64,000 nt of DNA from Pollutibacter soli. GTDB lineage: Bacteria > Bacteroidota > Bacteroidia > Chitinophagales > Chitinophagaceae. Where the stretch lies: assembly GCA_029269725.1 (NCBI GenBank), contig JARJHS010000003.1, positions 526,292 to 590,291 of the forward strand. Direction: 5' to 3'. The notes beneath the pieces are model-generated. The model did not search any database, was not told where the DNA came from, and saw only the letters and a program-made list of their open reading frames with translations. Below, piece after piece: positions 1 through 64,000 of the stretch (the first letter of the stretch is position 1; each line of letters opens with the position of its first letter). The position numbers and the translations under genes are program-made.

Positions 1-33
1 GATCAGTAATGATACAGAAAGAATATTCTTCAT
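1..33 (-). CDS. 5' end of a probable exported protein (partial)
   Basis: Eleven codons starting at an ATG (31-33) read leftward off the window edge: MKNILSVSLLI. A lysine followed by a hydrophobic run is how a signal peptide begins, so the gene is probably for an exported or outer-membrane protein. The call rests on this fragment and on a TAnnTTTG box upstream at 73-80. No product can be named. Confidence 0.4.
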   Translation of the reverse strand, partial: MKNILSVSLLI

Positions 34-72
34 ATACGCAGGATTCAATAGAAATTGTTCTGATAAAGGCCG

Positions 73-80
73 CAAAAATA
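73..80 (-). promoter_or_regulatory. Bacteroidota -7 box (TATTTTTG) for the partial gene at the left edge
   Basis: On the minus strand the sequence reads TATTTTTG, matching TAnnTTTG. It lies about 40 bases before the partial start at 33. No clear -33 TTTG is seen at the usual spacing. Confidence 0.4.
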
Positions 81-131
81 CTGATTTAGCCATGGCTGTT
101 AAAGGGAAAGCTGTTAAAATCGGTTAAGAAG

Positions 132-188
132 TCAGTAGACAGTAGAGCAGACAAGAAGTTTATAGTTAATAGTTGAAAGTGACAGTTG
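132..188. repeat. Degenerate 7-bp-period array (cagtaga / tatagtt units)
   Basis: Units cagtaga, cagtaga, gcagaca, then tatagtt, aatagtt, gaaagtg, acagttg follow one another with a 7-base period. The array fills most of the gap between the left-edge gene and the 3' end of rsmI. It belongs to the window-wide set of heptamer-periodic arrays. Confidence 0.55.
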
Positions 189-219
189 TTTCCGGCGATT
201 GACGGAAATTATACATATG

Positions 220-933
220 CTATTCCTCAGCCGCGTCATCTTCCTGAAACTGGTCTTTGGAACTCTTTCCCGGCCTCCCCGCAACAACAATTACGATCTC
301 ACCTTTCACGGTTTTCGAAGTAAAATAATCATGCACTTCCTGCAGCGTTCCCCTTTTATTTTCTTCAAATTTTTTCGAAAGTTCGCGGCTGACGGAACAT
401 AGCCTTTCAGCACCAAAATATCCGATCATTCCGGCCAGTGTTTTGACCAGTCGCATGGGCGATTCATAAAAAATCATCGTGCGTTCTTCGTTTGTCAATG
501 TGGTCAGCAAAGTATGTCTGCCTTTTTTCAGCGGAAGAAATCCTTCAAAACAAAAACGATTTGTTGGCAGACCGCTTACTACCAGGGCAGGTACAAATGC
601 TGTGGCTCCTGGTAAACATTCGACTGGCACACCTTCTTTAATACATTCCCTTACGAGATAATAAGCCGGGTCCGAAATTCCAGGGGTACCCGCGTCCGTA
701 ATCAAAGCGATTTTCTTTCCCTCCTGCAATTGTTTTACAAGATGAGCAGACACTTTGTGTTCATTATGCTGGTGATAGGGAGTAAGTGGTTTGCTGATAT
801 TGTAATGCTGCAGCAAAACGGAAGAAGTCCTGGTATCTTCTGCAAGAATAAAATCAACTTCCTGCAACAATTGTACTGCGCGGAAAGTGAAGTCTGCCAG
901 ATTTCCTATCGGTGTTGGAATGATATGAAGCAT
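220..933 (-). CDS. rsmI: 16S rRNA (cytidine(1402)-2'-O)-methyltransferase RsmI
   Basis: RsmI transfers a methyl group from SAM to the ribose 2'-O of C1402 in the 16S rRNA decoding centre. The 237-residue protein has the tetrapyrrole-methylase fold signature: PTPIGNLADFTFRA near the N-terminus, LAEDTRTS after it, and the SAM-binding stretch LITDAGTPGISDPA near residue 77. The first Met leads straight into the conserved start, so no trimming is needed. It is shorter than the roughly 285-residue E. coli protein and lacks that C-terminal extension, ending in an acidic tail (EDDAAEE). It follows purS on the minus strand, and a heptamer array separates the two. Identification is firm from the motifs. 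Confidence 0.93.
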   Translation of the reverse strand: MLHIIPTPIGNLADFTFRAVQLLQEVDFILAEDTRTSSVLLQHYNISKPLTPYHQHNEHKVSAHLVKQLQEGKKIALITDAGTPGISDPAYYLVRECIKEGVPVECLPGATAFVPALVVSGLPTNRFCFEGFLPLKKGRHTLLTTLTNEERTMIFYESPMRLVKTLAGMIGYFGAERLCSVSRELSKKFEENKRGTLQEVHDYFTSKTVKGEIVIVVAGRPGKSSKDQFQEDDAAEE

Positions 934-935
934 CT

Positions 936-974
936 ACGTTGAACGTTGAACGTTAAACGTTTAACGTTGAACGT
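936..974. repeat. AACGTT-type 7-bp array at the purS 3' end
   Basis: Five to six ACGTT cores spaced seven bases apart (units acgttga, acgttaa, acgttta). The core AACGTT is self-complementary, so either strand can fold. The array runs into purS: its last codons (His-Val-Gln-Arg) and the TAA stop are written in repeat sequence. Confidence 0.85.
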
Positions 975-1209
975 GGATTTCAAAATACTCCATTACAGGG
1001 TTGGCGAGTAATTTTTTGCTTGCTTCTTCTGCAATTGATTTTGCTTCCTCAGGTGAACCTGCTTCTACCTGCAGCATAATGTGTTTGCCGATACGCACAT
1101 CCTCAATTGATTTCATACCAAGGTTACCCAGTCCGCCAAGCACAGCTTTCCCTTGCGGATCCAGCAGATCTTTCAACGGCATCACATCTATATGCACGTT
1201 ATAATTCAT
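961..1209 (-). CDS. purS: Phosphoribosylformylglycinamidine synthase subunit PurS
   Basis: PurS is the small subunit of FGAM synthase (PurS-PurQ-PurL) in de novo purine synthesis; the PurS dimer bridges the glutaminase and synthetase subunits. A longer frame is open upstream, but the real start is the ATG at 1207-1209, giving 82 residues, the family's usual size. The sequence MNYNVHIDVMPLKDLLDPQG and the later GNLG and VRIGKHI segments are typical of PurS. The start overlaps the pssA stop (ATGA), so the two are translationally coupled in one operon. The C-terminal HVQR and the stop codon come from the adjoining heptamer array. The purL and purQ genes are not in this window. Confidence 0.88.
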   Translation of the reverse strand: MNYNVHIDVMPLKDLLDPQGKAVLGGLGNLGMKSIEDVRIGKHIMLQVEAGSPEEAKSIAEEASKKLLANPVMEYFEIHVQR

Positions 1210-1967
1210 GCAGTTTGTTTTTTGTAAATTAAAGATATAAGAATATAAGCGAGGAATACCACCGGTACCGCAAGCCATTTTAAAGTTATAGCTGCTAACA
1301 CAGCAACTACTACAAGTATGATTTTGGGAAGATTTCCTTTTGCACCTCCACCAGAAAATTTCATGCTGATCATCGGAAGGCGCGAAACCATCAGGTAACT
1401 GATTACAAAAATCAGGAGATATAATACCCAACGATTGAGTAGCAGTTGCTGAACATTAAAATAGTTATACAGAAGAATCAGCGGGAAAGATGCAATCAGC
1501 AGCCCGGCAGCCGGAGCAGGAATGCCGGTGAAACCGGAAAGATTGGGCTCGCTGATATTGAAGCGGGCAAGTCTCCATGCTGCAGCTGCAGGAACCAGGA
1601 ATGCAGGAATTAAACTGAACATTGCCACATCCAGTCCATCTTCCGTAGAAGCAAAACTAATCCTGAGCAACTGATACATGATCATTCCCGGAGCAACACC
1701 AAAACTCACTACATCTGCAAGTGAATCGAGTTGCTTTCCCATTTCGGATGTTGACTTGAAGAGACGCGCGACAAAACCATCCAGGAAATCAATTATGCCT
1801 GCAATACCAATACAAACAGATCCCCACCATATTTTTTCCGGAAGATAGATCTTCCAATCCTGCCCGTTATAATTGATGATGCCTTCCCCGGTTTGTAATA
1901 TAAAAACGATGGCCAGGCAACCTGCAATCAGATTCAGCAGCGTAAACAGGTTAGGGATTTGTTTCAT
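1206..1967 (-). CDS. pssA: CDP-diacylglycerol--serine O-phosphatidyltransferase
   Basis: This membrane enzyme makes phosphatidylserine from CDP-diacylglycerol and serine, the first step to phosphatidylethanolamine. The 253-residue protein begins MKQIPNLFTLLNLIAGC. The CDP-alcohol phosphotransferase motif D-G-x2-A-R-x8-G-x3-D-x3-D is complete, with Asp63, Gly64, Ala67, Arg68, Gly77, Asp81 and Asp85. About seven hydrophobic segments follow the family topology. The class is certain; serine is inferred from overall resemblance to short bacterial PssA proteins. It is the first gene of an operon with purS, and a good promoter lies upstream at 2002-2034. Confidence 0.88.
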   Translation of the reverse strand: MKQIPNLFTLLNLIAGCLAIVFILQTGEGIINYNGQDWKIYLPEKIWWGSVCIGIAGIIDFLDGFVARLFKSTSEMGKQLDSLADVVSFGVAPGMIMYQLLRISFASTEDGLDVAMFSLIPAFLVPAAAAWRLARFNISEPNLSGFTGIPAPAAGLLIASFPLILLYNYFNVQQLLLNRWVLYLLIFVISYLMVSRLPMISMKFSGGGAKGNLPKIILVVVAVLAAITLKWLAVPVVFLAYILISLIYKKQTA

Positions 1968-2001
1968 ATTTTATTGGTCGCTTGAGCATTGAAAAGCCGG
2001 G

Positions 2002-2034
2002 CAAATATAGCAAGTCAAAACTTGAGGCAACAAA
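2002..2034 (-). promoter_or_regulatory. Bacteroidota promoter for pssA-purS
   Basis: The minus strand carries TATATTTG (2002-2009) and a TTTG at 2031-2034, 21 bases upstream. This fits the Bacteroidota -33/-7 pattern. The expected start of transcription is about 30 bases before the pssA ATG. Confidence 0.55.
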
Positions 2035-2039
2035 CGTTT

Positions 2040-3332
2040 TTAGCGGCTGTTCATGAGCGACTCGATTTCTTCCGCGGTAATCGGAATATTATTCATGAGA
2101 TCGATATTCCCCTTCTTTGTAATCCAGACATTGTTTTCAATACGAATCCCCATTTGCTCTTCCTCAATATAGATGCCCGGTTCAACGGTAAAAACCATTC
2201 CTGCTTCAATAGGTTCAGTACGCGTACCAAGATCATGAACATCAATGCCCAGGTGATGCGAAATTCCGTGATAAAGATATTTACGGTAAGCTCTGTTTTC
2301 GGCGTCTTCATTTTTCACATCTGATTTTTTCAGAAGACCAATTTTGATAAACTGATCCGTAGCCTCCTCCCCCACTTTATCCGTATAGTCAACAATCGAT
2401 ATTCCTGGTTTTAATAAGCTTTTTGCATAATTGTGCAGGTGAAGACAAGCGTTATACACTTGTTTTTGCCTTTTACTGAATTTGCCGTTAACGGGAATGG
2501 TACGGGTAAGATCCGCATTGTATCCACCATATTCGGCACCAAAATCCATCAGGATTAGTTCGCCACTTAAACATTGCTGGTTATTGGCTATATAGTGAAG
2601 AGTCCGCGCACGATCTCCACTGGCGATGATTGAGGTGTAACCCGGACCAGCCGATCTGTTACGAATAAATTCATGATAAATTTCTGCTTCTATTTCATTT
2701 TCCCAAATACCAGGACGGACAAAACCGAGCAGCCGGCGAAATGCAAGTTCAGTGATTCTGATGGCTTCCTTCATCACGTCGATTTCACCGGCGGTTTTGA
2801 CTGATCTCAGATTTTTCAGAATCCTGGCTGAACGTTTAAATTGATGAAGCGGATATTTCTTACGCAATTCTTCTGCGTAACGATAGTCCCTCGTTGGTAC
2901 ATGATTCGATTTCCTGTCGTTCTCGTTACTGTTCAGATAGATTGTATCAGCCAGATGGATCCATGTTTGCAAAGCGGCGTCGATACTATCAAGCCAAACA
3001 ATCGTTGAAATTCCGGAAATGGCTGTTGCTTCCTCTCTGCGGAGCCTCTTACCATCCCATTTTTCTTTCAATTCATTGGGCCTGACCAATACCAGCACTT
3101 CCCTGAATTTAACATCCGGACTATCGGGGAAAAGGATCAGCATGGTATCCTCCTGGGTTATACCTGTAAGCCAATAGAGATCCGAATTTTGTTTAAAAGG
3201 AAAAAGAGCGTCGCCATTGGTGGGAAACTCGTCGTTACTATTGAAAATGGCAATACTGTTTTTGTCCATTTTCTTTACAAACCTGCTCCTGTTTTCGATG
3301 AAAATGCCTGGATTTACGGTTGCCTGTTTCAT
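2040..3332 (-). CDS. pepP: Xaa-Pro aminopeptidase (aminopeptidase P, M24B)
   Basis: A dinuclear-metal peptidase that removes an N-terminal residue preceding proline. The 430 residues comprise the AMP_N domain (about 1-170, with FKQNSDLYWLTG typical of aminopeptidase P) and the pita-bread catalytic domain. All metal ligands are visible: Asp263 and Asp274 (LMDFGAEYGGYNADLTRT), His359 (HGISHHLGIDVHD), Glu384 (TVEPGIYI) and Glu399 (GIRIENN). No signal peptide is seen, so it is probably cytoplasmic. The length matches E. coli PepP (about 440). It ends just before the pssA promoter and could be transcribed with pssA. Confidence 0.93.
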   Translation of the reverse strand: MKQATVNPGIFIENRSRFVKKMDKNSIAIFNSNDEFPTNGDALFPFKQNSDLYWLTGITQEDTMLILFPDSPDVKFREVLVLVRPNELKEKWDGKRLRREEATAISGISTIVWLDSIDAALQTWIHLADTIYLNSNENDRKSNHVPTRDYRYAEELRKKYPLHQFKRSARILKNLRSVKTAGEIDVMKEAIRITELAFRRLLGFVRPGIWENEIEAEIYHEFIRNRSAGPGYTSIIASGDRARTLHYIANNQQCLSGELILMDFGAEYGGYNADLTRTIPVNGKFSKRQKQVYNACLHLHNYAKSLLKPGISIVDYTDKVGEEATDQFIKIGLLKKSDVKNEDAENRAYRKYLYHGISHHLGIDVHDLGTRTEPIEAGMVFTVEPGIYIEEEQMGIRIENNVWITKKGNIDLMNNIPITAEEIESLMNSR

Positions 3333-3576
3333 AATTCAAAAAGCATAAAAATACTGATAAAAAAGCGCGGATTTTTTAAAGTCTGCCCTTAACCATCATC
3401 CAAAAATGTTGAAAAAATATTTTTTTTCGAAGAAATTCAAAGTGAAACGGTTAAACTTTATTCAAAACTAACACCTGTAAGTTTTTAGCAGTAATATTCT
3501 ATCATTAATCGAATTAGCAGATAATTTTCAATTTCCAGTTGAAAACCAAGCGATTTTTAGATATTATTCAAATAAT

Positions 3577-3584
3577 TATTTTTG
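3577..3584 (+). promoter_or_regulatory. -7 box (TATTTTTG) for pckA
   Basis: TATTTTTG lies 17 bases before the pckA start, in an AT-rich 269-base gap (3333-3601) between divergent pepP and pckA. No perfect -33 TTTG is seen. Nothing else is recognisable in the gap. Confidence 0.45.
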
Positions 3585-3601
3585 TTGATCGTTTAAAATA
3601 A

Positions 3602-5215
3602 ATGCGCATGACGATTACTGCCAACCCATTGATTCCGAGAGAGAAAATTCTTCATTTCGGTCTTCGTAACTCGGACAGGATACATTACCAGTTGAGTCCG
3701 CAGGAACTTGCTGCTGCCGCCGTTTTACGCGGCGAAGCTGTTTATAATGATACCGGCGCGCTGGTTATAAATACAGGCGAATGTACCGGTCGTTCTCCCA
3801 AAGACAAGTATATTGTTCTGGATGAACTGACCAGGGATAATGTCGACTGGAACAATTTCAACCAGCCGATTGATTCCATCAGCTTCGACCGGGTTTTTGA
3901 AGAAATTACTGAATACCTCGCGACAAAGGATATGTGGGTCAGGGATTGCTACGCTTGTGCGGATGACAGATTTCGGGTGAACATAAGAGTAATCACCGAA
4001 AAGCCTGCGGAGAATCTTTTTGCGTATAATATGTTTTTACGACCTTCCGAAGAAACCCTGGAGACCTTCCGCCCGAACTGGCAGATCATCTCTGCTTCCG
4101 GTCTCAAACTGGACCCACGCTTTTGCGGAACAAGGAGTGGCAATGCTGCCATCATCAGTTTCAAACACAGGATGATCCTTATTGCCGGGACAGCTTATAC
4201 GGGAGAAATCAAAAAGGGAATTTTTACCGTCCTGAATTATATTCTTCCCCTGGAAAAGGATGTGTTGAGTATGCACTGTTCTGCAAACAAAGACAACGAT
4301 GGAAACACTGCACTTTTCTTCGGTCTCAGTGGAACAGGAAAAACGACGCTTAGTGCAGACCCCAGGAGGATGCTGATCGGCGATGATGAACATGGGTGGA
4401 CAGCTGAAGGTGTATTCAATTTTGAAGGCGGATGTTATGCAAAATGCATCCAGCTATCAGAAGAAAAAGAACCACAGATTTTCCATGCCGTAAAACCCGG
4501 TGCTCTGGTAGAAAACACGAGGTTTTTCGAAGGCACCAATACCATCAATTTTGATGATGGTTCGATCACTGAAAACACAAGGGTTTCCTATCCGCTGGAT
4601 TTTATTGATAATGCCGCGAGCCCTTCAGTTGGAAATAATCCCAAACACATATTCTTCCTCACCTGCGATGCTTACGGCATTTTACCACCCGTTTCACAGC
4701 TGACACCTGAACAGGCCATGTACCAGTTCATCAGCGGATACACCGCAAAAGTTGCAGGAACAGAGGCGGGAGTAACCGAACCCAAAGCTACATTCAGTGC
4801 TTGTTTTGGTGCACCTTTTCTTCCATTACATCCCGGACATTATGCCCAGATGCTGGGAAGAAAATTAAAAGAACACAATGCAAAAGTGTGGCTGATCAAT
4901 ACAGGATGGACCGGCGGACCTTATGGAACCGGAAGCCGCATAAAACTTGCTTATACGAGGGCACTTATTACTGCGGTTTTAGAAGATAAATTGAATATGG
5001 ATGAAAGTGAAATTTTCCCGGTGTTCAATTTCAGAATTCCGAAATATTGTGAAGGTGTTCCGGATCAAATATTAAATCCGGCGAATACCTGGTCTGACAA
5101 AAATAACTTTACTGAGAAGTCAAAATCTCTTGCGAAACTTTTCACAGAGAATTTTCAAAAATATGCGGATGGAGTTTCATCAGAAATTAAAGCTGCAGCC
5201 CCCGCTAGAATTTAA
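3602..5215 (+). CDS. pckA: Phosphoenolpyruvate carboxykinase (ATP)
   Basis: This enzyme converts oxaloacetate and ATP to phosphoenolpyruvate, CO2 and ADP, the entry step of gluconeogenesis. The 537-residue protein has the ATP-type signatures: RSPKDKYIV near residue 65, the P-loop GLSGTGKTTLSADP near 241, the metal-binding LIGDDEHGW near 258, and FEGGCYAK after it. Its length matches ATP-dependent PckA (about 540). Translation may start at Met1 or Met3 (MRMTITAN); the choice adds only two residues. The gene stands alone with its own upstream box and a strong rho-independent terminator at 5244-5273. Confidence 0.96.
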   Translation: MRMTITANPLIPREKILHFGLRNSDRIHYQLSPQELAAAAVLRGEAVYNDTGALVINTGECTGRSPKDKYIVLDELTRDNVDWNNFNQPIDSISFDRVFEEITEYLATKDMWVRDCYACADDRFRVNIRVITEKPAENLFAYNMFLRPSEETLETFRPNWQIISASGLKLDPRFCGTRSGNAAIISFKHRMILIAGTAYTGEIKKGIFTVLNYILPLEKDVLSMHCSANKDNDGNTALFFGLSGTGKTTLSADPRRMLIGDDEHGWTAEGVFNFEGGCYAKCIQLSEEKEPQIFHAVKPGALVENTRFFEGTNTINFDDGSITENTRVSYPLDFIDNAASPSVGNNPKHIFFLTCDAYGILPPVSQLTPEQAMYQFISGYTAKVAGTEAGVTEPKATFSACFGAPFLPLHPGHYAQMLGRKLKEHNAKVWLINTGWTGGPYGTGSRIKLAYTRALITAVLEDKLNMDESEIFPVFNFRIPKYCEGVPDQILNPANTWSDKNNFTEKSKSLAKLFTENFQKYADGVSSEIKAAAPARI

Positions 5216-5243
5216 GCGGTCTTATCGATTGTTTGCTAATAAC

Positions 5244-5273
5244 GGCCCGTTGTTTTCAGCGGGCCACTTTTTT
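5244..5273 (+). terminator. Rho-independent terminator of pckA
   Basis: The stem GGCCCG/CGGGCC (5244-5249 with 5260-5265) has a 10-base loop and is followed by a run of six T. It lies 28 bases after the pckA stop. Confidence 0.82.
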
Positions 5274-5308
5274 ACGTTGAACGTTGAACGTTGAACGTTT
5301 TACGTTGA
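5274..5308. repeat. AACGTT-type 7-bp array between convergent genes
   Basis: The units acgttga, acgttga, acgttga, acgtttt, acgttga abut the T run of the pckA terminator and end four bases before the dNK stop codon. It is the cleanest heptamer array of this type in the window. Confidence 0.85.
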
Positions 5309-5311
5309 AAC

Positions 5312-5947
5312 CTAGAACAACCCGTAAAGCTCTGAGTCTACCCTGCTGATAATCTCCCCAAAGTGTTCATCGTTTTCAGCGAATTTATTTTTATCAACAT
5401 TGATCACCAATAACGGCCCTTCCTTATACCCTTCGATCCATTTATTGTAATATTCGTTTAGGCGTTTCAGGTAGTCCAGTCGAATATTTTCCTCGTATTC
5501 GCGACCGCGTTTCTGAATTTGTCCGACAAGTGTAGGAACAGACGCCTGGAGATAAATCATCAGATCCGGTGGTTTGATCATCTGCCTCAGCGTCTGGAAA
5601 AAATCAAAGTAGTTATCGTAATCACGTTTGCTCATCAGGCCCATCTCGTGCAGGTTCGGCGCGAAAATGTGCGCATCTTCATAAATAGTCCGGTCCTGAA
5701 TGATTGTCTCGGTACCTCTGTTGATATCCAGCAACTGGGTCAGCCTGTTATTCAAAAAATAAATCTGGAGGTTAAAGCTCCAGCGTGGCATGTCTTCATA
5801 AAAATCGAATAGGTAGGGATTCTGATCTACGTTTTCAAATTGCGGAATCCAGCGATAGTGTTTGCTGAGCATTTCAGTAAGCGTGGTTTTACCCGCACCA
5901 ATGTTTCCTGCTATCGCAATATGTTTTGGTTTTTTCAGCTTGGCCAT
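5312..5947 (-). CDS. Deoxynucleoside kinase (deoxyadenosine/deoxyguanosine kinase family)
   Basis: It phosphorylates deoxynucleosides to their 5'-monophosphates in nucleotide salvage. The 211-residue protein opens with a P-loop, GNIGAGKTT (residues 14-22). Further on are the DRTIYEDAHIFA segment, equivalent to the D/E-R-S motif contacting the sugar, and the arginine-rich lid QKRGREYEE. These are the marks of the dCK/dGK family, and the length is typical. Which base is preferred cannot be read from the sequence. It is convergent with pckA across a terminator and a heptamer array. Confidence 0.87.
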   Translation of the reverse strand: MAKLKKPKHIAIAGNIGAGKTTLTEMLSKHYRWIPQFENVDQNPYLFDFYEDMPRWSFNLQIYFLNNRLTQLLDINRGTETIIQDRTIYEDAHIFAPNLHEMGLMSKRDYDNYFDFFQTLRQMIKPPDLMIYLQASVPTLVGQIQKRGREYEENIRLDYLKRLNEYYNKWIEGYKEGPLLVINVDKNKFAENDEHFGEIISRVDSELYGLF

Positions 5948-6039
5948 AGTGTCCTTAAGGTTCCCTGTTTGCTTACCTGAGAGCAGAGTATTTAATGTAC
6001 ATATTCATTCTGGAATCAGGAAAGAGTTATTTCTTTTTT

Positions 6040-7044
6040 TTAATAATAATTCAATCCCATCGCTTCCCTGACAAGTTTCATTGTTTTCTGAGCACTGTGG
6101 TTAGCTTTCTCAGCTCCCTTTATCATTATATCTTTAAGGTATTGTTTGTCTGCCTGGATCTCTTCTGCCTTGATCCGAATGGGGCTTACAAAACTCACCA
6201 GATCCTCTCCCAGTTGCTTTTTAAACTCACCATATTTGATGGTGCAATTGTTCCACGCATCTTCATAGTGCTGGACATTTGCAGGCGTTCCCAGCAGCCT
6301 CATCAAGCCAAACAGATTCTCAATGATTTCAGGTTTTGGAGAATTGGGCTCAACAGGACCGGAATCCGTCACTGCTTTCATCGCCTTTTTCCTGATCAGA
6401 TCGTCTCCGTCAGACAGGTATATCGTAGCATACTGATTTTCACTTTTACTCATTTTGCCCTTCCCGTCAAGACTCGGAATACGTGCAAGATCCTCGCCAA
6501 AATTGAATGCTACCGGTTCAGGAAAAATTTCACCAAAACGATGATTGAAACGATTTGCAAAGTTTCTGCACATTTCGAGGTGTTGCTCCTGGTCCTTACC
6601 TACAGGCACATACGAAGCGCGATGGATAATGATGTCAGCAGTCTGCAAAACCGGATAGGTTAATAAACCTGCATTGACATTATCGGGCTGCGATCTCGCC
6701 TTATCCTTAAACGTGGTTGTTCTCTCCAGTTCACCAACATAGGAAAGCATGTTCAGGTATAAATAAAGTTCTGCAGTTTCAGGTACATGACTCTGGCAAT
6801 ACAACGCCACTTTATCCGGATCAAGACCGCAGGCAATATTTTCAGCCAGTACCCGATGGATATTATCTTTCAGTTGTGATGTATCAGGATGTGTGGTCAA
6901 GGAATGGAGATCGGCAACCATAAAATAACATTCAAACTCGTCCTGCATGCGCACATAGTTACGAACCGCCCCGAAATAATTTCCCAGGTGCAGATACCCG
7001 GTAGGCCGGATACCACTCATTACAATCCCTTTTCTTGAAGTCAT
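6040..7044 (-). CDS. trpS: Tryptophan--tRNA ligase
   Basis: It charges tRNA-Trp. The frame is open for 38 more codons upstream, but that part is hydrophobic nonsense encoded by a heptamer array. The start at the ATG 7042-7044 gives MTSRKGIVMSGIRPTGYLHL and a 334-residue protein, the normal TrpS length. Class I signatures are present: HLGN in the HIGH position (PTGYLHLGNYFGAV) and GKMSKS. The SHVPETAEL and DIIIHRASYVPVGKDQ segments are also typical. A -7 box sits eight bases upstream of the start, implying a very short leader. Confidence 0.94.
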   Translation of the reverse strand: MTSRKGIVMSGIRPTGYLHLGNYFGAVRNYVRMQDEFECYFMVADLHSLTTHPDTSQLKDNIHRVLAENIACGLDPDKVALYCQSHVPETAELYLYLNMLSYVGELERTTTFKDKARSQPDNVNAGLLTYPVLQTADIIIHRASYVPVGKDQEQHLEMCRNFANRFNHRFGEIFPEPVAFNFGEDLARIPSLDGKGKMSKSENQYATIYLSDGDDLIRKKAMKAVTDSGPVEPNSPKPEIIENLFGLMRLLGTPANVQHYEDAWNNCTIKYGEFKKQLGEDLVSFVSPIRIKAEEIQADKQYLKDIMIKGAEKANHSAQKTMKLVREAMGLNYY

Positions 7045-7052
7045 AAGGACGG

Positions 7053-7060
7053 CAAATATA
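7053..7060 (-). promoter_or_regulatory. -7 box (TATATTTG) directly before trpS
   Basis: On the minus strand TATATTTG ends eight bases before the trpS ATG. If it is used, the mRNA leader is only a few bases long. Its position also argues against the longer upstream reading frame. Confidence 0.45.
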
Positions 7061-7061
7061 G

Positions 7062-7117
7062 AATACAGGAGACAGAATACAGAAACAGGAAACAGAAACA
7101 GAAAACAAAAACAGGAA
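7062..7117. repeat. 7-bp-period array (acagaaa-type units)
   Basis: The units atacagg, agacaga, atacaga, aacagga, aacagaa, acagaaa, acaaaaa keep a 7-base period. The array lies directly upstream of the trpS -7 box, where a -33 element would be expected. It makes the trpS frame look longer than it is. Confidence 0.7.
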
Positions 7118-7195
7118 AAGAGTGTTTTTTCCGTGTTTTTTGTTTGACTTGAAGCCATTGTGTTTTAAGAAAGCGCCTGCAAATTGTCTCAGGCC

Positions 7196-7245
7196 GGCTG
7201 TTCCCTTTTGCCTTTTGCCTTACGCCTTTTGCTCCTTCTTCCTTT
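7196..7245. repeat. GGCTGTTCC nonamer followed by a ccttttg heptamer array
   Basis: GGCTGTTCC (7196-7204) leads into ccttttg, ccttttg, ccttacg, ccttttg, ctccttc, ttccttt (7204-7245), a strict 7-base period. The same nonamer occurs within or at the edge of the two arrays near 42.2-42.4 kb. Confidence 0.75.
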
Positions 7246-7279
7246 CATCAAAAAAAAGACTCAATCCCGACTATTCTGC

Positions 7280-7287
7280 TATTTTTG
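7280..7287 (+). promoter_or_regulatory. -7 box (TATTTTTG) for gatC
   Basis: TATTTTTG lies 18 bases before the chosen gatC ATG at 7306. It overlaps the TTG that would give a longer frame, which supports the shorter protein. Confidence 0.45.
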
Positions 7288-7305
7288 TACATAATCGATT
7301 TTTCA

Positions 7306-7596
7306 ATGGAGGTAACTGATGAAATGGTGGAAAAACTGGCCTGGCTTTCCAGGCTGAGTTTCAATGAAGAAGAAAAAACAGCGATCCGTGCTGATCTGCA
7401 GGACCTGATTGCATTTGTTGATAAACTCAAAGAAATCGATGTCGAAGGCGTGGAGCCCTTGATCCATATGAGCCAGGAAATCAATGTATTCCGGGAAGAT
7501 GTTGTCCGGGGTTCGGTTCCCAGAGAAGAAGGTCTTAAAAATGCACCTTCCGTGGCGGGTGATTTTTTCACTGTACCGAGAGCGCTAAAAAAATAA
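7306..7596 (+). CDS. gatC: Aspartyl/glutamyl-tRNA(Asn/Gln) amidotransferase subunit C
   Basis: GatC is the small stabilising subunit of GatCAB, which converts misacylated Glu-tRNA(Gln) or Asp-tRNA(Asn) to the amidated form. The 96-residue product from ATG 7306 starts MEVTDEMVEKLAWLSRLSF. The EEEKTAIRADLQDLIAFVDKL helix region and the VEPLIHM motif are characteristic, and the length is right. An upstream TTG at 7285 would add seven residues but lies in the -7 box. The gatA and gatB genes are not adjacent. Confidence 0.92.
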   Translation: MEVTDEMVEKLAWLSRLSFNEEEKTAIRADLQDLIAFVDKLKEIDVEGVEPLIHMSQEINVFREDVVRGSVPREEGLKNAPSVAGDFFTVPRALKK

Positions 7597-7640
7597 CATG
7601 AGAAGCCGGAAATGAATTCCGGTTCAAGAAAATTATACGT

Positions 7641-8342
7641 ATGTCTGCAGTCATTCATCTGGAACAGATCAGGAAAAGTTACTTCATGGGGAAGCAGGAG
7701 CTGCAGGTACTCAAAGGAATATCCCTGGATATTAACCGTAATGAGTACGTAGCGCTGATGGGACCTTCAGGATCGGGAAAAAGTACGTTGATGAATATTC
7801 TCGGATGTCTTGATTCTCCTACTTCCGGGAAATATATTCTCAATGGACATGATGTCAGTAAAATGGCGGACAATGACCTTGCTGAGGTCCGTAATAAAGA
7901 AATCGGATTTGTGTTCCAGCAGTTCAATCTTCTTCCAAGGCTTACAGCACTCGAAAATGTAGCATTGCCTCTGATTTACGCAGGCATTCCGAAAAAGCAG
8001 CGCCTTGACATGGCCAATGAAGTATTGAAAAAGGTTGATCTGACTGAAAGAAGTCATCATAAACCAAATGAGCTTTCGGGTGGACAATGTCAGCGCGTAG
8101 CCATTGCCCGTGCGTTGGTGAATAATCCATCGATTATTCTCGCGGACGAGCCTACAGGTAACCTCGATACAAAAACTTCTTATGAAATCATGTCTATTTT
8201 CCAGAAGATCCATGATGATGGAAATACTGTTGTCCTGGTTACCCATGAAGACGATATTTCGAAGTATGCAAAAAGGATTATCAGGTTAAGAGATGGTGTT
8301 CTTGAAAGCGACCGCAAACACGAACAAGTTGAACCGGTATAA
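7641..8342 (+). CDS. ABC transporter ATP-binding protein (LolD/MacB type)
   Basis: A 233-residue ABC ATPase of the type that powers MacB/FtsE/LolCDE-like mechanotransmission permeases. Walker A is GPSGSGKST (41-49), the Q-loop is [17 protein letters not shown], the signature is LSGGQ, and Walker B is [12 protein letters not shown] followed by the H-loop THE. It is the only transporter gene at this spot: gatC precedes it by 45 bases and a strong terminator follows. Its permease must therefore be encoded elsewhere, and the exported substrate cannot be told. Family placement is firm. Confidence 0.9.
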
Positions 8343-8367
8343 TGCGATCGATTAATCAATTAAATTG

Positions 8368-8395
8368 AGCCCGTTAGATGCGGGCTTTTTTATTT
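8368..8395 (+). terminator. Rho-independent terminator after the ABC ATPase gene
   Basis: The stem AGCCCG/CGGGCT (8368-8373 with 8381-8386) has a 7-base loop, then TTTTTT and TATTT. It ends the gatC-ATPase transcript and shows that the next gene needs its own promoter. Confidence 0.85.
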
Positions 8396-8442
8396 CAGGT
8401 GTATTTCCAAAGGGACTCGCCTGTCATATTGAAAATGATTTT

Positions 8443-9000
8443 ATGGCAACAAAAATTTATACAAGAACAGGAGATAAAGGCACAACAGGTTTAATCGGCG
8501 GCACACGGGTGCTAAAATCGCATTTGCGCATTGAAGCGTACGGCACTGTTGATGAACTCAATTCCTATTTGGGTCTTTGCAGGGATCATTTAAACGATTC
8601 GCGGAGCAGGGAAATGCTGAAAGGAATACAGGACAGATTGTTCACGATCGGTTCTTCACTCGCAACTGACCCGGAGAAAGAACCTAAAATGAAATTGCCG
8701 GATTTGAAGGAAGATGATGTTGTAATCCTGGAGAAAGACATCGATACGATGAATGAACAAATAACTCCGTTGAAGTCATTTATCATTCCTGGTGGAAATG
8801 TTGCAGTATCTCACCTGCATGTAGCCAGGTGTATTTGCCGTCGGGCAGAACGTTGCTGCGTAAGGCTGGATGCACAAAACGAAGAAGTGAGCGAGATAGT
8901 GATCAGGTATCTGAACCGGCTGAGCGATTATCTTTTTATCCTCTGCAGGTTTATTTCTCATCAACTCGGCGTTGAAGAATTACCCTGGAAACCACGTTAA
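8443..9000 (+). CDS. Cob(I)alamin adenosyltransferase (PduO-type ATR)
   Basis: It transfers the 5'-deoxyadenosyl group of ATP to cob(I)alamin, giving coenzyme B12. The ATG at 8443 gives 185 residues. The longer open frame begins inside the upstream terminator and is rejected. The ATP-binding N-terminal motif TRTGDKGTTGLIGG is followed by KSHLRIEAYGTVDELNSYLG. Later come FIIPGG and the helical RRAERCCVRL segment, both hallmarks of the PduO/MMAB family. The length agrees with the family (about 185-190). It is convergent with the lolD-like gene, with a heptamer array between the two. Confidence 0.92.
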   Translation: MATKIYTRTGDKGTTGLIGGTRVLKSHLRIEAYGTVDELNSYLGLCRDHLNDSRSREMLKGIQDRLFTIGSSLATDPEKEPKMKLPDLKEDDVVILEKDIDTMNEQITPLKSFIIPGGNVAVSHLHVARCICRRAERCCVRLDAQNEEVSEIVIRYLNRLSDYLFILCRFISHQLGVEELPWKPR

Positions 9001-9032
9001 ACGCTATACGTTTTACGTTCAACGTTAAACGT
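9001..9032. repeat. AACGTT-type 7-bp array between convergent genes
   Basis: The units acgctat, acgtttt, acgttca, acgttaa, acgt start at the base after the adenosyltransferase stop. They overlap the last two codons (Asp-Val) and the stop of the minus-strand LolD-type gene. Confidence 0.8.
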
Positions 9033-9681
9033 CGGCGATTCTACCATCTTTCATGTGAAGTGTCCGGTCACTCATGGATGCCAGTTCCTCATTATGTGTC
9101 ACGATCAGGAACGTCTGGCCAAATTCCTGTCTGAGACGTATAAAAAGATGGTGTAATTCGTTTGCATTGGCCGAATCGAGGTTGCCGGTGGGTTCATCGG
9201 CAAAAACAATTTCGGGCCGGTTTATTAAAGCACGTGCAACGGCCACTCTTTGCTGTTCTCCGCCGGAAAGTGCTGAGGGTTTATTTTCCTCCCGGTCTCT
9301 CAACCCCAGCCAGCCCAACAGCTCTTTTGCCCGGGCCTCTACCTCTTTCTTTTTTGTACCAGCGATCCAGCCCGGGATGCAAACATTCTCCAGTGCGGTA
9401 AATTCGGGAAGTAAATGGTGAAACTGGAATACAAAACCTGCATGAAGATTGCGAAAAGCAGCGAGCGGCTTCCCTTTCAGAAGATCCACACGCCTACCGC
9501 CCAGTTGGATTTCTCCTGAATCGGCATGATCAAGCGTACCCAGGATATGCAGTAAAGTCGATTTCCCCGCACCGGAAGAGCCAACTATACTCACTACTTC
9601 GCCTGATTTTATCATCAAATCCACACCTTTTAAAACCTGCAATTTTCCATAAAACTTGGTGACACCCTTGGCAACGAGCAT
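9025..9681 (-). CDS. lolD: LolD-like lipoprotein-releasing ABC ATPase
   Basis: A 218-residue ABC ATPase with Walker [11 protein letters not shown]-loop [17 protein letters not shown], signature LSGGEQQR and Walker [13 protein letters not shown]. The [10 protein letters not shown] segment and overall length match LolD, which drives release of lipoproteins from the inner membrane with LolC/E. No permease gene is adjacent, so the gene name is by resemblance only. The last codons and the TAA lie in an AACGTT array. It is the second solitary ATPase of this superfamily within 2 kb; the two differ clearly in sequence. Confidence 0.8.
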
Positions 9682-9794
9682 GAAGCGACTTTTTATAAAG
9701 AAAGTTGAAAATTAAGCTTTGTATAACTCCCGATCAAAACAGGAGCAATAAATAGCAAAACGGTACCGTTGAATTTTCTGTGTGGAATAAAGGA

Positions 9795-9825
9795 TTTGGA
9801 AAATTCCCTGTAACAATTACATTTG
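9795..9825 (+). promoter_or_regulatory. Textbook Bacteroidota promoter for the DUF2795 gene
   Basis: TTTG (9795-9798), 19 bases, then TACATTTG (9818-9825). This is the best -33/-7 match in the window and lies 24 bases before the ATG at 9850. Confidence 0.7.
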
Positions 9826-9849
9826 CGAAAAATTAAACGTAGAATCTAG

Positions 9850-10071
9850 ATGTTCTGGACACTTGAATTGGCTTCGTACCTTGAAGATGCACCCTGGCCT
9901 GCCACTAAAGATGAACTGATCGACTATGGCATCCGTAGCGGAGCGCCTATCGAGGTAATTGAAAACCTGCAGGAATTGGAGGACGAGGGAGAGATTTATG
10001 AAGGTATCGACGATATCTGGCCCGATTATCCAAGCCAGGAAGACTTCTTCTTTAACGAAGACGAATATTGA
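9850..10071 (+). CDS. DUF2795-family small acidic protein
   Basis: A 73-residue protein with no signal peptide or membrane segment, probably cytoplasmic. It begins MFWTLELASYLEDAPWPATK and has the compact helical ELIDYGIRSGAP...VIENLQELED core that I associate with DUF2795. The C-terminus is very acidic (DDIWPDYPSQEDFFFNEDEY). Near-identical small proteins are common in Bacteroidota as far as I recall, which points to a conserved but unknown role. It has its own strong promoter and is convergent with fabI. Confidence 0.75.
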   Translation: MFWTLELASYLEDAPWPATKDELIDYGIRSGAPIEVIENLQELEDEGEIYEGIDDIWPDYPSQEDFFFNEDEY

Positions 10072-10074
10072 TTC

Positions 10075-10106
10075 ACGTTGTACGTTAAACGTATAACGTT
10101 CAACGT
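10075..10106. repeat. AACGTT-type 7-bp array between convergent genes
   Basis: The units acgttgt, acgttaa, acgtata, acgttca, acgt occupy nearly the whole gap between the DUF2795 stop (10071) and the fabI stop (10109). Confidence 0.8.
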
Positions 10107-10108
10107 AA

Positions 10109-10921
10109 TTACTTCTCCATTTGTTCGATTACTTCCATAGTAACTCCTGTGTTCGAAAATCCGCCATCGTGGAATAAATTCTGCATCGTTACCATCCTGG
10201 TATAATCGGAAAACATGGCAACACAGAAATTCGCACAATCTTCACCCGTTGCATTTCCCAGGGGACTCATTTTTTCTGCGAAACCGATAAATCCATCAAA
10301 ACCTTTCACACCGCTACCGGCGGTTGTTCGGGTAGGCGACTGCGATATCGTATTCACACGCACTTTGCGTTTTCTGCCATAATGAAATCCGAAACTGCGG
10401 GCAACACTTTCAAGTAATGCTTTTGCATCCGCCATTTCACCATAATCAGGGAATACACGTTGAGCTGCTATATAAGACAAAGCCACAACACTACCCCACT
10501 CATTCAAAGCATCCAGATCATAAGCCGTGCGCAACACACGATGAAAAGACATTGCAGAAATATCAAGTGTTTTCTGGTTGAAACCGTAATCTATTTCAGT
10601 ATAAGATTTTCCTTTACGAACATTGATACTCATTCCTACAGAATGAAGGATGAAATCGAATTTTCCTCCAAAATGTTCGATACTTTTTTCCATCAGGTTT
10701 TTGAGATCATCCATATTCACCACGTCAGCTCCGATCACGGGAGCGTTCACCTGCTCAGCAAGTTTATTTATTTCACCCATACGCAAGGCAACCGGGGCAT
10801 TTGTTAATACCAGTTGTGCGCCTTGCTCATGGCATGCCACCGCAGTTTTCCAGGCCATTGATTTTTCATCCAGTGCTCCAAAAATTATCCCCTTTTTCCC
10901 CTGCAGTAATTGGTGAGTCAT
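10109..10921 (-). CDS. fabI: Enoyl-[acyl-carrier-protein] reductase (NADH)
   Basis: FabI reduces enoyl-ACP in the last step of each fatty-acid elongation cycle. The ATG at 10919-10921 gives 270 residues starting MTHQLLQGKKGIIFGALDEK. The FabI-specific SMAW motif follows the nucleotide-binding strand. The catalytic pair in Y-x6-K spacing is seen in YGEMADAK, after a Tyr in LSYIAAQRVFPDY. The C-terminal DGGFSNTGV is typical. The 14 extra codons open upstream are not conserved and are dropped. The gene is monocistronic or follows the small membrane protein gene 28 bases upstream. Confidence 0.94.
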   Translation of the reverse strand: MTHQLLQGKKGIIFGALDEKSMAWKTAVACHEQGAQLVLTNAPVALRMGEINKLAEQVNAPVIGADVVNMDDLKNLMEKSIEHFGGKFDFILHSVGMSINVRKGKSYTEIDYGFNQKTLDISAMSFHRVLRTAYDLDALNEWGSVVALSYIAAQRVFPDYGEMADAKALLESVARSFGFHYGRKRKVRVNTISQSPTRTTAGSGVKGFDGFIGFAEKMSPLGNATGEDCANFCVAMFSDYTRMVTMQNLFHDGGFSNTGVTMEVIEQMEK

Positions 10922-10949
10922 GTTAGGTATTTTTTGTAAAAATAAAGTT

Positions 10950-11162
10950 TTAACCAGATACAAAGTTCCTGAAACAAGCTACAGTTATTCCGAATAAAAG
11001 AATAATAATAAACACTGAATTTATCAGTAAAATGAAGTACAGTAGAAATCGTTTTATCGATTCTCCCGGCCTGATAAATTTTATCAGCAGCCTGTTTCCT
11101 AACCAGGTAAGGAAGGCAGCAACTACAAATAAGAAAAGAAGAAAATAATCTGTGGTGGTCAT
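10950..11162 (-). CDS. Small two-helix membrane protein, unknown
   Basis: The ATG at 11160-11162 gives a 69-residue protein starting MTTTDYFLLFLFVVAAFLTW. It has two strongly hydrophobic helices separated by a basic loop (NRLLIKFIRPGESIKRF), so both termini probably face the same side of the inner membrane. I recognise no family. It lies between recN and fabI on the same strand and is probably co-transcribed with fabI. A start 13 codons earlier is possible but adds residues unlike a membrane-protein N-terminus. Confidence 0.55.
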   Translation of the reverse strand: MTTTDYFLLFLFVVAAFLTWLGNRLLIKFIRPGESIKRFLLYFILLINSVFIIILLFGITVACFRNFVSG

Positions 11163-11231
11163 GAAGATTTCAGCTAAAATGCAATCGGAGTGCTGCACCA
11201 ATATACCGTAAAAGGATAAACGAAATCGTCA

Positions 11232-12887
11232 TCAGCCGGCAACCATTTCACGCGCATTTTCCAAGGCAACTGCTGATGGCGGTTCACCACCCAGCATCCT
11301 GGCAATCGCTTCTATCCTTTCATCTTCGCCTAATCTCCGGATATGCGTCCTGATCTGCCCTGATTTTTCTTTTTTGTATACGTAATAATGTGCATTTGCA
11401 CGTGCTGCAATCTGCGGTTGATGGGTGATTGAAATTACCTGGTGCTGTTGACCAAGTTCCTTCATCAGTATTCCCACCTGTCGTGCTGCTTCGCCGCTGA
11501 TACCACTGTCAATTTCATCAAATATCAATGTGGGCATTTGAAGTGAATCCGCTACGAGGGATTTCAATGAAAGCATTAACCTGCTTAACTCACCACCGCT
11601 GGCTACTTTTTCCAATGGTTCAAATCTCCCGGTTTTATTCGCATCAAAAAGAAAGCTGATTTTATCTGCACCGGATTGACTTAATTCCTGCGGCTGAATG
11701 TCAACTTTCAACATTGCGTTAGGCATACCGACTCTCGTGAGCAATTCTTTTGTTTTCTTTTCGAGAGGCGATACCTGCCTCTTTCGACCGGCACTCAATT
11801 GGTCCGCCACTTTTTGTGCTTTTACAAGAACGACAGTCAATTGTTTCTCTATGGAAAGAATTTTTTCTCCAGCCTGATCAATAATCAACAATTTTTCTTC
11901 CAGCAAATCTTTTACTGCAAGTAATTCTTTTGTACTGCTGACATTATGTTTCTTAAATAGTTTTTGCGCAAGTGCGATTCTTTGTTGCAACACATCGATC
12001 CTGGCACCATCCATCTGTATTTTGTCATTCAGATTTTCCAGTTCTGATTGAATATCCTGAAGTTCGATATATGCGGATTGTAGTCGCTGTGATAATTGCG
12101 GAATCTCCTGGTGAAACCCGACTACAGCTCCCAGTTGCTGTATTGCTGAACGAACAGATTGCACTACGGGTTGTTCAGATTCCTGTAAAATAAAATTGAC
12201 ACGGCCAAGAACAGCCTTGATCTGTTCAGCATGAGATAGCAATTTCAACTCCGCATCAAGTTCTTCAATTTCTCCATCTTTGAAATTTGCATTATCAAGT
12301 TCTTCAAATAAAAACCGGTGGAAATCGGCTTCACGATTGGCTAATGCCTGCGACTCTTTCAAAGCTGCGAGTTCTTTCCTCAGTGACTCATACTCATTGT
12401 AAAATTGCGCATATTCCTTTCTTAGAGAAGAATGAGTCGCAAGTGCATCGAGTACATTTAATTGAAATGTTGAAGAGCCAAGTTCCATCGTATCAAACTG
12501 CTGATGAAGATCAACAAGCATTCCAGCGAGTTGATGCAGCTGAGCAAGATTTACGGGCGAATCATTTATAAATGCTCTTGATTTTCCCCCTGCATTTATT
12601 TCACGACGTAATAAAAGTTCATCTGCTGTATCAATATCCCATTCACTGATCAGTTTATCTATCTCTGCAAAATCCAGTTGCGAAAACACTGCTTCAACAA
12701 CAGCCTTTTTATTTTTATCAGCCAGCACAGTGGAATCGGCACGATCTCCCAGTACTAACCCCAACGCACCAACCAGAATCGATTTACCTGCGCCGGTTTC
12801 ACCGGTAATGATATTGAGATTATCAGAAAATTGAATATCAACTTCTTCTATGATCGCATAGTTCCTAATCGTCAGTCTGCTCAGCAT
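11232..12887 (-). CDS. recN: DNA repair protein RecN
   Basis: RecN is an SMC-like ATPase acting early in double-strand break repair. The 551-residue protein begins MLSRLTIRNYAIIEEVDIQF with Walker A GETGAGKS shortly after. A long central coiled coil (about residues 150-370) divides the ATPase halves. The C-terminal half has the signature SGGELSRLMLSLK and Walker B LIFDEIDSGISGEAA, then ITHQPQIAARA. Length and order match the family. The first Met starts the conserved strand. Confidence 0.95.
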   Translation of the reverse strand: MLSRLTIRNYAIIEEVDIQFSDNLNIITGETGAGKSILVGALGLVLGDRADSTVLADKNKKAVVEAVFSQLDFAEIDKLISEWDIDTADELLLRREINAGGKSRAFINDSPVNLAQLHQLAGMLVDLHQQFDTMELGSSTFQLNVLDALATHSSLRKEYAQFYNEYESLRKELAALKESQALANREADFHRFLFEELDNANFKDGEIEELDAELKLLSHAEQIKAVLGRVNFILQESEQPVVQSVRSAIQQLGAVVGFHQEIPQLSQRLQSAYIELQDIQSELENLNDKIQMDGARIDVLQQRIALAQKLFKKHNVSSTKELLAVKDLLEEKLLIIDQAGEKILSIEKQLTVVLVKAQKVADQLSAGRKRQVSPLEKKTKELLTRVGMPNAMLKVDIQPQELSQSGADKISFLFDANKTGRFEPLEKVASGGELSRLMLSLKSLVADSLQMPTLIFDEIDSGISGEAARQVGILMKELGQQHQVISITHQPQIAARANAHYYVYKKEKSGQIRTHIRRLGEDERIEAIARMLGGEPPSAVALENAREMVAG

Positions 12888-12941
12888 GCGATAAATTTAA
12901 GGGCATTCGGAATAATCAAAAAGCAGATAAAGAACTTGTGG

Positions 12942-12971
12942 AAAAAATAAAAGGCATCCTGGGGATGCCTT
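12942..12971 (-). terminator. Rho-independent terminator of the zinc-ribbon gene
   Basis: On the minus strand the stem AAGGCATCC/GGATGCCTT (12951-12971) is followed by TTTTATTTTTTC. It lies 27 bases after the stop at 12998, beyond a heptamer array. Confidence 0.8.
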
Positions 12972-12972
12972 T

Positions 12973-13006
12973 TACGTTATACGTTACACGTTTTACGTTA
13001 TACGTT
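12973..13006. repeat. AACGTT-type 7-bp array at the zinc-ribbon gene 3' end
   Basis: The units acgttat, acgttac, acgtttt, acgttat, acgttc span from the terminator into the coding end. The final Asn-Val codons and TAA of the minus-strand gene are repeat sequence. Confidence 0.8.
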
Positions 13007-13753
13007 CTTCGCTTGTTCCTGCAGTTCCTCATCCACAAGGATGCGGCCGCAGTTTTCACAAACGATAATTTTTTTGCGCTGACGAATTTCACTCTGCCTC
13101 TGCGGTGGAATCGCGTTATAGCATCCACCACAAGCATCACGAACGATCGCTACAACGGCTAAACCATTGCGATAGTTCTTACGGATCCTGTCGAAAGAAG
13201 CCAGCAGGCGCGGTTCAACTTTCTCACGTGCCGCTTTACTCATTTCTGAGTATTCTGTTTCTTCTTTCTCCGTCTCGCTGATGATTTTCTCCAGCTCGCC
13301 TTTCTTGTGTTTCAGGTTAGCTTCTTTGGTTGCGATATTTCTTTTCGCAGATTCAAGCAGGCGGGCCTTGTCAGAAATTTCTTCATTTGCATCTTTGATA
13401 TGCTTTTCCGCAAGCTTCGTCTCAAGGGTCTGCATTTCGATCTCTTTATTGATCGCTTCAAACTCACGGTTATTTTTTACATTCTCGCTTTGTTTTTCAT
13501 ACTTAGCGATCAATGCCTGTGATTCTTTTATCAGATTTTTCTTCTGCTCGATAAATTCAGTGATACCATTCACCTCTTCTTCAATTCTTGTTTCCCTCGC
13601 ATGCAAGCCCTGAATTTCATCTTCCAGATCACTCACCTCAATTGGCAACTCCCCTTTTAAAATCTGAATTTCATCCAGCTTACTTTCAATCTTTTGCAGA
13701 TTAAGCAGGGAAGAGAGCTTCTCTTCAACCGAATATTCTTTTACGTTAGCCAT
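12998..13753 (-). CDS. Coiled-coil protein with C-terminal C4 zinc ribbon
   Basis: The 251-residue protein is predicted to be mostly coiled coil from about residue 10 to 180, rich in Glu and Lys, followed by a zinc ribbon with two CxxC pairs: CGGC (in RDACGGCYNAIPP) and CENCGR. This is the architecture of the widespread DUF164/zf-RING_7 proteins. Their role is not settled, though a chlamydial relative acts as a chaperone-like factor. It lies six bases downstream of the Nif3-like gene on the same strand, so the two form an operon; this neighbourhood is common in Bacteroidota. It is not a nuclease or regulator by any visible motif. Confidence 0.82.
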   Translation of the reverse strand: MANVKEYSVEEKLSSLLNLQKIESKLDEIQILKGELPIEVSDLEDEIQGLHARETRIEEEVNGITEFIEQKKNLIKESQALIAKYEKQSENVKNNREFEAINKEIEMQTLETKLAEKHIKDANEEISDKARLLESAKRNIATKEANLKHKKGELEKIISETEKEETEYSEMSKAAREKVEPRLLASFDRIRKNYRNGLAVVAIVRDACGGCYNAIPPQRQSEIRQRKKIIVCENCGRILVDEELQEQAKNV

Positions 13754-13759
13754 AATGTT

Positions 13760-14857
13760 TTATAAAAAGTAATTGACGGGATTGGTGCGCACACCAGTTT
13801 TAAGGACGGCAAAGTTAGGAAATTTTTGTTTCAATCGGTCAATCAGCAGGTCTTGTGTATACTGTTCACTTTCGTAATGACCAATGTCCGCAAGTATTAT
13901 CCTCCCATCAGCCTCAAAAAAATCATGGTACTTCAGATCGCCAGTCATAAAAATATCGGCCCCGGCCTGTAATGCCTTGGGAATCAAAAAACTACCAGCG
14001 CCACCGCACAATGCCACCCGTTGAATAGGCTCTCCTTTTAAAGCGGAATGTCTGATCATAGGAATATCGAATTCCTTTTGAACCAGTGCAAGGAAATGCT
14101 TTTCTTCCATTGCTGATGGCAGTGAGCCAACAACCCCGGATCCTGCCCTTTCGAATACATTGGCCAGTGGAACCAGGTCGAAAGCCACTTCCTCATACGG
14201 ATGACTGGCTTTCAGTGCCTGTATTACAGCCTTATCCCTGAAAATGGGCAATATCACTTCCAGCCTGGATTCCGGTTCCAAATGACGCCGACCCTTTTCT
14301 CCCACGAACGGGTCCGTTTGGTCCCCGGCTTTGAAACTTCCGTTACCTTCAGATGCAAAGCTGCATTCAGAATAATTTCCGATCTCCCCGGCACCCGCTT
14401 CGAAAAGAGCATTCCGGACTTTATCTACATGATTTAATGGAACAAATGTGATCAGCTTCAATAACTGCCCTTTCTTCGGATCAAGCACCGATGGCTTCTC
14501 AAGGCCCAGTTTTTCCGCCATTTTAAAGCTTACACCATCCCAGGTATTATCCAGGTTAGTATGAATAGCATAGATCATCAGGTTTTCACGAATGGCCCTG
14601 ATCAAAAGACGGCCAACTGGATTTTTCTCGCTAAATCGCTTCATTCCTCTGAAAACCAATGGGTGATGAGAAATAACCAGGTTAATTCCTGTTTGCAATG
14701 CTTCCGTCAGAACATCATCAGTAATGTCCAGGCAAACCATCGCTCCCTTGCATTCCATACCAGGGTCCCCCACAATCAGTCCTGAATTGTCATAATCCTC
14801 CTGCAATGCAGTTGGAGCCACTGTTTCCAAAAAGTTAATAATCTCTGCTGTTTTCAT
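13760..14857 (-). CDS. Nif3-like dinuclear metal centre protein
   Basis: A 365-residue member of the Nif3/YbgI family, hexameric proteins with a two-metal site and no agreed function. The N-terminal metal motif is SHHPLVFRGMKR near residue 63. The C-terminal metal motifs are TGDLKYHDF and ADIGHYESEQ. A middle insert (about residues 130-235), ending in HPYEEVAFDLVPL, is the PII/CutA-like domain found in the long form of the family. The start MKTAEIINFLETVAP is conserved. It is the first gene of an operon with the zinc-ribbon protein. Confidence 0.9.
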   Translation of the reverse strand: MKTAEIINFLETVAPTALQEDYDNSGLIVGDPGMECKGAMVCLDITDDVLTEALQTGINLVISHHPLVFRGMKRFSEKNPVGRLLIRAIRENLMIYAIHTNLDNTWDGVSFKMAEKLGLEKPSVLDPKKGQLLKLITFVPLNHVDKVRNALFEAGAGEIGNYSECSFASEGNGSFKAGDQTDPFVGEKGRRHLEPESRLEVILPIFRDKAVIQALKASHPYEEVAFDLVPLANVFERAGSGVVGSLPSAMEEKHFLALVQKEFDIPMIRHSALKGEPIQRVALCGGAGSFLIPKALQAGADIFMTGDLKYHDFFEADGRIILADIGHYESEQYTQDLLIDRLKQKFPNFAVLKTGVRTNPVNYFL

Positions 14858-14919
14858 TTTCGTTCAGCCAATTGACAAAATTGAAATTACTTTGGCCTCA
14901 TTCAAAAGTATATACTCAA

Positions 14920-15729
14920 ATGTTAAGATGGCTGACCTTATTCTTTTTGATTTCCTTTACCGGCGTTTTTGGTCAGCAGCACCAGGGGGACTGGGATACT
15001 TATTATACCCAGGTAAATAAAAAGCCGGTAAGTATAATTGTTGACCTTTCTCTCGGAAAGCTTGCCCCTGTGCGTGAGCGACCTTATGTAATCATCATCA
15101 GAACTGAACTACGTTATCCAGATACCAACGGCCTCCCATCATCGGTAGAGGTTCCTTTGCTTGATGAAATGGAAGAACAACTGGTGGAGAATCTTGCGAG
15201 AAATAATGGGGCATGGTATACAGGCAGGTTTACGCAGAGAGGGATCAGGGAGTTCTACTTTTACGCTTTAGATACCCTTCAGTACAGAAATGCGCTGAAC
15301 AAAGCCATGACAGCTTATAAAGAGTACAAATGGCTGGCACAAGCCAAGGATGATAAAACCTGGACCAATTACCTGACGGTTCTATATCCTTCGCCACTGG
15401 ATATGGAAAAGATACAGAACCGAAGACTGATCGATTATCTTAAAAAACAAGGCGATGGCCTGACCGCAACCAGGAAAGTCGAACACTTTTTCCAATTCAA
15501 AACAAAATCATACCGGGATGAATTTGTCCGCAAATCCGGGATCGAAGCTTTTACGATCACGGAAATGCCTGATAAACCAGGGGATGGCGAATTTCCATAT
15601 TCCCTACGGATCGAAAAAGACGATGTGCCGGATTACACCTATATCGATCGGGTGCTGATTCCACTTTGGCAATTGGCGGGAAAGTACCATGGTCGTTACG
15701 ACGGCTGGGAAACGGTGATGGTGAAATAA
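14920..15729 (+). CDS. Exported DUF695 + RraB-like protein
   Basis: The ATG at 14920 gives 269 residues with an N-terminal hydrophobic export signal, MLRWLTLFFLISFTGVFGQQ. A TTG 48 bases earlier is open, but it would bury the signal. Residues about 25-165 resemble DUF695 (DWDTYY, IREFYFYALD, TWTNYLTVLYPSP). The C-terminal 100 residues resemble RraB, the RNase E inhibitor family: LKKQGDGL, the HFFQFKT strand, and the closing GRYDGWETV. RraB proteins are normally cytoplasmic, so a copy behind a signal peptide is odd. The DUF695-RraB pairing is known to me from Bacteroidota; the function here is unknown. Confidence 0.72.
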   Translation: MLRWLTLFFLISFTGVFGQQHQGDWDTYYTQVNKKPVSIIVDLSLGKLAPVRERPYVIIIRTELRYPDTNGLPSSVEVPLLDEMEEQLVENLARNNGAWYTGRFTQRGIREFYFYALDTLQYRNALNKAMTAYKEYKWLAQAKDDKTWTNYLTVLYPSPLDMEKIQNRRLIDYLKKQGDGLTATRKVEHFFQFKTKSYRDEFVRKSGIEAFTITEMPDKPGDGEFPYSLRIEKDDVPDYTYIDRVLIPLWQLAGKYHGRYDGWETVMVK

Positions 15730-15793
15730 ATTCCTTTCCTTTGATTCATAAATAATTAAGATCGCTGGGTGTATTTTGGGGATAACTATCCCC

Positions 15794-15801
15794 TATATTT
15801 G
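15794..15801 (+). promoter_or_regulatory. -7 box (TATATTTG) for the M32 peptidase operon
   Basis: TATATTTG sits 21 bases before the TTG at 15823, inside the longer open frame that begins with GTG at 15769. A TTTG at 15775-15778 is a possible -33 element with a short spacer. The box supports the downstream TTG start. Confidence 0.5.
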
Positions 15802-15822
15802 CCTTTCCTTAAAAGTTTACCA

Positions 15823-17331
15823 TTGAAACCAGACACTGCCCAGAAGTACTCGAGGTATGTGGATTATATGCAAAAAATTGCAGATATCCGCAGTGCCAGC
15901 GCAGTTTTACAATGGGACCAGGAAACTTACCTCCCGCCTGGCGGCGCGATGGCCCGTGGTCGACAAATAGCTACACTTTCAGAACTGGCGCATAGTCATT
16001 TTTCAGCTCCGGAACTTGGTGATCTTTTAACTGAACTTACTGAAGCAGAAGGTCTTACAGCAGGCCAGAAAAAAAATATTGCGATCAACCTCGACGATTA
16101 CAACCGGAACAGGAGATACAGTTCCGCTTTTGTAAGGAAATTGAGTGAACAGATCAATCAATCTTTTCATGCCTGGCTGGAAGCCAGGAAAAAGAATGAT
16201 TTTTCCGTTTTTAAAGCTGAGCTCGCCGGTTTGATTGAATTGAAAAAAGAAGAATCACATATTATCGGTTTCAGCAAGCATTTATATGATGCACACCTGG
16301 ACGAACATGATCGCGGACTGACCGTTGAAGTGACCGATAGACTTTTTACCGACCTGAAGAAAATACTGAGCAATGTTTTACCGGAACTTATTCAGCAGGA
16401 CGACGAAACTTCGGGGGTGAATTTTGCGATGGCAAAGGATGATCAGTGGAAACTGGGAATGGAGATCCTTGGATTGATGGGTTTCAGTTTTGACTACGGC
16501 CGACAGGATATTTCAGAGCACCCGTTTACCATAAGTTTTCATCCAACAGACGTCAGATTAACAACCAGAATAAATCCCGATAATTTTTCAGGAATGCTCT
16601 GGAGCTGTATTCACGAAGGAGGCCACGGACTTTACGAGCAAGGCCTGAATCCCGAAGAAGCTGGGTTGCCGCTGGGAGAAGCCTGTTCCCTGAGTATCCA
16701 TGAATCCCAGAGCCGGCTTTGGGAAAATTGTGTAGGCAGAAGTTTTGCTTTCTGCAGTTTCCTGCTTGAAAAATTAAAAAAGCACCATCCTGCGCAGTTT
16801 GGATCGGTGAACGCTGAACGGTTCTTCCGATCTGTAAACCAGGTGAAACCTACGTTGATCAGAACTGAGTCGGATGAGGTAACTTATCACTATCACATAC
16901 TTATCAGGTACGAAATGGAGAAGGATCTGCTTACAGGTGATCTTTCTGTGAAAGACATTCCTGCCAGGTGGAACCAATTGTACAAAGAATATCTTGGACT
17001 CGATGTCCCCGACGACAAACAGGGATGTCTGCAGGATGTACATTGGTCACATGGCAGTTTTGGATACTTTCCAACTTACACATTAGGAAGCATGTATGGT
17101 ATACAGTTTTTTGACGAGTATAAGTCAGGAAATCCTCAATGGGAAAAAGAAATTTCTGCCGGCGAGTTTGGAAATATCAGGAACTGGTTGAAATCCAATG
17201 TCTACAACTACGGAAAATTTTACAACAGTCTTGAGTTGTGCAATATCAGTACTCAACATCCGTTAGAATTGGGTCGGTTTGCGAACTATCTGGAAAATAA
17301 GTTCAAAATCTTAACCGCCAGTATTTTATGA
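15823..17331 (+). CDS. Carboxypeptidase M32 (Taq carboxypeptidase family)
   Basis: A zinc metallocarboxypeptidase that removes C-terminal residues from peptides. From TTG 15823 the protein is 502 residues, the M32 norm of about 500, and begins MKPDTAQKYSRYVDYMQKIA. The zinc motif HEGGH (in CIHEGGHGLYEQG) is present. So are DxRxT (DVRLTTR) and IRTESDEVTYHYHILIRYE, which carries the catalytic Glu and further conserved residues. The GTG at 15769 would add 18 residues but lies upstream of the likely promoter box. The stop overlaps the start of the next lipoprotein gene (ATGA), so the two are coupled. Confidence 0.93.
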   Translation: MKPDTAQKYSRYVDYMQKIADIRSASAVLQWDQETYLPPGGAMARGRQIATLSELAHSHFSAPELGDLLTELTEAEGLTAGQKKNIAINLDDYNRNRRYSSAFVRKLSEQINQSFHAWLEARKKNDFSVFKAELAGLIELKKEESHIIGFSKHLYDAHLDEHDRGLTVEVTDRLFTDLKKILSNVLPELIQQDDETSGVNFAMAKDDQWKLGMEILGLMGFSFDYGRQDISEHPFTISFHPTDVRLTTRINPDNFSGMLWSCIHEGGHGLYEQGLNPEEAGLPLGEACSLSIHESQSRLWENCVGRSFAFCSFLLEKLKKHHPAQFGSVNAERFFRSVNQVKPTLIRTESDEVTYHYHILIRYEMEKDLLTGDLSVKDIPARWNQLYKEYLGLDVPDDKQGCLQDVHWSHGSFGYFPTYTLGSMYGIQFFDEYKSGNPQWEKEISAGEFGNIRNWLKSNVYNYGKFYNSLELCNISTQHPLELGRFANYLENKFKILTASIL

Positions 17332-17753
17332 ATAAGTTGTTTACTCCACAGCATTTTTTGCTGTTGCTTGTAATATCGATTTCGATAGCACATTGTGCAA
17401 AGAAGAAAGAAGAAATTAAAACCAATATTGTTATCGATGCAATGACCAGTGGAAGATGGGTGGTTGAAAAATTTTCTGAAAACAATGTTGATGTGACGAG
17501 TGAATTCAGCAATTACGAATTTCAGTTTTATAAAGATGGCTCTGTAAAAGGCTTCAATATCAATGGGGAATCCGTCGGCACATGGGTCGGCGATGTAGTT
17601 TCCGAGACAATTTCATCGAACTTTCCAAATACCAATGATACCCTTAAACGGATGAATGACACCTGGAAAATTGTGAAAAACAGTTTTACTTATGTCGAAG
17701 CGCGGCCAACCAATACCAACAGGACTGCGTTTTTGAAATTAGTAAAGAAATAG
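17328..17753 (+). CDS. Lipocalin-like putative lipoprotein
   Basis: A 141-residue protein with a hydrophobic leader ending at Cys23 (ISIAHC, a loose lipobox), followed by a charged KKKEE linker, as in Bacteroidota surface lipoproteins. The body resembles small lipocalin-like domains: SGRWVVEKF, then VTSEFSNYEFQFYKDGSVKG, a GTW turn, and NDTWKIV. It overlaps the M32 peptidase stop by four bases and is probably translated with it. Its ligand is unknown. About 208 AT-rich bases without a gene separate it from the next gene. Confidence 0.68.
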   Translation: MNKLFTPQHFLLLLVISISIAHCAKKKEEIKTNIVIDAMTSGRWVVEKFSENNVDVTSEFSNYEFQFYKDGSVKGFNINGESVGTWVGDVVSETISSNFPNTNDTLKRMNDTWKIVKNSFTYVEARPTNTNRTAFLKLVKK

Positions 17754-17961
17754 CCTGAGGATCGTTCGTTGTTTAGCTCCAATTATTGCATTCCCCCAAC
17801 TCCTTTGAAAAGTTTTTTTCCTGAGTGTTACATAATTAAGCAATTAATTATTCGTTTTCCATTCGGCACGATCCAATTCTTATAACCACCGATAATCAAT
17901 TATTTATTAAATCAGACAGGTCCCTATAGAATCAACTTAACACTAAAACTGTTTATAGCTT

Positions 17962-20900
17962 TTGAAAATTTTGAAGAATATCGGGCTCTGGCTATTGCTG
18001 TCTCTCGGCATGTTGCATGCGAATGCGCAGAATGCTGAATTCAGTGCTGATGTAACCAGGCAGTGTGCACCCGCCTCCGTGAATTTTACTCCTGCTGAAG
18101 AAAATTCAAATAATACTTATTTCTGGGATTTAGGTAATGGTGTTACCTCCACCAGGATGAAACCATTTGCGACATACATTAATGCAGGTCAGTATACTGT
18201 GAAATTGGTGGTAACGGCTCCGGGCGGCCAGAAGGATTCCGTAATCAAAACAAATTACATTACGGTACTTCCGCAACCAGTGGCCGCATTTGACGCTTCT
18301 GATTCAGTTGGATGCTATCCAAAGAAAATAAAGTTCACTAATAATTCTACTTCTGATGGAGAAATAAGTTCCTATTTCTGGGATTTTGGAGACGGGTTCA
18401 ATTCGAATGAAAAAGAACCGTCACACGTATATAAATTTAATGGTGAATTTACAGTTACACTTACTGTAACTACCAAAGACGGCTGTACTAATACCGTTGC
18501 CAAATCGCGACTGATCAAAATTTCAAATGGAGTGAAGGCCGATTTCTTTGCTCCACTATCCAATGCATGTAAACCACCTTTGAAAATGTCATTTACGAAT
18601 CTGAGCGCAGAATTCGGGACAATGACATGGCAATGGAATTTTGGTAACGATTCTTTATCTGATAGTAAAAATCCCACAGTAACCTACCTGAATTCAGGAG
18701 ACTTTACTGTGCAACTGATTGCAATAAGTAATTCAGGTTGTTCTGATACGGTAAGAAAGAAAATCACCATACCTCCCAGTTCAATTCAAACTTCATTTAC
18801 AGCGCCTGACACTGCATGTGTAAGGCAATCTGTTCTAATAACAAACACATCCTTTCCGGATCCGGATAGTTCATTCTGGGCCTGGGGAGATGGAACCAAT
18901 TCAGTAACCACTTCTCAGATTACGGTCAATAAAACTTACATAAATCCCGGCACCTATACTATCAGGCTGAGAAATAAATTCGGAGTTTGTATCGACTCAA
19001 TCGTTAAAACTATTGTGATTGTAGATACTCCAAAAGCTGCATTCACAAACAGCAGCCCGTTAGGATGTAAACCTCCTTTTACAGTAAAATTCACTGATCA
19101 GTCAACTAACGGTGCAACCTACCTGTGGGATTTTGGTGACGGTCAAACTTCAACGGAACAAAATCCAAGTCATATATACAATGACTATGGCCTTTTTAAT
19201 GTTTCGCTCACTGTTACCAACAGAAATGGTTGCAAATCGAAAATTGTAAAATCTGCTCTTGTTAATGTAGCTAAGCCGGTTTTCAAAATAAACAACCTGC
19301 CAGATAGCGGCTGTGCTCCGTTTACGGTAGCTCCGGATATTGACGTAGATGCAATCGACGGGGTCAATAGTTATTTCTGGGATTTTGGAAATGGAGTTAC
19401 AAGTACTCAGCAAAAACCATCGGTCACTTATACGGCAATAGGAAACTACACAATAAAGCTTGTAGTATTAACCAAGGCTGGCTGTCGCGACTCTGTTTCA
19501 GTCAGAAACATAAAAGTAGGTGAACCGGGTGCGAATGCCGTATTCAGTGCATCACCGTTATCCAATTGTACGGGGCAGGCAATTAATTTCACCGATCAGA
19601 GTACGGGAAATGTCACCGGCTGGCTATGGGAATTTGGTGACGGCCGCAAATCAAGTGAGCAAAATCCGATAAAAATATATAGTGATACCGGTTGGTTCGA
19701 TGTAACACTCACTGTATTCAATAATGGTTGCGGAAATTCGGTTACACGTCCGCAATACATAAATATTAAAGGCCCGATTGGTCGTTTTGGTTACCAGATT
19801 GATTGTGATAACCGGAGAACGATGGCTTTTAAGGATAGTTCAAAAAATACAGATAGTCATTTCTGGGATTTCGGAGACGGAACTACTTCAACAATACCGA
19901 GCCCTACTCATACTTTCCCAACCGAAGGCGAGTATAATGTAAATCTCACGCTTACAAAAGATGGCTGTACGACAGTAGTGACAAAGAAAATCTTCATTGT
20001 TAATGAAAAAGCAGAATATACCGTTACACCTGATGTTATTTGCAGAGGTTCGTCAGCGCTGTTTACCGCAAAACTTGCAACTCCTGATTTTGCCGTAGGA
20101 AGATATCAATGGGATTTCGGAAATGGAGTCTATGTAGATTCGCCGCGGGTTACTTCTTTCACCTATACGGGATTTGCCAACGGAACATATACAACGCGCC
20201 TGAAAATTACAGACTACAATGGTTGTTTTGACTCATCATCAAAAGTGATCAAGATCGGCGGCCCTACAGCTAAATTTTCTGCCGTTAATCCAACGGGATG
20301 TAAGGGTTTGAATGTGAATTTTAACGATGAATCATTTGGTGATGGAGCTGTTAACATCGTCAACAGAATTTGGGATTTTGGAGATGGAGTAATTATCAGC
20401 ACTACACAAACATCTGTTCAGCATCAGTATGTTCGTGCAGGAACTTTTTCAGTAAAACTGAAAGTGGTTGATGCTGCTGGCTGTATTGATAGTTTGGTTA
20501 TACGCAACCTGATTACCACCTCAGAACCAAAAGCTTCATTCATTGTTGCCGATTCAATCACTTGTCCTGGTCGTCCACTCCAGTTCTCAAGTACTTCAAC
20601 ACCAGCTTCAGTAAATATTTTTACATGGACTTTCGGTGATGGTTCTGCACCGCAGACAGGAAGAAACGAGGTGCATACCTATAATGCCGTCGGAAATTAC
20701 ACTGTTAAGCTTAAAATCCGTGACAGGTTTGGTTGTGAAGATTCAATAACAAAATCAAACTTTATTAAAATTGACACTCCTTACGCAGCCTTTACCATCA
20801 GTGATTCAGTCGGAACATGTCCGCCGCTGAATGTCAAATTTAAATTCGAGGGAAATTTTGCTTCTGGTATCTTCTGGGATTTTGGAGATGGCGGTACTAA

Positions 20901-22773
20901 CGTTGGTGAAGATACGGTTAGTCACTCCTATTCATTTCCTGGTGTGTATACAGCTAAACTAATTGTAACCAGCCCAGGAGGCTGTACCGACACAGCATAC
21001 AAAACGATAACCGTATATGGCCCGAATGGAACATTCAATTATAACCCCATAGGTGGTTGTGCACCATTGCAGGTACAGTTTAATGTAACTACACAAAACG
21101 TAGACAAAATCACTTACAATTTTGGTAATGGTGACGCTATCCAGAAAACGGAACAAACGTCAGTAAACTATATCTATACTGATCCGGATCATGTATTACC
21201 TGTTGTAATATTATATGACGACAAAGGTTGTGCTGTACCGATCAAAGGAAAAGATTCAATTAAAGTAATTAAAGTATTTCCAGGATTTAAAGTTGATTCA
21301 AGATCACTTTGTCAGAATGGTTCAGTGACATTCACCGATACCTCAAAGAGTATCGGCAAATTCACCAACTGGCTCTGGAATTTCGGTGATGGACAAACAT
21401 CTACGGATCAGCACCCGGTTCACTATTATTCGTTACCAGGTCAGTATACAGTAACATTAACTGCAACGACAGAGTTTGGATGTAGTGAGACCATCACCAA
21501 ACCAGCTTATATAATTGTCAATCGCAATCCTGTTACAGGTATCACATCTTCCGTAGATTCAATCTGTGTGAACAACACGATAACTTTCAATGGAATTGTC
21601 GTACAACCGGATACACTCGCATTGACCTGGTCATGGAATTTCGGAAATGGTCAGACTTCAACTTTGCAGAATCCTCCGGCACAATTGTATACCCAGTCCG
21701 GTAACTACAACGTGCAACTGATTACAACCAATAGCATGGGTTGTAAAGACACGGTGATTTACCCGATCAATATCCAGGGTCTGCCACTGACGGATGCTGG
21801 TCCGGATGTCGATATATGTCGCGGCCAATCTGTGCAGCTGAATGCGACAGGGGCAGTAAGCTATCAATGGACGCCGGCAACTGCATTGAGTTGTACCAAC
21901 TGCCCGAATCCAACAGCGAATCCGCTGGATACAACCAAATACTATGTCACCGGGCGGTCAGCATTCGGATGTACGTCAAGAGATTCAATCATGGTGAATG
22001 TGATCCAACCTTCACAGGTTGTGGCTCCGCCAAACGATTCATTGTGTATCGGGCAGAGCCTGCAATTGGTTGCTAAAGGAACTATGGTTTACAGCTGGTC
22101 ACCAACTACCGGGTTGAATAATCCGAATATTGCTAACCCTGTTGCAAGCCCGACAACAACAACTACGTACACAGTAACGGGATCGGATATACGAGGATGT
22201 TTTGTGAGTACAGACACGGTTAGGATTTCAGTGTTCCCATATCCGACAGTCACTACTGGTGCAGATACAACCATACAGGTGGGCTTCTCAATCAAACTGC
22301 CTTCAGCAACATCTTCAGATGTTACGGGCATATTGTGGAGTCCGAGCGTGGGATTGAGTTGTACAACATGTCCGAGCCCGACTGCTTCACCGACATTCAA
22401 CACTACTTACACAATTACAGTGAAGAACAATGGAGGATGCCAGGCCAGCGATGCGATCACTGTATTCGTTGTTTGTAATGATCAGAATCTCTTTATGCCA
22501 AATACCTTCTCACCGAATGGTGATGGCATGAACGAAATATTCTACCCGAGAGGAAGAGGTATCAACACCATCAGGACATTGCGGATATTCAACCGTTGGG
22601 GCCAGGTGGTATTTGAGAAAAAGAATTTCAACGCCAATGATCCGTCTGCAGGTTGGGACGGTACATTCAAAGGTGCGAAACTGGCTCCCGATGTGTATGT
22701 GTACATGATGGATCTGAGTTGTGAAAACAATTCCATCATCACACGCAAAGGAGATGTAACACTTATCCGATAA
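17962..22773 (+). CDS. Giant PKD-repeat surface protein with type B T9SS sorting domain
   Basis: A 1603-residue secreted protein. The start is a TTG (another TTG nine bases on is also possible), followed by a signal peptide ending HANAQ. I count 15 PKD domains by their W-D/N-F-G-D/N-G cores, each with a conserved GC dipeptide suggesting disulphides. Three Ig-like modules follow (QWTPA, SWSPTTG, LWSPSVG). The last 95 residues are a gliding-motility-associated CHU_C sorting domain: MPNTFSPNGDGMNE, IFNRWGQVVFE, GWDGTFKG and the end KGDVTLIR. That domain directs T9SS export and is linked to the PorP/SprF protein encoded 20 bases downstream. It is probably an adhesin; no enzyme domain is seen. Confidence 0.92.
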   Translation: MKILKNIGLWLLLSLGMLHANAQNAEFSADVTRQCAPASVNFTPAEENSNNTYFWDLGNGVTSTRMKPFATYINAGQYTVKLVVTAPGGQKDSVIKTNYITVLPQPVAAFDASDSVGCYPKKIKFTNNSTSDGEISSYFWDFGDGFNSNEKEPSHVYKFNGEFTVTLTVTTKDGCTNTVAKSRLIKISNGVKADFFAPLSNACKPPLKMSFTNLSAEFGTMTWQWNFGNDSLSDSKNPTVTYLNSGDFTVQLIAISNSGCSDTVRKKITIPPSSIQTSFTAPDTACVRQSVLITNTSFPDPDSSFWAWGDGTNSVTTSQITVNKTYINPGTYTIRLRNKFGVCIDSIVKTIVIVDTPKAAFTNSSPLGCKPPFTVKFTDQSTNGATYLWDFGDGQTSTEQNPSHIYNDYGLFNVSLTVTNRNGCKSKIVKSALVNVAKPVFKINNLPDSGCAPFTVAPDIDVDAIDGVNSYFWDFGNGVTSTQQKPSVTYTAIGNYTIKLVVLTKAGCRDSVSVRNIKVGEPGANAVFSASPLSNCTGQAINFTDQSTGNVTGWLWEFGDGRKSSEQNPIKIYSDTGWFDVTLTVFNNGCGNSVTRPQYINIKGPIGRFGYQIDCDNRRTMAFKDSSKNTDSHFWDFGDGTTSTIPSPTHTFPTEGEYNVNLTLTKDGCTTVVTKKIFIVNEKAEYTVTPDVICRGSSALFTAKLATPDFAVGRYQWDFGNGVYVDSPRVTSFTYTGFANGTYTTRLKITDYNGCFDSSSKVIKIGGPTAKFSAVNPTGCKGLNVNFNDESFGDGAVNIVNRIWDFGDGVIISTTQTSVQHQYVRAGTFSVKLKVVDAAGCIDSLVIRNLITTSEPKASFIVADSITCPGRPLQFSSTSTPASVNIFTWTFGDGSAPQTGRNEVHTYNAVGNYTVKLKIRDRFGCEDSITKSNFIKIDTPYAAFTISDSVGTCPPLNVKFKFEGNFASGIFWDFGDGGTNVGEDTVSHSYSFPGVYTAKLIVTSPGGCTDTAYKTITVYGPNGTFNYNPIGGCAPLQVQFNVTTQNVDKITYNFGNGDAIQKTEQTSVNYIYTDPDHVLPVVILYDDKGCAVPIKGKDSIKVIKVFPGFKVDSRSLCQNGSVTFTDTSKSIGKFTNWLWNFGDGQTSTDQHPVHYYSLPGQYTVTLTATTEFGCSETITKPAYIIVNRNPVTGITSSVDSICVNNTITFNGIVVQPDTLALTWSWNFGNGQTSTLQNPPAQLYTQSGNYNVQLITTNSMGCKDTVIYPINIQGLPLTDAGPDVDICRGQSVQLNATGAVSYQWTPATALSCTNCPNPTANPLDTTKYYVTGRSAFGCTSRDSIMVNVIQPSQVVAPPNDSLCIGQSLQLVAKGTMVYSWSPTTGLNNPNIANPVASPTTTTTYTVTGSDIRGCFVSTDTVRISVFPYPTVTTGADTTIQVGFSIKLPSATSSDVTGILWSPSVGLSCTTCPSPTASPTFNTTYTITVKNNGGCQASDAITVFVVCNDQNLFMPNTFSPNGDGMNEIFYPRGRGINTIRTLRIFNRWGQVVFEKKNFNANDPSAGWDGTFKGAKLAPDVYVYMMDLSCENNSIITRKGDVTLIR

Positions 22774-22793
22774 CCGAACAACAGCTTTGAGAT

Positions 22794-23822
22794 GTGAAAA
22801 AGTTTAGATTACCATTCCGACAATTCTTCGCCATAGTAGCGGGAGTATTTATGATGGGAGAAACCGGTGCGCAGGATCTGCATTTCTCGCAGTTCTTCGA
22901 GGCACCATTGCTTCGCAATCCATCGCTGGCAGGTTTGTTCGAAGGTGACATTCGTGTGCAGGGGGTTTATCGCAATCAATGGAACAGTATTTCATTCCCA
23001 TACCAAACAGGATCACTTAATGCAGACTATAAATTTCCGGTAGGCAAAGGTGATGATTTCATGACGCTGGGAATTCAGACACTGTTTGATAAAGCAGGAA
23101 CCGTTGCACTGAATACGACCTACGTTATGCCGGCTGTGAATTTCCATAAAGCAGTGAGTGCAACAAGAAATTCATTTTTATCTCTTGGATTCATGGGCGG
23201 TATCGTGAGCAGGCGACTCGATCGTTCCAAAGTAACCACCAACAACCAGTATGACGGTTTTGGATACAACGGTTCTCTGCCTGACGGAGAAACTTTTGTA
23301 AACAACTACAGTTATTTTGATGCCAGTGTGGGTATGAGTTTCAACAGTACATTAGGCTCAGAAGAACAACACACCTATTTCATCGGACTCGCCTATCATC
23401 ATTTTACAAAGCCGGTCAATTCTTTTTATAGAAATATCAATCACCTGCCCAAATGGGTTGTTTCCGGTGGATTGAAAATGTTTATCGATCCTTTTTCATA
23501 CGTTACTTTCCATGCAGATTATAGCAGACAGGATCCTTTTGAAGAAGTCATTTTCGGTGGAATGTATTCAAGAAAACTGGGTGATGAAGATGTACCGACG
23601 GTAACTGTTCATGGTGGATTGTATTACAGGCTTGGTGATGCAGTTATTCCAGTTGTAAAACTTGATTATCATCCTTTCTCTCTCGCCTTCAGTTATGATG
23701 TAAATGCATCAAAACTTGCCACTGCAAGCCAGGGCCGCGGCGGTGTAGAGATTTCTCTTTCTTACATTGCCTTCGTAAATAAAGAGAATTCGACGAAGAA
23801 TTTGAAGTGTCCGAAGTTTTAA
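22794..23822 (+). CDS. PorP/SprF-family T9SS membrane protein
   Basis: A 342-residue outer-membrane protein of the family needed to export and attach type B T9SS substrates such as SprB. The start is GTG; no ATG fits, and the GTG gives a proper signal peptide (MKKFRLPFRQFFAIVAGVFM, cut near TGAQ). The mature N-terminus QDLHFSQFFEAPLLRNPSLA and the YRNQWNSI motif are the family's trademarks. Alternating strands to the end suggest a 14-stranded barrel. It lies 20 bases after the giant PKD gene and is surely co-transcribed, making it the probable dedicated partner of that cargo. Confidence 0.92.
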   Translation: MKKFRLPFRQFFAIVAGVFMMGETGAQDLHFSQFFEAPLLRNPSLAGLFEGDIRVQGVYRNQWNSISFPYQTGSLNADYKFPVGKGDDFMTLGIQTLFDKAGTVALNTTYVMPAVNFHKAVSATRNSFLSLGFMGGIVSRRLDRSKVTTNNQYDGFGYNGSLPDGETFVNNYSYFDASVGMSFNSTLGSEEQHTYFIGLAYHHFTKPVNSFYRNINHLPKWVVSGGLKMFIDPFSYVTFHADYSRQDPFEEVIFGGMYSRKLGDEDVPTVTVHGGLYYRLGDAVIPVVKLDYHPFSLAFSYDVNASKLATASQGRGGVEISLSYIAFVNKENSTKNLKCPKF

Positions 23823-23833
23823 AAAAATTGGTT

Positions 23834-23882
23834 GGTTGTTCGTTGTTCGTTATTCGTTTTTCGTTGTTCGTTGTTCGTTTGT
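23834..23882. repeat. Heptamer array of cgttgtt units
   Basis: Seven consecutive 7-mers: ggttgtt, cgttgtt, cgttatt, cgttttt, cgttgtt, cgttgtt, cgtttgt. They start 12 bases after the PorP stop. The 359-base gap 23823-24181 is otherwise made of this array, the next one, and no supportable gene; an open frame at 23807-24139 is repeat-derived. Confidence 0.85.
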
Positions 23883-23986
23883 GGTACCAAATACAGGTGA
23901 GTGAAAAACATCCTCCAATTCGTTTTCGACATTACAGCGAAACACTCTGCGGAGGAAACTATTTCGTCCGCGACATCGATTCGGTC

Positions 23987-24042
23987 CGACAACTGACAAC
24001 CGGCAACCTGCAGACAGGCCGACTACCAATAACTAAAGTGAC
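23987..24042. repeat. Degenerate heptamer array (cgacaac units)
   Basis: The units cgacaac, tgacaac, cggcaac, ctgcaga keep a 7-base period (23987-24014) and fade through caggccg, actacca, ataacta, aagtgac. It is the second array of this gap, with a different unit from the first. Confidence 0.5.
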
Positions 24043-24181
24043 TTCGCTCATAGTAATGCTCGCCGCAGAGATCTGCTGCCCGCTGCCTGTTCGGTCTTCC
24101 GGTTCACTGCAAACTGAAAACAACTGCACTTTTTTTTGAAATCACTCAACCAATCTGTAATATCGATGTTATTGAAAAGTC

Positions 24182-24652
24182 ATGTCGATAAAACCTGGAC
24201 AAGCCGCGCCGCAGTTTTCCTTATTTGATACAGAAAAGAAGAAAATAAGTCTGTCTGATTTTAAAGGCCAACCTGTACTTATACTTTTCTTCCCCCTTGC
24301 ATTTACGAGCACCTGTACTAAAGAACTATGCAGTGTACGTGATGATATTGCACATTATGATCAACTGAAAGTTCAGATCCTCGCGATTTCCGTGGATTCT
24401 CTTTACAGCCTGAAAAAATATAAGGAAGAGCAAAAATTAAATTTTCCCCTGCTTTCAGATTTCAATAAGGAAGTAAGTACGGCATACGATACGATATATC
24501 CTTTATTTGGCTTTGATATGAAAGGAGTTAGTAAAAGATCAGCATTCGTGATTGATCCGGATGGAGTTGTTGTATATGCAGAAGTACTCGAGAATGCGGG
24601 TGAGATACCCAATTTCGAAGCAATAGAAAAGACTCTTTTAACGTTTGCTTAA
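24182..24652 (+). CDS. Peroxiredoxin (AhpC/TSA family, AhpE/BCP-like)
   Basis: A 156-residue thiol peroxidase that reduces hydroperoxides. The active-site motif P-x3-T-x2-C is PLAFTSTC, with the peroxidatic Cys45. Cys50 lies in the same helix, and no distant resolving cysteine is evident, so it is likely a 1-Cys or atypical type reduced by thioredoxin. The N-terminus APQFSLFDTEKKKISLSDFK and the later KRSAFVIDPDGVVVYAEVL are typical. No signal peptide is seen, so it is cytoplasmic. It stands alone after the heptamer-array gap. Confidence 0.92.
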   Translation: MSIKPGQAAPQFSLFDTEKKKISLSDFKGQPVLILFFPLAFTSTCTKELCSVRDDIAHYDQLKVQILAISVDSLYSLKKYKEEQKLNFPLLSDFNKEVSTAYDTIYPLFGFDMKGVSKRSAFVIDPDGVVVYAEVLENAGEIPNFEAIEKTLLTFA

Positions 24653-24765
24653 CCGATGTATCATTCTTCCGCCTTTATTGAAAATCAACATTTTACAAAT
24701 AAAGAACGGATTGATTCAGATACTTGCTTTTTTAACATTTAGATATTAATTTAGTGCCGTATAGT

Positions 24766-24773
24766 TACCTTTG
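24766..24773 (+). promoter_or_regulatory. -7 box (TACCTTTG) abutting a start codon
   Basis: TACCTTTG ends seven bases before the ATG at 24781. If used, the transcript would be leaderless or nearly so. Confidence 0.4.
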
Positions 24774-24780
24774 AAAAAGA

Positions 24781-25122
24781 ATGAAAAATTTTACCATCAT
24801 TTTTATTGTGGCATTATTTTTCTCGCTGAACGGGAACGCGCAAACGAATACTGCGTCTACTGCTCAGGAGGTCGCAAGGATTGTAAAATATTTCCCCAAC
24901 CCGGCAACTACTTATATCAATTTTGAGTTCCGGAATTTCCTCGAAAAAAATCACACGCTACAGATCTATAATTTCCTCGGCAAAAAAATCCTTGATGTAC
25001 AGGAACTCACCTCACGTACACAGGTTAATCTCACCAATTATACGCGCGGTGTTTACATTTTCCAGGTAAAAGACAAATCGGGAAAAGTAGTTGAATCAGG
25101 AAAATTCCACGTTGAGAAATAG
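24781..25122 (+). CDS. Mini secreted protein, essentially a lone T9SS type A sorting domain
   Basis: A 113-residue product: a signal peptide (MKNFTIIFIVALFFSLNGNAQ) followed by about 15 linker residues. The rest is a type A sorting domain: YFPNPATTYINFEF, LQIYNFLGKKIL, then RGVYIFQVKDKSGKV and a terminal KFHVEK. There is no room for a catalytic or binding domain. It is not an obvious fragment: the frame is intact, it has its own -7 box and it ends cleanly. It may be a small surface component, a decoy or competitor for the sorting machinery, or a relic of a larger cargo gene. Domain call firm, function unknown. Confidence 0.85.
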   Translation: MKNFTIIFIVALFFSLNGNAQTNTASTAQEVARIVKYFPNPATTYINFEFRNFLEKNHTLQIYNFLGKKILDVQELTSRTQVNLTNYTRGVYIFQVKDKSGKVVESGKFHVEK

Positions 25123-25127
25123 GTTTT

Positions 25128-25156
25128 ACGTATAACGTATAACGTTCCACGTTATA
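25128..25156. repeat. AACGTT/ACGTAT-type 7-bp array between convergent genes
   Basis: The units acgtata, acgtata, acgttcc, acgttat bridge the 29-base gap between the mini sorting-domain gene and rlmI. The last rlmI codons (Asn-Val) and TAA fall at its edge. Confidence 0.75.
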
Positions 25157-26330
25157 CATTGTCGACCTGCACTATCAGGAACTTCAGGTAATTCGTATTC
25201 TCCAGCCCGGGAACAATAGGGTGATCAGAAGATTGTGCCTGGAAGGTTACCTGCCTGATCTTCTTACGGGCATCCTTAGCTGCCATTTCAATGACCTGCA
25301 AAAACATTTCCGGTGGAACAAGATTCGTACAGGAAGAAGTAACCAGAAATCCTCCCGGCCTGACGAGTTTCATTCCGCGGAGATTGATTTCTTTATAACC
25401 GGTAATTGCTTTCTGTACTGCTGACCGGGTCTTTGCAAAGGAAGGCGGATCAAGCATTACTACATCCCATTTCTTGCCTTCCTTTACCCATTGTTTCAAT
25501 ACGTCAAAAGCATTTACTTCCTGGAACCTGCAGATATGATCAAGCCCATTAAGCTTTGCATTTGCTTCGGCCATCGCTACCGCCTGCGCAGAAATATCCA
25601 GACCTAAAACAGATTTTGCTCCATAATATCCTGCGTGAATTTCAAAAGTGCCGGTATAACAAAAAGCACCAAGAACATCAGCATCTTTCACGATGTTTGA
25701 TATCGCTCGGCGATTATCCTGCTGATCGAGAAAATAACCGGTCTTCTGACCTTTCTCGACATCAGCATAGAACTGCAGGCCGTTTTCTTTCAGGGTGATT
25801 TTTGTATCAAACGGCGCGGATAAAAATCCCTTATGCTGTGTCATTCCTTCCAGCTCACGAACCGGAACATCATTTCTTTCAAAAATTCCCTTCGGAGTAA
25901 AAATCGTGTTTAATGCATCAACAATTGCTGGCTTCCAGACATCAATTCCCAATGCGAGTGTCTGGATGACAAAATAATCATTGAACTTGTCAATGATCAG
26001 CTGGGGGAGTTCATCAGCTTCTCCAAACACAAGACGGCAATTTTCAGTATATCCAAGTTTTTTCCGGTAGTTCCAGGCTCGTTTAAGCCTGTTCAGAAAA
26101 AATTCTGCGTTGATGGTTTCATTGGGATTACGGGTGAGAATCCTCGCAGTGATCATTGATTGAGGATTTACGAATCCCCGGCCCACAAACTTGTCATCAT
26201 ACGTATAGATATCGGCTATATCACCACCGTGGAGCTCATCGTCCATCTGATCGATCTCATTGGAGAAAACCCAGGGGTGTCCGGCAAGTAGCCTGCCTGC
26301 GACCTTTTTCTTCAGGATAATTTTTAACAT
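25152..26330 (-). CDS. rlmI: 23S rRNA (cytosine-C5)-methyltransferase RlmI-like
   Basis: A 392-residue SAM-dependent RNA methyltransferase like RlmI, which makes m5C1962 in 23S rRNA. The N-terminal PUA domain (about 1-75: RLLAGHPWVFSNEI, GDIADIY) and the central EEHEH-like segment precede the Rossmann domain. That domain has motif I VLGAFCYTGTFEIHAG, motif IV DPPSFAKTRS and the catalytic cysteine motif TSSCTNLVPP. Length and order match the family (396 in E. coli). The start MLKIILKKK is the natural one and lies only five bases from a -7 box. Confidence 0.9.
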   Translation of the reverse strand: MLKIILKKKVAGRLLAGHPWVFSNEIDQMDDELHGGDIADIYTYDDKFVGRGFVNPQSMITARILTRNPNETINAEFFLNRLKRAWNYRKKLGYTENCRLVFGEADELPQLIIDKFNDYFVIQTLALGIDVWKPAIVDALNTIFTPKGIFERNDVPVRELEGMTQHKGFLSAPFDTKITLKENGLQFYADVEKGQKTGYFLDQQDNRRAISNIVKDADVLGAFCYTGTFEIHAGYYGAKSVLGLDISAQAVAMAEANAKLNGLDHICRFQEVNAFDVLKQWVKEGKKWDVVMLDPPSFAKTRSAVQKAITGYKEINLRGMKLVRPGGFLVTSSCTNLVPPEMFLQVIEMAAKDARKKIRQVTFQAQSSDHPIVPGLENTNYLKFLIVQVDNV

Positions 26331-26335
26331 AGGCG

Positions 26336-26343
26336 CAAAGGTA
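26336..26343 (-). promoter_or_regulatory. -7 box (TACCTTTG) abutting the rlmI start
   Basis: The minus strand reads TACCTTTG, five bases before the rlmI ATG. A leaderless or near-leaderless transcript is implied if the box is used. Confidence 0.4.
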
Positions 26344-26452
26344 AGCCGATGTCATATGAAGTAATAACCCGGGTAAATTTCAGACAATTTGACCTGCAAA
26401 GGCAGGATGGCAAGGCATTTGACTATATTTTCGCTCCTGATAAAACTCAATT

Positions 26453-27028
26453 ATGGAAGAAAAAAATCGCAATACGGCGGAAAAAAACGACAATGCGCCT
26501 GAAGAAACGGCAATCAACCTGAATTCAGATGAAAATATTGCCGGAGTTAACCGCCTGGATGATGAAATGACCGAAGAAAATGAGTCAGAGGATATGCGGA
26601 TCGAATTACAGGAACAGAAAGACAAATTTGTACGCCTGTTTGCTGAATTTGACAATTTCAAACGCCGAAATGCCCGTGAAAGAGTTGAATTGATTCAGAC
26701 TGCTGGAAAAGAGGTAATTATTTCCATGCTGGAAGTGCTTGACGACTGCGATCGTGCAGAAAAGCAGATTCCGAAGGAATGGGCTGACTCGCCTGCTACC
26801 TCTGGTGTTCAACTGGTTTTTAATAAGCTCAGAACTGCTTTACAACAAAAGGGATTGAAAGAAATGAAATCTATAGGTGAGCGTTTCGATCCGGACCTGC
26901 ATGAAGCCATTACGGAAATCCCGGTAACTGATCCGGCGATGAAAGGAAAAGTCGTGGACGTAGTAGAAAAAGGCTATTTCCTCAATGATAAAATAATCCG
27001 CTTCGCAAAGGTCGTTGTTGGAAAATAA
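26453..27028 (+). CDS. grpE: GrpE nucleotide exchange factor
   Basis: GrpE releases ADP from DnaK. The 191-residue protein has an acidic, disordered N-terminus (about 1-45), a long helix with the FDNFKRRNARERVELI signature and a C-terminal beta-wing domain. The motif FDPDLHEAI and the closing GYFLNDKIIRFAKVVVGK are diagnostic. It lies 42 bases upstream of dnaJ on the same strand, the usual chaperone pair. No CIRCE element was found in the 122-base divergent gap before it, so control is not visible. Confidence 0.95.
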   Translation: MEEKNRNTAEKNDNAPEETAINLNSDENIAGVNRLDDEMTEENESEDMRIELQEQKDKFVRLFAEFDNFKRRNARERVELIQTAGKEVIISMLEVLDDCDRAEKQIPKEWADSPATSGVQLVFNKLRTALQQKGLKEMKSIGERFDPDLHEAITEIPVTDPAMKGKVVDVVEKGYFLNDKIIRFAKVVVGK

Positions 27029-27070
27029 TTCAAAATATTTCAACCCTTTCAGCCAAAATCTGGAGTAGCA

Positions 27071-28225
27071 ATGTCAAAAAGAGATTATTATGAGGTGTTA
27101 GGTGTAGGAAAATCATCATCTGCTGATGAGATTAAAAAAGCCTACAGAAAAGTGGCGATGCAGTTTCACCCTGACCGAAACCCGGGAGATAAATCTGCAG
27201 AAGAAAAATTTAAGGAAGCTGCCGAAGCATATGAGATTTTAAGCGATCCTGATAAAAAGAGTCAGTATGATCGCTTTGGTCATGCAGGCCTTGGAAACAA
27301 TGGAGGTTTTGGAGGTCATGGTATGAATGTCGATGACATTTTCAGCCAGTTCGGCGATATTTTCGGTGACGACCTGTTGGGAAATTTTTTTGGCGGTGGC
27401 GGTGGACGTGCAAGGGGCAGTCGCGGTCGTGGATCAAGAGGAACCAACCTCCGTATCAAGCTTAAGATGAATTATGAGGAGATTGCAAAGGGCGCTTCCA
27501 AAACCATCAAGGTTAAAAAATATGTGACCTGTAATACCTGCTCTGGTTCAGGTGCAAAAGATAAACATGCTGTTCAAACCTGCGGAACCTGCGGCGGCAG
27601 CGGCCAGGTAAGAAAAGTCACCAATACTTTTCTCGGTCAGATGCAGACCGTAGCCACCTGCCCGAATTGTAATGGTGAAGGAACGACCATCACCAGCAAA
27701 TGCGGTAGCTGTAAAGGTGAAGGTCGGGTATATGCTGAAGAAACTGTAACGATCGAAATCCCTGCCGGTGTTCAGGAAGGAATGCAGTTGAGTCTGAGCA
27801 ATAAAGGCAATGCTGGCGAACGTGGTGGTGCCCCCGGTGATTTAATTGTACTTATCGAGGAAGAACCTCACCCACAACTGCAGAGAGAAGGCCTGAATGT
27901 GGTTTATGATCTTCACATATCTTTTCCTGACGCTGTTTTTGGTACCAATCTCGAAGTACCCACAATTGATGGTAAAGCAAAAATCAAGATACCGGCTGGA
28001 ACTCAGAGCGGGAAAATTTTCCGTTTAAAAGGAAAAGGTTTTCCGGCAATCAACTCCTATGAAAAAGGAGATCAACTGATTCACATGAATATATGGACGC
28101 CGCAGCAGCTGAGCGATGAGGAAAAATCAGCACTGGAAAAGATGCAGTCATCAAATAATTTTCAGCCTAAACCTGAAAAAGACGAGAAAAGTTTTTTTGA
28201 TAAAGTGAAAGAAATGTTTAGTTAG
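27071..28225 (+). CDS. dnaJ: Chaperone DnaJ
   Basis: DnaJ delivers substrates to DnaK and stimulates its ATPase. The 384-residue type I protein has a J domain (about 1-70, HPD at 33-35), a Gly/Phe-rich region ([11 protein letters not shown], then [12 protein letters not shown]) and the zinc domain with four CxxCxGxG modules: [24 protein letters not shown] and CGSCKGEG. The two-part C-terminal substrate domain follows ([28 protein letters not shown]). It is complete and second in an operon after grpE. A heptamer array and a strong hairpin follow its stop. Confidence 0.97.
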
Positions 28226-28237
28226 CACTTAATCATA

Positions 28238-28268
28238 AACGTTCGTACGTTCAAGATCATACGTTAAA
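28238..28268. repeat. Degenerate ACGTT-type array after dnaJ
   Basis: The cores acgttcgt, acgttcaa and acgttaaatg are spaced unevenly. This is the weakest member of the AACGTT group, placed 12 bases after the dnaJ stop and just before the terminator. Confidence 0.5.
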
Positions 28269-28273
28269 TGTAA

Positions 28274-28308
28274 AACGCTGTTTCAAATGAATGAAACAGC
28301 GTTTTTTA
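28274..28308 (+). terminator. Strong rho-independent terminator after dnaJ
   Basis: A 12-base stem AACGCTGTTTCA/TGAAACAGCGTT (28274-28285 with 28291-28302) with a small loop, followed by a T run. On the other strand it is followed by TTTTACATTT, so it may also end the convergent gene. Confidence 0.87.
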
Positions 28309-28338
28309 TTTATACGCAAGCGTATAAAATATCCTGCA

Positions 28339-28656
28339 TTACTGATTAACGACGATTTCACCTATATCAGTTACAGCGCCTTCTTTTACCTCAACATTAT
28401 TTTTTGCTGTGTTTTTGTAAGGAGCTTTTGCTTCGATAATGATTTGATAAGTGCCTGGTTTCGCTGTTGCGAAATTAAACTCACCATTTGTTATCGGAGC
28501 CTGCAGAGTATCACTTGCAGATAATGCCCAGGCTTTTTCAGAAGCCGTAGCAGGTGTTATTTTACCTTTGATTGATGCCGTTTGATTGATATTAAACGCC
28601 ATGAAGGTAGACGCACCAATAACCAATGCAGCAATAGCCAGTTTTACATTCTTCAT
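28339..28656 (-). CDS. Small exported carboxypeptidase-regulatory-like protein
   Basis: A 105-residue protein with a signal peptide (MKNVKLAIAALVIGASTFMA). A single beta-sandwich module follows: ASIKGKITPATASEKAW, a short strand region, GEFNFATAKPGTYQIIIEA and VEVKEGAVTDIGEIVV. The pattern resembles the carboxypeptidase-regulatory/SpaA-like fold used as a binding module in secreted proteins. There is no sorting domain or lipobox, so it is probably periplasmic. It is convergent with grpE-dnaJ and shares their terminator. Its function is unknown. Confidence 0.65.
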   Translation of the reverse strand: MKNVKLAIAALVIGASTFMAFNINQTASIKGKITPATASEKAWALSASDTLQAPITNGEFNFATAKPGTYQIIIEAKAPYKNTAKNNVEVKEGAVTDIGEIVVNQ

Positions 28657-29209
28657 AGTTGAGAAAATTTTTGAGTGATAAATAAAATAATTCTTTTTTC
28701 TTTTTAAAAATCTACATCAACAGTTATTCAACTACTATGCCAGTGAAGCCTGCAACTGTTATTGTATCGTTAACAGTTCCGGCCGAAAAATATTTTATTG
28801 TCTGATTGCGTGAAAATTTTCACCACGCATATATTCAAATCAGCACCATGAAGAGGTGTAGAGAAAATTGCACAGTGAATCAATCTAGTAACGTGTATGG
28901 TTAACCGACGATAAAAACAGGGTATATCGTCCGGTCCCGAAACGCTGATTTTTTGTTTATATCCGGTTACTGATTTGATGAACAAAATCGCTCTGAAAAC
29001 AGAGCTCCCCGGCCAATTCTAATGGAACTTTAATCGGTAAGGAATAATATCAAAAAACTTCCCGATTATGGTATTGATTCTACAAATAACGAGCATCATT
29101 TTATACTTTAGCGAAGCTTTATGCGTTTTTTCTACTGTTAATACCAGATTGATTGCCAACTGATTTAGTGTTTAGATAGTATTTTTTGGTTTTGAAGATC
29201 GTTTGCAAA
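28657..29209. other. 553-base gene-free gap with a palindrome
   Basis: This is a divergent gap between the small exported protein and the glycosyltransferase island. No supportable gene is seen. It holds a perfect 14-base palindrome GTGAAAATTTTCAC (28810-28823) inside a larger imperfect one (28808-28828), and a small GCTCTG/CAGAGC hairpin near 28990. No clean TAnnTTTG box precedes the ABC exporter; TATTTTTTGG near 29180 is one base off. Confidence 0.5.
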
Positions 29210-31042
29210 ATGGCTACCTCAATAAGTGACCGGATTAAAAAATTCAGGCGAAACCTGAACCTGACCAGGACTATAAAACTTATCTGGTCAATTGCGCCTG
29301 GGAGAACTGTCTGGGCGGTCCTGTTTATAGTTATCGAATCCGTTCTTTGGTTCGGCACGCTCTATACCCTGAAGCTACTGATAGATTCTGTAGCGCTGAA
29401 AGGGACGCAGGGCGATGATTTTTTAAGCAATACCCTGAAACTGATTTTTCTGGCAGGTATAGTTTCAGCCCTCTACAACTGCGTCAAATCTTATTCAACA
29501 TACTTATCGGAATATCTCGGAGCCAAAATCAGCCAGGCCGTGGATGACAGGATACATTCGCATACCATTAAACTGGATCTCAGCTATTATGAAAGCCCCG
29601 AATACCTGGATATACTTAAAAGGGCGAGGGAAGCGGGAAATATTCATCCTTTTGCTGTTGTAGTGAGCCTGTTTGACCTGATCCGCAATTTGCTGATGAT
29701 GCTGGCAGTAGGATCTGTGCTGATAACCATTGACTGGATGCTGATGCCATTACTTGCTGTTTTTGTGTTGCCCATATTGTTGGTCCGGATAAAATTTTCC
29801 GACAGACTATATGAATGGCAGCGCAGGCAAACCCCGCTCGAGAGAAAATCTTCTTACCTGAGCAATCTACTTACAGGAGATTCTTCGGCAAAAGAGATCA
29901 GGGCTTTCTCCCTCGGAAAATATTTGCTTGACCAATATACCAGGATCAGGCAAACATTGATCAAGGACCAGATGAAGCTGAATAAAAGAAGGACTTTTAT
30001 TGAGATGGCCACCATGGTAATGGTGACTTCTGCGTTTTATGCCATCACTGCTTATATCATTTTTGGAGCAATGAAAGGTTCGACAAGTGTCGGCGATATT
30101 GCAGTTTTTTTAGTAATATTTCCCCAGACTTTTACGATCATGCAGGCACTTGCTTCTGCAATTTCGAAATTGTACCAGGGCAATATTTATGTCGCAAATA
30201 TTTTCGAACTTTTTGATCTGCAGCCGAAGTTATTCACTCCGAAATCAACTGATCCTATTCCGGCAGAAAAAAATCTGGACGTAGAAATCAGAAATATTCA
30301 TTTCAAATATCCGCATGCCGATGCTCCTGCGTTGAGCGATGTGTCTATCCGTTTGCCCGCGGGGAAAATTGTAGCCCTCGTAGGTTTGAACGGAGCGGGT
30401 AAATCTACTTTTATAAAATTGCTTTGCAGATTATACGATCCTGTACAAGGAAGTATTACCTTAGGAGGTACAGACATCCGCAAATTCAATATCGATGAGT
30501 ACAGAAGGCAGATTAGTACTGTATTCCAGGATTTTGTTCGTTATAATGTTACTGCGCGGGATTGTATAAAGTACGGCGATATTGAAAATCCACTACGGGA
30601 AGATGAGATGCGCGAAGCCGCCATCAATTCCGGTGCAAACGAATTTATTGAACGTTTTCCCAATGGTTACGATACCATGATGGGCAGGGTATTTGACGAA
30701 GGGCACGAGGTAAGTATCGGGCAATGGCAGAAACTGGCTATTGCGCGGTCGTTTTACAGTCCTTCCCGCTTAATCATTTTTGACGAAGCCACAAGCGCAC
30801 TGGATGCTAAATCGGAGTCAGAACTTTTTCAGTCATTCAGAAAACGAATAGGTTCCAGGTCCGCCCTTGTCATAAGCCATCGCCTGTCGACAGTTAAACA
30901 CGCTGATTATATCTACGTAATGGGCGATAAAACTGTTGTTGAATCCGGAACGCACGAAGAACTCGTATCTATTGAGAATGGCGTGTATGCACGACTTTTT
31001 CAGACACATCTTGAAAAACAAATCGCAGTAGAATCAGACTGA
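29210..31042 (+). CDS. ABC exporter (fused permease-ATPase), first gene of the glycosyltransferase island
   Basis: From ATG 29210 the protein is 610 residues: an N-terminal six-helix exporter domain (about 20-320) and a C-terminal ATPase. An upstream TTG would add eight residues. Walker A is GLNGAGKST and Walker B is LIIFDEATSALD, with an SHRLSTVKHAD H-loop. The signature reads VSIGQWQK where LSGGQ is usual, close to the form in peptide and lantibiotic exporters. It probably works as a homodimer exporting a lipid, glycolipid or peptide. The four genes that follow on the same strand suggest the cargo is a glycosylated, perhaps prenylated, product. Confidence 0.88.
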   Translation: MATSISDRIKKFRRNLNLTRTIKLIWSIAPGRTVWAVLFIVIESVLWFGTLYTLKLLIDSVALKGTQGDDFLSNTLKLIFLAGIVSALYNCVKSYSTYLSEYLGAKISQAVDDRIHSHTIKLDLSYYESPEYLDILKRAREAGNIHPFAVVVSLFDLIRNLLMMLAVGSVLITIDWMLMPLLAVFVLPILLVRIKFSDRLYEWQRRQTPLERKSSYLSNLLTGDSSAKEIRAFSLGKYLLDQYTRIRQTLIKDQMKLNKRRTFIEMATMVMVTSAFYAITAYIIFGAMKGSTSVGDIAVFLVIFPQTFTIMQALASAISKLYQGNIYVANIFELFDLQPKLFTPKSTDPIPAEKNLDVEIRNIHFKYPHADAPALSDVSIRLPAGKIVALVGLNGAGKSTFIKLLCRLYDPVQGSITLGGTDIRKFNIDEYRRQISTVFQDFVRYNVTARDCIKYGDIENPLREDEMREAAINSGANEFIERFPNGYDTMMGRVFDEGHEVSIGQWQKLAIARSFYSPSRLIIFDEATSALDAKSESELFQSFRKRIGSRSALVISHRLSTVKHADYIYVMGDKTVVESGTHEELVSIENGVYARLFQTHLEKQIAVESD

Positions 31043-31067
31043 AATAAACAAGAACGGTCATTTCACT

Positions 31068-32267
31068 ATGAAGCAGGAATTAACCATCACAACAGAAAAA
31101 CTCCGGAACTTTTCCGGAGAAATTGCTATTGTGACCTGCTGTATGGATGATTGGGGTGGAAGTGAAGAACTGTGGGCCCGCAGCCTGCCCTACCTTATCG
31201 AAGAAGGAAATACGATTACCGTATACAAGGAAAATATCAATCCGGGACATCCCGAATATGTGAAGCTGACAGCCCTCGGCGTTAAGCTTCAGAATATTGA
31301 ACCAACACTGCATTCACTACCAATACGTGTCGGAAAAAAAATATCGCGAAAAATTTTGCCCTCGGCATTTAAATATAATGCCGATTCCAGTCAGGAAGTG
31401 TTTTATAACAAGCTGAAAGAGAACAAGCCCAGGCTGGTGATTATTAACCAGGGAATAAATTTCGATGGTGTTCATTTCGCAAAAGTCTGTATCGACCTTG
31501 GTATAAGATACGTTATGGTTGCTCAGAAAGCAGTGGATTTTTACTGGCCTTATTTTAAAGAGCGCGCGCTGGTCATCGATGCATACCGGCATGCAGTACA
31601 ATCGATTTTTGTGAGCAGGCATAATTTGCGTCTGACTGAAGAGCAACTGGGTATGCGTCTGAAAAATGCTGCTGTTGTTTTTAATCCTGTAAAATTTTCA
31701 AGATCGATAATACCTTATCCTTCAATTGAAAAAGGATTTAAACTGGCTTGCGTAGGCCGGTATTTTATCCTGGACAAAGGCCAGGATATTCTTATCCGGA
31801 TTTTTTCAGGAGAACGCTGGCGCAACCGGCCAGTGACAATAAGTTTTATAGGGGCAGGAAATGATAAACAAAGTCTTATTGAACTTGCACAGTTATTGAA
31901 TGTAACAAATGTTCATTTCCTGGATTATTCAACAAACATGGAAAATGTGTGGAAGGAACATCATGCACTTGTACTTCCTTCCAGGAGTGAAGGGATGCCG
32001 CTGGTGATGTTAGAGGCTATGTCAGCGGGCAGAATGGTAGTTGTATCTAATGCCGGCGGTAATACAGAAATAGTTGAAGAAGGCGTTAATGGTTTTATTG
32101 GAGCGCCTTATGAAGATAGTTTTGAAAAAGCTTTAGAAGATGCCTGGACTCGCCGAGAAGAGTGGAAGCGGCTGGGAGAAAATGCTTCATCTTTTATAAA
32201 AGAAAGAGTGCCTGCATGTCCGGAACTTGAATTTGCAAATCATTTAAAAAGGACTATACATGGATAA
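31068..32267 (+). CDS. Glycosyltransferase family 4 (GT-B)
   Basis: A 399-residue cytoplasmic GT-B enzyme. The N-terminal domain carries the DDWGGSEELWARS loop, where a GGSE sequence takes the place of the usual GGxE/GGxP acceptor loop. The C-terminal domain has the nucleotide-sugar motif EGMPLVMLEAMSAGRMVV (E-x7-E) and KGQDILIRIF. Retaining chemistry is expected for GT4; the sugar donor is not readable. It starts 26 bases after the ABC exporter and overlaps the GT2 gene by eight bases, so all three are co-transcribed. Confidence 0.87.
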   Translation: MKQELTITTEKLRNFSGEIAIVTCCMDDWGGSEELWARSLPYLIEEGNTITVYKENINPGHPEYVKLTALGVKLQNIEPTLHSLPIRVGKKISRKILPSAFKYNADSSQEVFYNKLKENKPRLVIINQGINFDGVHFAKVCIDLGIRYVMVAQKAVDFYWPYFKERALVIDAYRHAVQSIFVSRHNLRLTEEQLGMRLKNAAVVFNPVKFSRSIIPYPSIEKGFKLACVGRYFILDKGQDILIRIFSGERWRNRPVTISFIGAGNDKQSLIELAQLLNVTNVHFLDYSTNMENVWKEHHALVLPSRSEGMPLVMLEAMSAGRMVVVSNAGGNTEIVEEGVNGFIGAPYEDSFEKALEDAWTRREEWKRLGENASSFIKERVPACPELEFANHLKRTIHG

Positions 32268-33279
32268 ATTTCCATTGGTTAGTGTGATCATTCCGACGTA
32301 CAACCGGATACGAAAGGTTGGGAATGCGATTGAAAGTGCCCTGAAGCAGACCTATCCAAACATCGAAATAATTGTTGTTGACGATGGATCTGAAGATGGT
32401 ACTCCTGCCCTGATGAAAAAATTTCCGGGAGTTCAATATATAATCCAGGAGCATGCAGGGCAGGCGGCCGCAAGAAACAATGGATTGAGAAGAGCGAAAG
32501 GAACTTACATCGCTTCATTGGATTCCGATGATACCTGGAACCCAACGTTTATTGAAAACTGTGTTGAATGTATCGAGAATAATAATCTTGATTTTGTCTT
32601 TACCAACTGGCAACATGATGATGGTAACGGGGAGTATGTTGATCCGTTCAGTACATACAAATTTTTCAAACCTTATCTTGTCGACAGAGACCAGCCATGG
32701 AACATACTCGATGACGAGGAATTGAGATCGCTTTATATAAGCGGATGTCCTTCTCCTTCATCTTCGTTGCTGATTCGTCGCACTTCGATAGTTTCCGAAT
32801 GGAACGCGAATCTGAAAATTGCTGACGACTGGTGCGTGCTGCTGGATATCATCTTCGCCAAAAAATGTCGCGCAGCATATTCTAAAAAGAAACTCTGGGT
32901 TAAAAACCAGGATGGAACAAATATTCATGATGGTCGTCATGAAAATGAATTACTGCAACACCTTTATGTACATGATATGGAGATTATGTACAACCGCCAT
33001 AAAAAAGGTTTGAAGAAAAGTGAAATCCAGGTATATAAGGAGTCTGTAACCTATTACCTGACAATGTATGCATTGCAAAGGCTTACCATCTACAAAGATC
33101 CTAAAACCTTTGTGGCGCCGATGCGTAAGGCGTTTATGACAAATCCAAAACAGGTTGTCTCCCTGTTATGGTGGGAATTTAAAACAAGAAGTCAGAAGAA
33201 ACTGGCCCGTCTAATACAGCCATCGTCTACACCTTCGGTAAAGCCTGACCCGACAAAGAATGCAAGCAGTATTTCCTGA
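32260..33279 (+). CDS. Glycosyltransferase family 2 (GT-A)
   Basis: A 339-residue inverting GT-A enzyme. The opening PLVSVIIPTYNRIRKVGNAI, the IIVVDDGSEDGTP nucleotide motif and the metal-binding DSDD (IASLDSDDTWNP) identify the family. A catalytic-base region near ADDWCVL follows. The C-terminus has no strongly hydrophobic helix, so it is soluble or peripheral. It overlaps the GT4 gene by eight bases and precedes the UbiA-type gene by 22, which fits stepwise assembly of a saccharide. Confidence 0.88.
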   Translation: MDKFPLVSVIIPTYNRIRKVGNAIESALKQTYPNIEIIVVDDGSEDGTPALMKKFPGVQYIIQEHAGQAAARNNGLRRAKGTYIASLDSDDTWNPTFIENCVECIENNNLDFVFTNWQHDDGNGEYVDPFSTYKFFKPYLVDRDQPWNILDDEELRSLYISGCPSPSSSLLIRRTSIVSEWNANLKIADDWCVLLDIIFAKKCRAAYSKKKLWVKNQDGTNIHDGRHENELLQHLYVHDMEIMYNRHKKGLKKSEIQVYKESVTYYLTMYALQRLTIYKDPKTFVAPMRKAFMTNPKQVVSLLWWEFKTRSQKKLARLIQPSSTPSVKPDPTKNASSIS

Positions 33280-33301
33280 TTTGTAACATCATTCTAAAAA
33301 A

Positions 33302-34318
33302 ATGAATATCCGATCAGCATTAAGAGCAGGTGAATGGTGGGAGTATAAACTTGTTCCCATTCTCACTGTGGGTTATATGACTGCGTTGAAAGCAGGAAAT
33401 AATCTGCTGCCCACCTCGCTCTGGATCGTGTTCGTTTTTTTCTCACTGATCGTTGGCGCCAGTTACGTAAGCCTGATAAATGATATTACCGACATCGAAG
33501 AGGATCGTGCGGCTGGAAAAAAGAACAGAATGGCCGCAATGAAACCGGCAGTCCGACTTGTATTCCCGGCAATGATGGTCCTCAGCGGAGTGGGGTTTGG
33601 ATATTTTTATTCAGCTCATTTACTTTCCGTGTTATTATATCTCGCTTCATGGATCGTATTCAGTTGCTATTCCATTCCTCCGGTAAGATTGAAAACCCGC
33701 GGCATCTGGGGTGTGTTTGCCGATGGAACTGCATCTCAATTTTTTCCAAGCCTGTTAATGGTATCTTTTATCAGTTTTAAAACCGGGCAGCCTGTTAACT
33801 TCATGTGGTTTTGTGCGGTGGGTGGCTGGTCTTTCGCATTGGGATTACGCGGAATTCTGTGGCACCAGTTTCACGATCTTCAGAATGATAAAAAAATCGG
33901 AATAAACACATTTGCTGTCAGAACAAACGAGTCTACTATTCGCTTGCTTGGTCGCCTCCTGATCATGATCGAACTAGTGAGCTTATTTCTTATGCTCTAT
34001 TACTTCAATGCAATGTTACCTCTCATCGCTCTTGCATTGTACCTGATTAATATCGCCGTTACGTACAGACTCAGAAGAATAACCCAGGTGATTATAAAAC
34101 CATCAGGGTTTGAAGAATACAGGATTTTTATGTCAGAATTCTATATTGTTTTCCTCCCGCTTTCAGTTTTGATTGATGCGGGAATACAATATCCTGGGAA
34201 CTGGATTATACTGGCCATCCATCTGATTTTATTTCCGGCGAATCTGTACAAAACCATTGCAAATGGAATTGGTATTATTCAGTCGGTGTTGATCAAACTA
34301 AAACCAGGAAGAAATTGA
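33302..34318 (+). CDS. UbiA-family prenyltransferase (membrane)
   Basis: A 338-residue integral membrane protein with eight or nine helices. Both Asp-rich motifs of the UbiA superfamily are present: NDITDIEED near residue 60 and DLQNDKKIGINTFAV near 197. After the first motif comes RAAGKKNRM, where quinone-pathway UbiA proteins have a K-R-P-I/L stretch, so a quinone role is not the obvious reading. UbiA relatives also move prenyl groups to sugars or phosphoribose to prenyl phosphate. Between two glycosyltransferases and a methyltransferase, a lipid-carrier or prenyl-glycoconjugate step is the best inference. The substrate is unknown. Confidence 0.82.
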   Translation: MNIRSALRAGEWWEYKLVPILTVGYMTALKAGNNLLPTSLWIVFVFFSLIVGASYVSLINDITDIEEDRAAGKKNRMAAMKPAVRLVFPAMMVLSGVGFGYFYSAHLLSVLLYLASWIVFSCYSIPPVRLKTRGIWGVFADGTASQFFPSLLMVSFISFKTGQPVNFMWFCAVGGWSFALGLRGILWHQFHDLQNDKKIGINTFAVRTNESTIRLLGRLLIMIELVSLFLMLYYFNAMLPLIALALYLINIAVTYRLRRITQVIIKPSGFEEYRIFMSEFYIVFLPLSVLIDAGIQYPGNWIILAIHLILFPANLYKTIANGIGIIQSVLIKLKPGRN

Positions 34319-34434
34319 TTGCAGACTTTTTACCTGCAACAGGAGCTGCAGAGAAATAATTATAAAAACTGTCATTCGTTATACTGCAGAATATCTGTTA
34401 AAGATGATATGGCTGCAGAAAAAATATACAACCC

Positions 34435-35361
34435 ATGCCCAAAAAGGAATTTCCATATAATGATAAGTATGCTTCTGTTTATGACAGCATATGGATCACC
34501 AATGATTTTATTGGTGGAGAGGTACAGCACAACGTAAACAAGGTTGGAGAAATTCTGACAAAAGATATGAAGTGGCTGGACTGCGGTTGCGGTACCGGGT
34601 ACCTCTTAAGTAAATTCCCGGGCTACCAGCGTGCCGGTTTTGATCTCACACCCGCCATGCTGAACCAGGCTGGACAGGTTAATAAAGACCTGCTATTTCT
34701 CAGGCAAAAAAATATCCTGGAGGATGAACCGGAATGGCATAATCAATGGGATCTGATTACATGTACCGGGCAGCCCTGGAGTTACCTCGATACCATCCAT
34801 GATATTGAAAAAGTAGCTGGTCACCTGGCCGCATACACGAAAAAAGGCGGCACCTGTATGATTGCCATCATTGATATCGCTGATTATATTAAGGCACCCA
34901 ATTATCATTCATTTCATTACTATCATGATATTCCGGTCAATGTTCCGGTGATCACGAGTATTATATGGGACCTCAAAGAAGAGGATGCCTATCACCAGGC
35001 AATCATATTCCCCAGCGCAGATCAGTGGATAAGATGGATGGGAAAGTATTTCAAAAAGATTGAAGTCTCATATTATGCATTACCCTCTCCGCCGATTTAT
35101 GTTCCAAGGAAGGTTTTGATTTGTACAGAAAAAAGGGAGCCTGGTGATGATACTCCGGTGGAAGTACATAACCCGCCGTTTGTTTTAACCGATGATAAAA
35201 AAATTCGTTATCTCACAAAAAGTGAAATCGAAAAACGGTTTACTTTTCCCGGGATAAATCCGAGAGTAATTGATCTGCCACTCTCCTATTTCCTGGAACG
35301 AATGAAACCCTGGCAGGTTTCCTTCTGGAAAAGAATCGTCAAAAAGTTAATAGGGAAATAA
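34435..35361 (+). CDS. SAM-dependent class I methyltransferase, last gene of the island
   Basis: The ATG at 34435 gives 308 residues. Motif I is WLDCGCGTGYLLSKFPGYQR, followed by the acidic strand AGFDLTPAML and a motif IV region WDLITCTGQPWSYLD. The C-terminal third (about 205-308) does not match anything I recognise and includes two Pro-rich segments. No export signal is present. The 116 bases after the UbiA gene hold no other gene. It likely methylates a sugar or lipid head group made by the preceding genes. It is convergent with the VWA gene, nine bases away. Confidence 0.82.
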   Translation: MPKKEFPYNDKYASVYDSIWITNDFIGGEVQHNVNKVGEILTKDMKWLDCGCGTGYLLSKFPGYQRAGFDLTPAMLNQAGQVNKDLLFLRQKNILEDEPEWHNQWDLITCTGQPWSYLDTIHDIEKVAGHLAAYTKKGGTCMIAIIDIADYIKAPNYHSFHYYHDIPVNVPVITSIIWDLKEEDAYHQAIIFPSADQWIRWMGKYFKKIEVSYYALPSPPIYVPRKVLICTEKREPGDDTPVEVHNPPFVLTDDKKIRYLTKSEIEKRFTFPGINPRVIDLPLSYFLERMKPWQVSFWKRIVKKLIGK

Positions 35362-35370
35362 AAGCACAGC

Positions 35371-37131
35371 TTATTTTTTCTTCCGGGTAGTGACGTAAAG
35401 CTTCTGTGCCTTCAGTACCAGCTCAGCAAATTCTCTTTGAGAAGGATTGGTATGATCACTGTAATCACGCGCCATCACTACCAATTGATCCCAGGTAACA
35501 TTTTTCACGAATTCTGAAGATCTCAGCATTTGCCCGAACAGTGCCACTGTTGCAGCAAACCTGATCTTGTGCTCTGATTCTGCAAACTCGAGGAAGTTGA
35601 ACGGACTGCGGTACTTGAAAAAACTGATCGATTTATTTCCGGGTAAGCGGTACCGTATTTCCACATCAGCGATATGGTCCTTCATAATTCCACTCACTAC
35701 GCCTTTTACATTTTCTACAGTCGGAACCACCTCAAATATGGCGATCATCGAATGTCCCGATCCTACTTCACCACCTTCAAGATTACTGGTGCTATCCGTA
35801 AGTGCACTAAGTTTATTATCGAACCCGATGAGCCTGTAACTTGACACCAGCGAGGGATTGAAATTGACATTCATGTAAACATCATCCGCCACTGTGTACA
35901 ACGTTTGTGTGAGTTCTTTGACCAACACTTTTTCGGCTTCCATTTCATTATCGAGATAAGCGAAATTTCCATTGCCGGTTTTTGCAAGAATCTCAATTTT
36001 TGAATCCTTATAATTTCCCATACCTACACCGAGACAGGTAAGGTAAACGCCGCTTTGTTTTTGTTTTGTGATCAGTGCTTCGAGATCTTTTTCGGAAAAC
36101 TGGCCGACATTAAAATCGCCATCTGTTGCCAGTATCACGCGGTTGTTTCCTCCCTTAATGAATTTATTTCTGGCGAGCGCATATGCCTGCAATATCCCCG
36201 CTTCACCAGGAGTATTTCCTCCCGGCTCCAATTGTTCGATGGCATCATTGATCACTTTCTTGTTGTCGCCACCTGTTGGCTGAAGCATTACACCGGTAAC
36301 ACTTCCATATACAACGATAGAAATAGTATCTATCGCACGGAGATTATCAACCAGTTTACGAAATGCAGTTTTCAATAATGGCAACCGGTTGGGCATATCC
36401 ATCGAACCAGAAACATCCACAAGAAAAACCAGATTGCTCGGAGGTATCGCGTCGAGGTTTATTTTTTTTGTATTGACAAAAAGATAAAAAAGCTGGTTGT
36501 TCGGATTCCAGGGACATGAAGTAAGATTTGAACTCACACGAAAAACGGAATCCTTTCCCGGAGCATTAAAATTCAGCGAGAAATAATTCAGCATCTCTTC
36601 TATGCGCACAGCATCAGGAGGTACTTCGCTGTTGAGATTTACAAAACGACGCACATTGCTGTACGATGCTCGATCGACATTCAATACCAGGCCTGTCTGC
36701 GGAAACTGCTGTGTGTTAATAAATTCATTTTCCACCAGCATATTATAAGTTTCACCGCCAACAAATCGCGGGAGTAACTCTGTTCTTAATTGCTTGTTGC
36801 GCGTAATGGACAAGCGTGTATGTTTATACAGGCTCGCTGTAAAAGGCAACATCTTCAATTCAATCTCCAGGTATTTTGATGCATCAACCGGAACAGTGAA
36901 AGGCTCATAGCCATCCAGTTGAAAAGTGAGCGTGTCTTTCTGCACAGAACTCAATATTCCAAAAGCACCGCCAACACCACTGTTATATGGAAGACGTGTG
37001 GAATGAACTATTATCCGTGCGTTCTGAAGAGGGTTCTTTTTATTATCCTTCACTTCTCCACGAATATAATATTGCGCATGCACCAGGGTACAGCATAGCA
37101 GTAATGCGCATATCATTCCAACAGATTTCAA
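35371..37131 (-). CDS. Secreted VWA-domain protein (YfbK-like) with N-terminal carboxypeptidase-regulatory domain
   Basis: The 586 residues begin with a signal peptide (MKSVGMICALLLCCTLVHAQ). A carboxypeptidase-regulatory-like module follows (about 20-95, YIRGEVKDNKKNPLQNARII). The YfbK-type middle carries a NVDRASYSNVRRF segment, then the von Willebrand A domain with an intact MIDAS (DVSGSMD and the Thr/Asp loops, ATDGDFNVG). The C-terminus matches DUF3520. Such proteins bind metal-dependent ligands at the cell surface or periplasm; the partner is unknown. It is a single gene, convergent with the glycosyltransferase island. Confidence 0.9.
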   Translation of the reverse strand: MKSVGMICALLLCCTLVHAQYYIRGEVKDNKKNPLQNARIIVHSTRLPYNSGVGGAFGILSSVQKDTLTFQLDGYEPFTVPVDASKYLEIELKMLPFTASLYKHTRLSITRNKQLRTELLPRFVGGETYNMLVENEFINTQQFPQTGLVLNVDRASYSNVRRFVNLNSEVPPDAVRIEEMLNYFSLNFNAPGKDSVFRVSSNLTSCPWNPNNQLFYLFVNTKKINLDAIPPSNLVFLVDVSGSMDMPNRLPLLKTAFRKLVDNLRAIDTISIVVYGSVTGVMLQPTGGDNKKVINDAIEQLEPGGNTPGEAGILQAYALARNKFIKGGNNRVILATDGDFNVGQFSEKDLEALITKQKQSGVYLTCLGVGMGNYKDSKIEILAKTGNGNFAYLDNEMEAEKVLVKELTQTLYTVADDVYMNVNFNPSLVSSYRLIGFDNKLSALTDSTSNLEGGEVGSGHSMIAIFEVVPTVENVKGVVSGIMKDHIADVEIRYRLPGNKSISFFKYRSPFNFLEFAESEHKIRFAATVALFGQMLRSSEFVKNVTWDQLVVMARDYSDHTNPSQREFAELVLKAQKLYVTTRKKK

Positions 37132-37260
37132 GCCAGTCTTATATTGAAATGATTGTAAAAAATAAATTCATATGGTTTCGAAATTGATGCACAAGGTTCA
37201 TTCTCTCACTTCGCTATCCTATCTAAACGTTTTGGCTGGCGAGTACAGACTAATAACGTT

Positions 37261-37800
37261 CTAATCTGCTTCTAACTGATATATCCCGTTGATATTTCTT
37301 CCATATCCATCATAATCAAGGCCGTAGCCTACAACAAACCGATCCGGAATCGTAAATCCAAGGTAATCAATCGGAATGGGGTATACAGTACATTCTTTTT
37401 TATGCAGTAGAGCACAGATTTTCAGTGATCGCGGTTGCTGGTGTTCCAACTGGGGCAAAAACTGGCTAAGGGTCCTGCCGGTATCAATTATATCCTCAAT
37501 TATAACGACATCTCTGTCATACACTTCAGCATCCAGACCTATGGATGTAATTACTTCACCGGTTGACTTTGTGCCCTTGTATGAAACCAGTTTGATAAAG
37601 CAGATTTCAGCAGGAATACTCAGTGCCCTGAAAATATCGGCCGCAAAAATGAATGAACCGTTCAGTATGGCTAGAAACAACGGTTTTCTGCCAGCATAAT
37701 CTTTACTCAATTCATCCGCAAGCTTCCTGACTTCTGCTGTTATCTGTTCAGCCGTTATATATGGTTTGAATTTCTTATCATGAACCTGTATGGTGTCCAT
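37261..37800 (-). CDS. hpt: Hypoxanthine phosphoribosyltransferase
   Basis: A 179-residue purine-salvage enzyme converting hypoxanthine or guanine with PRPP to IMP or GMP. The PRPP-binding loop VVIIEDIIDTGRTL is exact. The FLAILNGSFIFAADI loop and YLGFTIPDRFVVGYGLDYD, which contacts the base, are present. The start ATG follows the stop of the glucosaminidase gene with no gap. They form an operon with the O-methyltransferase gene upstream. The length is normal (about 175-180). Confidence 0.94.
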   Translation of the reverse strand: MDTIQVHDKKFKPYITAEQITAEVRKLADELSKDYAGRKPLFLAILNGSFIFAADIFRALSIPAEICFIKLVSYKGTKSTGEVITSIGLDAEVYDRDVVIIEDIIDTGRTLSQFLPQLEHQQPRSLKICALLHKKECTVYPIPIDYLGFTIPDRFVVGYGLDYDGYGRNINGIYQLEAD

Positions 37801-39081
37801 TCATCGGCTTTTATATATCAATAATTCCTGCCCCACTCTTAAATCCACCGAATCTAATTTATTCCAATCCCTGATTTGTTCCTGACTTACCTGGTATTTT
37901 TTCGACAGGCTGTACAAAGTTTCCTTTGAACTGACCGTATGACGGTAGTAACTCTCTTCGACAGTAATCATTGGTTTGGTATTGTTCGCAGCTACTGATT
38001 CCTTTATGTTAGCCTGGCCAGCAGAGGCAAGTCTTGGTCTTGCAGGTGCTTCATATTTGAGATACAACTTTTCACCTGCCGCAGGTATCATCTGAGCTTC
38101 GAGGAAATTGTATGAAAGAAGACTCTCGAGCCTGATACCTTCGGACTGACTGATATCAGCCAATGTTTCACCAGCGCGGCAGATATGGAATTCGTTAAAT
38201 CCATGCTTTCTTTTTCTTTGCAGATATACCAGCTGTGATTTATCAAGCACTTCGGTATTTTGATCGAGTTCGTTGAATTCATACAACCATTTCAATTTTA
38301 CACGATAATTATCTGCAATTGCCAGTAACGAACTTCCGGCCGATGCAAAAATCACACGTGTATCATTGATCCTGAATTCACCTTCGGGATAATTCTGTGG
38401 CTGTAGTTCAGGAACTGTACTCGCAGCGCTGTTAACTGTTTCAATGGCATTACCAGCAGAATTAGTCACCACCTGTCCAGAACCTGTAGTTACCGGAACT
38501 ATTTTTCTATCAGGATAAACTCCTGCGAGAAATTCTGTTGCGGGTTTCTTTTTTCCAATCGCGATGAGTGTGTAGTCATCCAGATGATAGAGTTCTATGT
38601 ATTTGATCAGTATTTGCGGATACTTCGGGTTAGTTGCGTATCCTGCTTTTTTCAAACCCTTCGCCCAGCCACTATAATCTTCAGGATCCAGTTGAAAGAG
38701 AAAAGCGTAACGTGGTTGTGACTTCAGGTAATCAGAATGATCTTTCCATGACTGGTATGCTTCAGGATATTTTCTGAAACATTCGCCTGCTTCATCATCA
38801 TCATGATACACTTTTTCGCCGGTCCACCAGCTTTTGCATTTGATACCAAAGTGATTATTTGATCTTCTTACCAGGTCACTCTGACCAGCCTCTGTTTCAA
38901 GTATTCCCTGCGCGAGTTTAATAGCAGCAGGTACTCCTGTTCGCTGCATTTCGGCTATGGCAAGATCAGCGTAAGTTTTTACGTATTCAACAACCACCGG
39001 ATTCAGGTTGTCCTGCGCCTGTGATCTGAATACACCCGAAGAAAGTGCCAGCAAAAAGAGAAATGATTTCAGTTTCAACAT
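37801..39081 (-). CDS. LysM-containing peptidoglycan glucosaminidase
   Basis: The 426-residue exported protein has a signal peptide (ending RSQAQ). A glucosaminidase domain at about 28-170 shows the catalytic Glu in AQGILETEAGQSDL and a conserved NHFGIKC. Three LysM-like modules follow; the clearest are FHICRAGETLADISQSEGI and YRHTVSSKETLYSLSKKYQV. It should cut the glycan backbone of peptidoglycan and hold on to it through LysM. It sits in a three-gene operon between the O-methyltransferase gene (gap of 2 bases) and hpt (no gap), a pairing with no obvious functional logic. Confidence 0.9.
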   Translation of the reverse strand: MLKLKSFLFLLALSSGVFRSQAQDNLNPVVVEYVKTYADLAIAEMQRTGVPAAIKLAQGILETEAGQSDLVRRSNNHFGIKCKSWWTGEKVYHDDDEAGECFRKYPEAYQSWKDHSDYLKSQPRYAFLFQLDPEDYSGWAKGLKKAGYATNPKYPQILIKYIELYHLDDYTLIAIGKKKPATEFLAGVYPDRKIVPVTTGSGQVVTNSAGNAIETVNSAASTVPELQPQNYPEGEFRINDTRVIFASAGSSLLAIADNYRVKLKWLYEFNELDQNTEVLDKSQLVYLQRKRKHGFNEFHICRAGETLADISQSEGIRLESLLSYNFLEAQMIPAAGEKLYLKYEAPARPRLASAGQANIKESVAANNTKPMITVEESYYRHTVSSKETLYSLSKKYQVSQEQIRDWNKLDSVDLRVGQELLIYKSR

Positions 39082-39083
39082 CC

Positions 39084-39731
39084 TTAAAACTTATCTTTTT
39101 TATAGATCAGTGTTAACCCATCCCTAACGGTTATCATCACCTGTTCTACCCTGTTATCTGACGCTACATGACGGTTAAAATCGTGTATCGCCTTTGCATT
39201 CTTTCCTTTCAGATTTTCCTCAAGTACCGTCCCATGGAAAAGAACATTATCGGCTATAATCCATCCCCCGGGCCTGAGTTTTTGCATTACCAGTTCGTAA
39301 TACAAGACGTAATTTATTTTATCAGCATCTATAAATGCAAGGTCCCAGGTTTCATTTAACGTTTCAATAATTTTTTCGGCCTCTCCCTCATGCACAATCA
39401 TTTGATTTCCAAAGCACGAGCGATCAAAAAAAGAACGGGCCAACCGGGCGTCATCAGGTCTTTTTTCTATCGTATGGAGTATTCCACTATGCTTTAACCC
39501 TTTGGCCAGGCAAATGGCACTATATCCTGTAAAAGTGCCAATCTCGAGAATACGCTCCGGTTGTATCATCCGGCTTAGCTGAGTCAGTAACTGCCCCTGC
39601 AAATGACCGCTGAGCATATGAGGCTCAGCATGTTCTCTCAAAGTATACTCAGCAATTTCGGAAAGCAATGCATCATCTTTGGTGGTATAGTCTGCTGCAT
39701 ATGCTTCGACCCTGGCCGGAATTATTTCCAA
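39084..39731 (-). CDS. O-methyltransferase (caffeoyl-CoA/catechol OMT-like, class I)
   Basis: The frame is open from 39857, but the conserved protein starts at a TTG (39729-39731): MEIIPARVEAYAADYT, giving 215 residues, the size of the family. A -7 box lies 16 bases upstream, which supports this start. Motif I is RILEIGTFTGYSAICLA. It is followed by LHTIEKRPDDARLA, the metal-binding LAFIDADKINYVLYYE and the IIADNVLFHG segment, all typical of the small Mg2+-dependent OMTs. The substrate is unknown. It heads the operon with the glucosaminidase and hpt genes. Confidence 0.88.
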   Translation of the reverse strand: MEIIPARVEAYAADYTTKDDALLSEIAEYTLREHAEPHMLSGHLQGQLLTQLSRMIQPERILEIGTFTGYSAICLAKGLKHSGILHTIEKRPDDARLARSFFDRSCFGNQMIVHEGEAEKIIETLNETWDLAFIDADKINYVLYYELVMQKLRPGGWIIADNVLFHGTVLEENLKGKNAKAIHDFNRHVASDNRVEQVMITVRDGLTLIYKKDKF

Positions 39732-39746
39732 GCGATCTAATTTCTG

Positions 39747-39754
39747 CAAAATTA
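39747..39754 (-). promoter_or_regulatory. -7 box (TAATTTTG) for the OMT-glucosaminidase-hpt operon
   Basis: On the minus strand TAATTTTG lies 15 bases before the TTG start at 39731 and inside the longer open frame. It argues for the shorter protein. No good -33 element was found. Confidence 0.45.
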
Positions 39755-39816
39755 CTTTGAATTCCTGAAAAGATTCGCAGTAAACAACAGATATCCAGTC
39801 GTTTAATGAATGAATT

Positions 39817-40512
39817 TTAAAAGTTCGGCGCCAGCGACCTTGTTCTGTAATACTCAAGCATATGATGTACGACTTCGTCGGGCGTATCTGCTATCTGAAA
39901 AAGATCAAGATCTTCCTTTTTGATATTCTCTTCCGTCAGCATCGTATTTTTCATCCACTCCATCAAACCCTGCCAGTAGGATCGACCTACCATAACCATT
40001 GGCATCTGTTTAAATTTTTCCGTTTGAATGAGTGTGGCGACTTCGAACAATTCGTCCATGGTACCAAAACCACCGGGCATCATCACAAACCCTTGTGAGT
40101 ATTTTGTAAACATGACTTTTCTTACGAAAAAGTATTGAAACGACAGAAGCTTATCGCGATCTATAAATTCGTTGTTTGACTGTTCAAAGGGAAGATTGAT
40201 ATTCAGCCCTACGCTTTTGCCTCCTGCGAGCATAGCTCCCTTGTTTGCTGCTTCCATAATACCGGGCCCTCCTCCAGTGATAATGCCAAACCCCTCCATC
40301 GCAAGCCTGCGGGATATTTCAACAGTGAGTTCGTAATAAAGAGAGCCGGGTTGTGTACGGGCAGATCCGAAAATTGAAATGCAGGGACCGATCTTGGCAA
40401 GGGCATCAAATCCATCTACAAATTCGGCCATAATTTTAAAGATCTGCCAGCTACTGTACGCCATACTTTCCTTCCAGTGGCGTTCCTTGAGGATGTTGAT
40501 ATTTCCATTCAT
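39817..40512 (-). CDS. LOG-family protein (TIGR00730), long form
   Basis: The ATG at 40510-40512 gives 231 residues starting MNGNINILKERHWKESM; an earlier start adds 17 unconserved residues. The LOG signature is complete: the nucleotide loop GGGPGIMEAANKGA and PGGFGTMDELFE. LOG proteins hydrolyse nucleoside 5'-monophosphates to base and ribose 5-phosphate; the lysine decarboxylase name in databases is misleading. This long form is often called a putative cytokinin-activating protein. A second, shorter LOG gene lies 1.9 kb away on the other strand. Confidence 0.9.
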   Translation of the reverse strand: MNGNINILKERHWKESMAYSSWQIFKIMAEFVDGFDALAKIGPCISIFGSARTQPGSLYYELTVEISRRLAMEGFGIITGGGPGIMEAANKGAMLAGGKSVGLNINLPFEQSNNEFIDRDKLLSFQYFFVRKVMFTKYSQGFVMMPGGFGTMDELFEVATLIQTEKFKQMPMVMVGRSYWQGLMEWMKNTMLTEENIKKEDLDLFQIADTPDEVVHHMLEYYRTRSLAPNF

Positions 40513-40558
40513 ACCGATAGGATTGAAAAATGATAATTCATATGGGCAGGAATACAAA

Positions 40559-40578
40559 GCCACTGCATCGGCAGTGGC
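40559..40578 (-). terminator. Hairpin after the symporter gene
   Basis: A perfect 8-base stem GCCACTGC/GCAGTGGC with a 4-base loop, read on the minus strand 37 bases after the symporter stop. Only a short T stretch follows, so it may be an attenuator or a weak terminator. Confidence 0.5.
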
Positions 40579-40614
40579 CCTGGCTTCAACTATAAAACGA
40601 TGGGAACAGGAGTT

Positions 40615-42129
40615 TTAGTTTGTGTTTTTTGCTGATGGTGAGGATATCAGCCAAAGACCGGCAAAGGTTAACAATCCATTGATGATCAGGAGCTCTATTC
40701 CTATGCGATAACCGCCGAACCAGTCGGCGGCATTGCGACTGAGGATATAACAAAGTACAGGTGCCACGAGGCAGATCAGCGTCACCCTGATGGAGTCGTT
40801 TAGTCTCCGTTTTGTAAGAATGCCAAAGGTAAAAAGACCCAGTAGCGGCCCGTAGGTATACCCTGCCAAATCAAGCACAATATTGATGATTGATTTGTTA
40901 TTGATCCATTTAAAGATCAGGATGCAAAGCATGAATATAACGGTAAAGCTCAGGTGTACGATCATGCGTGTACGTTTCCTCTGCTGCTCTGTTATTTGCT
41001 GATTTCTTTTCAGGCCAAGTATATCAATACAGAACGACGATGTTAATGCAGTGAGTGCCCCATCAGCGCTGGGAAATAAGGCCGATATCAACCCGATGAT
41101 AAAAATGATCCCGATCGCCTGCGGCATTTCAAACATTGCTGCAGATGGAAACAGATCGTCGCCGATAATATTTTTTCCATTAGCCAGAAATGTTGTTCCC
41201 TCATATTGCGCATTGCGCGATAGCATAAAAAGATACAGGAGTCCGCCAAGTACTAAGAAAAGCAGTGTGACAATAACCATCACCACAGTAAAACTTTTGA
41301 TGTTTTTCTGTGAGTTCTTTAAAGTGTTTACGCTGATATTTTTCTGCATCATCTCCTGGTCAAGACCGGTCATTGCAATTGCAATAAAAGCGCCACCGAT
41401 AATACTTTTCAGAAAAAATGTGCGGCTGTTCACATCGGTATCAAAAATGCGTGTGTAACCCTTATCGCTCATGAGCTGCATTGCTTCTCCAAAACCAAGG
41501 TTCAGGTTATTGAGGATATAAACGATACAAACAACCAGGCCCAATAACATGAATGTTGTCTGCAGGGTATCAGTATATACAATAGTTTTTACCCCGCCTT
41601 CAAAAGTATAAAGAAGGATCATCAGTAATATCACAAATGCAGTAACAGTAAACGGTACTCCCAGTCTGTCCAGGATAAAAATCTGCAGAACATTAATCAC
41701 GAGGTACAATCTTGCTGTGGCGCCAACTGTTCTCGAGATCAGAAAAAACAATGCACCTGTTTTATAAGAGAAGGTGCCAAAGCGATGTTCAAGATAATTG
41801 TAGATAGAGGTCAGGTTCATTTTATAGTACAAAGGAATCAGTACATACGCAATGACTGCATAACCGAACAGATAACCGATTACTACCTGGAAATACGAGA
41901 ATGCCTTGAATGTGCCACCCGTAAAATCGCCCACAGTTCCCGGCACGGAAACAAATGTTACACCGGATAACGAAGTACCGATCATACCAAAAGAAACCAG
42001 TACCCAGTTGGAACTTTTATTACCTATGAAAAAGGAATCATTGGTAGCATTTCGTGAAGTAAACCATGCTACACCAAGTAGCAACAGAAAGTAACCGATT
42101 ACAAAACTAAAGAGCAGTGTTGCAGACAT
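40615..42129 (-). CDS. Sodium:solute symporter (SSS family)
   Basis: A 504-residue integral membrane protein with about 13 hydrophobic helices. The N-terminal segment SGVTFVSVPGTVGDFTGGTF matches the SSS region around helix 2-3. The GLISALFPSADGALTALTSS segment is the SSS signature that lines the sodium site, and LALTSS-like packing follows. Substrate cannot be told; sugars, amino acids, sialic acid or proline are all possible. It is transcribed away from the divergent LOG gene across a gap full of heptamer arrays. Confidence 0.9.
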   Translation of the reverse strand: MSATLLFSFVIGYFLLLLGVAWFTSRNATNDSFFIGNKSSNWVLVSFGMIGTSLSGVTFVSVPGTVGDFTGGTFKAFSYFQVVIGYLFGYAVIAYVLIPLYYKMNLTSIYNYLEHRFGTFSYKTGALFFLISRTVGATARLYLVINVLQIFILDRLGVPFTVTAFVILLMILLYTFEGGVKTIVYTDTLQTTFMLLGLVVCIVYILNNLNLGFGEAMQLMSDKGYTRIFDTDVNSRTFFLKSIIGGAFIAIAMTGLDQEMMQKNISVNTLKNSQKNIKSFTVVMVIVTLLFLVLGGLLYLFMLSRNAQYEGTTFLANGKNIIGDDLFPSAAMFEMPQAIGIIFIIGLISALFPSADGALTALTSSFCIDILGLKRNQQITEQQRKRTRMIVHLSFTVIFMLCILIFKWINNKSIINIVLDLAGYTYGPLLGLFTFGILTKRRLNDSIRVTLICLVAPVLCYILSRNAADWFGGYRIGIELLIINGLLTFAGLWLISSPSAKNTN

Positions 42130-42195
42130 TGAGGTTATGGATTTGGCCGGAAGATAAGGAAAAACGAAATGCGAGTAAGTAGTGGGTAAGCAGGA

Positions 42196-42237
42196 GTTTA
42201 TAGTTCATAGGAACAGCCGGCTGTTCTTTGCAGCCGA
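42196..42237. repeat. Heptamer array with palindromic GAACAGCCGGCTGTTC
   Basis: The units gtttata, gttcata, ggaacag, ccggctg, ttctttg, cagccga keep a 7-base period. The first two are the reverse complement of the aactata/aactatg units at 42354-42420. In the middle is a perfect 16-base palindrome (42211-42226), and GGAACAGCC (42210-42218) is the reverse of the GGCTGTTCC nonamer. The 326-base gap 42130-42455 holds only this array, the next one and a -7 box. Confidence 0.7.
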
Positions 42238-42353
42238 CAAACTGAAAGTTAACCAGGTACGACTTTTTTTAAAAAAACGGATCCGTTGTCCATATCATGA
42301 AACGGACTAAAGATTGTTTATTTCGCTATTTATCAACAAAATCTGAATTTCAA

Positions 42354-42420
42354 AACTATGAACCATGAACTATAAACTGGCTGTTCCAAACTATGAACTA
42401 TGAACTATGAACTATGAACT
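42354..42420. repeat. Heptamer array of aactatg units with in-phase GGCTGTTCC
   Basis: Nine units hold the phase over 67 bases: aactatg, aaccatg, aactata, aactggc, tgttcca, aactatg, aactatg, aactatg, aactatg, aact. The nonamer GGCTGTTCC (42379-42387) interrupts the units without breaking the 7-base phase. It lies just before the LOG gene promoter box. Confidence 0.88.
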
Positions 42421-42431
42421 TTCTTTAACAC

Positions 42432-42439
42432 TATATTTG
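42432..42439 (+). promoter_or_regulatory. -7 box (TATATTTG) for the short LOG gene
   Basis: TATATTTG lies 16 bases before the ATG at 42456. The -33 position falls at the end of the aactatg array. Confidence 0.5.
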
Positions 42440-42455
42440 ATCAGCCACAACCCAA

Positions 42456-43016
42456 ATGAACGGAACCAACATCGCCAACACCATTGCTGTTTTCTGCGGA
42501 TCAAAACCAGGAGAAAATCCTGCTTTCGAAACGGATGCAATTGCATTAGGAACAGCGCTCGCTGAAAATGGTTACAGGATCATTTATGGTGGCGGCAACA
42601 AAGGATTGATGGGTGCTGTTGCCAATGCCGCACTTGGCAGCGGCGGATATATTACCGGTGTTATTCCTGAAGTGCTGGTAAAGTGGGAAAGACAACACGA
42701 TACACTGTCAGAACTGATTGTAACGGAAAACATGCATCACAGGAAACAAACGATGTATGAAAGATGTGAAGCCGCTGTTGTTTTACCCGGAGGATTTGGA
42801 ACACTGGATGAACTTTTTGAAATGCTTACCTGGAATCAGTTGCAGATTCATGATAAGAGAATTTTGTTATTAAATACAGCAGGTTTTTATTTCCACCTGA
42901 TGGAGCATCTGCGAAATATGCAGGAAATGGGGTTTCTATATGAAGAAACGACCAAGAGTATCAGTCTTTGCAATACTGTCGGGGAAGTGCTGGATCGACT
43001 CCAACTCAAAAGGTAA
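42456..43016 (+). CDS. LOG-family protein (TIGR00730), short form
   Basis: A 186-residue LOG-type nucleoside 5'-monophosphate phosphoribohydrolase. It starts MNGTNIANTIAVFCGSKPGE. Both motifs are present: GGGNKGLMGAVANAAL and PGGFGTLDELFEMLTW, with ERCEAAV before the second. The length is that of the classical LOG enzymes. It differs from the long form 1.9 kb away, so the two are distinct paralogues. Its 3' end overlaps the convergent outer-membrane gene by 11 bases. Confidence 0.93.
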   Translation: MNGTNIANTIAVFCGSKPGENPAFETDAIALGTALAENGYRIIYGGGNKGLMGAVANAALGSGGYITGVIPEVLVKWERQHDTLSELIVTENMHHRKQTMYERCEAAVVLPGGFGTLDELFEMLTWNQLQIHDKRILLLNTAGFYFHLMEHLRNMQEMGFLYEETTKSISLCNTVGEVLDRLQLKR

Positions 43017-43581
43017 ATCCCATGGAGAAAAACGGGTTTCTTCCATACGGTGAAGCTGGATTCTCACTCTGTATCAAATCATATTGAAGCATTAACAGAA
43101 TCGCACCACGCCCTGCGGGTATAGCAGCACCTACCCCTGCCAGTAACGTTGGCCTGAATTTAGGATCAAGTTTATATTCAAACGCAGGATTGTAAAATTT
43201 CTCTTTCCCCCAGATATAATTTATTTCCGGCTGTAGTTGTAAAAAAGCAAATTGGATGGGGTATACCCTTCCGAAAATGTTCAGACCAGTAGAACCATAT
43301 TCATAGCGATAGTCTTTATTACCGTAAATATCGTAATAGAGAAAGTTGGAATAAATAAAGTTGACTCCGGCACCTGCTGCGAACCAATTATTGAATCTGT
43401 AACCCACCTGGGGTGAAACATTGACAAAAGTAGAGTTGCCGAAACTGATACCAAAATATCCACCGAAGAACAATTTCGATTTATCAAATCCCTTGGTTGT
43501 TTCACCTTCATCCTGGCCAAATGCCGTGAGATTGAATAGGCTGATCACCAATATTAAAAAAAAGTAAGTCCTGGTTTTCAT
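43006..43581 (-). CDS. Outer-membrane beta-barrel protein, unknown
   Basis: The 191-residue protein has a signal peptide (MKTRTYFFLILVISLFNLTA, cut near AFGQ). Repeated amphipathic strands with Tyr and Phe girdles follow (VSPQVGYRFNNWFAAGAGV, YGSTGLNIFGRVYP, FLQLQPEINYIWG). It closes with a terminal aromatic strand, NPFFSMGFTF, whose last residue is Phe as barrel proteins need. It is probably a small eight-stranded outer-membrane barrel. No ligand or enzyme motif is seen. It is transcribed in the same direction as the T9SS pair upstream, with a 58-base gap to porP. Confidence 0.82.
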   Translation of the reverse strand: MKTRTYFFLILVISLFNLTAFGQDEGETTKGFDKSKLFFGGYFGISFGNSTFVNVSPQVGYRFNNWFAAGAGVNFIYSNFLYYDIYGNKDYRYEYGSTGLNIFGRVYPIQFAFLQLQPEINYIWGKEKFYNPAFEYKLDPKFRPTLLAGVGAAIPAGRGAILLMLQYDLIQSENPASPYGRNPFFSMGFTF

Positions 43582-43639
43582 GTTTTCGTTTGTTGGTTAC
43601 AGTTTAAAGAAACAAGCTATAACCCGTTGAGCGATTTTT

Positions 43640-44728
43640 CTACCTTGCAAAAGTAGGACAAAGACTCTGACGAATATCACCATTATAATCGCTGTAGTTA
43701 CCGCTGTACATCAGTGCAAACTCGGTTGCTCCACGAAGGTTGGTTGCATTTTTCAGGGAAGATGTGTTGGCATCGAAACTGAACATGAACCGTAGGTTCT
43801 TCCATTGATAACCGATCATGGGAATAAAGGCATCACCCGAACGATAGTAGACACCTCCAATAAGTTGCTGTTCTCCGTCGCCGGTGAGGTTATAGTTTGC
43901 ATGCATACCAAGTGTAAGTTCAGAAGCTCTTGCCTGTGTTGTATAATAGGCTGCGGGGCTGATGATCCATTGTTCGTTTAATTTCAAAACAGCATCAGCA
44001 AAAAGAATATACCTCGGAGCTATGCGATTGTCAAAGCCTGGCGTTTCATTGAAAAATGTTTCTTTGGGCCTGTTGACATGATGCGCAGAAAATCCCCCAT
44101 GAACGTAAATATCATCAGTAGGAAACCATGCGTAGTTTAAACCCACCTGCACATCGAGATAGTTAATTGCTGTATTGGCGAATATTTCCCCGCTCGGCGC
44201 GCTCACATCAAAGAATTTACCATTCCACTGATTATCGAAAGTAAATTTTGTAAGATCGATTCGTTTGTTTGCCCATCCGATATTAAAACCTGCAGATAAC
44301 AATCCTGTGTTCTCAATCATCTGGTGATAAGCAGCGGAGCCATATACTTTTGTTGAAATAAGGTTGCCTGAGCCTGCTACATCACGAAGAATAACACCAC
44401 CAAGTCCGATCCAACCGGTTTCGAAACGATCCCTGAAAACCTGCGCGTCTCCAAAAATGCTGAAAGTTTTAAATGGTACGGGTATACTTGTCCATTGTGT
44501 GCGGTATTGTGCTCCTACACGATAGTCAGCATCGGGGATAAACCCTGTATTGGCAGGGTTTGTAGTCAATGGAGAATTAAAAAATTGGGAGAAATGAAGA
44601 TCCTGTGCTTTTAAACCGTTACCCAGGGTAAGTAAAACCAGTATCAATGCCAGTGGAAATGTAATTCTTCCGGCATTTACCAGTTGATTATATGTTTTGC
44701 AAATCGGGATCACTGTTGTCATTTTCAT
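43640..44728 (-). CDS. PorP/SprF-family T9SS membrane protein (second copy)
   Basis: The 362-residue protein has a signal peptide after a basic start. The mature N-terminus is QDLHFSQFFNSPLTTNPANT, followed by YRTQWTSI, the same hallmarks as the copy at 22.8 kb. A beta-barrel pattern runs to the end. It follows the second giant type B cargo gene after 62 bases, so it is probably that cargo's own outer-membrane partner for export and anchoring. The two PorP proteins share motifs but are not near-identical, which fits one partner per cargo. Confidence 0.92.
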   Translation of the reverse strand: MKMTTVIPICKTYNQLVNAGRITFPLALILVLLTLGNGLKAQDLHFSQFFNSPLTTNPANTGFIPDADYRVGAQYRTQWTSIPVPFKTFSIFGDAQVFRDRFETGWIGLGGVILRDVAGSGNLISTKVYGSAAYHQMIENTGLLSAGFNIGWANKRIDLTKFTFDNQWNGKFFDVSAPSGEIFANTAINYLDVQVGLNYAWFPTDDIYVHGGFSAHHVNRPKETFFNETPGFDNRIAPRYILFADAVLKLNEQWIISPAAYYTTQARASELTLGMHANYNLTGDGEQQLIGGVYYRSGDAFIPMIGYQWKNLRFMFSFDANTSSLKNATNLRGATEFALMYSGNYSDYNGDIRQSLCPTFAR

Positions 44729-44790
44729 TTAATTTGATAGCAACATCTCAACAGTTGGTTTAAAGCAAGAATATCTAACAAAGATCAGAA

Positions 44791-47700
44791 CTATCTGATC
44801 AACGTAATATCACCTTTTTTTGTAGCCCGCGTTCCGTCACTAAATTGAACATCCAGCTGGTAGGCATACGCATCCATCGGTTGCAAAGCTCCTTTGAATC
44901 TTCCATCCCATCCAGTAGCCTGGTCTGCAGTCTGGAAAACCAGCTGACCCCAGCGGTTATATATCCTGAACGTCAATTTCGCAATACCAAATCCACGCAC
45001 AAACACTTTATCATTAACTCCATCTCCATTGGGTGTAAAGGCATTCGGCACATCGAGCAACGGAATTACTTTCGCGTCGACCGGGAGACATACCGTATCC
45101 GCACAACCGAAATCATTGATTGCAATCAGACAGGTATTAAACGTTCCGGAAACATTAAACTGATGCACAGGATTTACCAGTTCAGAAGTTCCGCCATCTC
45201 CAAAGTTCCAGAAGTATTTAACAGCGCCTGTTGACTGATTGTTGAAAGTCGTCGGTGTATTTTCTACAGGAGGATTTGGTACAAATGTAAAGGCGGCTAC
45301 CGGGCCCGGTCGAACAGTAATTGTCTGAATGGTCGTATCGGTCAGATTACAGGTCGCCGGATCATTTGCGATCAGCCTTACCGTGTAAGTTCCAGGTGAA
45401 CTGTACAATACCGGCGGAGGAGTCGCTCCTGTAAAGGTTACCCCATTTCCGAAATCCCAGATAAATTCCTGGCCTGCTTCAGATACATTGGTAAAGGTTG
45501 CGTTGTAAGGAACACATCCACCCGGAGGTGTTTCGAATGCGGCTTTTACATTTGCTGCGAGCCTGATCGTTCTTGTTATTGAATCCGGTGCATTACAATA
45601 ATTAGTATCCACCAGGATCAGCTTCACATTATAAGTTCCCTGTGATGCATACGTATGATTTACATTTCCAGGGCCTGCAACAACACGCGGAGTGTTATCT
45701 CCAAAATCCCAAATAAATGAAGCCGACTGGAAGGGCTTACCCGCAGGAGAGGTTGACAAATTTGAAAATTGATAAGCCAGACTCGCACATGGTGGCAATT
45801 TCACAGCATTCAGATCAAGTGTGGCTTTATCATCGCGCACTTTGATATTGATGTAAGAAGTATCATGTGTGATACATTTTGTAAGATCGATTGCGATCAG
45901 CCTTACACGGTAATTACCTGAAGCAGTGAATATGTGATTAACATCAGGCGTCTGCGAAGTTACTTCCGGTGAGCCATCACCAAAGTTCCAGATATAAGAT
46001 TTGCCAAGGCCTAAAGTATCCGTAAAATCAACAGAAAGTGGTAAACACCCGCTCGTATCATTCGGCACACCTCCGATGGAAGATCTCGCACCGGCACGAA
46101 CACCATCATAATCAAACAGGAGCCTGAAAGCAGCAAGGTTACATTCACCACCGCTTCCTGTGTTCAATGCACCATTCACCGGGGCAACTACGCCTGGTGT
46201 GATAGGGAATGGAATGGTTATCGGTGATGAAGGACAGGCATTGTTGCCACCGCAGTTCGCGCAGATGGCAGAATAAATTGCGCCGCTGGCATCGAAACGA
46301 CTGGTACCACCATCAACGTGATCACCTTCTCCACCACTCTGCCCGAAAAACGAACCATACAACTGGCTGGTTGCATTCTTCTCCATCACGAAAAAGTAGA
46401 AGTCACGGTTATCCGTAGTTGTTTTAATCGCGTCGGGGGTAACACGCATCCCCGCGGTACCCGAGGTTTTCGTATCGAAACAGCTGGTACCTGAGCATGG
46501 ATTTAATCTCCCACCCCATCCGGAAACATACACGTTTTCGCACCTGTCCACGAGAAATGCCACCGGTGAAATATTTGGAATCGATCCGGCAGTACCATAA
46601 GTTGTTGAGTACACGTATGTGGAAAGATTTGGCTGAAGTTTTGAAATGAATTGTTTCGCGTTTGCATCAACATACGTAGCGTTCAGTACCTGCCAGCTGC
46701 CAAGTGTAATTCCCATTACATAAGGAAACCCGAGTCGGTCAAACTGAATTCCATAAATGAAATCCAATGAAGCTGTGCCAAGATATGTGGTCTGCACTAT
46801 CGAAGAACCATTGTTATTAAATGCAACGATATAACCATCAATATCTCCGCTACCCCCATTGAAATTCGGTTGGATACTTCCTGCCTTGTTACCGGGTAAA
46901 TTACTACTGGACGTCGCCCCGGCCATGTACACATTATTGTTAACCGGGTTCAGAGCAAGCACAAAGCCCGCATCATTCTCACTTCCTCCGAAATAAGTAC
47001 TAAACAAAAGATTATTCAGCGTGGGCGATAATTTCAGAAGTACCGCATCCTGCTTTCCTCCGATAGCTGTCTGAGACGCATTTACCAAAGGGAAATTGGT
47101 GGACTGGGTACTGGCTGCCACATAAATATTTCCTGCATCATCCAATATTACTTCACTACGGGCATTGTCTCCGTAATTATATAAAAGAGAATTACAGGAA
47201 GGGCTGATTGCAGCATCAATATTAGCACCATCGACACCGCTTCCTCCGATTTTAACTGAACCGATCAACGCTGTACCTGTAGCATTGAATTTCGTAACTA
47301 TGATATCTGTTCCGCCGAGCTGTCCGTAGTTTGAACCAACCGTTGGATAATTAACTGATGTAGTACGACCCAATACCACGAGATTGCCTTGCGCATCTGA
47401 GATGAGACTATGCGGAAAATCTTCTCCGTCACCACCAAGATATGTTGAGTACATCCTTGAATTTCCACTCGGAGCAAAGCGCGTGATACCAATATCTACT
47501 CCAGCATTTCCACTACCACCACCAAATGTCTGTTGAAAAGCACCGGGTGTTATCGGGTAGCCCTGACCGAATACAATACCACCTGAGAACAGACTTCCAT
47601 CAGGCCCGGGAGTTGCCGTATATCCCCAATTCCCAACAGTACTGCCCGTAAAAGTAGAGAAGATAAGCGTCGGATCGATTATAAGTCTTGCACGCTTATC

Positions 47701-48468
47701 GTAACTTTTAATTTTAAATTTAACCTGGTCACCTGTTACCTCAAATTTGCAATCAACTGCAATTTTCTGACCGCCCACGATCTGGTAAGAATATGGCGAC
47801 ATTTCTTTCGCATCCCCGACAGATGTTTTAATAACCAGCTGATCATTTTTTATTGAAAGCTGATCTGCTCCCGTATATTTCATCACCACGCGACTTACAT
47901 CAGCACCAGGTTCAACAATTAAGTCATATTTCAGCTTCCCGCTTTCGGAATAATACCTGACATCAATACCGGGATAAATATTTTTATAAACAACTGCTTT
48001 AAAACTTCTGACATTGTTTTTCCATCTTTTCGGATCGTTGCCGAGAAAATAATTATTGCCCGAGCTTAAAACAGTTTCGGGTTCTGGAGTCAATACCTCC
48101 TGCGCGCCCAAAAACTCCACCATATAATGATGAGAGCGCATCGTCAATGGCTCTTTGCCTGGTGGATGAATACTTTTTGTTTGTGAAGACTGATTTGAAG
48201 AGCCTGTTCCATCATGATCATGACCTCCATGAATTTTTTCCAGGATGCGTTTATACTCTGCAGGATTGTTCATTAAAACCGAAAACCCTTTTGATTTCAG
48301 AAAGAAAGCACCTGAACCAATATCTGTTTTGAACTGAAACTGATCCCCCCACTGCCCTTTGTTTTCTGTGAATTCTAACGCATAAAACGACTGTGCCGAC
48401 AAACCCGAGTATGTAAGCAGGGTGAATATTATAAGAAGGATTTTCTGGTATCCGGACTTAGGACTCAT
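44791..48468 (-). CDS. Giant SBBP/PKD surface protein with type B T9SS sorting domain
   Basis: The 1225 residues begin with a signal peptide (MSPKSGYQKILLIIFTLLTY). A DUF7948-type N-terminal domain follows, with the ENKGQW motif at about 34-39. A beta-propeller of SBBP repeats comes next (STYLGGDGEDF, STYFGGSENDA, VYVSGWGG), spanning about 270-770. Four PKD domains (FGDGSPEV, FGDNTPRV, FGNGVTFT, FGDGGTSE) lead to a CHU_C sorting domain: VPNAFTPNGDGVND, IYNRWGQLVFQ, GWDGRFKG and the end KGDITLIR. It is a probable adhesin, since no catalytic motif is seen. PorP/SprF lies just downstream. Confidence 0.9.
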   Translation of the reverse strand: MSPKSGYQKILLIIFTLLTYSGLSAQSFYALEFTENKGQWGDQFQFKTDIGSGAFFLKSKGFSVLMNNPAEYKRILEKIHGGHDHDGTGSSNQSSQTKSIHPPGKEPLTMRSHHYMVEFLGAQEVLTPEPETVLSSGNNYFLGNDPKRWKNNVRSFKAVVYKNIYPGIDVRYYSESGKLKYDLIVEPGADVSRVVMKYTGADQLSIKNDQLVIKTSVGDAKEMSPYSYQIVGGQKIAVDCKFEVTGDQVKFKIKSYDKRARLIIDPTLIFSTFTGSTVGNWGYTATPGPDGSLFSGGIVFGQGYPITPGAFQQTFGGGSGNAGVDIGITRFAPSGNSRMYSTYLGGDGEDFPHSLISDAQGNLVVLGRTTSVNYPTVGSNYGQLGGTDIIVTKFNATGTALIGSVKIGGSGVDGANIDAAISPSCNSLLYNYGDNARSEVILDDAGNIYVAASTQSTNFPLVNASQTAIGGKQDAVLLKLSPTLNNLLFSTYFGGSENDAGFVLALNPVNNNVYMAGATSSSNLPGNKAGSIQPNFNGGSGDIDGYIVAFNNNGSSIVQTTYLGTASLDFIYGIQFDRLGFPYVMGITLGSWQVLNATYVDANAKQFISKLQPNLSTYVYSTTYGTAGSIPNISPVAFLVDRCENVYVSGWGGRLNPCSGTSCFDTKTSGTAGMRVTPDAIKTTTDNRDFYFFVMEKNATSQLYGSFFGQSGGEGDHVDGGTSRFDASGAIYSAICANCGGNNACPSSPITIPFPITPGVVAPVNGALNTGSGGECNLAAFRLLFDYDGVRAGARSSIGGVPNDTSGCLPLSVDFTDTLGLGKSYIWNFGDGSPEVTSQTPDVNHIFTASGNYRVRLIAIDLTKCITHDTSYINIKVRDDKATLDLNAVKLPPCASLAYQFSNLSTSPAGKPFQSASFIWDFGDNTPRVVAGPGNVNHTYASQGTYNVKLILVDTNYCNAPDSITRTIRLAANVKAAFETPPGGCVPYNATFTNVSEAGQEFIWDFGNGVTFTGATPPPVLYSSPGTYTVRLIANDPATCNLTDTTIQTITVRPGPVAAFTFVPNPPVENTPTTFNNQSTGAVKYFWNFGDGGTSELVNPVHQFNVSGTFNTCLIAINDFGCADTVCLPVDAKVIPLLDVPNAFTPNGDGVNDKVFVRGFGIAKLTFRIYNRWGQLVFQTADQATGWDGRFKGALQPMDAYAYQLDVQFSDGTRATKKGDITLIR

Positions 48469-48521
48469 CGTGTTGTAAATAAAAATACGGTGAAAAACCT
48501 ATAAAAGTTGTTAATTAAAAG

Positions 48522-50651
48522 CTAGGCAATCCTGCTCCATGGCGTCTTATTCTTTCCTCTTTGCAGATGATCAAGGAGTTGTCTGAACTCATTATCCGGG
48601 TTCTTCACATCCATTGCAATAATTTTTTCTGCAATAGATTTTGCTTTTTCAAGAATAAGTTTATCGGTCATGATATCAGCCAGTTTAAACTGCAGCGCCC
48701 CACTCTGCCTTGTTCCTTCTATATCACCAGGACCCCGGATTTCCAGGTCCTTTTCGGCGATTTTAAATCCGTCATTAGTGGCACATAACACTGATAATCT
48801 TTCCCTTGCTTCTGCCGACACCTTATTTCCTGTTAATAAAATGCAGTAACTCTTGTCTGACCCCCTACCTACCCTGCCCCGCAACTGGTGCAACTGACTT
48901 AATCCGAATTTCTCCGCGCTTTCTATTACCATTACTGTCGCATTTGGAACATTCACTCCAACTTCAATTACAGTTGTCGATACCATAATTTGTGTATCTC
49001 CGGAAACAAAACGTTGCATATTGCTTTCCTTAAGATCTGCCGGCATACGTCCATGCACCATGCTGATATAAAATTTTGGCTCCGGAAACCAGGCTTTAAT
49101 ATTCTCATACCCTCTCATGAGATTTTCATAATACATTTTCTCACTTTCCTCGATCAAAGGAAATATCACATAAGCCTGCCGACCCTGTTCAATTTGATTC
49201 CTGATAAAATTCATCACCTGCGGCCGGCTATCTTCTAAACGATGCGTGGTAAGAATTGGCTGCCTGCCCGGTGGTAATTCATCAATAACACTGGTATCGA
49301 GATCACCAAAAGCAGTCATGGCTAATGTACGTGGAATCGGAGTAGCGGTCATCACCAGAATATGCGGGGCATTCTCACCTTTTTCTCTAAGTTTGGCTCT
49401 TTGCTCAACTCCAAAACGATGCTGTTCATCGATGATCGCAAGGCCGAGCTGCTTAAATTGAACAGCCGACTCAATCAAAGCATGTGTGCCAATCAGGATC
49501 TGCACCTCTCCTGATTCTACCTGGGCAAGTAATTTTTTTCTCGAAGCAGTTTTTGTTGATCCGGTCAGGATTGCTACTGACACCGGCAGATCTTTCAGCA
49601 ACCCGCTGATTCCCTCATAGTGCTGCCGTGCAAGTATTTCTGTTGGCGCCATTAAACAACATTGATAGCCGTTATCAATCGCCAGCAACATGCTCATCAA
49701 TGCTACCATTGTTTTTCCGCTTCCAACATCACCCTGCAAAAGCCTGTTCATCTGGTGCCCGGAACCGGCATCTTTTCTGATCTCTTTTAATACCCGCTTT
49801 TGAGCATTGGTCAGCTGGAAAGGAAGATGATCATTATAAAAACGATTGAACAAATCTCCGACTTTTCCGAAAATTATGCCTTTCGAGTAACGGTGCCTGT
49901 TAGATCGTAACATACCGAGCCTGATCTGGCTGATCAACAGCTCTTCAAATTTCAAGCGATAAACTGCTCTGTCGCGCAGTATAACTGAAGATGGAAAATG
50001 TATATTCCGATATGCGTCAAAACGTGTCAGCAAATTTTCCCTGTGCATCAATGAACCCGGAAGATTCTCAATAAGATCATTTTCAGAAATCATTGAAAAA
50101 AGGTTCGCAGTGATATTCCCAAGATTTCTTCCGGTAATTCCCCTGGCCTTTAACTTTTCCGTTACAGGATACACTGGCTCCAGGAAGTTCCTGGTATTTT
50201 TTTCTTCAGCCTGCCATCGCTCTATTTCAGGATGTGTGAGCTGAGGCAGGCCCAGGTAAAAACCGACTTTGCCAAAAACCAGATACTCGTTTCCGATAGT
50301 GAGATTTTTCTGTATCCAATTGATGCCCTGAAACCAGGTAAGCGTAAGTTCACCACTGGCATCTTTTATTATTCCGGTAATTCTCTTTGACCTCCCATCG
50401 CCTGCCAGCACGAGGTTCATTAATTTACCTTTAACCTGGATATAATCTGATTCGGAAGTGATTTCCCGAACCAGATTTATCCTTGTTTTATCTACATACC
50501 GGTAAGGAAAATGATTCAACAGATCATGAAAGGAGAAGATGTTGAGTTCCTTCTTCAACAGATCCGCTCGGAACGGGCCCACACCCTTCAGGTATTCAAT
50601 CGGATTCGAAAGTATGTTTGGCAGAAATGAGATATCAGAAATTTCGTGCAA
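48522..50651 (-). CDS. recG: ATP-dependent DNA helicase RecG
   Basis: RecG reverses stalled forks and processes branched DNA. The 709 residues include an N-terminal wedge domain with an OB fold (about 15-200, IEYLKGVGPFRADLLKKEL). The SF2 helicase motifs are GDVGSGKT (I), MAPTEILARQHYE (Ia), DEQHRFG (II), MTATPIPRT (III) and QLRGRVGRG (VI). The true start is unclear: the first codon is a TTG that lies within a possible -7 box (50649-50656), and no ATG follows in a suitable place. Confidence 0.93.
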   Translation of the reverse strand: MHEISDISFLPNILSNPIEYLKGVGPFRADLLKKELNIFSFHDLLNHFPYRYVDKTRINLVREITSESDYIQVKGKLMNLVLAGDGRSKRITGIIKDASGELTLTWFQGINWIQKNLTIGNEYLVFGKVGFYLGLPQLTHPEIERWQAEEKNTRNFLEPVYPVTEKLKARGITGRNLGNITANLFSMISENDLIENLPGSLMHRENLLTRFDAYRNIHFPSSVILRDRAVYRLKFEELLISQIRLGMLRSNRHRYSKGIIFGKVGDLFNRFYNDHLPFQLTNAQKRVLKEIRKDAGSGHQMNRLLQGDVGSGKTMVALMSMLLAIDNGYQCCLMAPTEILARQHYEGISGLLKDLPVSVAILTGSTKTASRKKLLAQVESGEVQILIGTHALIESAVQFKQLGLAIIDEQHRFGVEQRAKLREKGENAPHILVMTATPIPRTLAMTAFGDLDTSVIDELPPGRQPILTTHRLEDSRPQVMNFIRNQIEQGRQAYVIFPLIEESEKMYYENLMRGYENIKAWFPEPKFYISMVHGRMPADLKESNMQRFVSGDTQIMVSTTVIEVGVNVPNATVMVIESAEKFGLSQLHQLRGRVGRGSDKSYCILLTGNKVSAEARERLSVLCATNDGFKIAEKDLEIRGPGDIEGTRQSGALQFKLADIMTDKLILEKAKSIAEKIIAMDVKNPDNEFRQLLDHLQRGKNKTPWSRIA

Positions 50652-50744
50652 AAATACTTAAATCCGTTTCGCAGTATCGACCAAAATACTTTGCAAAAAA
50701 CTGATTTTCCCTGCGATTTTTGACTACAGATTCAGGAAAAATCA

Positions 50745-52910
50745 CTATTGCTTGACAATCTTCCGCACTACCGGCTCTGCCCTTTCCATTTTAATTACCA
50801 CTGTGTACACCCCGGAAGAAAGCGCCTCTATATCAAAAGTCTGGCTGAGTACTCTTGTATTTTTCAGCAGAATGGCTGACAAAACGGGTTTTCCTTCCAA
50901 CCCGTAGAATGTGACCTCCATTCGTCCGTCGATATCTGTATCGATGGTCACGGTAACTTTTTCTTCAACAGGATTCGGATACAATCCAACTTTGGGTATT
51001 ACCCTCCTGGAAGTACTGTTGAGTACAACAACCACTACATTTTTCTGAGAAGTACCGCCACGGTTATCGGTGACCGTGAGTCTGAAATGGTAATTTCCGG
51101 GAATGAGATCCGTAACAATAGTTTTTAGTTTATCCGGGCTGAGAATCAGAGGATCTCTTGGTCCGCTGATGTACTGCCAGCTAGCAAGTTTAATGCTTCC
51201 GTCAGGATCCTTTGATGCTGATGCATCAAGTTCTGTATTCTGTACCGGTAGCCGGACAAAAAATGAATCTTTTATGGTGATCAACGGTGTTTGATTGGGG
51301 CCGCCGTTGTCAATAACAGTCACTGTTACCTGGTCAGTTGATGATGATCCTCGGTTATCTGTTACAGTGAGTTGAAAAACATATGTTCCCTGCTCTAATT
51401 TGGTAAGCGAAAGCTGATCACTATTTGCTCCTGCCATCAATCCATCTACCGGTCCGCTTATTTTCACCCAACTCCATACACTGATGGTTCCATCAGGATC
51501 TTTAGAATTTTTTCCATTCAGCACCACACTATTTACCGGAAGAATTATTGTTTTATCAGCACCAGCATCAGCAACCGGAGGTTGATTGGATGCGCTTAAT
51601 GGCGGATCAACCTTTATCTGCACATCGTCTGTAGCAGCACCGCCACTATTATCAGTTGCTGTTAACCGGAAAATGTAAATTCCCTGTTGCAGTCCAGTAA
51701 CATTCGTTACCGCATTTCCCGGTGTTTGAATCACAACTCCCGTAACCGGACCCGACACTCTTGTCCAATTATAGCCTGTAACAGTTCCGTCTGTGTCAGA
51801 AGCATAGCCTCTTAATGTTACTGTGTTCAGCGGCAGCCTGATTGTTTGATTCTGGCCTGCATTCACCACAGGCAATTTGTTTGCAGGCACCGGAGCTGCA
51901 TCAGATACGGTAACAGAAACCTCGTCGTAGCCTGTATCACCATCATTATCGGTTACGGTCAACCGAAAAACATAAGTACCTTTTTGTAATGCAGTTATGC
52001 CAGTTTCTGCCAGGGCAGCATTTGTTATGATTCCACCTGCAGGACCGGATATTTTTGTCCATTTGTAGGAAACGATGTTTCCATCAGAATCAGCGCCGGT
52101 ACCTTTTAATGTTGCCGTAGTTTGCGGAAGTTTGATCTGTATATTGTTTCCCGCATTTGCAGTTGGCGCAACATTTGTTTGCGCATTGCCGGCAGCATAA
52201 GCGATTCCTCCTTCGAGATGAGAAAGAAAAGTTACATCTGAAAATGATTCATCCGTATGACCCAACCCCGTATACCAGGCCCTTCCCCCATCAAAATCAT
52301 GGTACCATGCAATCGGATGATTTGCGCCCATTGTTCCGCCAGAATAGGATGATTCGTCAACCGTCAGCAAAGGCGTAACCGGACTTTGAAAGCTGCCAAA
52401 GTTATACCACTCATCTGTTTTGATCCATGGAGAAGGAATTCCGCCGTTACCCGGCCTTCCTGTACCTGCAATATTTACTCTGGCTTGTTGTATATCAGGA
52501 TGCCCATTAAACCATGCACCGACAAGCCGCCCATACCATGGCCAGTTATATTCAGTATCAGTTGCTGCATGTATACCAACAAATCCGCCTCCTGACTGTA
52601 TAAATTTTTCGAATGCAGCCTGCTGCGCATCGTTAAGTATATCTCCCGTAGTACTCATAAAAATCACCAGGGAAAAAGCAGAAAGATTTGCTGTAGTAAA
52701 GTCTGCTGCATCTTCTGAGGTTTCTACAGAAAAACCACGACCTGCACCGATCTTTTTAATAGCATCAATTCCATAGTCAATGGAACTATGGCGATAGCCA
52801 GCTGTTTTCGAGAAAACGAGGATCTTTTTTTGTGCATAGCCGGTGAATGATCCGGCGAGCAGCAAACAAAACAGTATTGACTTAACAGTAGTTGGGTAGC
52901 GTTTTTTCAT
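50745..52910 (-). CDS. Secreted ThuA-domain protein with four K319L/PKD-like domains and T9SS type A sorting domain
   Basis: The 721 residues begin with a signal peptide (ending FTGYAQ). The ThuA domain (about 28-235) shows the glutamine-amidotransferase-like fold: KILVFSKTAGYRHSSIDYGI, SGGGFVGIHAATDTEYNW, then the GHPDI and GGRAWYTGLGH loops. ThuA-like proteins act in carbohydrate metabolism; this one probably binds or alters a glycan at the surface. A four-domain stalk (residues 246-636) precedes an 85-residue type A sorting domain (LYPNPVEEKVTVTIDTDI, ending KQ). Stalk and sorting domain match those of the two giant lyase-like proteins upstream, so all three should use the same export and anchoring. 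Confidence 0.9.
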   Translation of the reverse strand: MKKRYPTTVKSILFCLLLAGSFTGYAQKKILVFSKTAGYRHSSIDYGIDAIKKIGAGRGFSVETSEDAADFTTANLSAFSLVIFMSTTGDILNDAQQAAFEKFIQSGGGFVGIHAATDTEYNWPWYGRLVGAWFNGHPDIQQARVNIAGTGRPGNGGIPSPWIKTDEWYNFGSFQSPVTPLLTVDESSYSGGTMGANHPIAWYHDFDGGRAWYTGLGHTDESFSDVTFLSHLEGGIAYAAGNAQTNVAPTANAGNNIQIKLPQTTATLKGTGADSDGNIVSYKWTKISGPAGGIITNAALAETGITALQKGTYVFRLTVTDNDGDTGYDEVSVTVSDAAPVPANKLPVVNAGQNQTIRLPLNTVTLRGYASDTDGTVTGYNWTRVSGPVTGVVIQTPGNAVTNVTGLQQGIYIFRLTATDNSGGAATDDVQIKVDPPLSASNQPPVADAGADKTIILPVNSVVLNGKNSKDPDGTISVWSWVKISGPVDGLMAGANSDQLSLTKLEQGTYVFQLTVTDNRGSSSTDQVTVTVIDNGGPNQTPLITIKDSFFVRLPVQNTELDASASKDPDGSIKLASWQYISGPRDPLILSPDKLKTIVTDLIPGNYHFRLTVTDNRGGTSQKNVVVVVLNSTSRRVIPKVGLYPNPVEEKVTVTIDTDIDGRMEVTFYGLEGKPVLSAILLKNTRVLSQTFDIEALSSGVYTVVIKMERAEPVVRKIVKQ
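51003..52175 (-). repeat. Four-domain K319L/PKD-like array in the ThuA protein
   Basis: Four tandem modules of about 293 bases each. Each begins N-x2-P-x3-A-G and has the D-x-D/P-D-G turn, a W-x-K/R-x-S-G-P strand and a LTVTDN strand. The last is a divergent subtype joined to the sorting domain by an S-x-S-R-R-x-I-P linker. Confidence 0.85.
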
Positions 52911-53130
52911 TCGGATAAGAAATTAATGTTCCATCGGTATTGATTCGTAATCATTTCCGGGAGCATTTTCCTATCCGGAATATGCGGTTAGTTGAATAGC
53001 GGATTACATTGATCTGTAAAATCAATGCCTTTTTGTTTCGCATCAGCTAATGCATAAGGGTCGGAGGTTGGTATAACGGAATGGCAAATGTCAAAATTGC
53101 GCGGCAGTAATTGGCAAAGCGGCTATTACA

Positions 53131-53164
53131 GAAAAAGTAATGGGCAGACTCATCATCTGCCCAT
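53131..53164 (-). terminator. Rho-independent terminator of the first giant lyase gene
   Basis: On the minus strand the 9-base stem ATGGGCAGA/TCTGCCCAT (53140-53164) has a 7-base loop and is followed by TTACTTTTTC. It lies 29 bases after the stop at 53194. The 283-base gap to the ThuA gene holds nothing else. Confidence 0.75.
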
Positions 53165-53193
53165 ACTTATCGTCAACTATATGAAATCCTGTA

Positions 53194-56100
53194 TTACTGC
53201 TTAACTACTTTACGTACAACCTTTTCCGCCTGGTCAATGGAGATTTCAACTGCATATACCCCATCAGAAAGATTAGAGATATTTATTTTTCTCTGGTAGG
53301 TACGGCTGTTCTTGTTGAATGTGTCACGCAATACCGGGCGACCCAGCATATCATAAAATACTACATCACTTCTTCCATCAACTTCTGAATCGATTGACAG
53401 GGTAACCTGGGTCTCAGCCGGGTTTGGATAGAGGTTGATCACTGGGATCAGTCTTCTTGCCGAGCTGTTTTTCACAACCACAGTTACTGTACCTACCGTC
53501 TCTGCTCCGTCATTATCGGTGATTGTTATGTTGAACTGATATGTACCCAATACCAGGTCAGTGATAATTGTTTTTGAATTGTTCGGTGAAAGAAGTCTTG
53601 GTGATCCGGGACCGCTCAGTTTTGTCCAGTAGAATGACTGGATGGTACCATCACTGTCATAAGACTGACTTGCATCGATCTGCGCATTCTGAGCCGGCAG
53701 ATAAACCGTGATCGTATCGGAAACTACGGCTACAGGTTTAATATTCTTTCCTACAACGGTCACCAGTACTCGATCTACTGACGATGCGCCGTCGTTATCA
53801 AACACTGTCAGCTCGAACTCATATACACCTTCCACCAGGTCACTCAGGTTTGCAATCTGCAGGTTACCATTCGCCATTGTACCTGTCACAGGGCCTTTCA
53901 CCATTACCCAACGGTAGCTTGTAATTGTTCCGTCAGGATCACTTGATTTGGATCCGTTCAGCGCTGCACTGTTGGAAGGGAGATTGAGTATAATATCTGC
54001 ACCAGCATCAGCAACAGGCATTTTGTTTGGAACAGGAGCAGGAGCTGCTGCTTTCACTGTTACTTTTATTTCGGCCGAGCCTTCTGCGCCTTTATCATCT
54101 TTTGCAGTAAAACGATAGACGTATTCACCTTCTTTCAGATCAACAACCGACGTTCCGATGCTTTCCGCACTCTGTATAGTTCCTGCTGCAGGACCGGATT
54201 TTTTCTTCCAACTATAGCTCACAACTGTTCCATCAGGATCAACAGCTGTACCCCGAAGATTTACAGTAGAAACCGGCAACTGAATTACCCTGTCACTGCC
54301 TGCAGAAGCACTCGGTGCCTGGTTGGCGGGAGCATTGTTCGCTTTTCTCACAGTGACTTTCACCTCATCTGTTGACTTTGCACCATCATCATCTACCACT
54401 GTCAGGCGGAAGTTATATACTCCTTCCACAAGACCAGTTACTCCTGTGGATTGAGCCGCAGCATTAACGATTGTTCCAGCCGCAGGGCCACTTACTTTGG
54501 TCCAGTTAAAAGAAGCTATAGTTCCATCAACATCCGTACCTACACCATTCAGTGTTACGGAATTTGTTGGTAAAACAATTCTGATATCAGCACCGGCATT
54601 TGCATTTGGAGCCTCGTTAGCCGGAGTAGCTGCCGCTGGTCTTACAATCACCTGAACATCATCTGACGTAGTTGCTCCATCATCATCAGTTACAGTCAGG
54701 CGCACTACATATGTACCTGCAACCAATGCGTTGAAGCTGGTAGACTGTGCTGCAGGTGAAAGGAATGTTCCACCTGATGGACCACTTACTTTTGTCCATT
54801 TGTATCCTGTAACTTTTCCATCGTCATCTGCTCCGCTGCCATTTAAAGTAACCGTATTTACCGGAAGCCTGATATTGATATCAGTACCAGCCGCAGCAGT
54901 TGGAGGTACGTTAGGAACAACTACTGGTTCAGGATTCACCAACACTATGATATCATCATTATCGGTAGCACCATCGTTATCTGAAACTGTCAATCTGAAA
55001 ACATAAGTTCCGGCAGTAAGATTTGTTACACGCGTAGAGGCAGCATCGTTTGTCGCGATATTATTGCTGTTGGGACCGCTCACTTTTGTCCATGCATATT
55101 TTGTGATGTTTCCATCCGAATCAGTACCTGATCCATTCAGTGTTACTGAATTTGTTGGTAATGTGATCACCTGGTTTGCACCTGCCACTGCCTGTGGGGC
55201 AACATTTGCCGGTGGTGCAGCTGCACCATTCACAGTAATGGTTACATCATCAGAAGAAATGGCACCGTCATTATCGGTTACAGTTAACCGATAGACATAG
55301 GTTCCTTCATTTAATCCTGTAATATCGGTAGCAGCTGCATCAAGGGTTGCTATCGCACCACCTGAAGGACCGCTTACTTTCGTCCAGGAATAATCGGAAA
55401 TAGTTCCATCAGTATCCTGTCCTGATCCTGTAAGATTTACAGTGTTTACAGGCAGAGTGATTGTTTTGTTTGCACCTGCATTAGCTGTTGGAGCTGCATT
55501 TGGTGGCGGTGTGGTAGCCTGATTGACTGTCACGGTAATATCATCAGCAGCGGTAGCTCCCTTATCGTCGGTAACAGTCAGGCGGAAGGTATAGGTACCT
55601 GCCACAAGACCTGAAACCCGCGTCGAAAGCGCATCATTCGTTGCAATCGTTTCACCACCTGGTCCATTAATTTTCGTCCACAGAACACTGGCGACTCTTC
55701 CATCATTATCTGAAGCAGTAGCCGCAAATGTTACCGCGCTTGCAGGAAGCGTAATCGTTATGTTATCACCGGCATACACTGTCGGCGGATTGTTTGGTGC
55801 CACAGCAGCGTTTACAGTTATGGTAACATCGTCAGATGCTGTTGCGCCGTCATCATCTGTTACAGTTAACCTGTACACATATGTTCCCTGAGTCAAACCA
55901 GTGATCAGTGTTGACGCACTGTTTGCATTCTGAATATTTCCACCAGATGGGCCGCTCACTTTGGACCAGGCATAACGCGCAATAGATCCATCACGATCGC
56001 TTCCTGTCCCCGTCAGATTTACTGAGTTGGTTGGGAGTGTGATCGTCTGGTTATCTCCAGCCTGGGCTGTTGGTGCGGCATTGGCTGGCGGAGAAGAGAA

Positions 56101-56979
56101 ACCGCCAGGAGAAATGGTTTCAATAGTTGCACTTTCACCACCGATGCGCAATTCATCATAATAAATAGTAATTGGTCCGTTATATGTACCCTGACCTTCA
56201 CCCTGTCCATTCTCCGTGATATACTGCCATTTGTAAGGCCCCCATAAAACATAACTCTCTTGCGCAGCCGAATTTGGACCGGTGATAGTTAATACTTTAT
56301 TTTTATTGATGTATACTTCAATCAACCCGTCAGAACCAGTGGAACGCCTGAAATAAATTGCAAAATCCATCCACTGTCCCAACACTACTTTTCCAATGTC
56401 ATAATATTTTTCCTGTGCGCCCTGTGGATACTGATGGGTAATATTCAACCTGTCATTAATTAATTTCAGATTGAGGTTAGCAGGCCCCTGCGCATCAGGA
56501 AACTTAAAATCGTAACCAAGACCGATAGGTCTTGTGTCAAAACCCCAATCAGTTGGTAAATACATACTTACTGCATACCATCTTGCGCCGGTATTTTCTC
56601 CATCGCCATTGCCCCAGTACAATTCTGAACGACAATATTGCGGAGCCAGATCAGGCCTGCGTTCTACGTGGAAACGATAACAACTATTTCCTGCTCTGGG
56701 TTTTGGAGCACCATACTGTCCTTCCTTTACGATGGTTCCATTGGTGGGAGAGTTCATGTCACCAAATACCTGTGAACCTCCGGTAAACATCATGTAACCT
56801 TTGGTTTTTGGAGTTGGCCATGAAATCGGTGGAACTGCTTCACCACCGTCGTATAAAATCTTTGCTGAATTTGGTCCGTCGCTTTGGATCTGAGCCTGGA
56901 CCCCAGGAGAAAAGAGAAACAGAAAAATTAGTGCGCACGACAAAGAGCCGTATACGCCAAAGGGTAAACGATTTTTCAT
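53194..56979 (-). CDS. Giant secreted polysaccharide-lyase-like protein with nine K319L/PKD domains and T9SS type A sorting domain
   Basis: The ATG at 56977-56979 gives 1261 residues with a signal peptide (MKNRLPFGVYGSLSCALIFL, cut near VQAQ); the 30 codons before it are not conserved. Residues about 30-295 look like the jelly-roll polysaccharide lyase family PF14099 (heparin lyase I-like): RFHVERRPDLAPQYCRSELY, GARWYAVSMYLP, LGQWMDFAIYF, GLIEVYINKNKVL and YYDELRIGG. I cannot confirm catalytic residues. Nine tandem domains (300-1176) and an 85-residue sorting domain ending KVVKQ follow. It is a probable surface glycan-binding or glycan-cutting protein; a close relative lies 1.6 kb upstream. 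Confidence 0.8.
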   Translation of the reverse strand: MKNRLPFGVYGSLSCALIFLFLFSPGVQAQIQSDGPNSAKILYDGGEAVPPISWPTPKTKGYMMFTGGSQVFGDMNSPTNGTIVKEGQYGAPKPRAGNSCYRFHVERRPDLAPQYCRSELYWGNGDGENTGARWYAVSMYLPTDWGFDTRPIGLGYDFKFPDAQGPANLNLKLINDRLNITHQYPQGAQEKYYDIGKVVLGQWMDFAIYFRRSTGSDGLIEVYINKNKVLTITGPNSAAQESYVLWGPYKWQYITENGQGEGQGTYNGPITIYYDELRIGGESATIETISPGGFSSPPANAAPTAQAGDNQTITLPTNSVNLTGTGSDRDGSIARYAWSKVSGPSGGNIQNANSASTLITGLTQGTYVYRLTVTDDDGATASDDVTITVNAAVAPNNPPTVYAGDNITITLPASAVTFAATASDNDGRVASVLWTKINGPGGETIATNDALSTRVSGLVAGTYTFRLTVTDDKGATAADDITVTVNQATTPPPNAAPTANAGANKTITLPVNTVNLTGSGQDTDGTISDYSWTKVSGPSGGAIATLDAAATDITGLNEGTYVYRLTVTDNDGAISSDDVTITVNGAAAPPANVAPQAVAGANQVITLPTNSVTLNGSGTDSDGNITKYAWTKVSGPNSNNIATNDAASTRVTNLTAGTYVFRLTVSDNDGATDNDDIIVLVNPEPVVVPNVPPTAAAGTDINIRLPVNTVTLNGSGADDDGKVTGYKWTKVSGPSGGTFLSPAAQSTSFNALVAGTYVVRLTVTDDDGATTSDDVQVIVRPAAATPANEAPNANAGADIRIVLPTNSVTLNGVGTDVDGTIASFNWTKVSGPAAGTIVNAAAQSTGVTGLVEGVYNFRLTVVDDDGAKSTDEVKVTVRKANNAPANQAPSASAGSDRVIQLPVSTVNLRGTAVDPDGTVVSYSWKKKSGPAAGTIQSAESIGTSVVDLKEGEYVYRFTAKDDKGAEGSAEIKVTVKAAAPAPVPNKMPVADAGADIILNLPSNSAALNGSKSSDPDGTITSYRWVMVKGPVTGTMANGNLQIANLSDLVEGVYEFELTVFDNDGASSVDRVLVTVVGKNIKPVAVVSDTITVYLPAQNAQIDASQSYDSDGTIQSFYWTKLSGPGSPRLLSPNNSKTIITDLVLGTYQFNITITDNDGAETVGTVTVVVKNSSARRLIPVINLYPNPAETQVTLSIDSEVDGRSDVVFYDMLGRPVLRDTFNKNSRTYQRKINISNLSDGVYAVEISIDQAEKVVRKVVKQ
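53452..56082 (-). repeat. Nine-unit tandem array (about 292 bp each) in the first giant
   Basis: Units start N-x-x-P-x-A-x-A-G and carry ITLP, the D-x-D-G turn, W-x-K-x-S-G-P and LTVTD-D/N-x-G. Units 2-9 match units 6-13 of the second giant in register. Similarity is visible in DNA as well as protein, so recombination between the two is possible. Confidence 0.9.
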
Positions 56980-57145
56980 AAGAACGGATTTATAGGATAT
57001 GGTCAGAAATACAAAACCTATGCCAAAGGAACTGTTAAAAAAGTATAGAATTTTTTCTACAACACACAATAAATAAAACAGTGTTGATACTCAAACGCGA
57101 GGAAGAATGTTTGCATTAAAAACAATAAGAAGGGCAATAATTGAA

Positions 57146-58342
57146 TCAGCTGACTTGATTAATAACAGGCTTTACCCTGGCTTTTTTCCACCTCGGGTTA
57201 TCACGTAGTTTAGTCATGGGCACTTCAAAATATTTGTAGAGAAGGATAGAAAGTGCAATGACCATTGCCCAGAATAAAATGTATTTAACTGTGACTATCA
57301 ATGCAACCGAACTCATAAAACTGCCCCAGGGAATCCGGTCAATAATCCATACCTGGATCAACGAATAATTAAGCAAATACATTGAATATGAAATGAGGCT
57401 AATGTAGGTAATGCCTGTATAAAATGATCCGTTCACTGCATTGGGATTACTGAACTTAAAATCACTCAGGTAGGGTAAAAGACATAGCGTGCCGAGTGAA
57501 ACTACAGAAAAGGAAAATACGCAATTGTATAAACCGTTGACTTCGGTGTATAATGGCAAGAGGTATTTTGCACCCAAAAACAAAATCAGTCCAACAAAAA
57601 GCATAGGTCGCTTATACTTTTTCCAGAAAGGATTGAAATAAAAGCTGATATATGCTCCGATTACCCCATACATTAAACTGTCAAGCCTTGTAAAAACCTG
57701 TTTGCGAAACATGATGTCCCACTCTTCATAATTTGCCACAGTGATTTCCTGAAATCTGAAATATCGAAAAAGAGTGATGGATACGAGAATAAATAATGCC
57801 GTGACAAGTACGGAGTACCTGGATTTAATTTTCAGAAAAATAATCAGCAGACAGATGATCACTGGGATCAGCAGGTAAAACCATTCTTCCACACATAAGC
57901 TCCATGCTTCCGGGAAAAACCAGGGATGCGGAGTGACCAGGTTTTGGGAAAAAATAAACCACTTATAGATTATCGCCACAGGTGAATCAAAGTGAGAAGT
58001 CCGGTGAAATAAAACCTGTAATACGATAAGGATAAAAAGCACAAGAAAATATGCAGGAATTGTTCTGAACCACCGCCTGATCCAGAAGTCAAGTAAAAAT
58101 TTTGAATCTACAACCGGATTCTTCTGCAGAAGTTTGATAAGAATGCCGCCGATCAGAAATCCGCTCAGAACAAAAAAGATCGATACACCATCAAAATAAA
58201 GGAACTCATTGTAGTGCCTGTACTTTTCAGGAATAAAGTTTCCTCCATGTTCGATGACGACACATAAGATCGCGATGCACCTCAGAATATCTAACCCAAA
58301 CTTCCGCGATCTATCCAACTCTATTTGAAAAATCTTCTTCAT
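57146..58342 (-). CDS. Acyltransferase 3 family membrane protein (OafA/YrhL type)
   Basis: A 398-residue membrane protein with about ten hydrophobic helices. The N-terminal DILRCIAILCVVIEHGGNF carries the conserved Arg and His of the family. FDGVSIFFVLSGFLIGGIL and the WSLCVEEWFYLLIPV segment (the E-x-x-F/Y motif) are also typical. These enzymes O-acylate extracellular polysaccharides, lipid A, peptidoglycan or small molecules across the inner membrane. It lies between the two giant lyase-like genes on the same strand, which hints at decoration of a surface glycan, but this is inference. It is AT-rich and differs in style from its neighbours. Confidence 0.9.
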   Translation of the reverse strand: MKKIFQIELDRSRKFGLDILRCIAILCVVIEHGGNFIPEKYRHYNEFLYFDGVSIFFVLSGFLIGGILIKLLQKNPVVDSKFLLDFWIRRWFRTIPAYFLVLFILIVLQVLFHRTSHFDSPVAIIYKWFIFSQNLVTPHPWFFPEAWSLCVEEWFYLLIPVIICLLIIFLKIKSRYSVLVTALFILVSITLFRYFRFQEITVANYEEWDIMFRKQVFTRLDSLMYGVIGAYISFYFNPFWKKYKRPMLFVGLILFLGAKYLLPLYTEVNGLYNCVFSFSVVSLGTLCLLPYLSDFKFSNPNAVNGSFYTGITYISLISYSMYLLNYSLIQVWIIDRIPWGSFMSSVALIVTVKYILFWAMVIALSILLYKYFEVPMTKLRDNPRWKKARVKPVINQVS

Positions 58343-58554
58343 CCAACAGTTAAATTACTGTAAATCAATATTAAAAAACAATTCATTTTTATTACATCTA
58401 TTTTTCATTCTGCATCTATGAAACGATTCGCCTGAACAATTATTATTGATTTTCATTGGCTAACAGTTTCCACAATTGGCATACCGGCTAAAACACATGA
58501 GTTTGAACATTAAGCGCCCCCTTATCTCAATCGTCATTCTCCTGTTTAAAATTT

Positions 58555-58583
58555 AAAGCCGCCTTATCAGTTAAGGCGGCTTT
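58555..58583 (-). terminator. Rho-independent terminator of the second giant lyase gene
   Basis: A perfect 12-base stem AAAGCCGCCTTA/TAAGGCGGCTTT with a 5-base loop, followed on the minus strand by AAATTTTAAAC. It lies 26 bases after the stop at 58609. Confidence 0.78.
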
Positions 58584-58608
58584 AAACGTATTATCGCAGT
58601 GCAAATAT

Positions 58609-61600
58609 CTATTGTTTTACCACTTTCCTCACTACTTTTTCTGCCTGGTCTATGGATATTTCAACTGCATATACCCCATCAGACAAGTGAGAGATATTTA
58701 TTTTTCTCTGATACGTGCGGCTATTCTTATTGAATGTATCACGCAGTACCGGGCGACCCATCAGATCATAGAATACTATATCACTTCTTCCATCAACTTC
58801 TGAATCGATCGTCAGTGTCACCTGTGTTTCAGCCGGGTTTGGATAAAGGTTGATCACAGGGATCAGTCTTCTTGCCGAACTGTTTTTCACAATCACCGTT
58901 ACGGTACCCGTTGCTTCCGTACCATCGTTATCAGTAATTGTTACACTGAACTGATAGGTACCCATTACCAGGTCAGTAATGATTGTTTTGGCATTATTTG
59001 GTGACAGGAGCCTTGGCGTACCAGGACCACTCACTTTTTTCCAGAAGAATGATTGAATGGTACCATCACTGTCATATGACTTACTTGCATCCAATTGTGT
59101 GTTACGCGCTGGCAGATAAACGGTGATCGTATCTGAAAGTACGGGTACCGGATTCACATTCTTTCCTATAACGGTTACCAATACACGATCTGTGGCAGAA
59201 GCTCCGTCGTTGTCAAATACTGTCAGCTCAAACTCATACACACCTTCCACCAGGTCACTCAGGTTTGCAATCTGCAGATTATTATTTGTCATCGTGCCAG
59301 TTACGGGCCCCTTCACCATTATCCAGCGATAACTTGCAATTGTTCCGTCCGGATCGGTTGATTTGGTAGCATTCAAAGTTGTTGAATTCACCGGCAGATT
59401 AAGTGTTATATCTGCACCTGCATCAGCCACAGGCATTTTGTTTGGAACGGGAGCTGGTGCGGCCGCCTTTACAGTAACTTTTATTTCAGAAGAACCCTCT
59501 GCACCTTTATCATCCTTTGCAGTAAAGCGATAGATGTATTCACCTTCTTTCAGATCAACAACCGATGTACCGATGCTTTCTGCACTCTGAATAGTTCCTG
59601 CTTCAGGACCAGATTTTTTCTTCCAGTTGTAGCTTACAACCGTTCCATCCGGATCAACAGCTGTACCCCGAAGATTTACAGTGGAAACGGGTAACTGTAT
59701 CACTCTGTCACTTCCTGCTGAAGTGGTCGGTGCCTGGTTCGCGGGAGCATTGTTTGCTTTTCGAACCGTTACTTTTACATCATCTGTTGCCTTAGCACCA
59801 TCGTCATCGACAACCGTCAGACGGAAAATATACACACCTTCCACAAGACCTGTTACTCCTGTTGATTGTGCTGCTGCATTAACGATTGTACCAGCTGCAG
59901 GACCTGAACTTTTTGTCCAGTTGAATGATACAACTTTGCCGTCAACATCCGTACCGTTGCCATTCAGTGTTACAGAATTTGCTGGTAAGATAATCCTGAT
60001 ATCAGCACCAGCATTTGCATTGGGAGCCTGGTTAGCGGGAGTCGTTGCCACGGGTCTCACTATTACCTGGACATCGTCTGATGCAGTTGCACCATCATCA
60101 TCGGTTACAGTCAGGCGAACAACATATGTACCCGCAACCAGTCCGTTGAAACTGGTAGACTGTGCTGATGGTGAAACGAATGTTCCACCAGATGGGCCAC
60201 TTATTTTTGTCCAGTTGTAGCTGGTTACTCTACCATCATCATCTGCTCCGCTACCATTTAATGTAACCGTATTTACCGGGAGCCTTATGCTGATATCAGA
60301 ACCGGCAGATGCAGTTGGTGGCACATTAGGAACAACCACTGGCGCTGGATTAACAAGAACAATAACATCGTCATTAGCAGTCGCACCGTCATTGTCTGTT
60401 ACCGTAATCCTGAATACATAAGTACCTGCAGTCAGATTTGTGACACTTGTTGATGCAGCATTGCTCGTTGCAATATTACCGCTGTTAGGACCGCTCACCT
60501 TTGTCCATGCATACTTTGTGATACTTCCATCAGAATCGTTACCGGATCCATTCAGTGTTACAGAATTTTTGGGTAAAGTAATCACCTGGTTTGAACCTGC
60601 TACTGCTTGTGGAGCAACATTTGGCGGTGGTGCCGGAGCGCTATTCACAGTAATCGTTACATCGTCTGATGTAACAGCACCATCATTATCGGTTACAGTT
60701 AACCGGTAGACATAGACACCCTGAGTTAAACCACTGATTTCGGTTGAAGCGGCATCTGCTGATGCGATTGTTCCTCCTGTGGGACCACTGACTTTTGACC
60801 ACGTGTAATCAACGATTGTACCGTCAGTATCCTGACCTGATCCAACCAGGTTGACTGAATTGGCAGGAAGAGTTATCGTTTTATCAGCGCCTGCATTTGC
60901 ATTAGGCGCCGCATTTGGCGGTGGTGCAGCAGCAGGATTAACTGTTACTACAACATTATCAGTTGCAATAGCTCCTTTATCGTCGGTAACAGTCAATCGG
61001 AAAGTATAAGTACCTGCTACAAGACCTGACACTCTTGTTAAAAGTGCATCATTTGCTGCAATCGTTTCACCAGCAGGGCCGTTTACTTTAACCCACTCAA
61101 TTGTCGCAACTCTTCCGTCATTATCAGTAGCAGTTCCCGTAAGAGTAACTGCATTTACAGGAAGTGTTATCGTGATATTATCACCTGCATATACTGTCGG
61201 TGTATTATTTGGTGGAGGTGCTGTTGCTGCATTCACGGTTACGGTAACGTCATCTGACGCGGTTGCCCCATCGTTATCGGTTACCGTTAACCGGTAGACA
61301 CATGTACCCTGTGTTAATCCGGTAATATTTGTTGAAGCGGCATTCGCTGAAACGATTGTTCCACCTGCTGGTCCGCTTACTTTGGTCCATGCGTATTTCG
61401 TTATCGATCCATCACTATCCTGGCCACTGCCAGTGAGGTTGGTAGAATTCACAGGGAGTGTCAAAGTTTTATTTGAACCTGCTATTGCAGTTGGTGCCGC
61501 ATTTGGCAACGGCGCCGCAGGATTTACTGTAATGGTTACATCATCCGTTGCAGTAGCACCATCATTATCAGTTACAGTCAACCGGAAAACATAAGTGCCT

Positions 61601-63576
61601 TCAGTCAAACCTGTAATCTGTGTTGAAGCACTTCCCGCAGACATGATAGTTCCACCTGATGGTCCGCTTACTTTGGTCCATGCATAAAGTGAAATAAAAC
61701 CATCGGTATCGTTTCCAACACCAGCCAGATTTACTGTGCTGGCCGGGAGTGTGATAGTCAGGTTACTGCCAGCCTGTGCCGTCGGTGACACATTCGGCAG
61801 AGGAGCTGCAGCATTTACAGTAATAGTCACTTCATCAGAAGCTGTTGCACCGCCATCATCAGTTACCGTTAACCTGAAGACATATGTTCCCTGAATCAAA
61901 CCGGTGATCTGAGTTGAAGCACTGCCAGCAGCCTGAATAACCCCACCGGTTGGTCCGCTAACTTTACTCCATGCATATCGTGAAATTGATCCGTCAGTAT
62001 CGTTTCCTGCACCCGCAAGGTTTACAGTACTGGCAGGAAGTGTGATCGTCTGGTTATTGCCAGCCTGTGCCGTGGGTGCCACATTTGGCGGAGGCGCAGC
62101 TGCATTTACGGTAATGGTTACCTGGTCCTGCGCTGTAGCCCCGTTATTATCGGTTACGGTTAAACGATAAGTATATGTTCCCTGCAGGAGACCTGTGACC
62201 TGTGTCGTTGCCTGTGCCGCATTCTGAATGTCTCCACCAGAAGGTCCGGAAACCTTGGTCCATTGAAATTTAGAAATGCTTCCGTCAGGATCAGTACCTG
62301 ACCCTCTTAACGTAACTGTATTTGTGGGAAGCGTGATCGTTATATTGTCACCTGCAAATACTGTCGGTACTGTATTCTGGGGAGCACCATTTACTGTTAC
62401 GGTTACCTCATCATATCCGGTAGCTCCATCATCATCTTTAACGGTCAAACGAAATACATACGTGCCTTCAGCCAGGCCTGTAATCTGTGTCGAAGCACTT
62501 CCTGCAGCCTGTATATTTCCTCCGGATGGTCCTGATACTTTCGTCCAGGTATAACCGGAAATCGTTCCGTCAGTATCCGCACCAGAGCCTGTCAGGTTAA
62601 CTGTATTTGTGGGTAGCGTTATCGTTTGATTATTGCCTGCCTGTGCTGTTGGTGCAGCGTTTGGATTTGGTGCAGGTGCAGCATCCAGTAAAAAATCAGA
62701 GAGTTTAGCTGAAGGAGATCCAAACCTGATTTCATCCAGGTAAATTTCCATTGGAGCATTAGCTGCAGCAACGGGAGATCCTTCACCCCAACCCTGTCCG
62801 TTAGAAGTTGCCCAAACCCATTTGTACAAACCATGCTGCATACGGGCAATAGGCGCATCTCCGCCACGGGTGAAATAGTTAGCACCATATTTTTCATAAA
62901 CGAGCTTACCATTTCTGTAAAAACGAAGAAATCCATCAGAACCTCCAGACCAGTTTCTTTCCAGCAACCAGTCTTCCCATTGCCCTTTTACAACGGCTCC
63001 GAGATAAACCGGTCCGCCAATGAAATATCCATCAACGTAATACTGGCCATTCATTATCCCCAGCCAGAATGGTGTTTGCAAATCATCAGGACTTGCTTTG
63101 GTATCGAAACCAATTTGTGTTGGTCTGTTTTCAAACTGGAATGACTGGGGAATCAAAATAGACACCGACGCGAAGCGCCATTCATTTGCTCTTGTCTGTT
63201 GACTAGGTGCCAGCCACATCACTTCTGACCGAACCCAGTTACAGCAGGGAGGATAATCGGTACGTTTCTCCACGTGCATTTTGTATGATCTTGATCCTTT
63301 TCTTGCAAAGTCGGTGCTCACAACCATATAGGCCCGGGAATCATTGTTATTCATGTTCTGGTTCCCTCCGGTGATCATGGCATATCCCTTTGTTTGATCC
63401 ATTCCCCAGCTGTATTGCGGAGCCTGCTCACAGTTATCATACATAATCACTCCATTACCTGGATTCTGAAACTGTGCAAACAAAGTGCTGGAAGAAAAAA
63501 CTGAGTAGAGAATAAAAATCAGGAAGCTTTTGGGCATACGGGATATGCCCAGACTCTTGTGTAAGTTTGGTTTCAT
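58609..63576 (-). CDS. Giant secreted polysaccharide-lyase-like protein with 13 K319L/PKD domains and T9SS type A sorting domain
   Basis: The 1655 residues begin with a signal peptide (MKPNLHKSLGISRMPKSFLI, cut near LFAQ). A PF14099-like jelly roll at about 35-300 shows KMHVEKRTDYPPCCNWVRSE, NEWRFASVSILIP, KGQWEDWLLERNW, GFLRFYRNGKLVYEKYG and YLDEIRFGS. The N-terminal domain is only distantly similar to that of the first giant, whereas the stalk and sorting domain are very close. Thirteen tandem domains (306-1570) precede an 85-residue sorting domain ending KVVKQ. It is likely a cell-surface protein exported by the T9SS; substrate unknown. Confidence 0.8.
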   Translation of the reverse strand: MKPNLHKSLGISRMPKSFLIFILYSVFSSSTLFAQFQNPGNGVIMYDNCEQAPQYSWGMDQTKGYAMITGGNQNMNNNDSRAYMVVSTDFARKGSRSYKMHVEKRTDYPPCCNWVRSEVMWLAPSQQTRANEWRFASVSILIPQSFQFENRPTQIGFDTKASPDDLQTPFWLGIMNGQYYVDGYFIGGPVYLGAVVKGQWEDWLLERNWSGGSDGFLRFYRNGKLVYEKYGANYFTRGGDAPIARMQHGLYKWVWATSNGQGWGEGSPVAAANAPMEIYLDEIRFGSPSAKLSDFLLDAAPAPNPNAAPTAQAGNNQTITLPTNTVNLTGSGADTDGTISGYTWTKVSGPSGGNIQAAGSASTQITGLAEGTYVFRLTVKDDDGATGYDEVTVTVNGAPQNTVPTVFAGDNITITLPTNTVTLRGSGTDPDGSISKFQWTKVSGPSGGDIQNAAQATTQVTGLLQGTYTYRLTVTDNNGATAQDQVTITVNAAAPPPNVAPTAQAGNNQTITLPASTVNLAGAGNDTDGSISRYAWSKVSGPTGGVIQAAGSASTQITGLIQGTYVFRLTVTDDGGATASDEVTITVNAAAPLPNVSPTAQAGSNLTITLPASTVNLAGVGNDTDGFISLYAWTKVSGPSGGTIMSAGSASTQITGLTEGTYVFRLTVTDNDGATATDDVTITVNPAAPLPNAAPTAIAGSNKTLTLPVNSTNLTGSGQDSDGSITKYAWTKVSGPAGGTIVSANAASTNITGLTQGTCVYRLTVTDNDGATASDDVTVTVNAATAPPPNNTPTVYAGDNITITLPVNAVTLTGTATDNDGRVATIEWVKVNGPAGETIAANDALLTRVSGLVAGTYTFRLTVTDDKGAIATDNVVVTVNPAAAPPPNAAPNANAGADKTITLPANSVNLVGSGQDTDGTIVDYTWSKVSGPTGGTIASADAASTEISGLTQGVYVYRLTVTDNDGAVTSDDVTITVNSAPAPPPNVAPQAVAGSNQVITLPKNSVTLNGSGNDSDGSITKYAWTKVSGPNSGNIATSNAASTSVTNLTAGTYVFRITVTDNDGATANDDVIVLVNPAPVVVPNVPPTASAGSDISIRLPVNTVTLNGSGADDDGRVTSYNWTKISGPSGGTFVSPSAQSTSFNGLVAGTYVVRLTVTDDDGATASDDVQVIVRPVATTPANQAPNANAGADIRIILPANSVTLNGNGTDVDGKVVSFNWTKSSGPAAGTIVNAAAQSTGVTGLVEGVYIFRLTVVDDDGAKATDDVKVTVRKANNAPANQAPTTSAGSDRVIQLPVSTVNLRGTAVDPDGTVVSYNWKKKSGPEAGTIQSAESIGTSVVDLKEGEYIYRFTAKDDKGAEGSSEIKVTVKAAAPAPVPNKMPVADAGADITLNLPVNSTTLNATKSTDPDGTIASYRWIMVKGPVTGTMTNNNLQIANLSDLVEGVYEFELTVFDNDGASATDRVLVTVIGKNVNPVPVLSDTITVYLPARNTQLDASKSYDSDGTIQSFFWKKVSGPGTPRLLSPNNAKTIITDLVMGTYQFSVTITDNDGTEATGTVTVIVKNSSARRLIPVINLYPNPAETQVTLTIDSEVDGRSDIVFYDLMGRPVLRDTFNKNSRTYQRKINISHLSDGVYAVEISIDQAEKVVRKVVKQ
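58867..62661 (-). repeat. Thirteen-unit tandem array (about 292 bp each) in the second giant
   Basis: Thirteen modules of about 97 residues. The four extra units compared with the first giant lie at the lyase-proximal end; units 1, 3, 4 and 5 resemble one another most. One unit (unit 5) has a Cys in GTCVYRLTVTD where others have Tyr or Val. The last unit is the divergent subtype next to the S-S-A-R-R linker. Confidence 0.9.
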
Positions 63577-64000
63577 AAGGTGGATTTTCGTGGTACGCTT
63601 TCGGGACGACTAAAACCATGCCAGAATAAACCGGCCGATTTTTATGTAAAAAATTCTACATATTCCAAATCGCTGATTTTCTTTTTTTTATAAAATTTCC
63701 GGTGGACAACTTTTTAATTAAGCCTTTTACGGGCAAATGCCGGCCTCAAATTCTTAAACAGGTATGCGTACATCAAATAGGATTCAGCCCATCTGCAGCA
63801 AACAATATTTATAAATAGTTTTCGTTTCTAAATCTGTCGTAAACAGGAATTTATATGGAAAAAGCAGCTCAAATGTTTGCTTTTTTCAGAGCACCGGAGG
63901 CAAAGGGCGTAACAGATAAAATCCTCGTAACCAATAATTAGGATGTATAAGAGGAGAATTATAATTTTATAAATCAATAGTCATTATAACCCTCAAAATC
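63577..64000. other. 424-base gene-free stretch at the right edge
   Basis: AT-rich sequence upstream of the second giant gene. A 28-codon open frame at 63855-63941 is too short to support. No TAnnTTTG box or strong hairpin was found, and the promoter of the giant gene is not evident. Confidence 0.5.

Follow-up and report, generated by a model that had tools for sequence, protein, structure and literature searches.

Seven-base-phased arrays between the genes of Pollutibacter soli: a spaced WACGTW-N class at gene ends and a second class of several heptamer words

The window, a 64-kb stretch of the Pollutibacter soli genome (G000), carries tracts between its genes that repeat with a period of seven bases, an observation of the initial annotation that a lag-7 scan confirmed. 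The scan is unit-agnostic, and genes were taken as the ORFs of a simple longest-ORF caller. Class I arrays consist of WACGTW plus one free base (WACGTW-N), and class II arrays of other words. The tracts and the motifs adjoining them are the following:

132-175, plus strand: weak tract AGTTTAT AGTTAAT AGTTGAA; few imperfect units, missed by the scan
936-974, no strand: class I array of 5.6 units; lies just upstream of where ORF 220-933 (minus) starts and overlaps ORF 961-1431 (minus) at its end
5274-5309, no strand: class I array flanked by the convergent ORFs 3602-5215 (plus) and 5312-5947 (minus), directly after a terminator-like hairpin
7065-7118, plus strand: class II tract of AATACAG/ACAGAAA words, with a mixed 7/13/20-bp period; missing from the matching region of G033
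7196-7202, plus strand: GGCTGTT, which reads AACAGCC on the minus strand, bordering the array 7204-7232
7204-7232, plus strand: class II array of 4.1 CCTTTTG units (GCAAAAGG on the minus strand); absent in G033, G015 and G036
8994-9032, no strand: class I array that occupies the whole gap separating the convergent ORFs 8365-9000 (plus) and 9025-9681 (minus)
10075-10106, no strand: class I array of five ACGT cores spaced by exactly 7 bp, lying before the stop of ORF 10109-10963 (minus)
12973-13006, no strand: class I array beside a terminator-like hairpin, overlapping the stop of ORF 12998-13753 (minus)
23831-23879, plus strand: class II array of 7 GTTGTTC (AACAACG) units, closely following ORF 22794-23822 (plus)
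23986-24008, plus strand: short class II tract of GACAAC words, 3.3 units
25128-25152, no strand: class I array between convergent ORFs 24781-25122 (plus) and 25152-26330 (minus)
28238-28275, no strand: irregular ACGTT tract, phase not constant, after ORF 27071-28225 (plus) and followed by a terminator-like hairpin
42196-42211, plus strand: weak tract of roughly two AGTTNAT units, missed by the scan
42212-42225, no strand: palindrome AACAGCCGGCTGTT, adjoining the weak tract at 42196
42353-42378, plus strand: class II array AACTATG, 3.7 units
42379-42385, plus strand: GGCTGTT, between two AACTATG arrays
42389-42420, plus strand: class II array of 4.6 perfect AACTATG units, upstream of ORF 42456-43016 (plus)

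Fourteen tracts had been listed initially, each with an exact seven-base period and with units said to differ from site to site. Ten were recovered by the scan, as arrays starting at 931, 5267, 7055, 7197, 8998, 12965, 23827, 23985, 25118 and 42383, and the tract at 10075-10106 was recovered as an ACGT run; those at 132 and 42196 hold few imperfect units, and that at 28238 is irregular. At 7062 the period is mixed. Several words do exist, but the tracts at 936, 5274, 9001, 10075, 12973 and 25128 share WACGTW-N, and the one at 28238 has the core in irregular phase. The description of the tracts as spread across the whole window was too wide, the scan giving no array beyond 42426. A reading of 961-1967 as a frameshifted gene was dropped, since G015 has a separate small ORF there.

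The scan finds 10 period-7 arrays in the window, 7 of them intergenic, whereas each of the other periods from 2 to 13 gives 0-2. On the contig C1 of the same genome, of which 800 kb were scanned, there are 72 such arrays (61 intergenic) and 1-19 at each other period up to 13, the highest of these counts belonging to multiples of 3, mostly within genes. Over 1.66 Mb, or 27% of the genome, the count is 114, compared with 0-9 at each other period between 4 and 20, multiples of 7 aside. Identity in the noncoding DNA of C1 is 0.299 at lag 7 and 0.264-0.276 at lags 4-6 and 8-10; the coding DNA of this contig has no lag-7 excess. The excess for which a genome-wide autocorrelation had been proposed thus proves period-specific and mainly intergenic in this 27% of the genome. 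In an autocorrelation of the whole window, with coding DNA not separated, the lag-7 signal is hidden. Several heptamer words coexist in the genome, and the period-7 arrays are two states of intergenic DNA in 7-bp phase, namely class I and class II.

About two fifths of the arrays (48 of the 114 in 1.66 Mb) are a single motif, WACGTW followed by one free base, in exact 7-bp phase. In the noncoding DNA of C1 and the window, ACGT cores are spaced 7 bp apart 113 times, 14 bp apart 83 times and 21 bp apart 49 times, and 0-3 times at each distance up to 40 bp that is not a multiple of 7. Contrary to the earlier claim of unshared sequence, the arrays are therefore partly alike, about two fifths having one core and the word AACAGCC recurrently bordering others.

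Column statistics of class I were based on column-blind detection and not on ACGT runs, whose core is invariant by construction. Across 67 class I arrays (329 units), mismatch to the consensus is 0.04-0.09 in ACGT, 0.17 and 0.28 at the W flanks, and 0.43 at the free position; 33 class I arrays of G033 give 0.02-0.11 in ACGT and 0.52 at the free position. The free base is C 60, T 71, A 68 and G 38 times (n=237), i.e., 41% G+C, with 42% in the genome sample and 37% in noncoding DNA. Neighbouring units agree at this base at a rate of 0.325, versus 0.258±0.036 for a random draw; the values in G033 are 0.221 versus 0.252±0.049, and in same-core arrays of other genomes the agreement is 0.889. Because the free base is near-independent between class I units, recent heptamer duplication does not explain this class. 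Variation limited to certain columns does not come from plain duplication of heptamers, and the proposal of one mechanism generating or spreading them is unsupported as written. Some class II arrays are perfect tandem copies; the units of class I, with its free column and near-independent spacers, are not near-perfect copies. A trace of copying is present in class I, where adjacent heptamers are identical at 0.21 versus 0.14±0.02 after column shuffling, and whole spacers within an array resemble each other at 0.166 versus 0.093±0.022 when drawn across arrays and 0.157±0.019 when drawn within them. On the sense strand, purines exceed pyrimidines at the free base by 128:56, so that it is not wholly free in P. 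soli; G033 (24:26) lacks this bias. We also considered class I as strings of stop codons and rejected it: units with a stop amount to 0.761 on the sense and 0.484 on the antisense strand, but column shuffling yields 0.771±0.015, and G033 has the reverse pattern (0.580 sense, 0.820 antisense).

Class I lies at gene ends. A stop codon is near 52 of the 67 arrays in P. soli (expected 34%; p=2.4e-13) and near 15 of 27 in G033 (expected 20%). The 31 class I arrays of C1 and the window comprise 17 in convergent, 13 in tandem and 1 in divergent regions, of which 121, 455 and 121, respectively, were available. Terminators occur at 5 of 50 array-bearing gene ends versus 165 of 727 gene ends (pooled p=0.034), a deficit that is weak when split (p=0.069 for convergent ends, p=0.47 for others).

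Class II accounts for the other 66 arrays in the 1.66 Mb, in several words, perfect examples including (AACAACT)11 and (AACTAAG)7. Variation is restricted to particular columns in several of its families as well as in class I. AACAGCC stands at one edge of 21 of the 66, where 0.4 would be expected. The G-rich strand is directed away from the nearest gene in 29 of 36 arrays in P. soli (29:7) and 18 of 18 in G033 (18:0), counting arrays with unequal G and C, outside ORFs and at most 150 bp from a gene (36 of 66 and 18 of 30); the same holds for 5 of 13 at G031 loci and, among arrays of other words in further genomes, for 19 of 33. This orientation applies to class II only, the class I core being palindromic. 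Neither the class II word list nor class I contains a GGG-run (G-quadruplex) word.

The relatives compared are other species of the genus, G033 being about 70% identical to P. soli; most are represented by a single 3-20 kb piece. For G033, 17 of 20 contigs in one set were picked from array-hit lists, and the G031 loci (10, 15 kb) were picked by array hits; the first 13 kb of G031 hold 0 arrays, yet it is array-rich elsewhere. Arrays are present in both P. soli and G033 at 3 of 4 syntenic convergent pairs. In the window, the slots at 9001 and 25128 have class I in both, the array at 8994-9032 being longer in G033 and the 25128-25152 slot holding a hairpin in G036. The slot at 5274-5309 has different words in the sister species G033 and G015, in keeping with the initial interpretation. 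At 10075-10106, the G033 counterpart is a terminator with a short ACGTT tract; at 12973-13006 there is no array in G015 or G036, and the array at 23831-23879 is absent in G033 and G036. A five-unit ACGTTNN scan of other genomes' contigs gave at least 108 stretches, and among the matches listed there are at least 246 period-7 arrays versus at least 4-28 for each other period from 5 to 11; since selection biases the period and core statistics of these stretches, they serve as contrast only.

In the most likely scenario, most of which we infer, step growth is followed by selection. Slippage or mispairing would create tracts and lengthen them by 7 nt at a time where intergenic DNA is free of constraint; in class I, selection would then hold the core and the phase while the spacer base drifts. 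The more specific proposal, that class I is selected in phase as tiled sites for a putative binding protein at gene ends, is tentative, and we rate the scenario as a whole below an even chance. By analogy with the ribbon-helix-helix protein omega/ParB, a candidate oligomeric DNA-binding protein would tile class I with one dimer per 7 bp, making the array a candidate roadblock or boundary that partly replaces terminators. Such an array would act alike in both directions, given the palindromic core and the 17 of 31 arrays between convergent genes. Column constraint, phase, stop-codon placement, the terminator deficit, shared slots and known 7-bp tiling (described in part of PMC9499535) count in its favor; the class I copying trace, the weakness of the terminator deficit, the purine bias and the array-picked G033 pieces count against it. 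No candidate protein was identified: the omega family (PF07764) matched in 0 of 12 genomes, where the positive control was equally silent. Moreover, given the many words within one genome and the different ones at relatives' slots, tiling would call for a large or rapidly changing set of proteins.

Neutral slippage during replication that favors a step of 7 nt, followed by decay through point mutation and with no function, could instead have made all arrays. A polymerase-contact idea for such a step is credited to Mrazek 2007 in passages of MacGregor 2015 (PMC4679880) and Rehm 2015 (PMC4692102). The independence of period and word, the perfect arrays, the array-free slots in relatives and the weak class I copying trace are consistent with it, as are 104 loci of other genomes where adjacent units are copied beyond column composition (0.64 versus 0.51 and 0.39 versus 0.22). 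Column-restricted variation, seen in class I as well as in several families of class II, argues against it, together with the near-independent class I spacers, the stop-codon placement, the AACAGCC edge and the outward orientation, and we regard it as rather unlikely.

Less likely still, the arrays could be hairpin arms, i.e., two-way terminators or mRNA 3'-end stems, built around a central palindrome such as AACAGCC...GGCTGTT and growing outward from it by 7 nt at a time. Where P. soli has AACAGCC pairs in the same intergenic region, they mostly face inward (10, with 1 outward and 6 in the same direction), and the G031 loci have 9, 0 and 24; in G033 none is inward (5 same, 1 outward), and many arrays are single. 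Other genomes contain an array followed by its inverse, in G031 around a terminator, and C1:289155 is a nearly perfect palindrome. The actual unit order folds slightly better than permuted orders (z -0.50±0.16, n=48; G033 -0.63±0.22, n=17), but the effect is gone against spacers from other arrays (z -0.09±0.17; G033 -0.11±0.35).

That a mobile or dispersed element copied array and AACAGCC edge as a module between intergenic sites appears distinctly improbable. It would account for the constant edge word beside differing arrays, for the modules of about 40 bp repeated at many G031 loci, and for the roughly 190 bases by which the window at 7065-7232 exceeds G033. Copied modules may also underlie the low neighbouring-unit identity of G031 (0.055 versus 0.111±0.032). 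Class II loci, however, have no common long sequence, and class I spacers are not shared modules. Integron integrase (TIGR02249) is over the cut-off in 0 of 12 genomes, with sub-cut-off matches in 12 of 12, and attC-like cores were accordingly rejected. The Y1 (RAYT) transposase PF01797 occurs in 10 of 12 genomes, i.e., all five known array carriers (G000, G033, G031, G015, G036) and 5 of 7 others; its presence does not discriminate carriers. RVT_1 is present in G033, G005 and G028 and absent from G000, G015, G036 and G031; a reverse transcriptase of that family is thus not needed, and telomerase-like addition was discarded. An assembly artefact is scarcely conceivable: nothing was found in its favor, the assembly is 99.99% complete with 0.16% contamination in 37 contigs, and the separate assembly of G033 has the same class in the same slots at 9001 and 25128.

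If class I is a set of tiled binding sites, P. soli would contain a few hundred uncharacterised gene-end boundary elements, as extrapolated from 74 runs in 27% of the genome. A broader version, which we consider unlikely, would place an unrecognised seven-base-step system in bacteria of many phyla, either a dimer-tiling protein family at gene ends with a fixed step and cores diverging between species, or an enzyme lengthening intergenic edges by a templated core and a free base. Were it true, slots would keep their 7-base phase while words change, and the arrays would amount to a rapidly evolving code for gene boundaries in bacteria. Four features distinguish copying from selection and are applicable to any genome: the statistic of the free column, the outward orientation, the edge word and the exchange of words at a fixed slot.

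Tandem heptanucleotides are familiar from the STRR repeats of heterocystous cyanobacteria, with more than one sequence in one genome; to our knowledge, none of these has an ACGT free-base class. Three tandem heptanucleotides in Calothrix are mentioned by Rehm 2015 (PMC4692102). In the parts of PMC9499535 on omega/ParB of pSM19035, WATCACW heptads form contiguous 7-bp sites, direct or inverted, with one dimer per heptad; at least four contiguous heptads are needed for full activity, and six plasmid sites of 7-10 repeats lie at promoters. Class I resembles them in its contiguous 7-bp sites and W flanks, and differs in having a palindromic ACGT core where WATCACW is non-palindromic. The relation would be one of likeness in working, not membership. 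TAACTGA direct repeats occur in Beggiatoaceae, cyanobacteria and some Bacteroidetes, the latter including mixed heptamer assemblages; in the main genome studied, they lie mostly just upstream of start codons, as a single word with near variants rarely repeated (MacGregor 2015, PMC4679880). Our arrays likewise lie between genes, but those of class I are at stop codons, and there are several words.

Heptameric intergenic repeats were rightly named as the precedent initially, given the 7-bp excess, the intergenic position and the many loci. In many bacterial genomes heptamers reportedly outnumber all other long simple repeats (Mrazek 2007, relayed by MacGregor 2015, PMC4679880), slippage being offered there only as a guess. 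The closest geometry is that of the Xanthomonas and Nostoc GGGAATC / GGGGA(T/C)T repeats, which, in the portions of Rehm et al. 2015 (PMC4692102) describing them, form G-quadruplexes, belong to one G-rich word family per genome, and differ in length and sequence between relatives. Upstream of genes they lie mostly at 0-50 bp, G-rich on the non-coding strand, and after genes on the coding strand. The P. soli arrays share with this description the 7-bp unit, the mostly intergenic position, the many loci, the variation between relatives and, for class II there and in G033, the G-rich strand directed away from the gene; they depart from it in their several words, free-base class, AACAGCC edge and lack of a G-quadruplex word. 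Thus, heptameric intergenic repeats of similar geometry are already known from Xanthomonas and Nostoc, and the P. soli arrays, with class I units that are not near-perfect copies, are taken as a variant of this type.

The window corresponds to C23:526292-590291 in a 6.12-Mb genome of 37 contigs (99.99% complete). Together with 800 kb of contig C1 and 400 kb each of C12 and C32, it formed a sample of 1.664 Mb, or 27% of this genome (G000). Relatives were represented by 235 kb of a congeneric genome (G033, ~70% identical and mostly sampled at array-hit contigs), by pieces from eleven further genomes of the genus, and by ten array loci of genome G031. Genes were modeled as ORFs with a simple longest-ORF caller. 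The window contains 10 arrays at period 7, versus 0-2 at each other period from 2 to 13, and C1 contains 72, versus 1-19 at other periods. At a stricter threshold, the G000 sample gave 114 arrays at period 7, 70 at period 14 and 26 at period 21, with 0-9 for all others in the range 4-20; G033 gave 60, 47 and 21, with 9 or fewer at the remaining periods. The observation of intergenic period-7 tracts in the initial annotation is borne out, with 61 of the 72 C1 arrays intergenic. Eleven of the fourteen tracts it listed are clear; the other three, at 132, 28238 and 42196, repeat weakly or irregularly. That the unit varies by site holds for the 66 of 114 arrays whose consensus lacks ACGT, which comprise several words, but not for the other 48 (about two fifths), which share an ACGT motif. 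Other repeats were also noticed. A 291-bp tandem repeat (61486-62184; 2.4 copies, 76% matches) lies within a 1655-aa open frame (58609-63576, minus strand) and may correspond to recurring domains in a large surface protein; further dispersed palindromic words of the ACCTGGCAGGTC and GCAAGTATCGGATACCTGG types, without a 7-bp period, occur in C1 noncoding DNA, also at C1:108987-109162.

The repeat unit of the ACGT arrays (class I) is WACGTW plus one free base. Its columns were analyzed with a slightly relaxed threshold and a detection step that took no account of columns, counting arrays whose best match is AACGTTN (67 arrays with 329 units in G000; 33 with 168 in G033). Mismatch to the array consensus is 0.04-0.09 within the ACGT columns in G000 and 0.02-0.11 in G033, A or T fills the flanking columns in 95% and 93% of units, and a single column mismatches at 0.43 in G000 and 0.52 in G033. 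In noncoding DNA of C1 and the window, ACGT pairs lie 7, 14, 21, 28 and 35 bp apart in 113, 83, 49, 23 and 11 cases, with 0-3 at each remaining distance up to 40 bp. Across 74 G000 runs of at least three ACGT, the free base is C 60, T 71, A 68 and G 38 times. Adjacent units agree at this base at 0.325, versus 0.258±0.036 for random draws, in G000, and at 0.221, versus 0.252±0.049, in G033; in same-core arrays of other genomes, among the matches listed, agreement is 0.889. A trace of copying is seen in class I, where neighboring heptamers are identical at 0.21, versus 0.14±0.02 with columns shuffled. Relative to the nearest gene's sense strand, purine and pyrimidine counts at the free base are 128 and 56 in G000 but 24 and 26 in G033. 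Four consecutive ACGTTNN units were found in 3 of 60 genomes searched, G000 among them (G000, 116+151; G033, 157+165; G036, 8+0).

Intergenic class I runs with at least three ACGT lie between -25 and +60 of a stop codon in 52 of 67 cases, versus 34% of random noncoding positions (p=2.4e-13); in G033, 15 of 27 do so (20% expected). The remaining arrays (class II) are near stop codons in 28 of 57 cases in G000 (33%, p=0.016) and 13 of 25 in G033 (23%). Class I occupies 17 convergent, 13 tandem and 1 divergent regions of C1 and the window, out of 121, 455 and 121. Of the gene ends that have an array, 5 of 50 are followed by a terminator-like hairpin, versus 165 of 727 of those that lack one (pooled p=0.034). 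The possibility that the arrays themselves act as hairpins receives mixed support: relative to permuted unit order, z is -0.50±0.16 in G000 and -0.63±0.22 in G033, but relative to the spacers of other arrays it is -0.09±0.17 and -0.11±0.35.

Class II words include AACAACG/AACGAAC, AACTATG, AACTAAG, AAGTAGT, AAAGTTG, AAAACTG, AATACAG, AAAAGGC and rarer ones; two variable columns hold most of the variation in the AACGAAC, AAAGTTG and AAGTAGT families too. A blind count of edge words placed AACAGCC at the top, in 21 of 66 G000 arrays (0.4 expected), and it edges 9 of 30 in G033 (0.16 expected). Its reverse complement, GGCTGTT, precedes a 7-phase stretch, of many different words, in 35 of 87 noncoding copies in G000 and 16 of 24 in G033. 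In class II arrays whose two strands differ in G content, the G-richer strand faces outward from the nearest gene in 29 of 36 cases in G000 and 18 of 18 in G033, at both 3' and 5' ends; the G031 loci, picked by hits (5/13), and other-genome arrays of other words (19/33, among the matches listed) lack this bias.

A pattern of GGCTGTT and then four NACT in 7-bp phase has 43+49 matches in G031; 5 of 60 genomes have any match. The G031 loci read (NNNAGTC)n-AACAGCC-AAATGCA, in modules ~40 bp apart that flank an intergenic centre on both sides; some centres contain a terminator-like hairpin. In the AGTC-NNN units of these loci (L323-L332), the preferred triplets GGG, GTT and ATT make up 69 of 127. 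At the slot matching 5274, G033 carries GAAGTAN and AACTTAT arrays and genome G015 a 9-mer array, each adjoining a terminator-like hairpin at the same place. Class I is common to G000 and G033 at slots 9001 and 25128, and the 10075 slot of G033 holds a hairpin together with a short tract of ACGTT. The arrays of 7204 and 23831 were not found at the corresponding G033 slots, nor that of 12973 at matching slots of G015 and G036. Among 33 syntenic G000-G033 gene pairs, 7 have an array in one or both genomes; 3 of the 4 convergent ones among these have one in both. G015 also contains two inverted GCGAGAG-type heptamer arrays 24 bp apart (L242, 3585-3665 and 3690-3759), 8-bp arrays (L245, 5261-5290, 5745-5788 and 9736-9791) and a 9-bp array (L242, 5712-5755); its small ORF at L242 1251-1496 has a counterpart at ~961-1209 of the window, minus strand, whose end is overlapped by the 936-974 array. 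An extreme case of many words at one period is Chloroflexi S1bins75 (L206), with eight non-ACGT heptamer words in separate arrays over 8 kb.

Plain heptamer duplication fits those class II arrays that are perfect, as well as the copying between units in other genomes, but does not by itself yield column-confined variation, the observed placement, the edge word or the outward orientation. We prefer a two-step account, in which tracts would lengthen by 7 nt at a time in free intergenic DNA and, in the ACGT class, selection by a putative tiling protein would keep the core and the 7-bp phase.

Heptameric intergenic repeats are a subject of earlier work, in Xanthomonas and Nostoc, by Rehm et al. 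2015 (PMC4692102). Passages of MacGregor 2015 (PMC4679880) describe TAACTGA repeats and Bacteroidetes with mixed heptamers, and relay a suggestion, credited to Mrazek et al. 2007, of 7 nt as a possible polymerase contact length. Searches of the open-access literature, with subscription literature mostly outside scope, gave no match for the free-base ACGT class, the AACAGCC edge or Chitinophagales heptamer arrays. For omega/ParB of pSM19035, it has been shown (PMC9499535) that one dimer is able to bind each contiguous 7-bp site; tiling of class I by a protein at 7 bp would resemble this system by likeness only.
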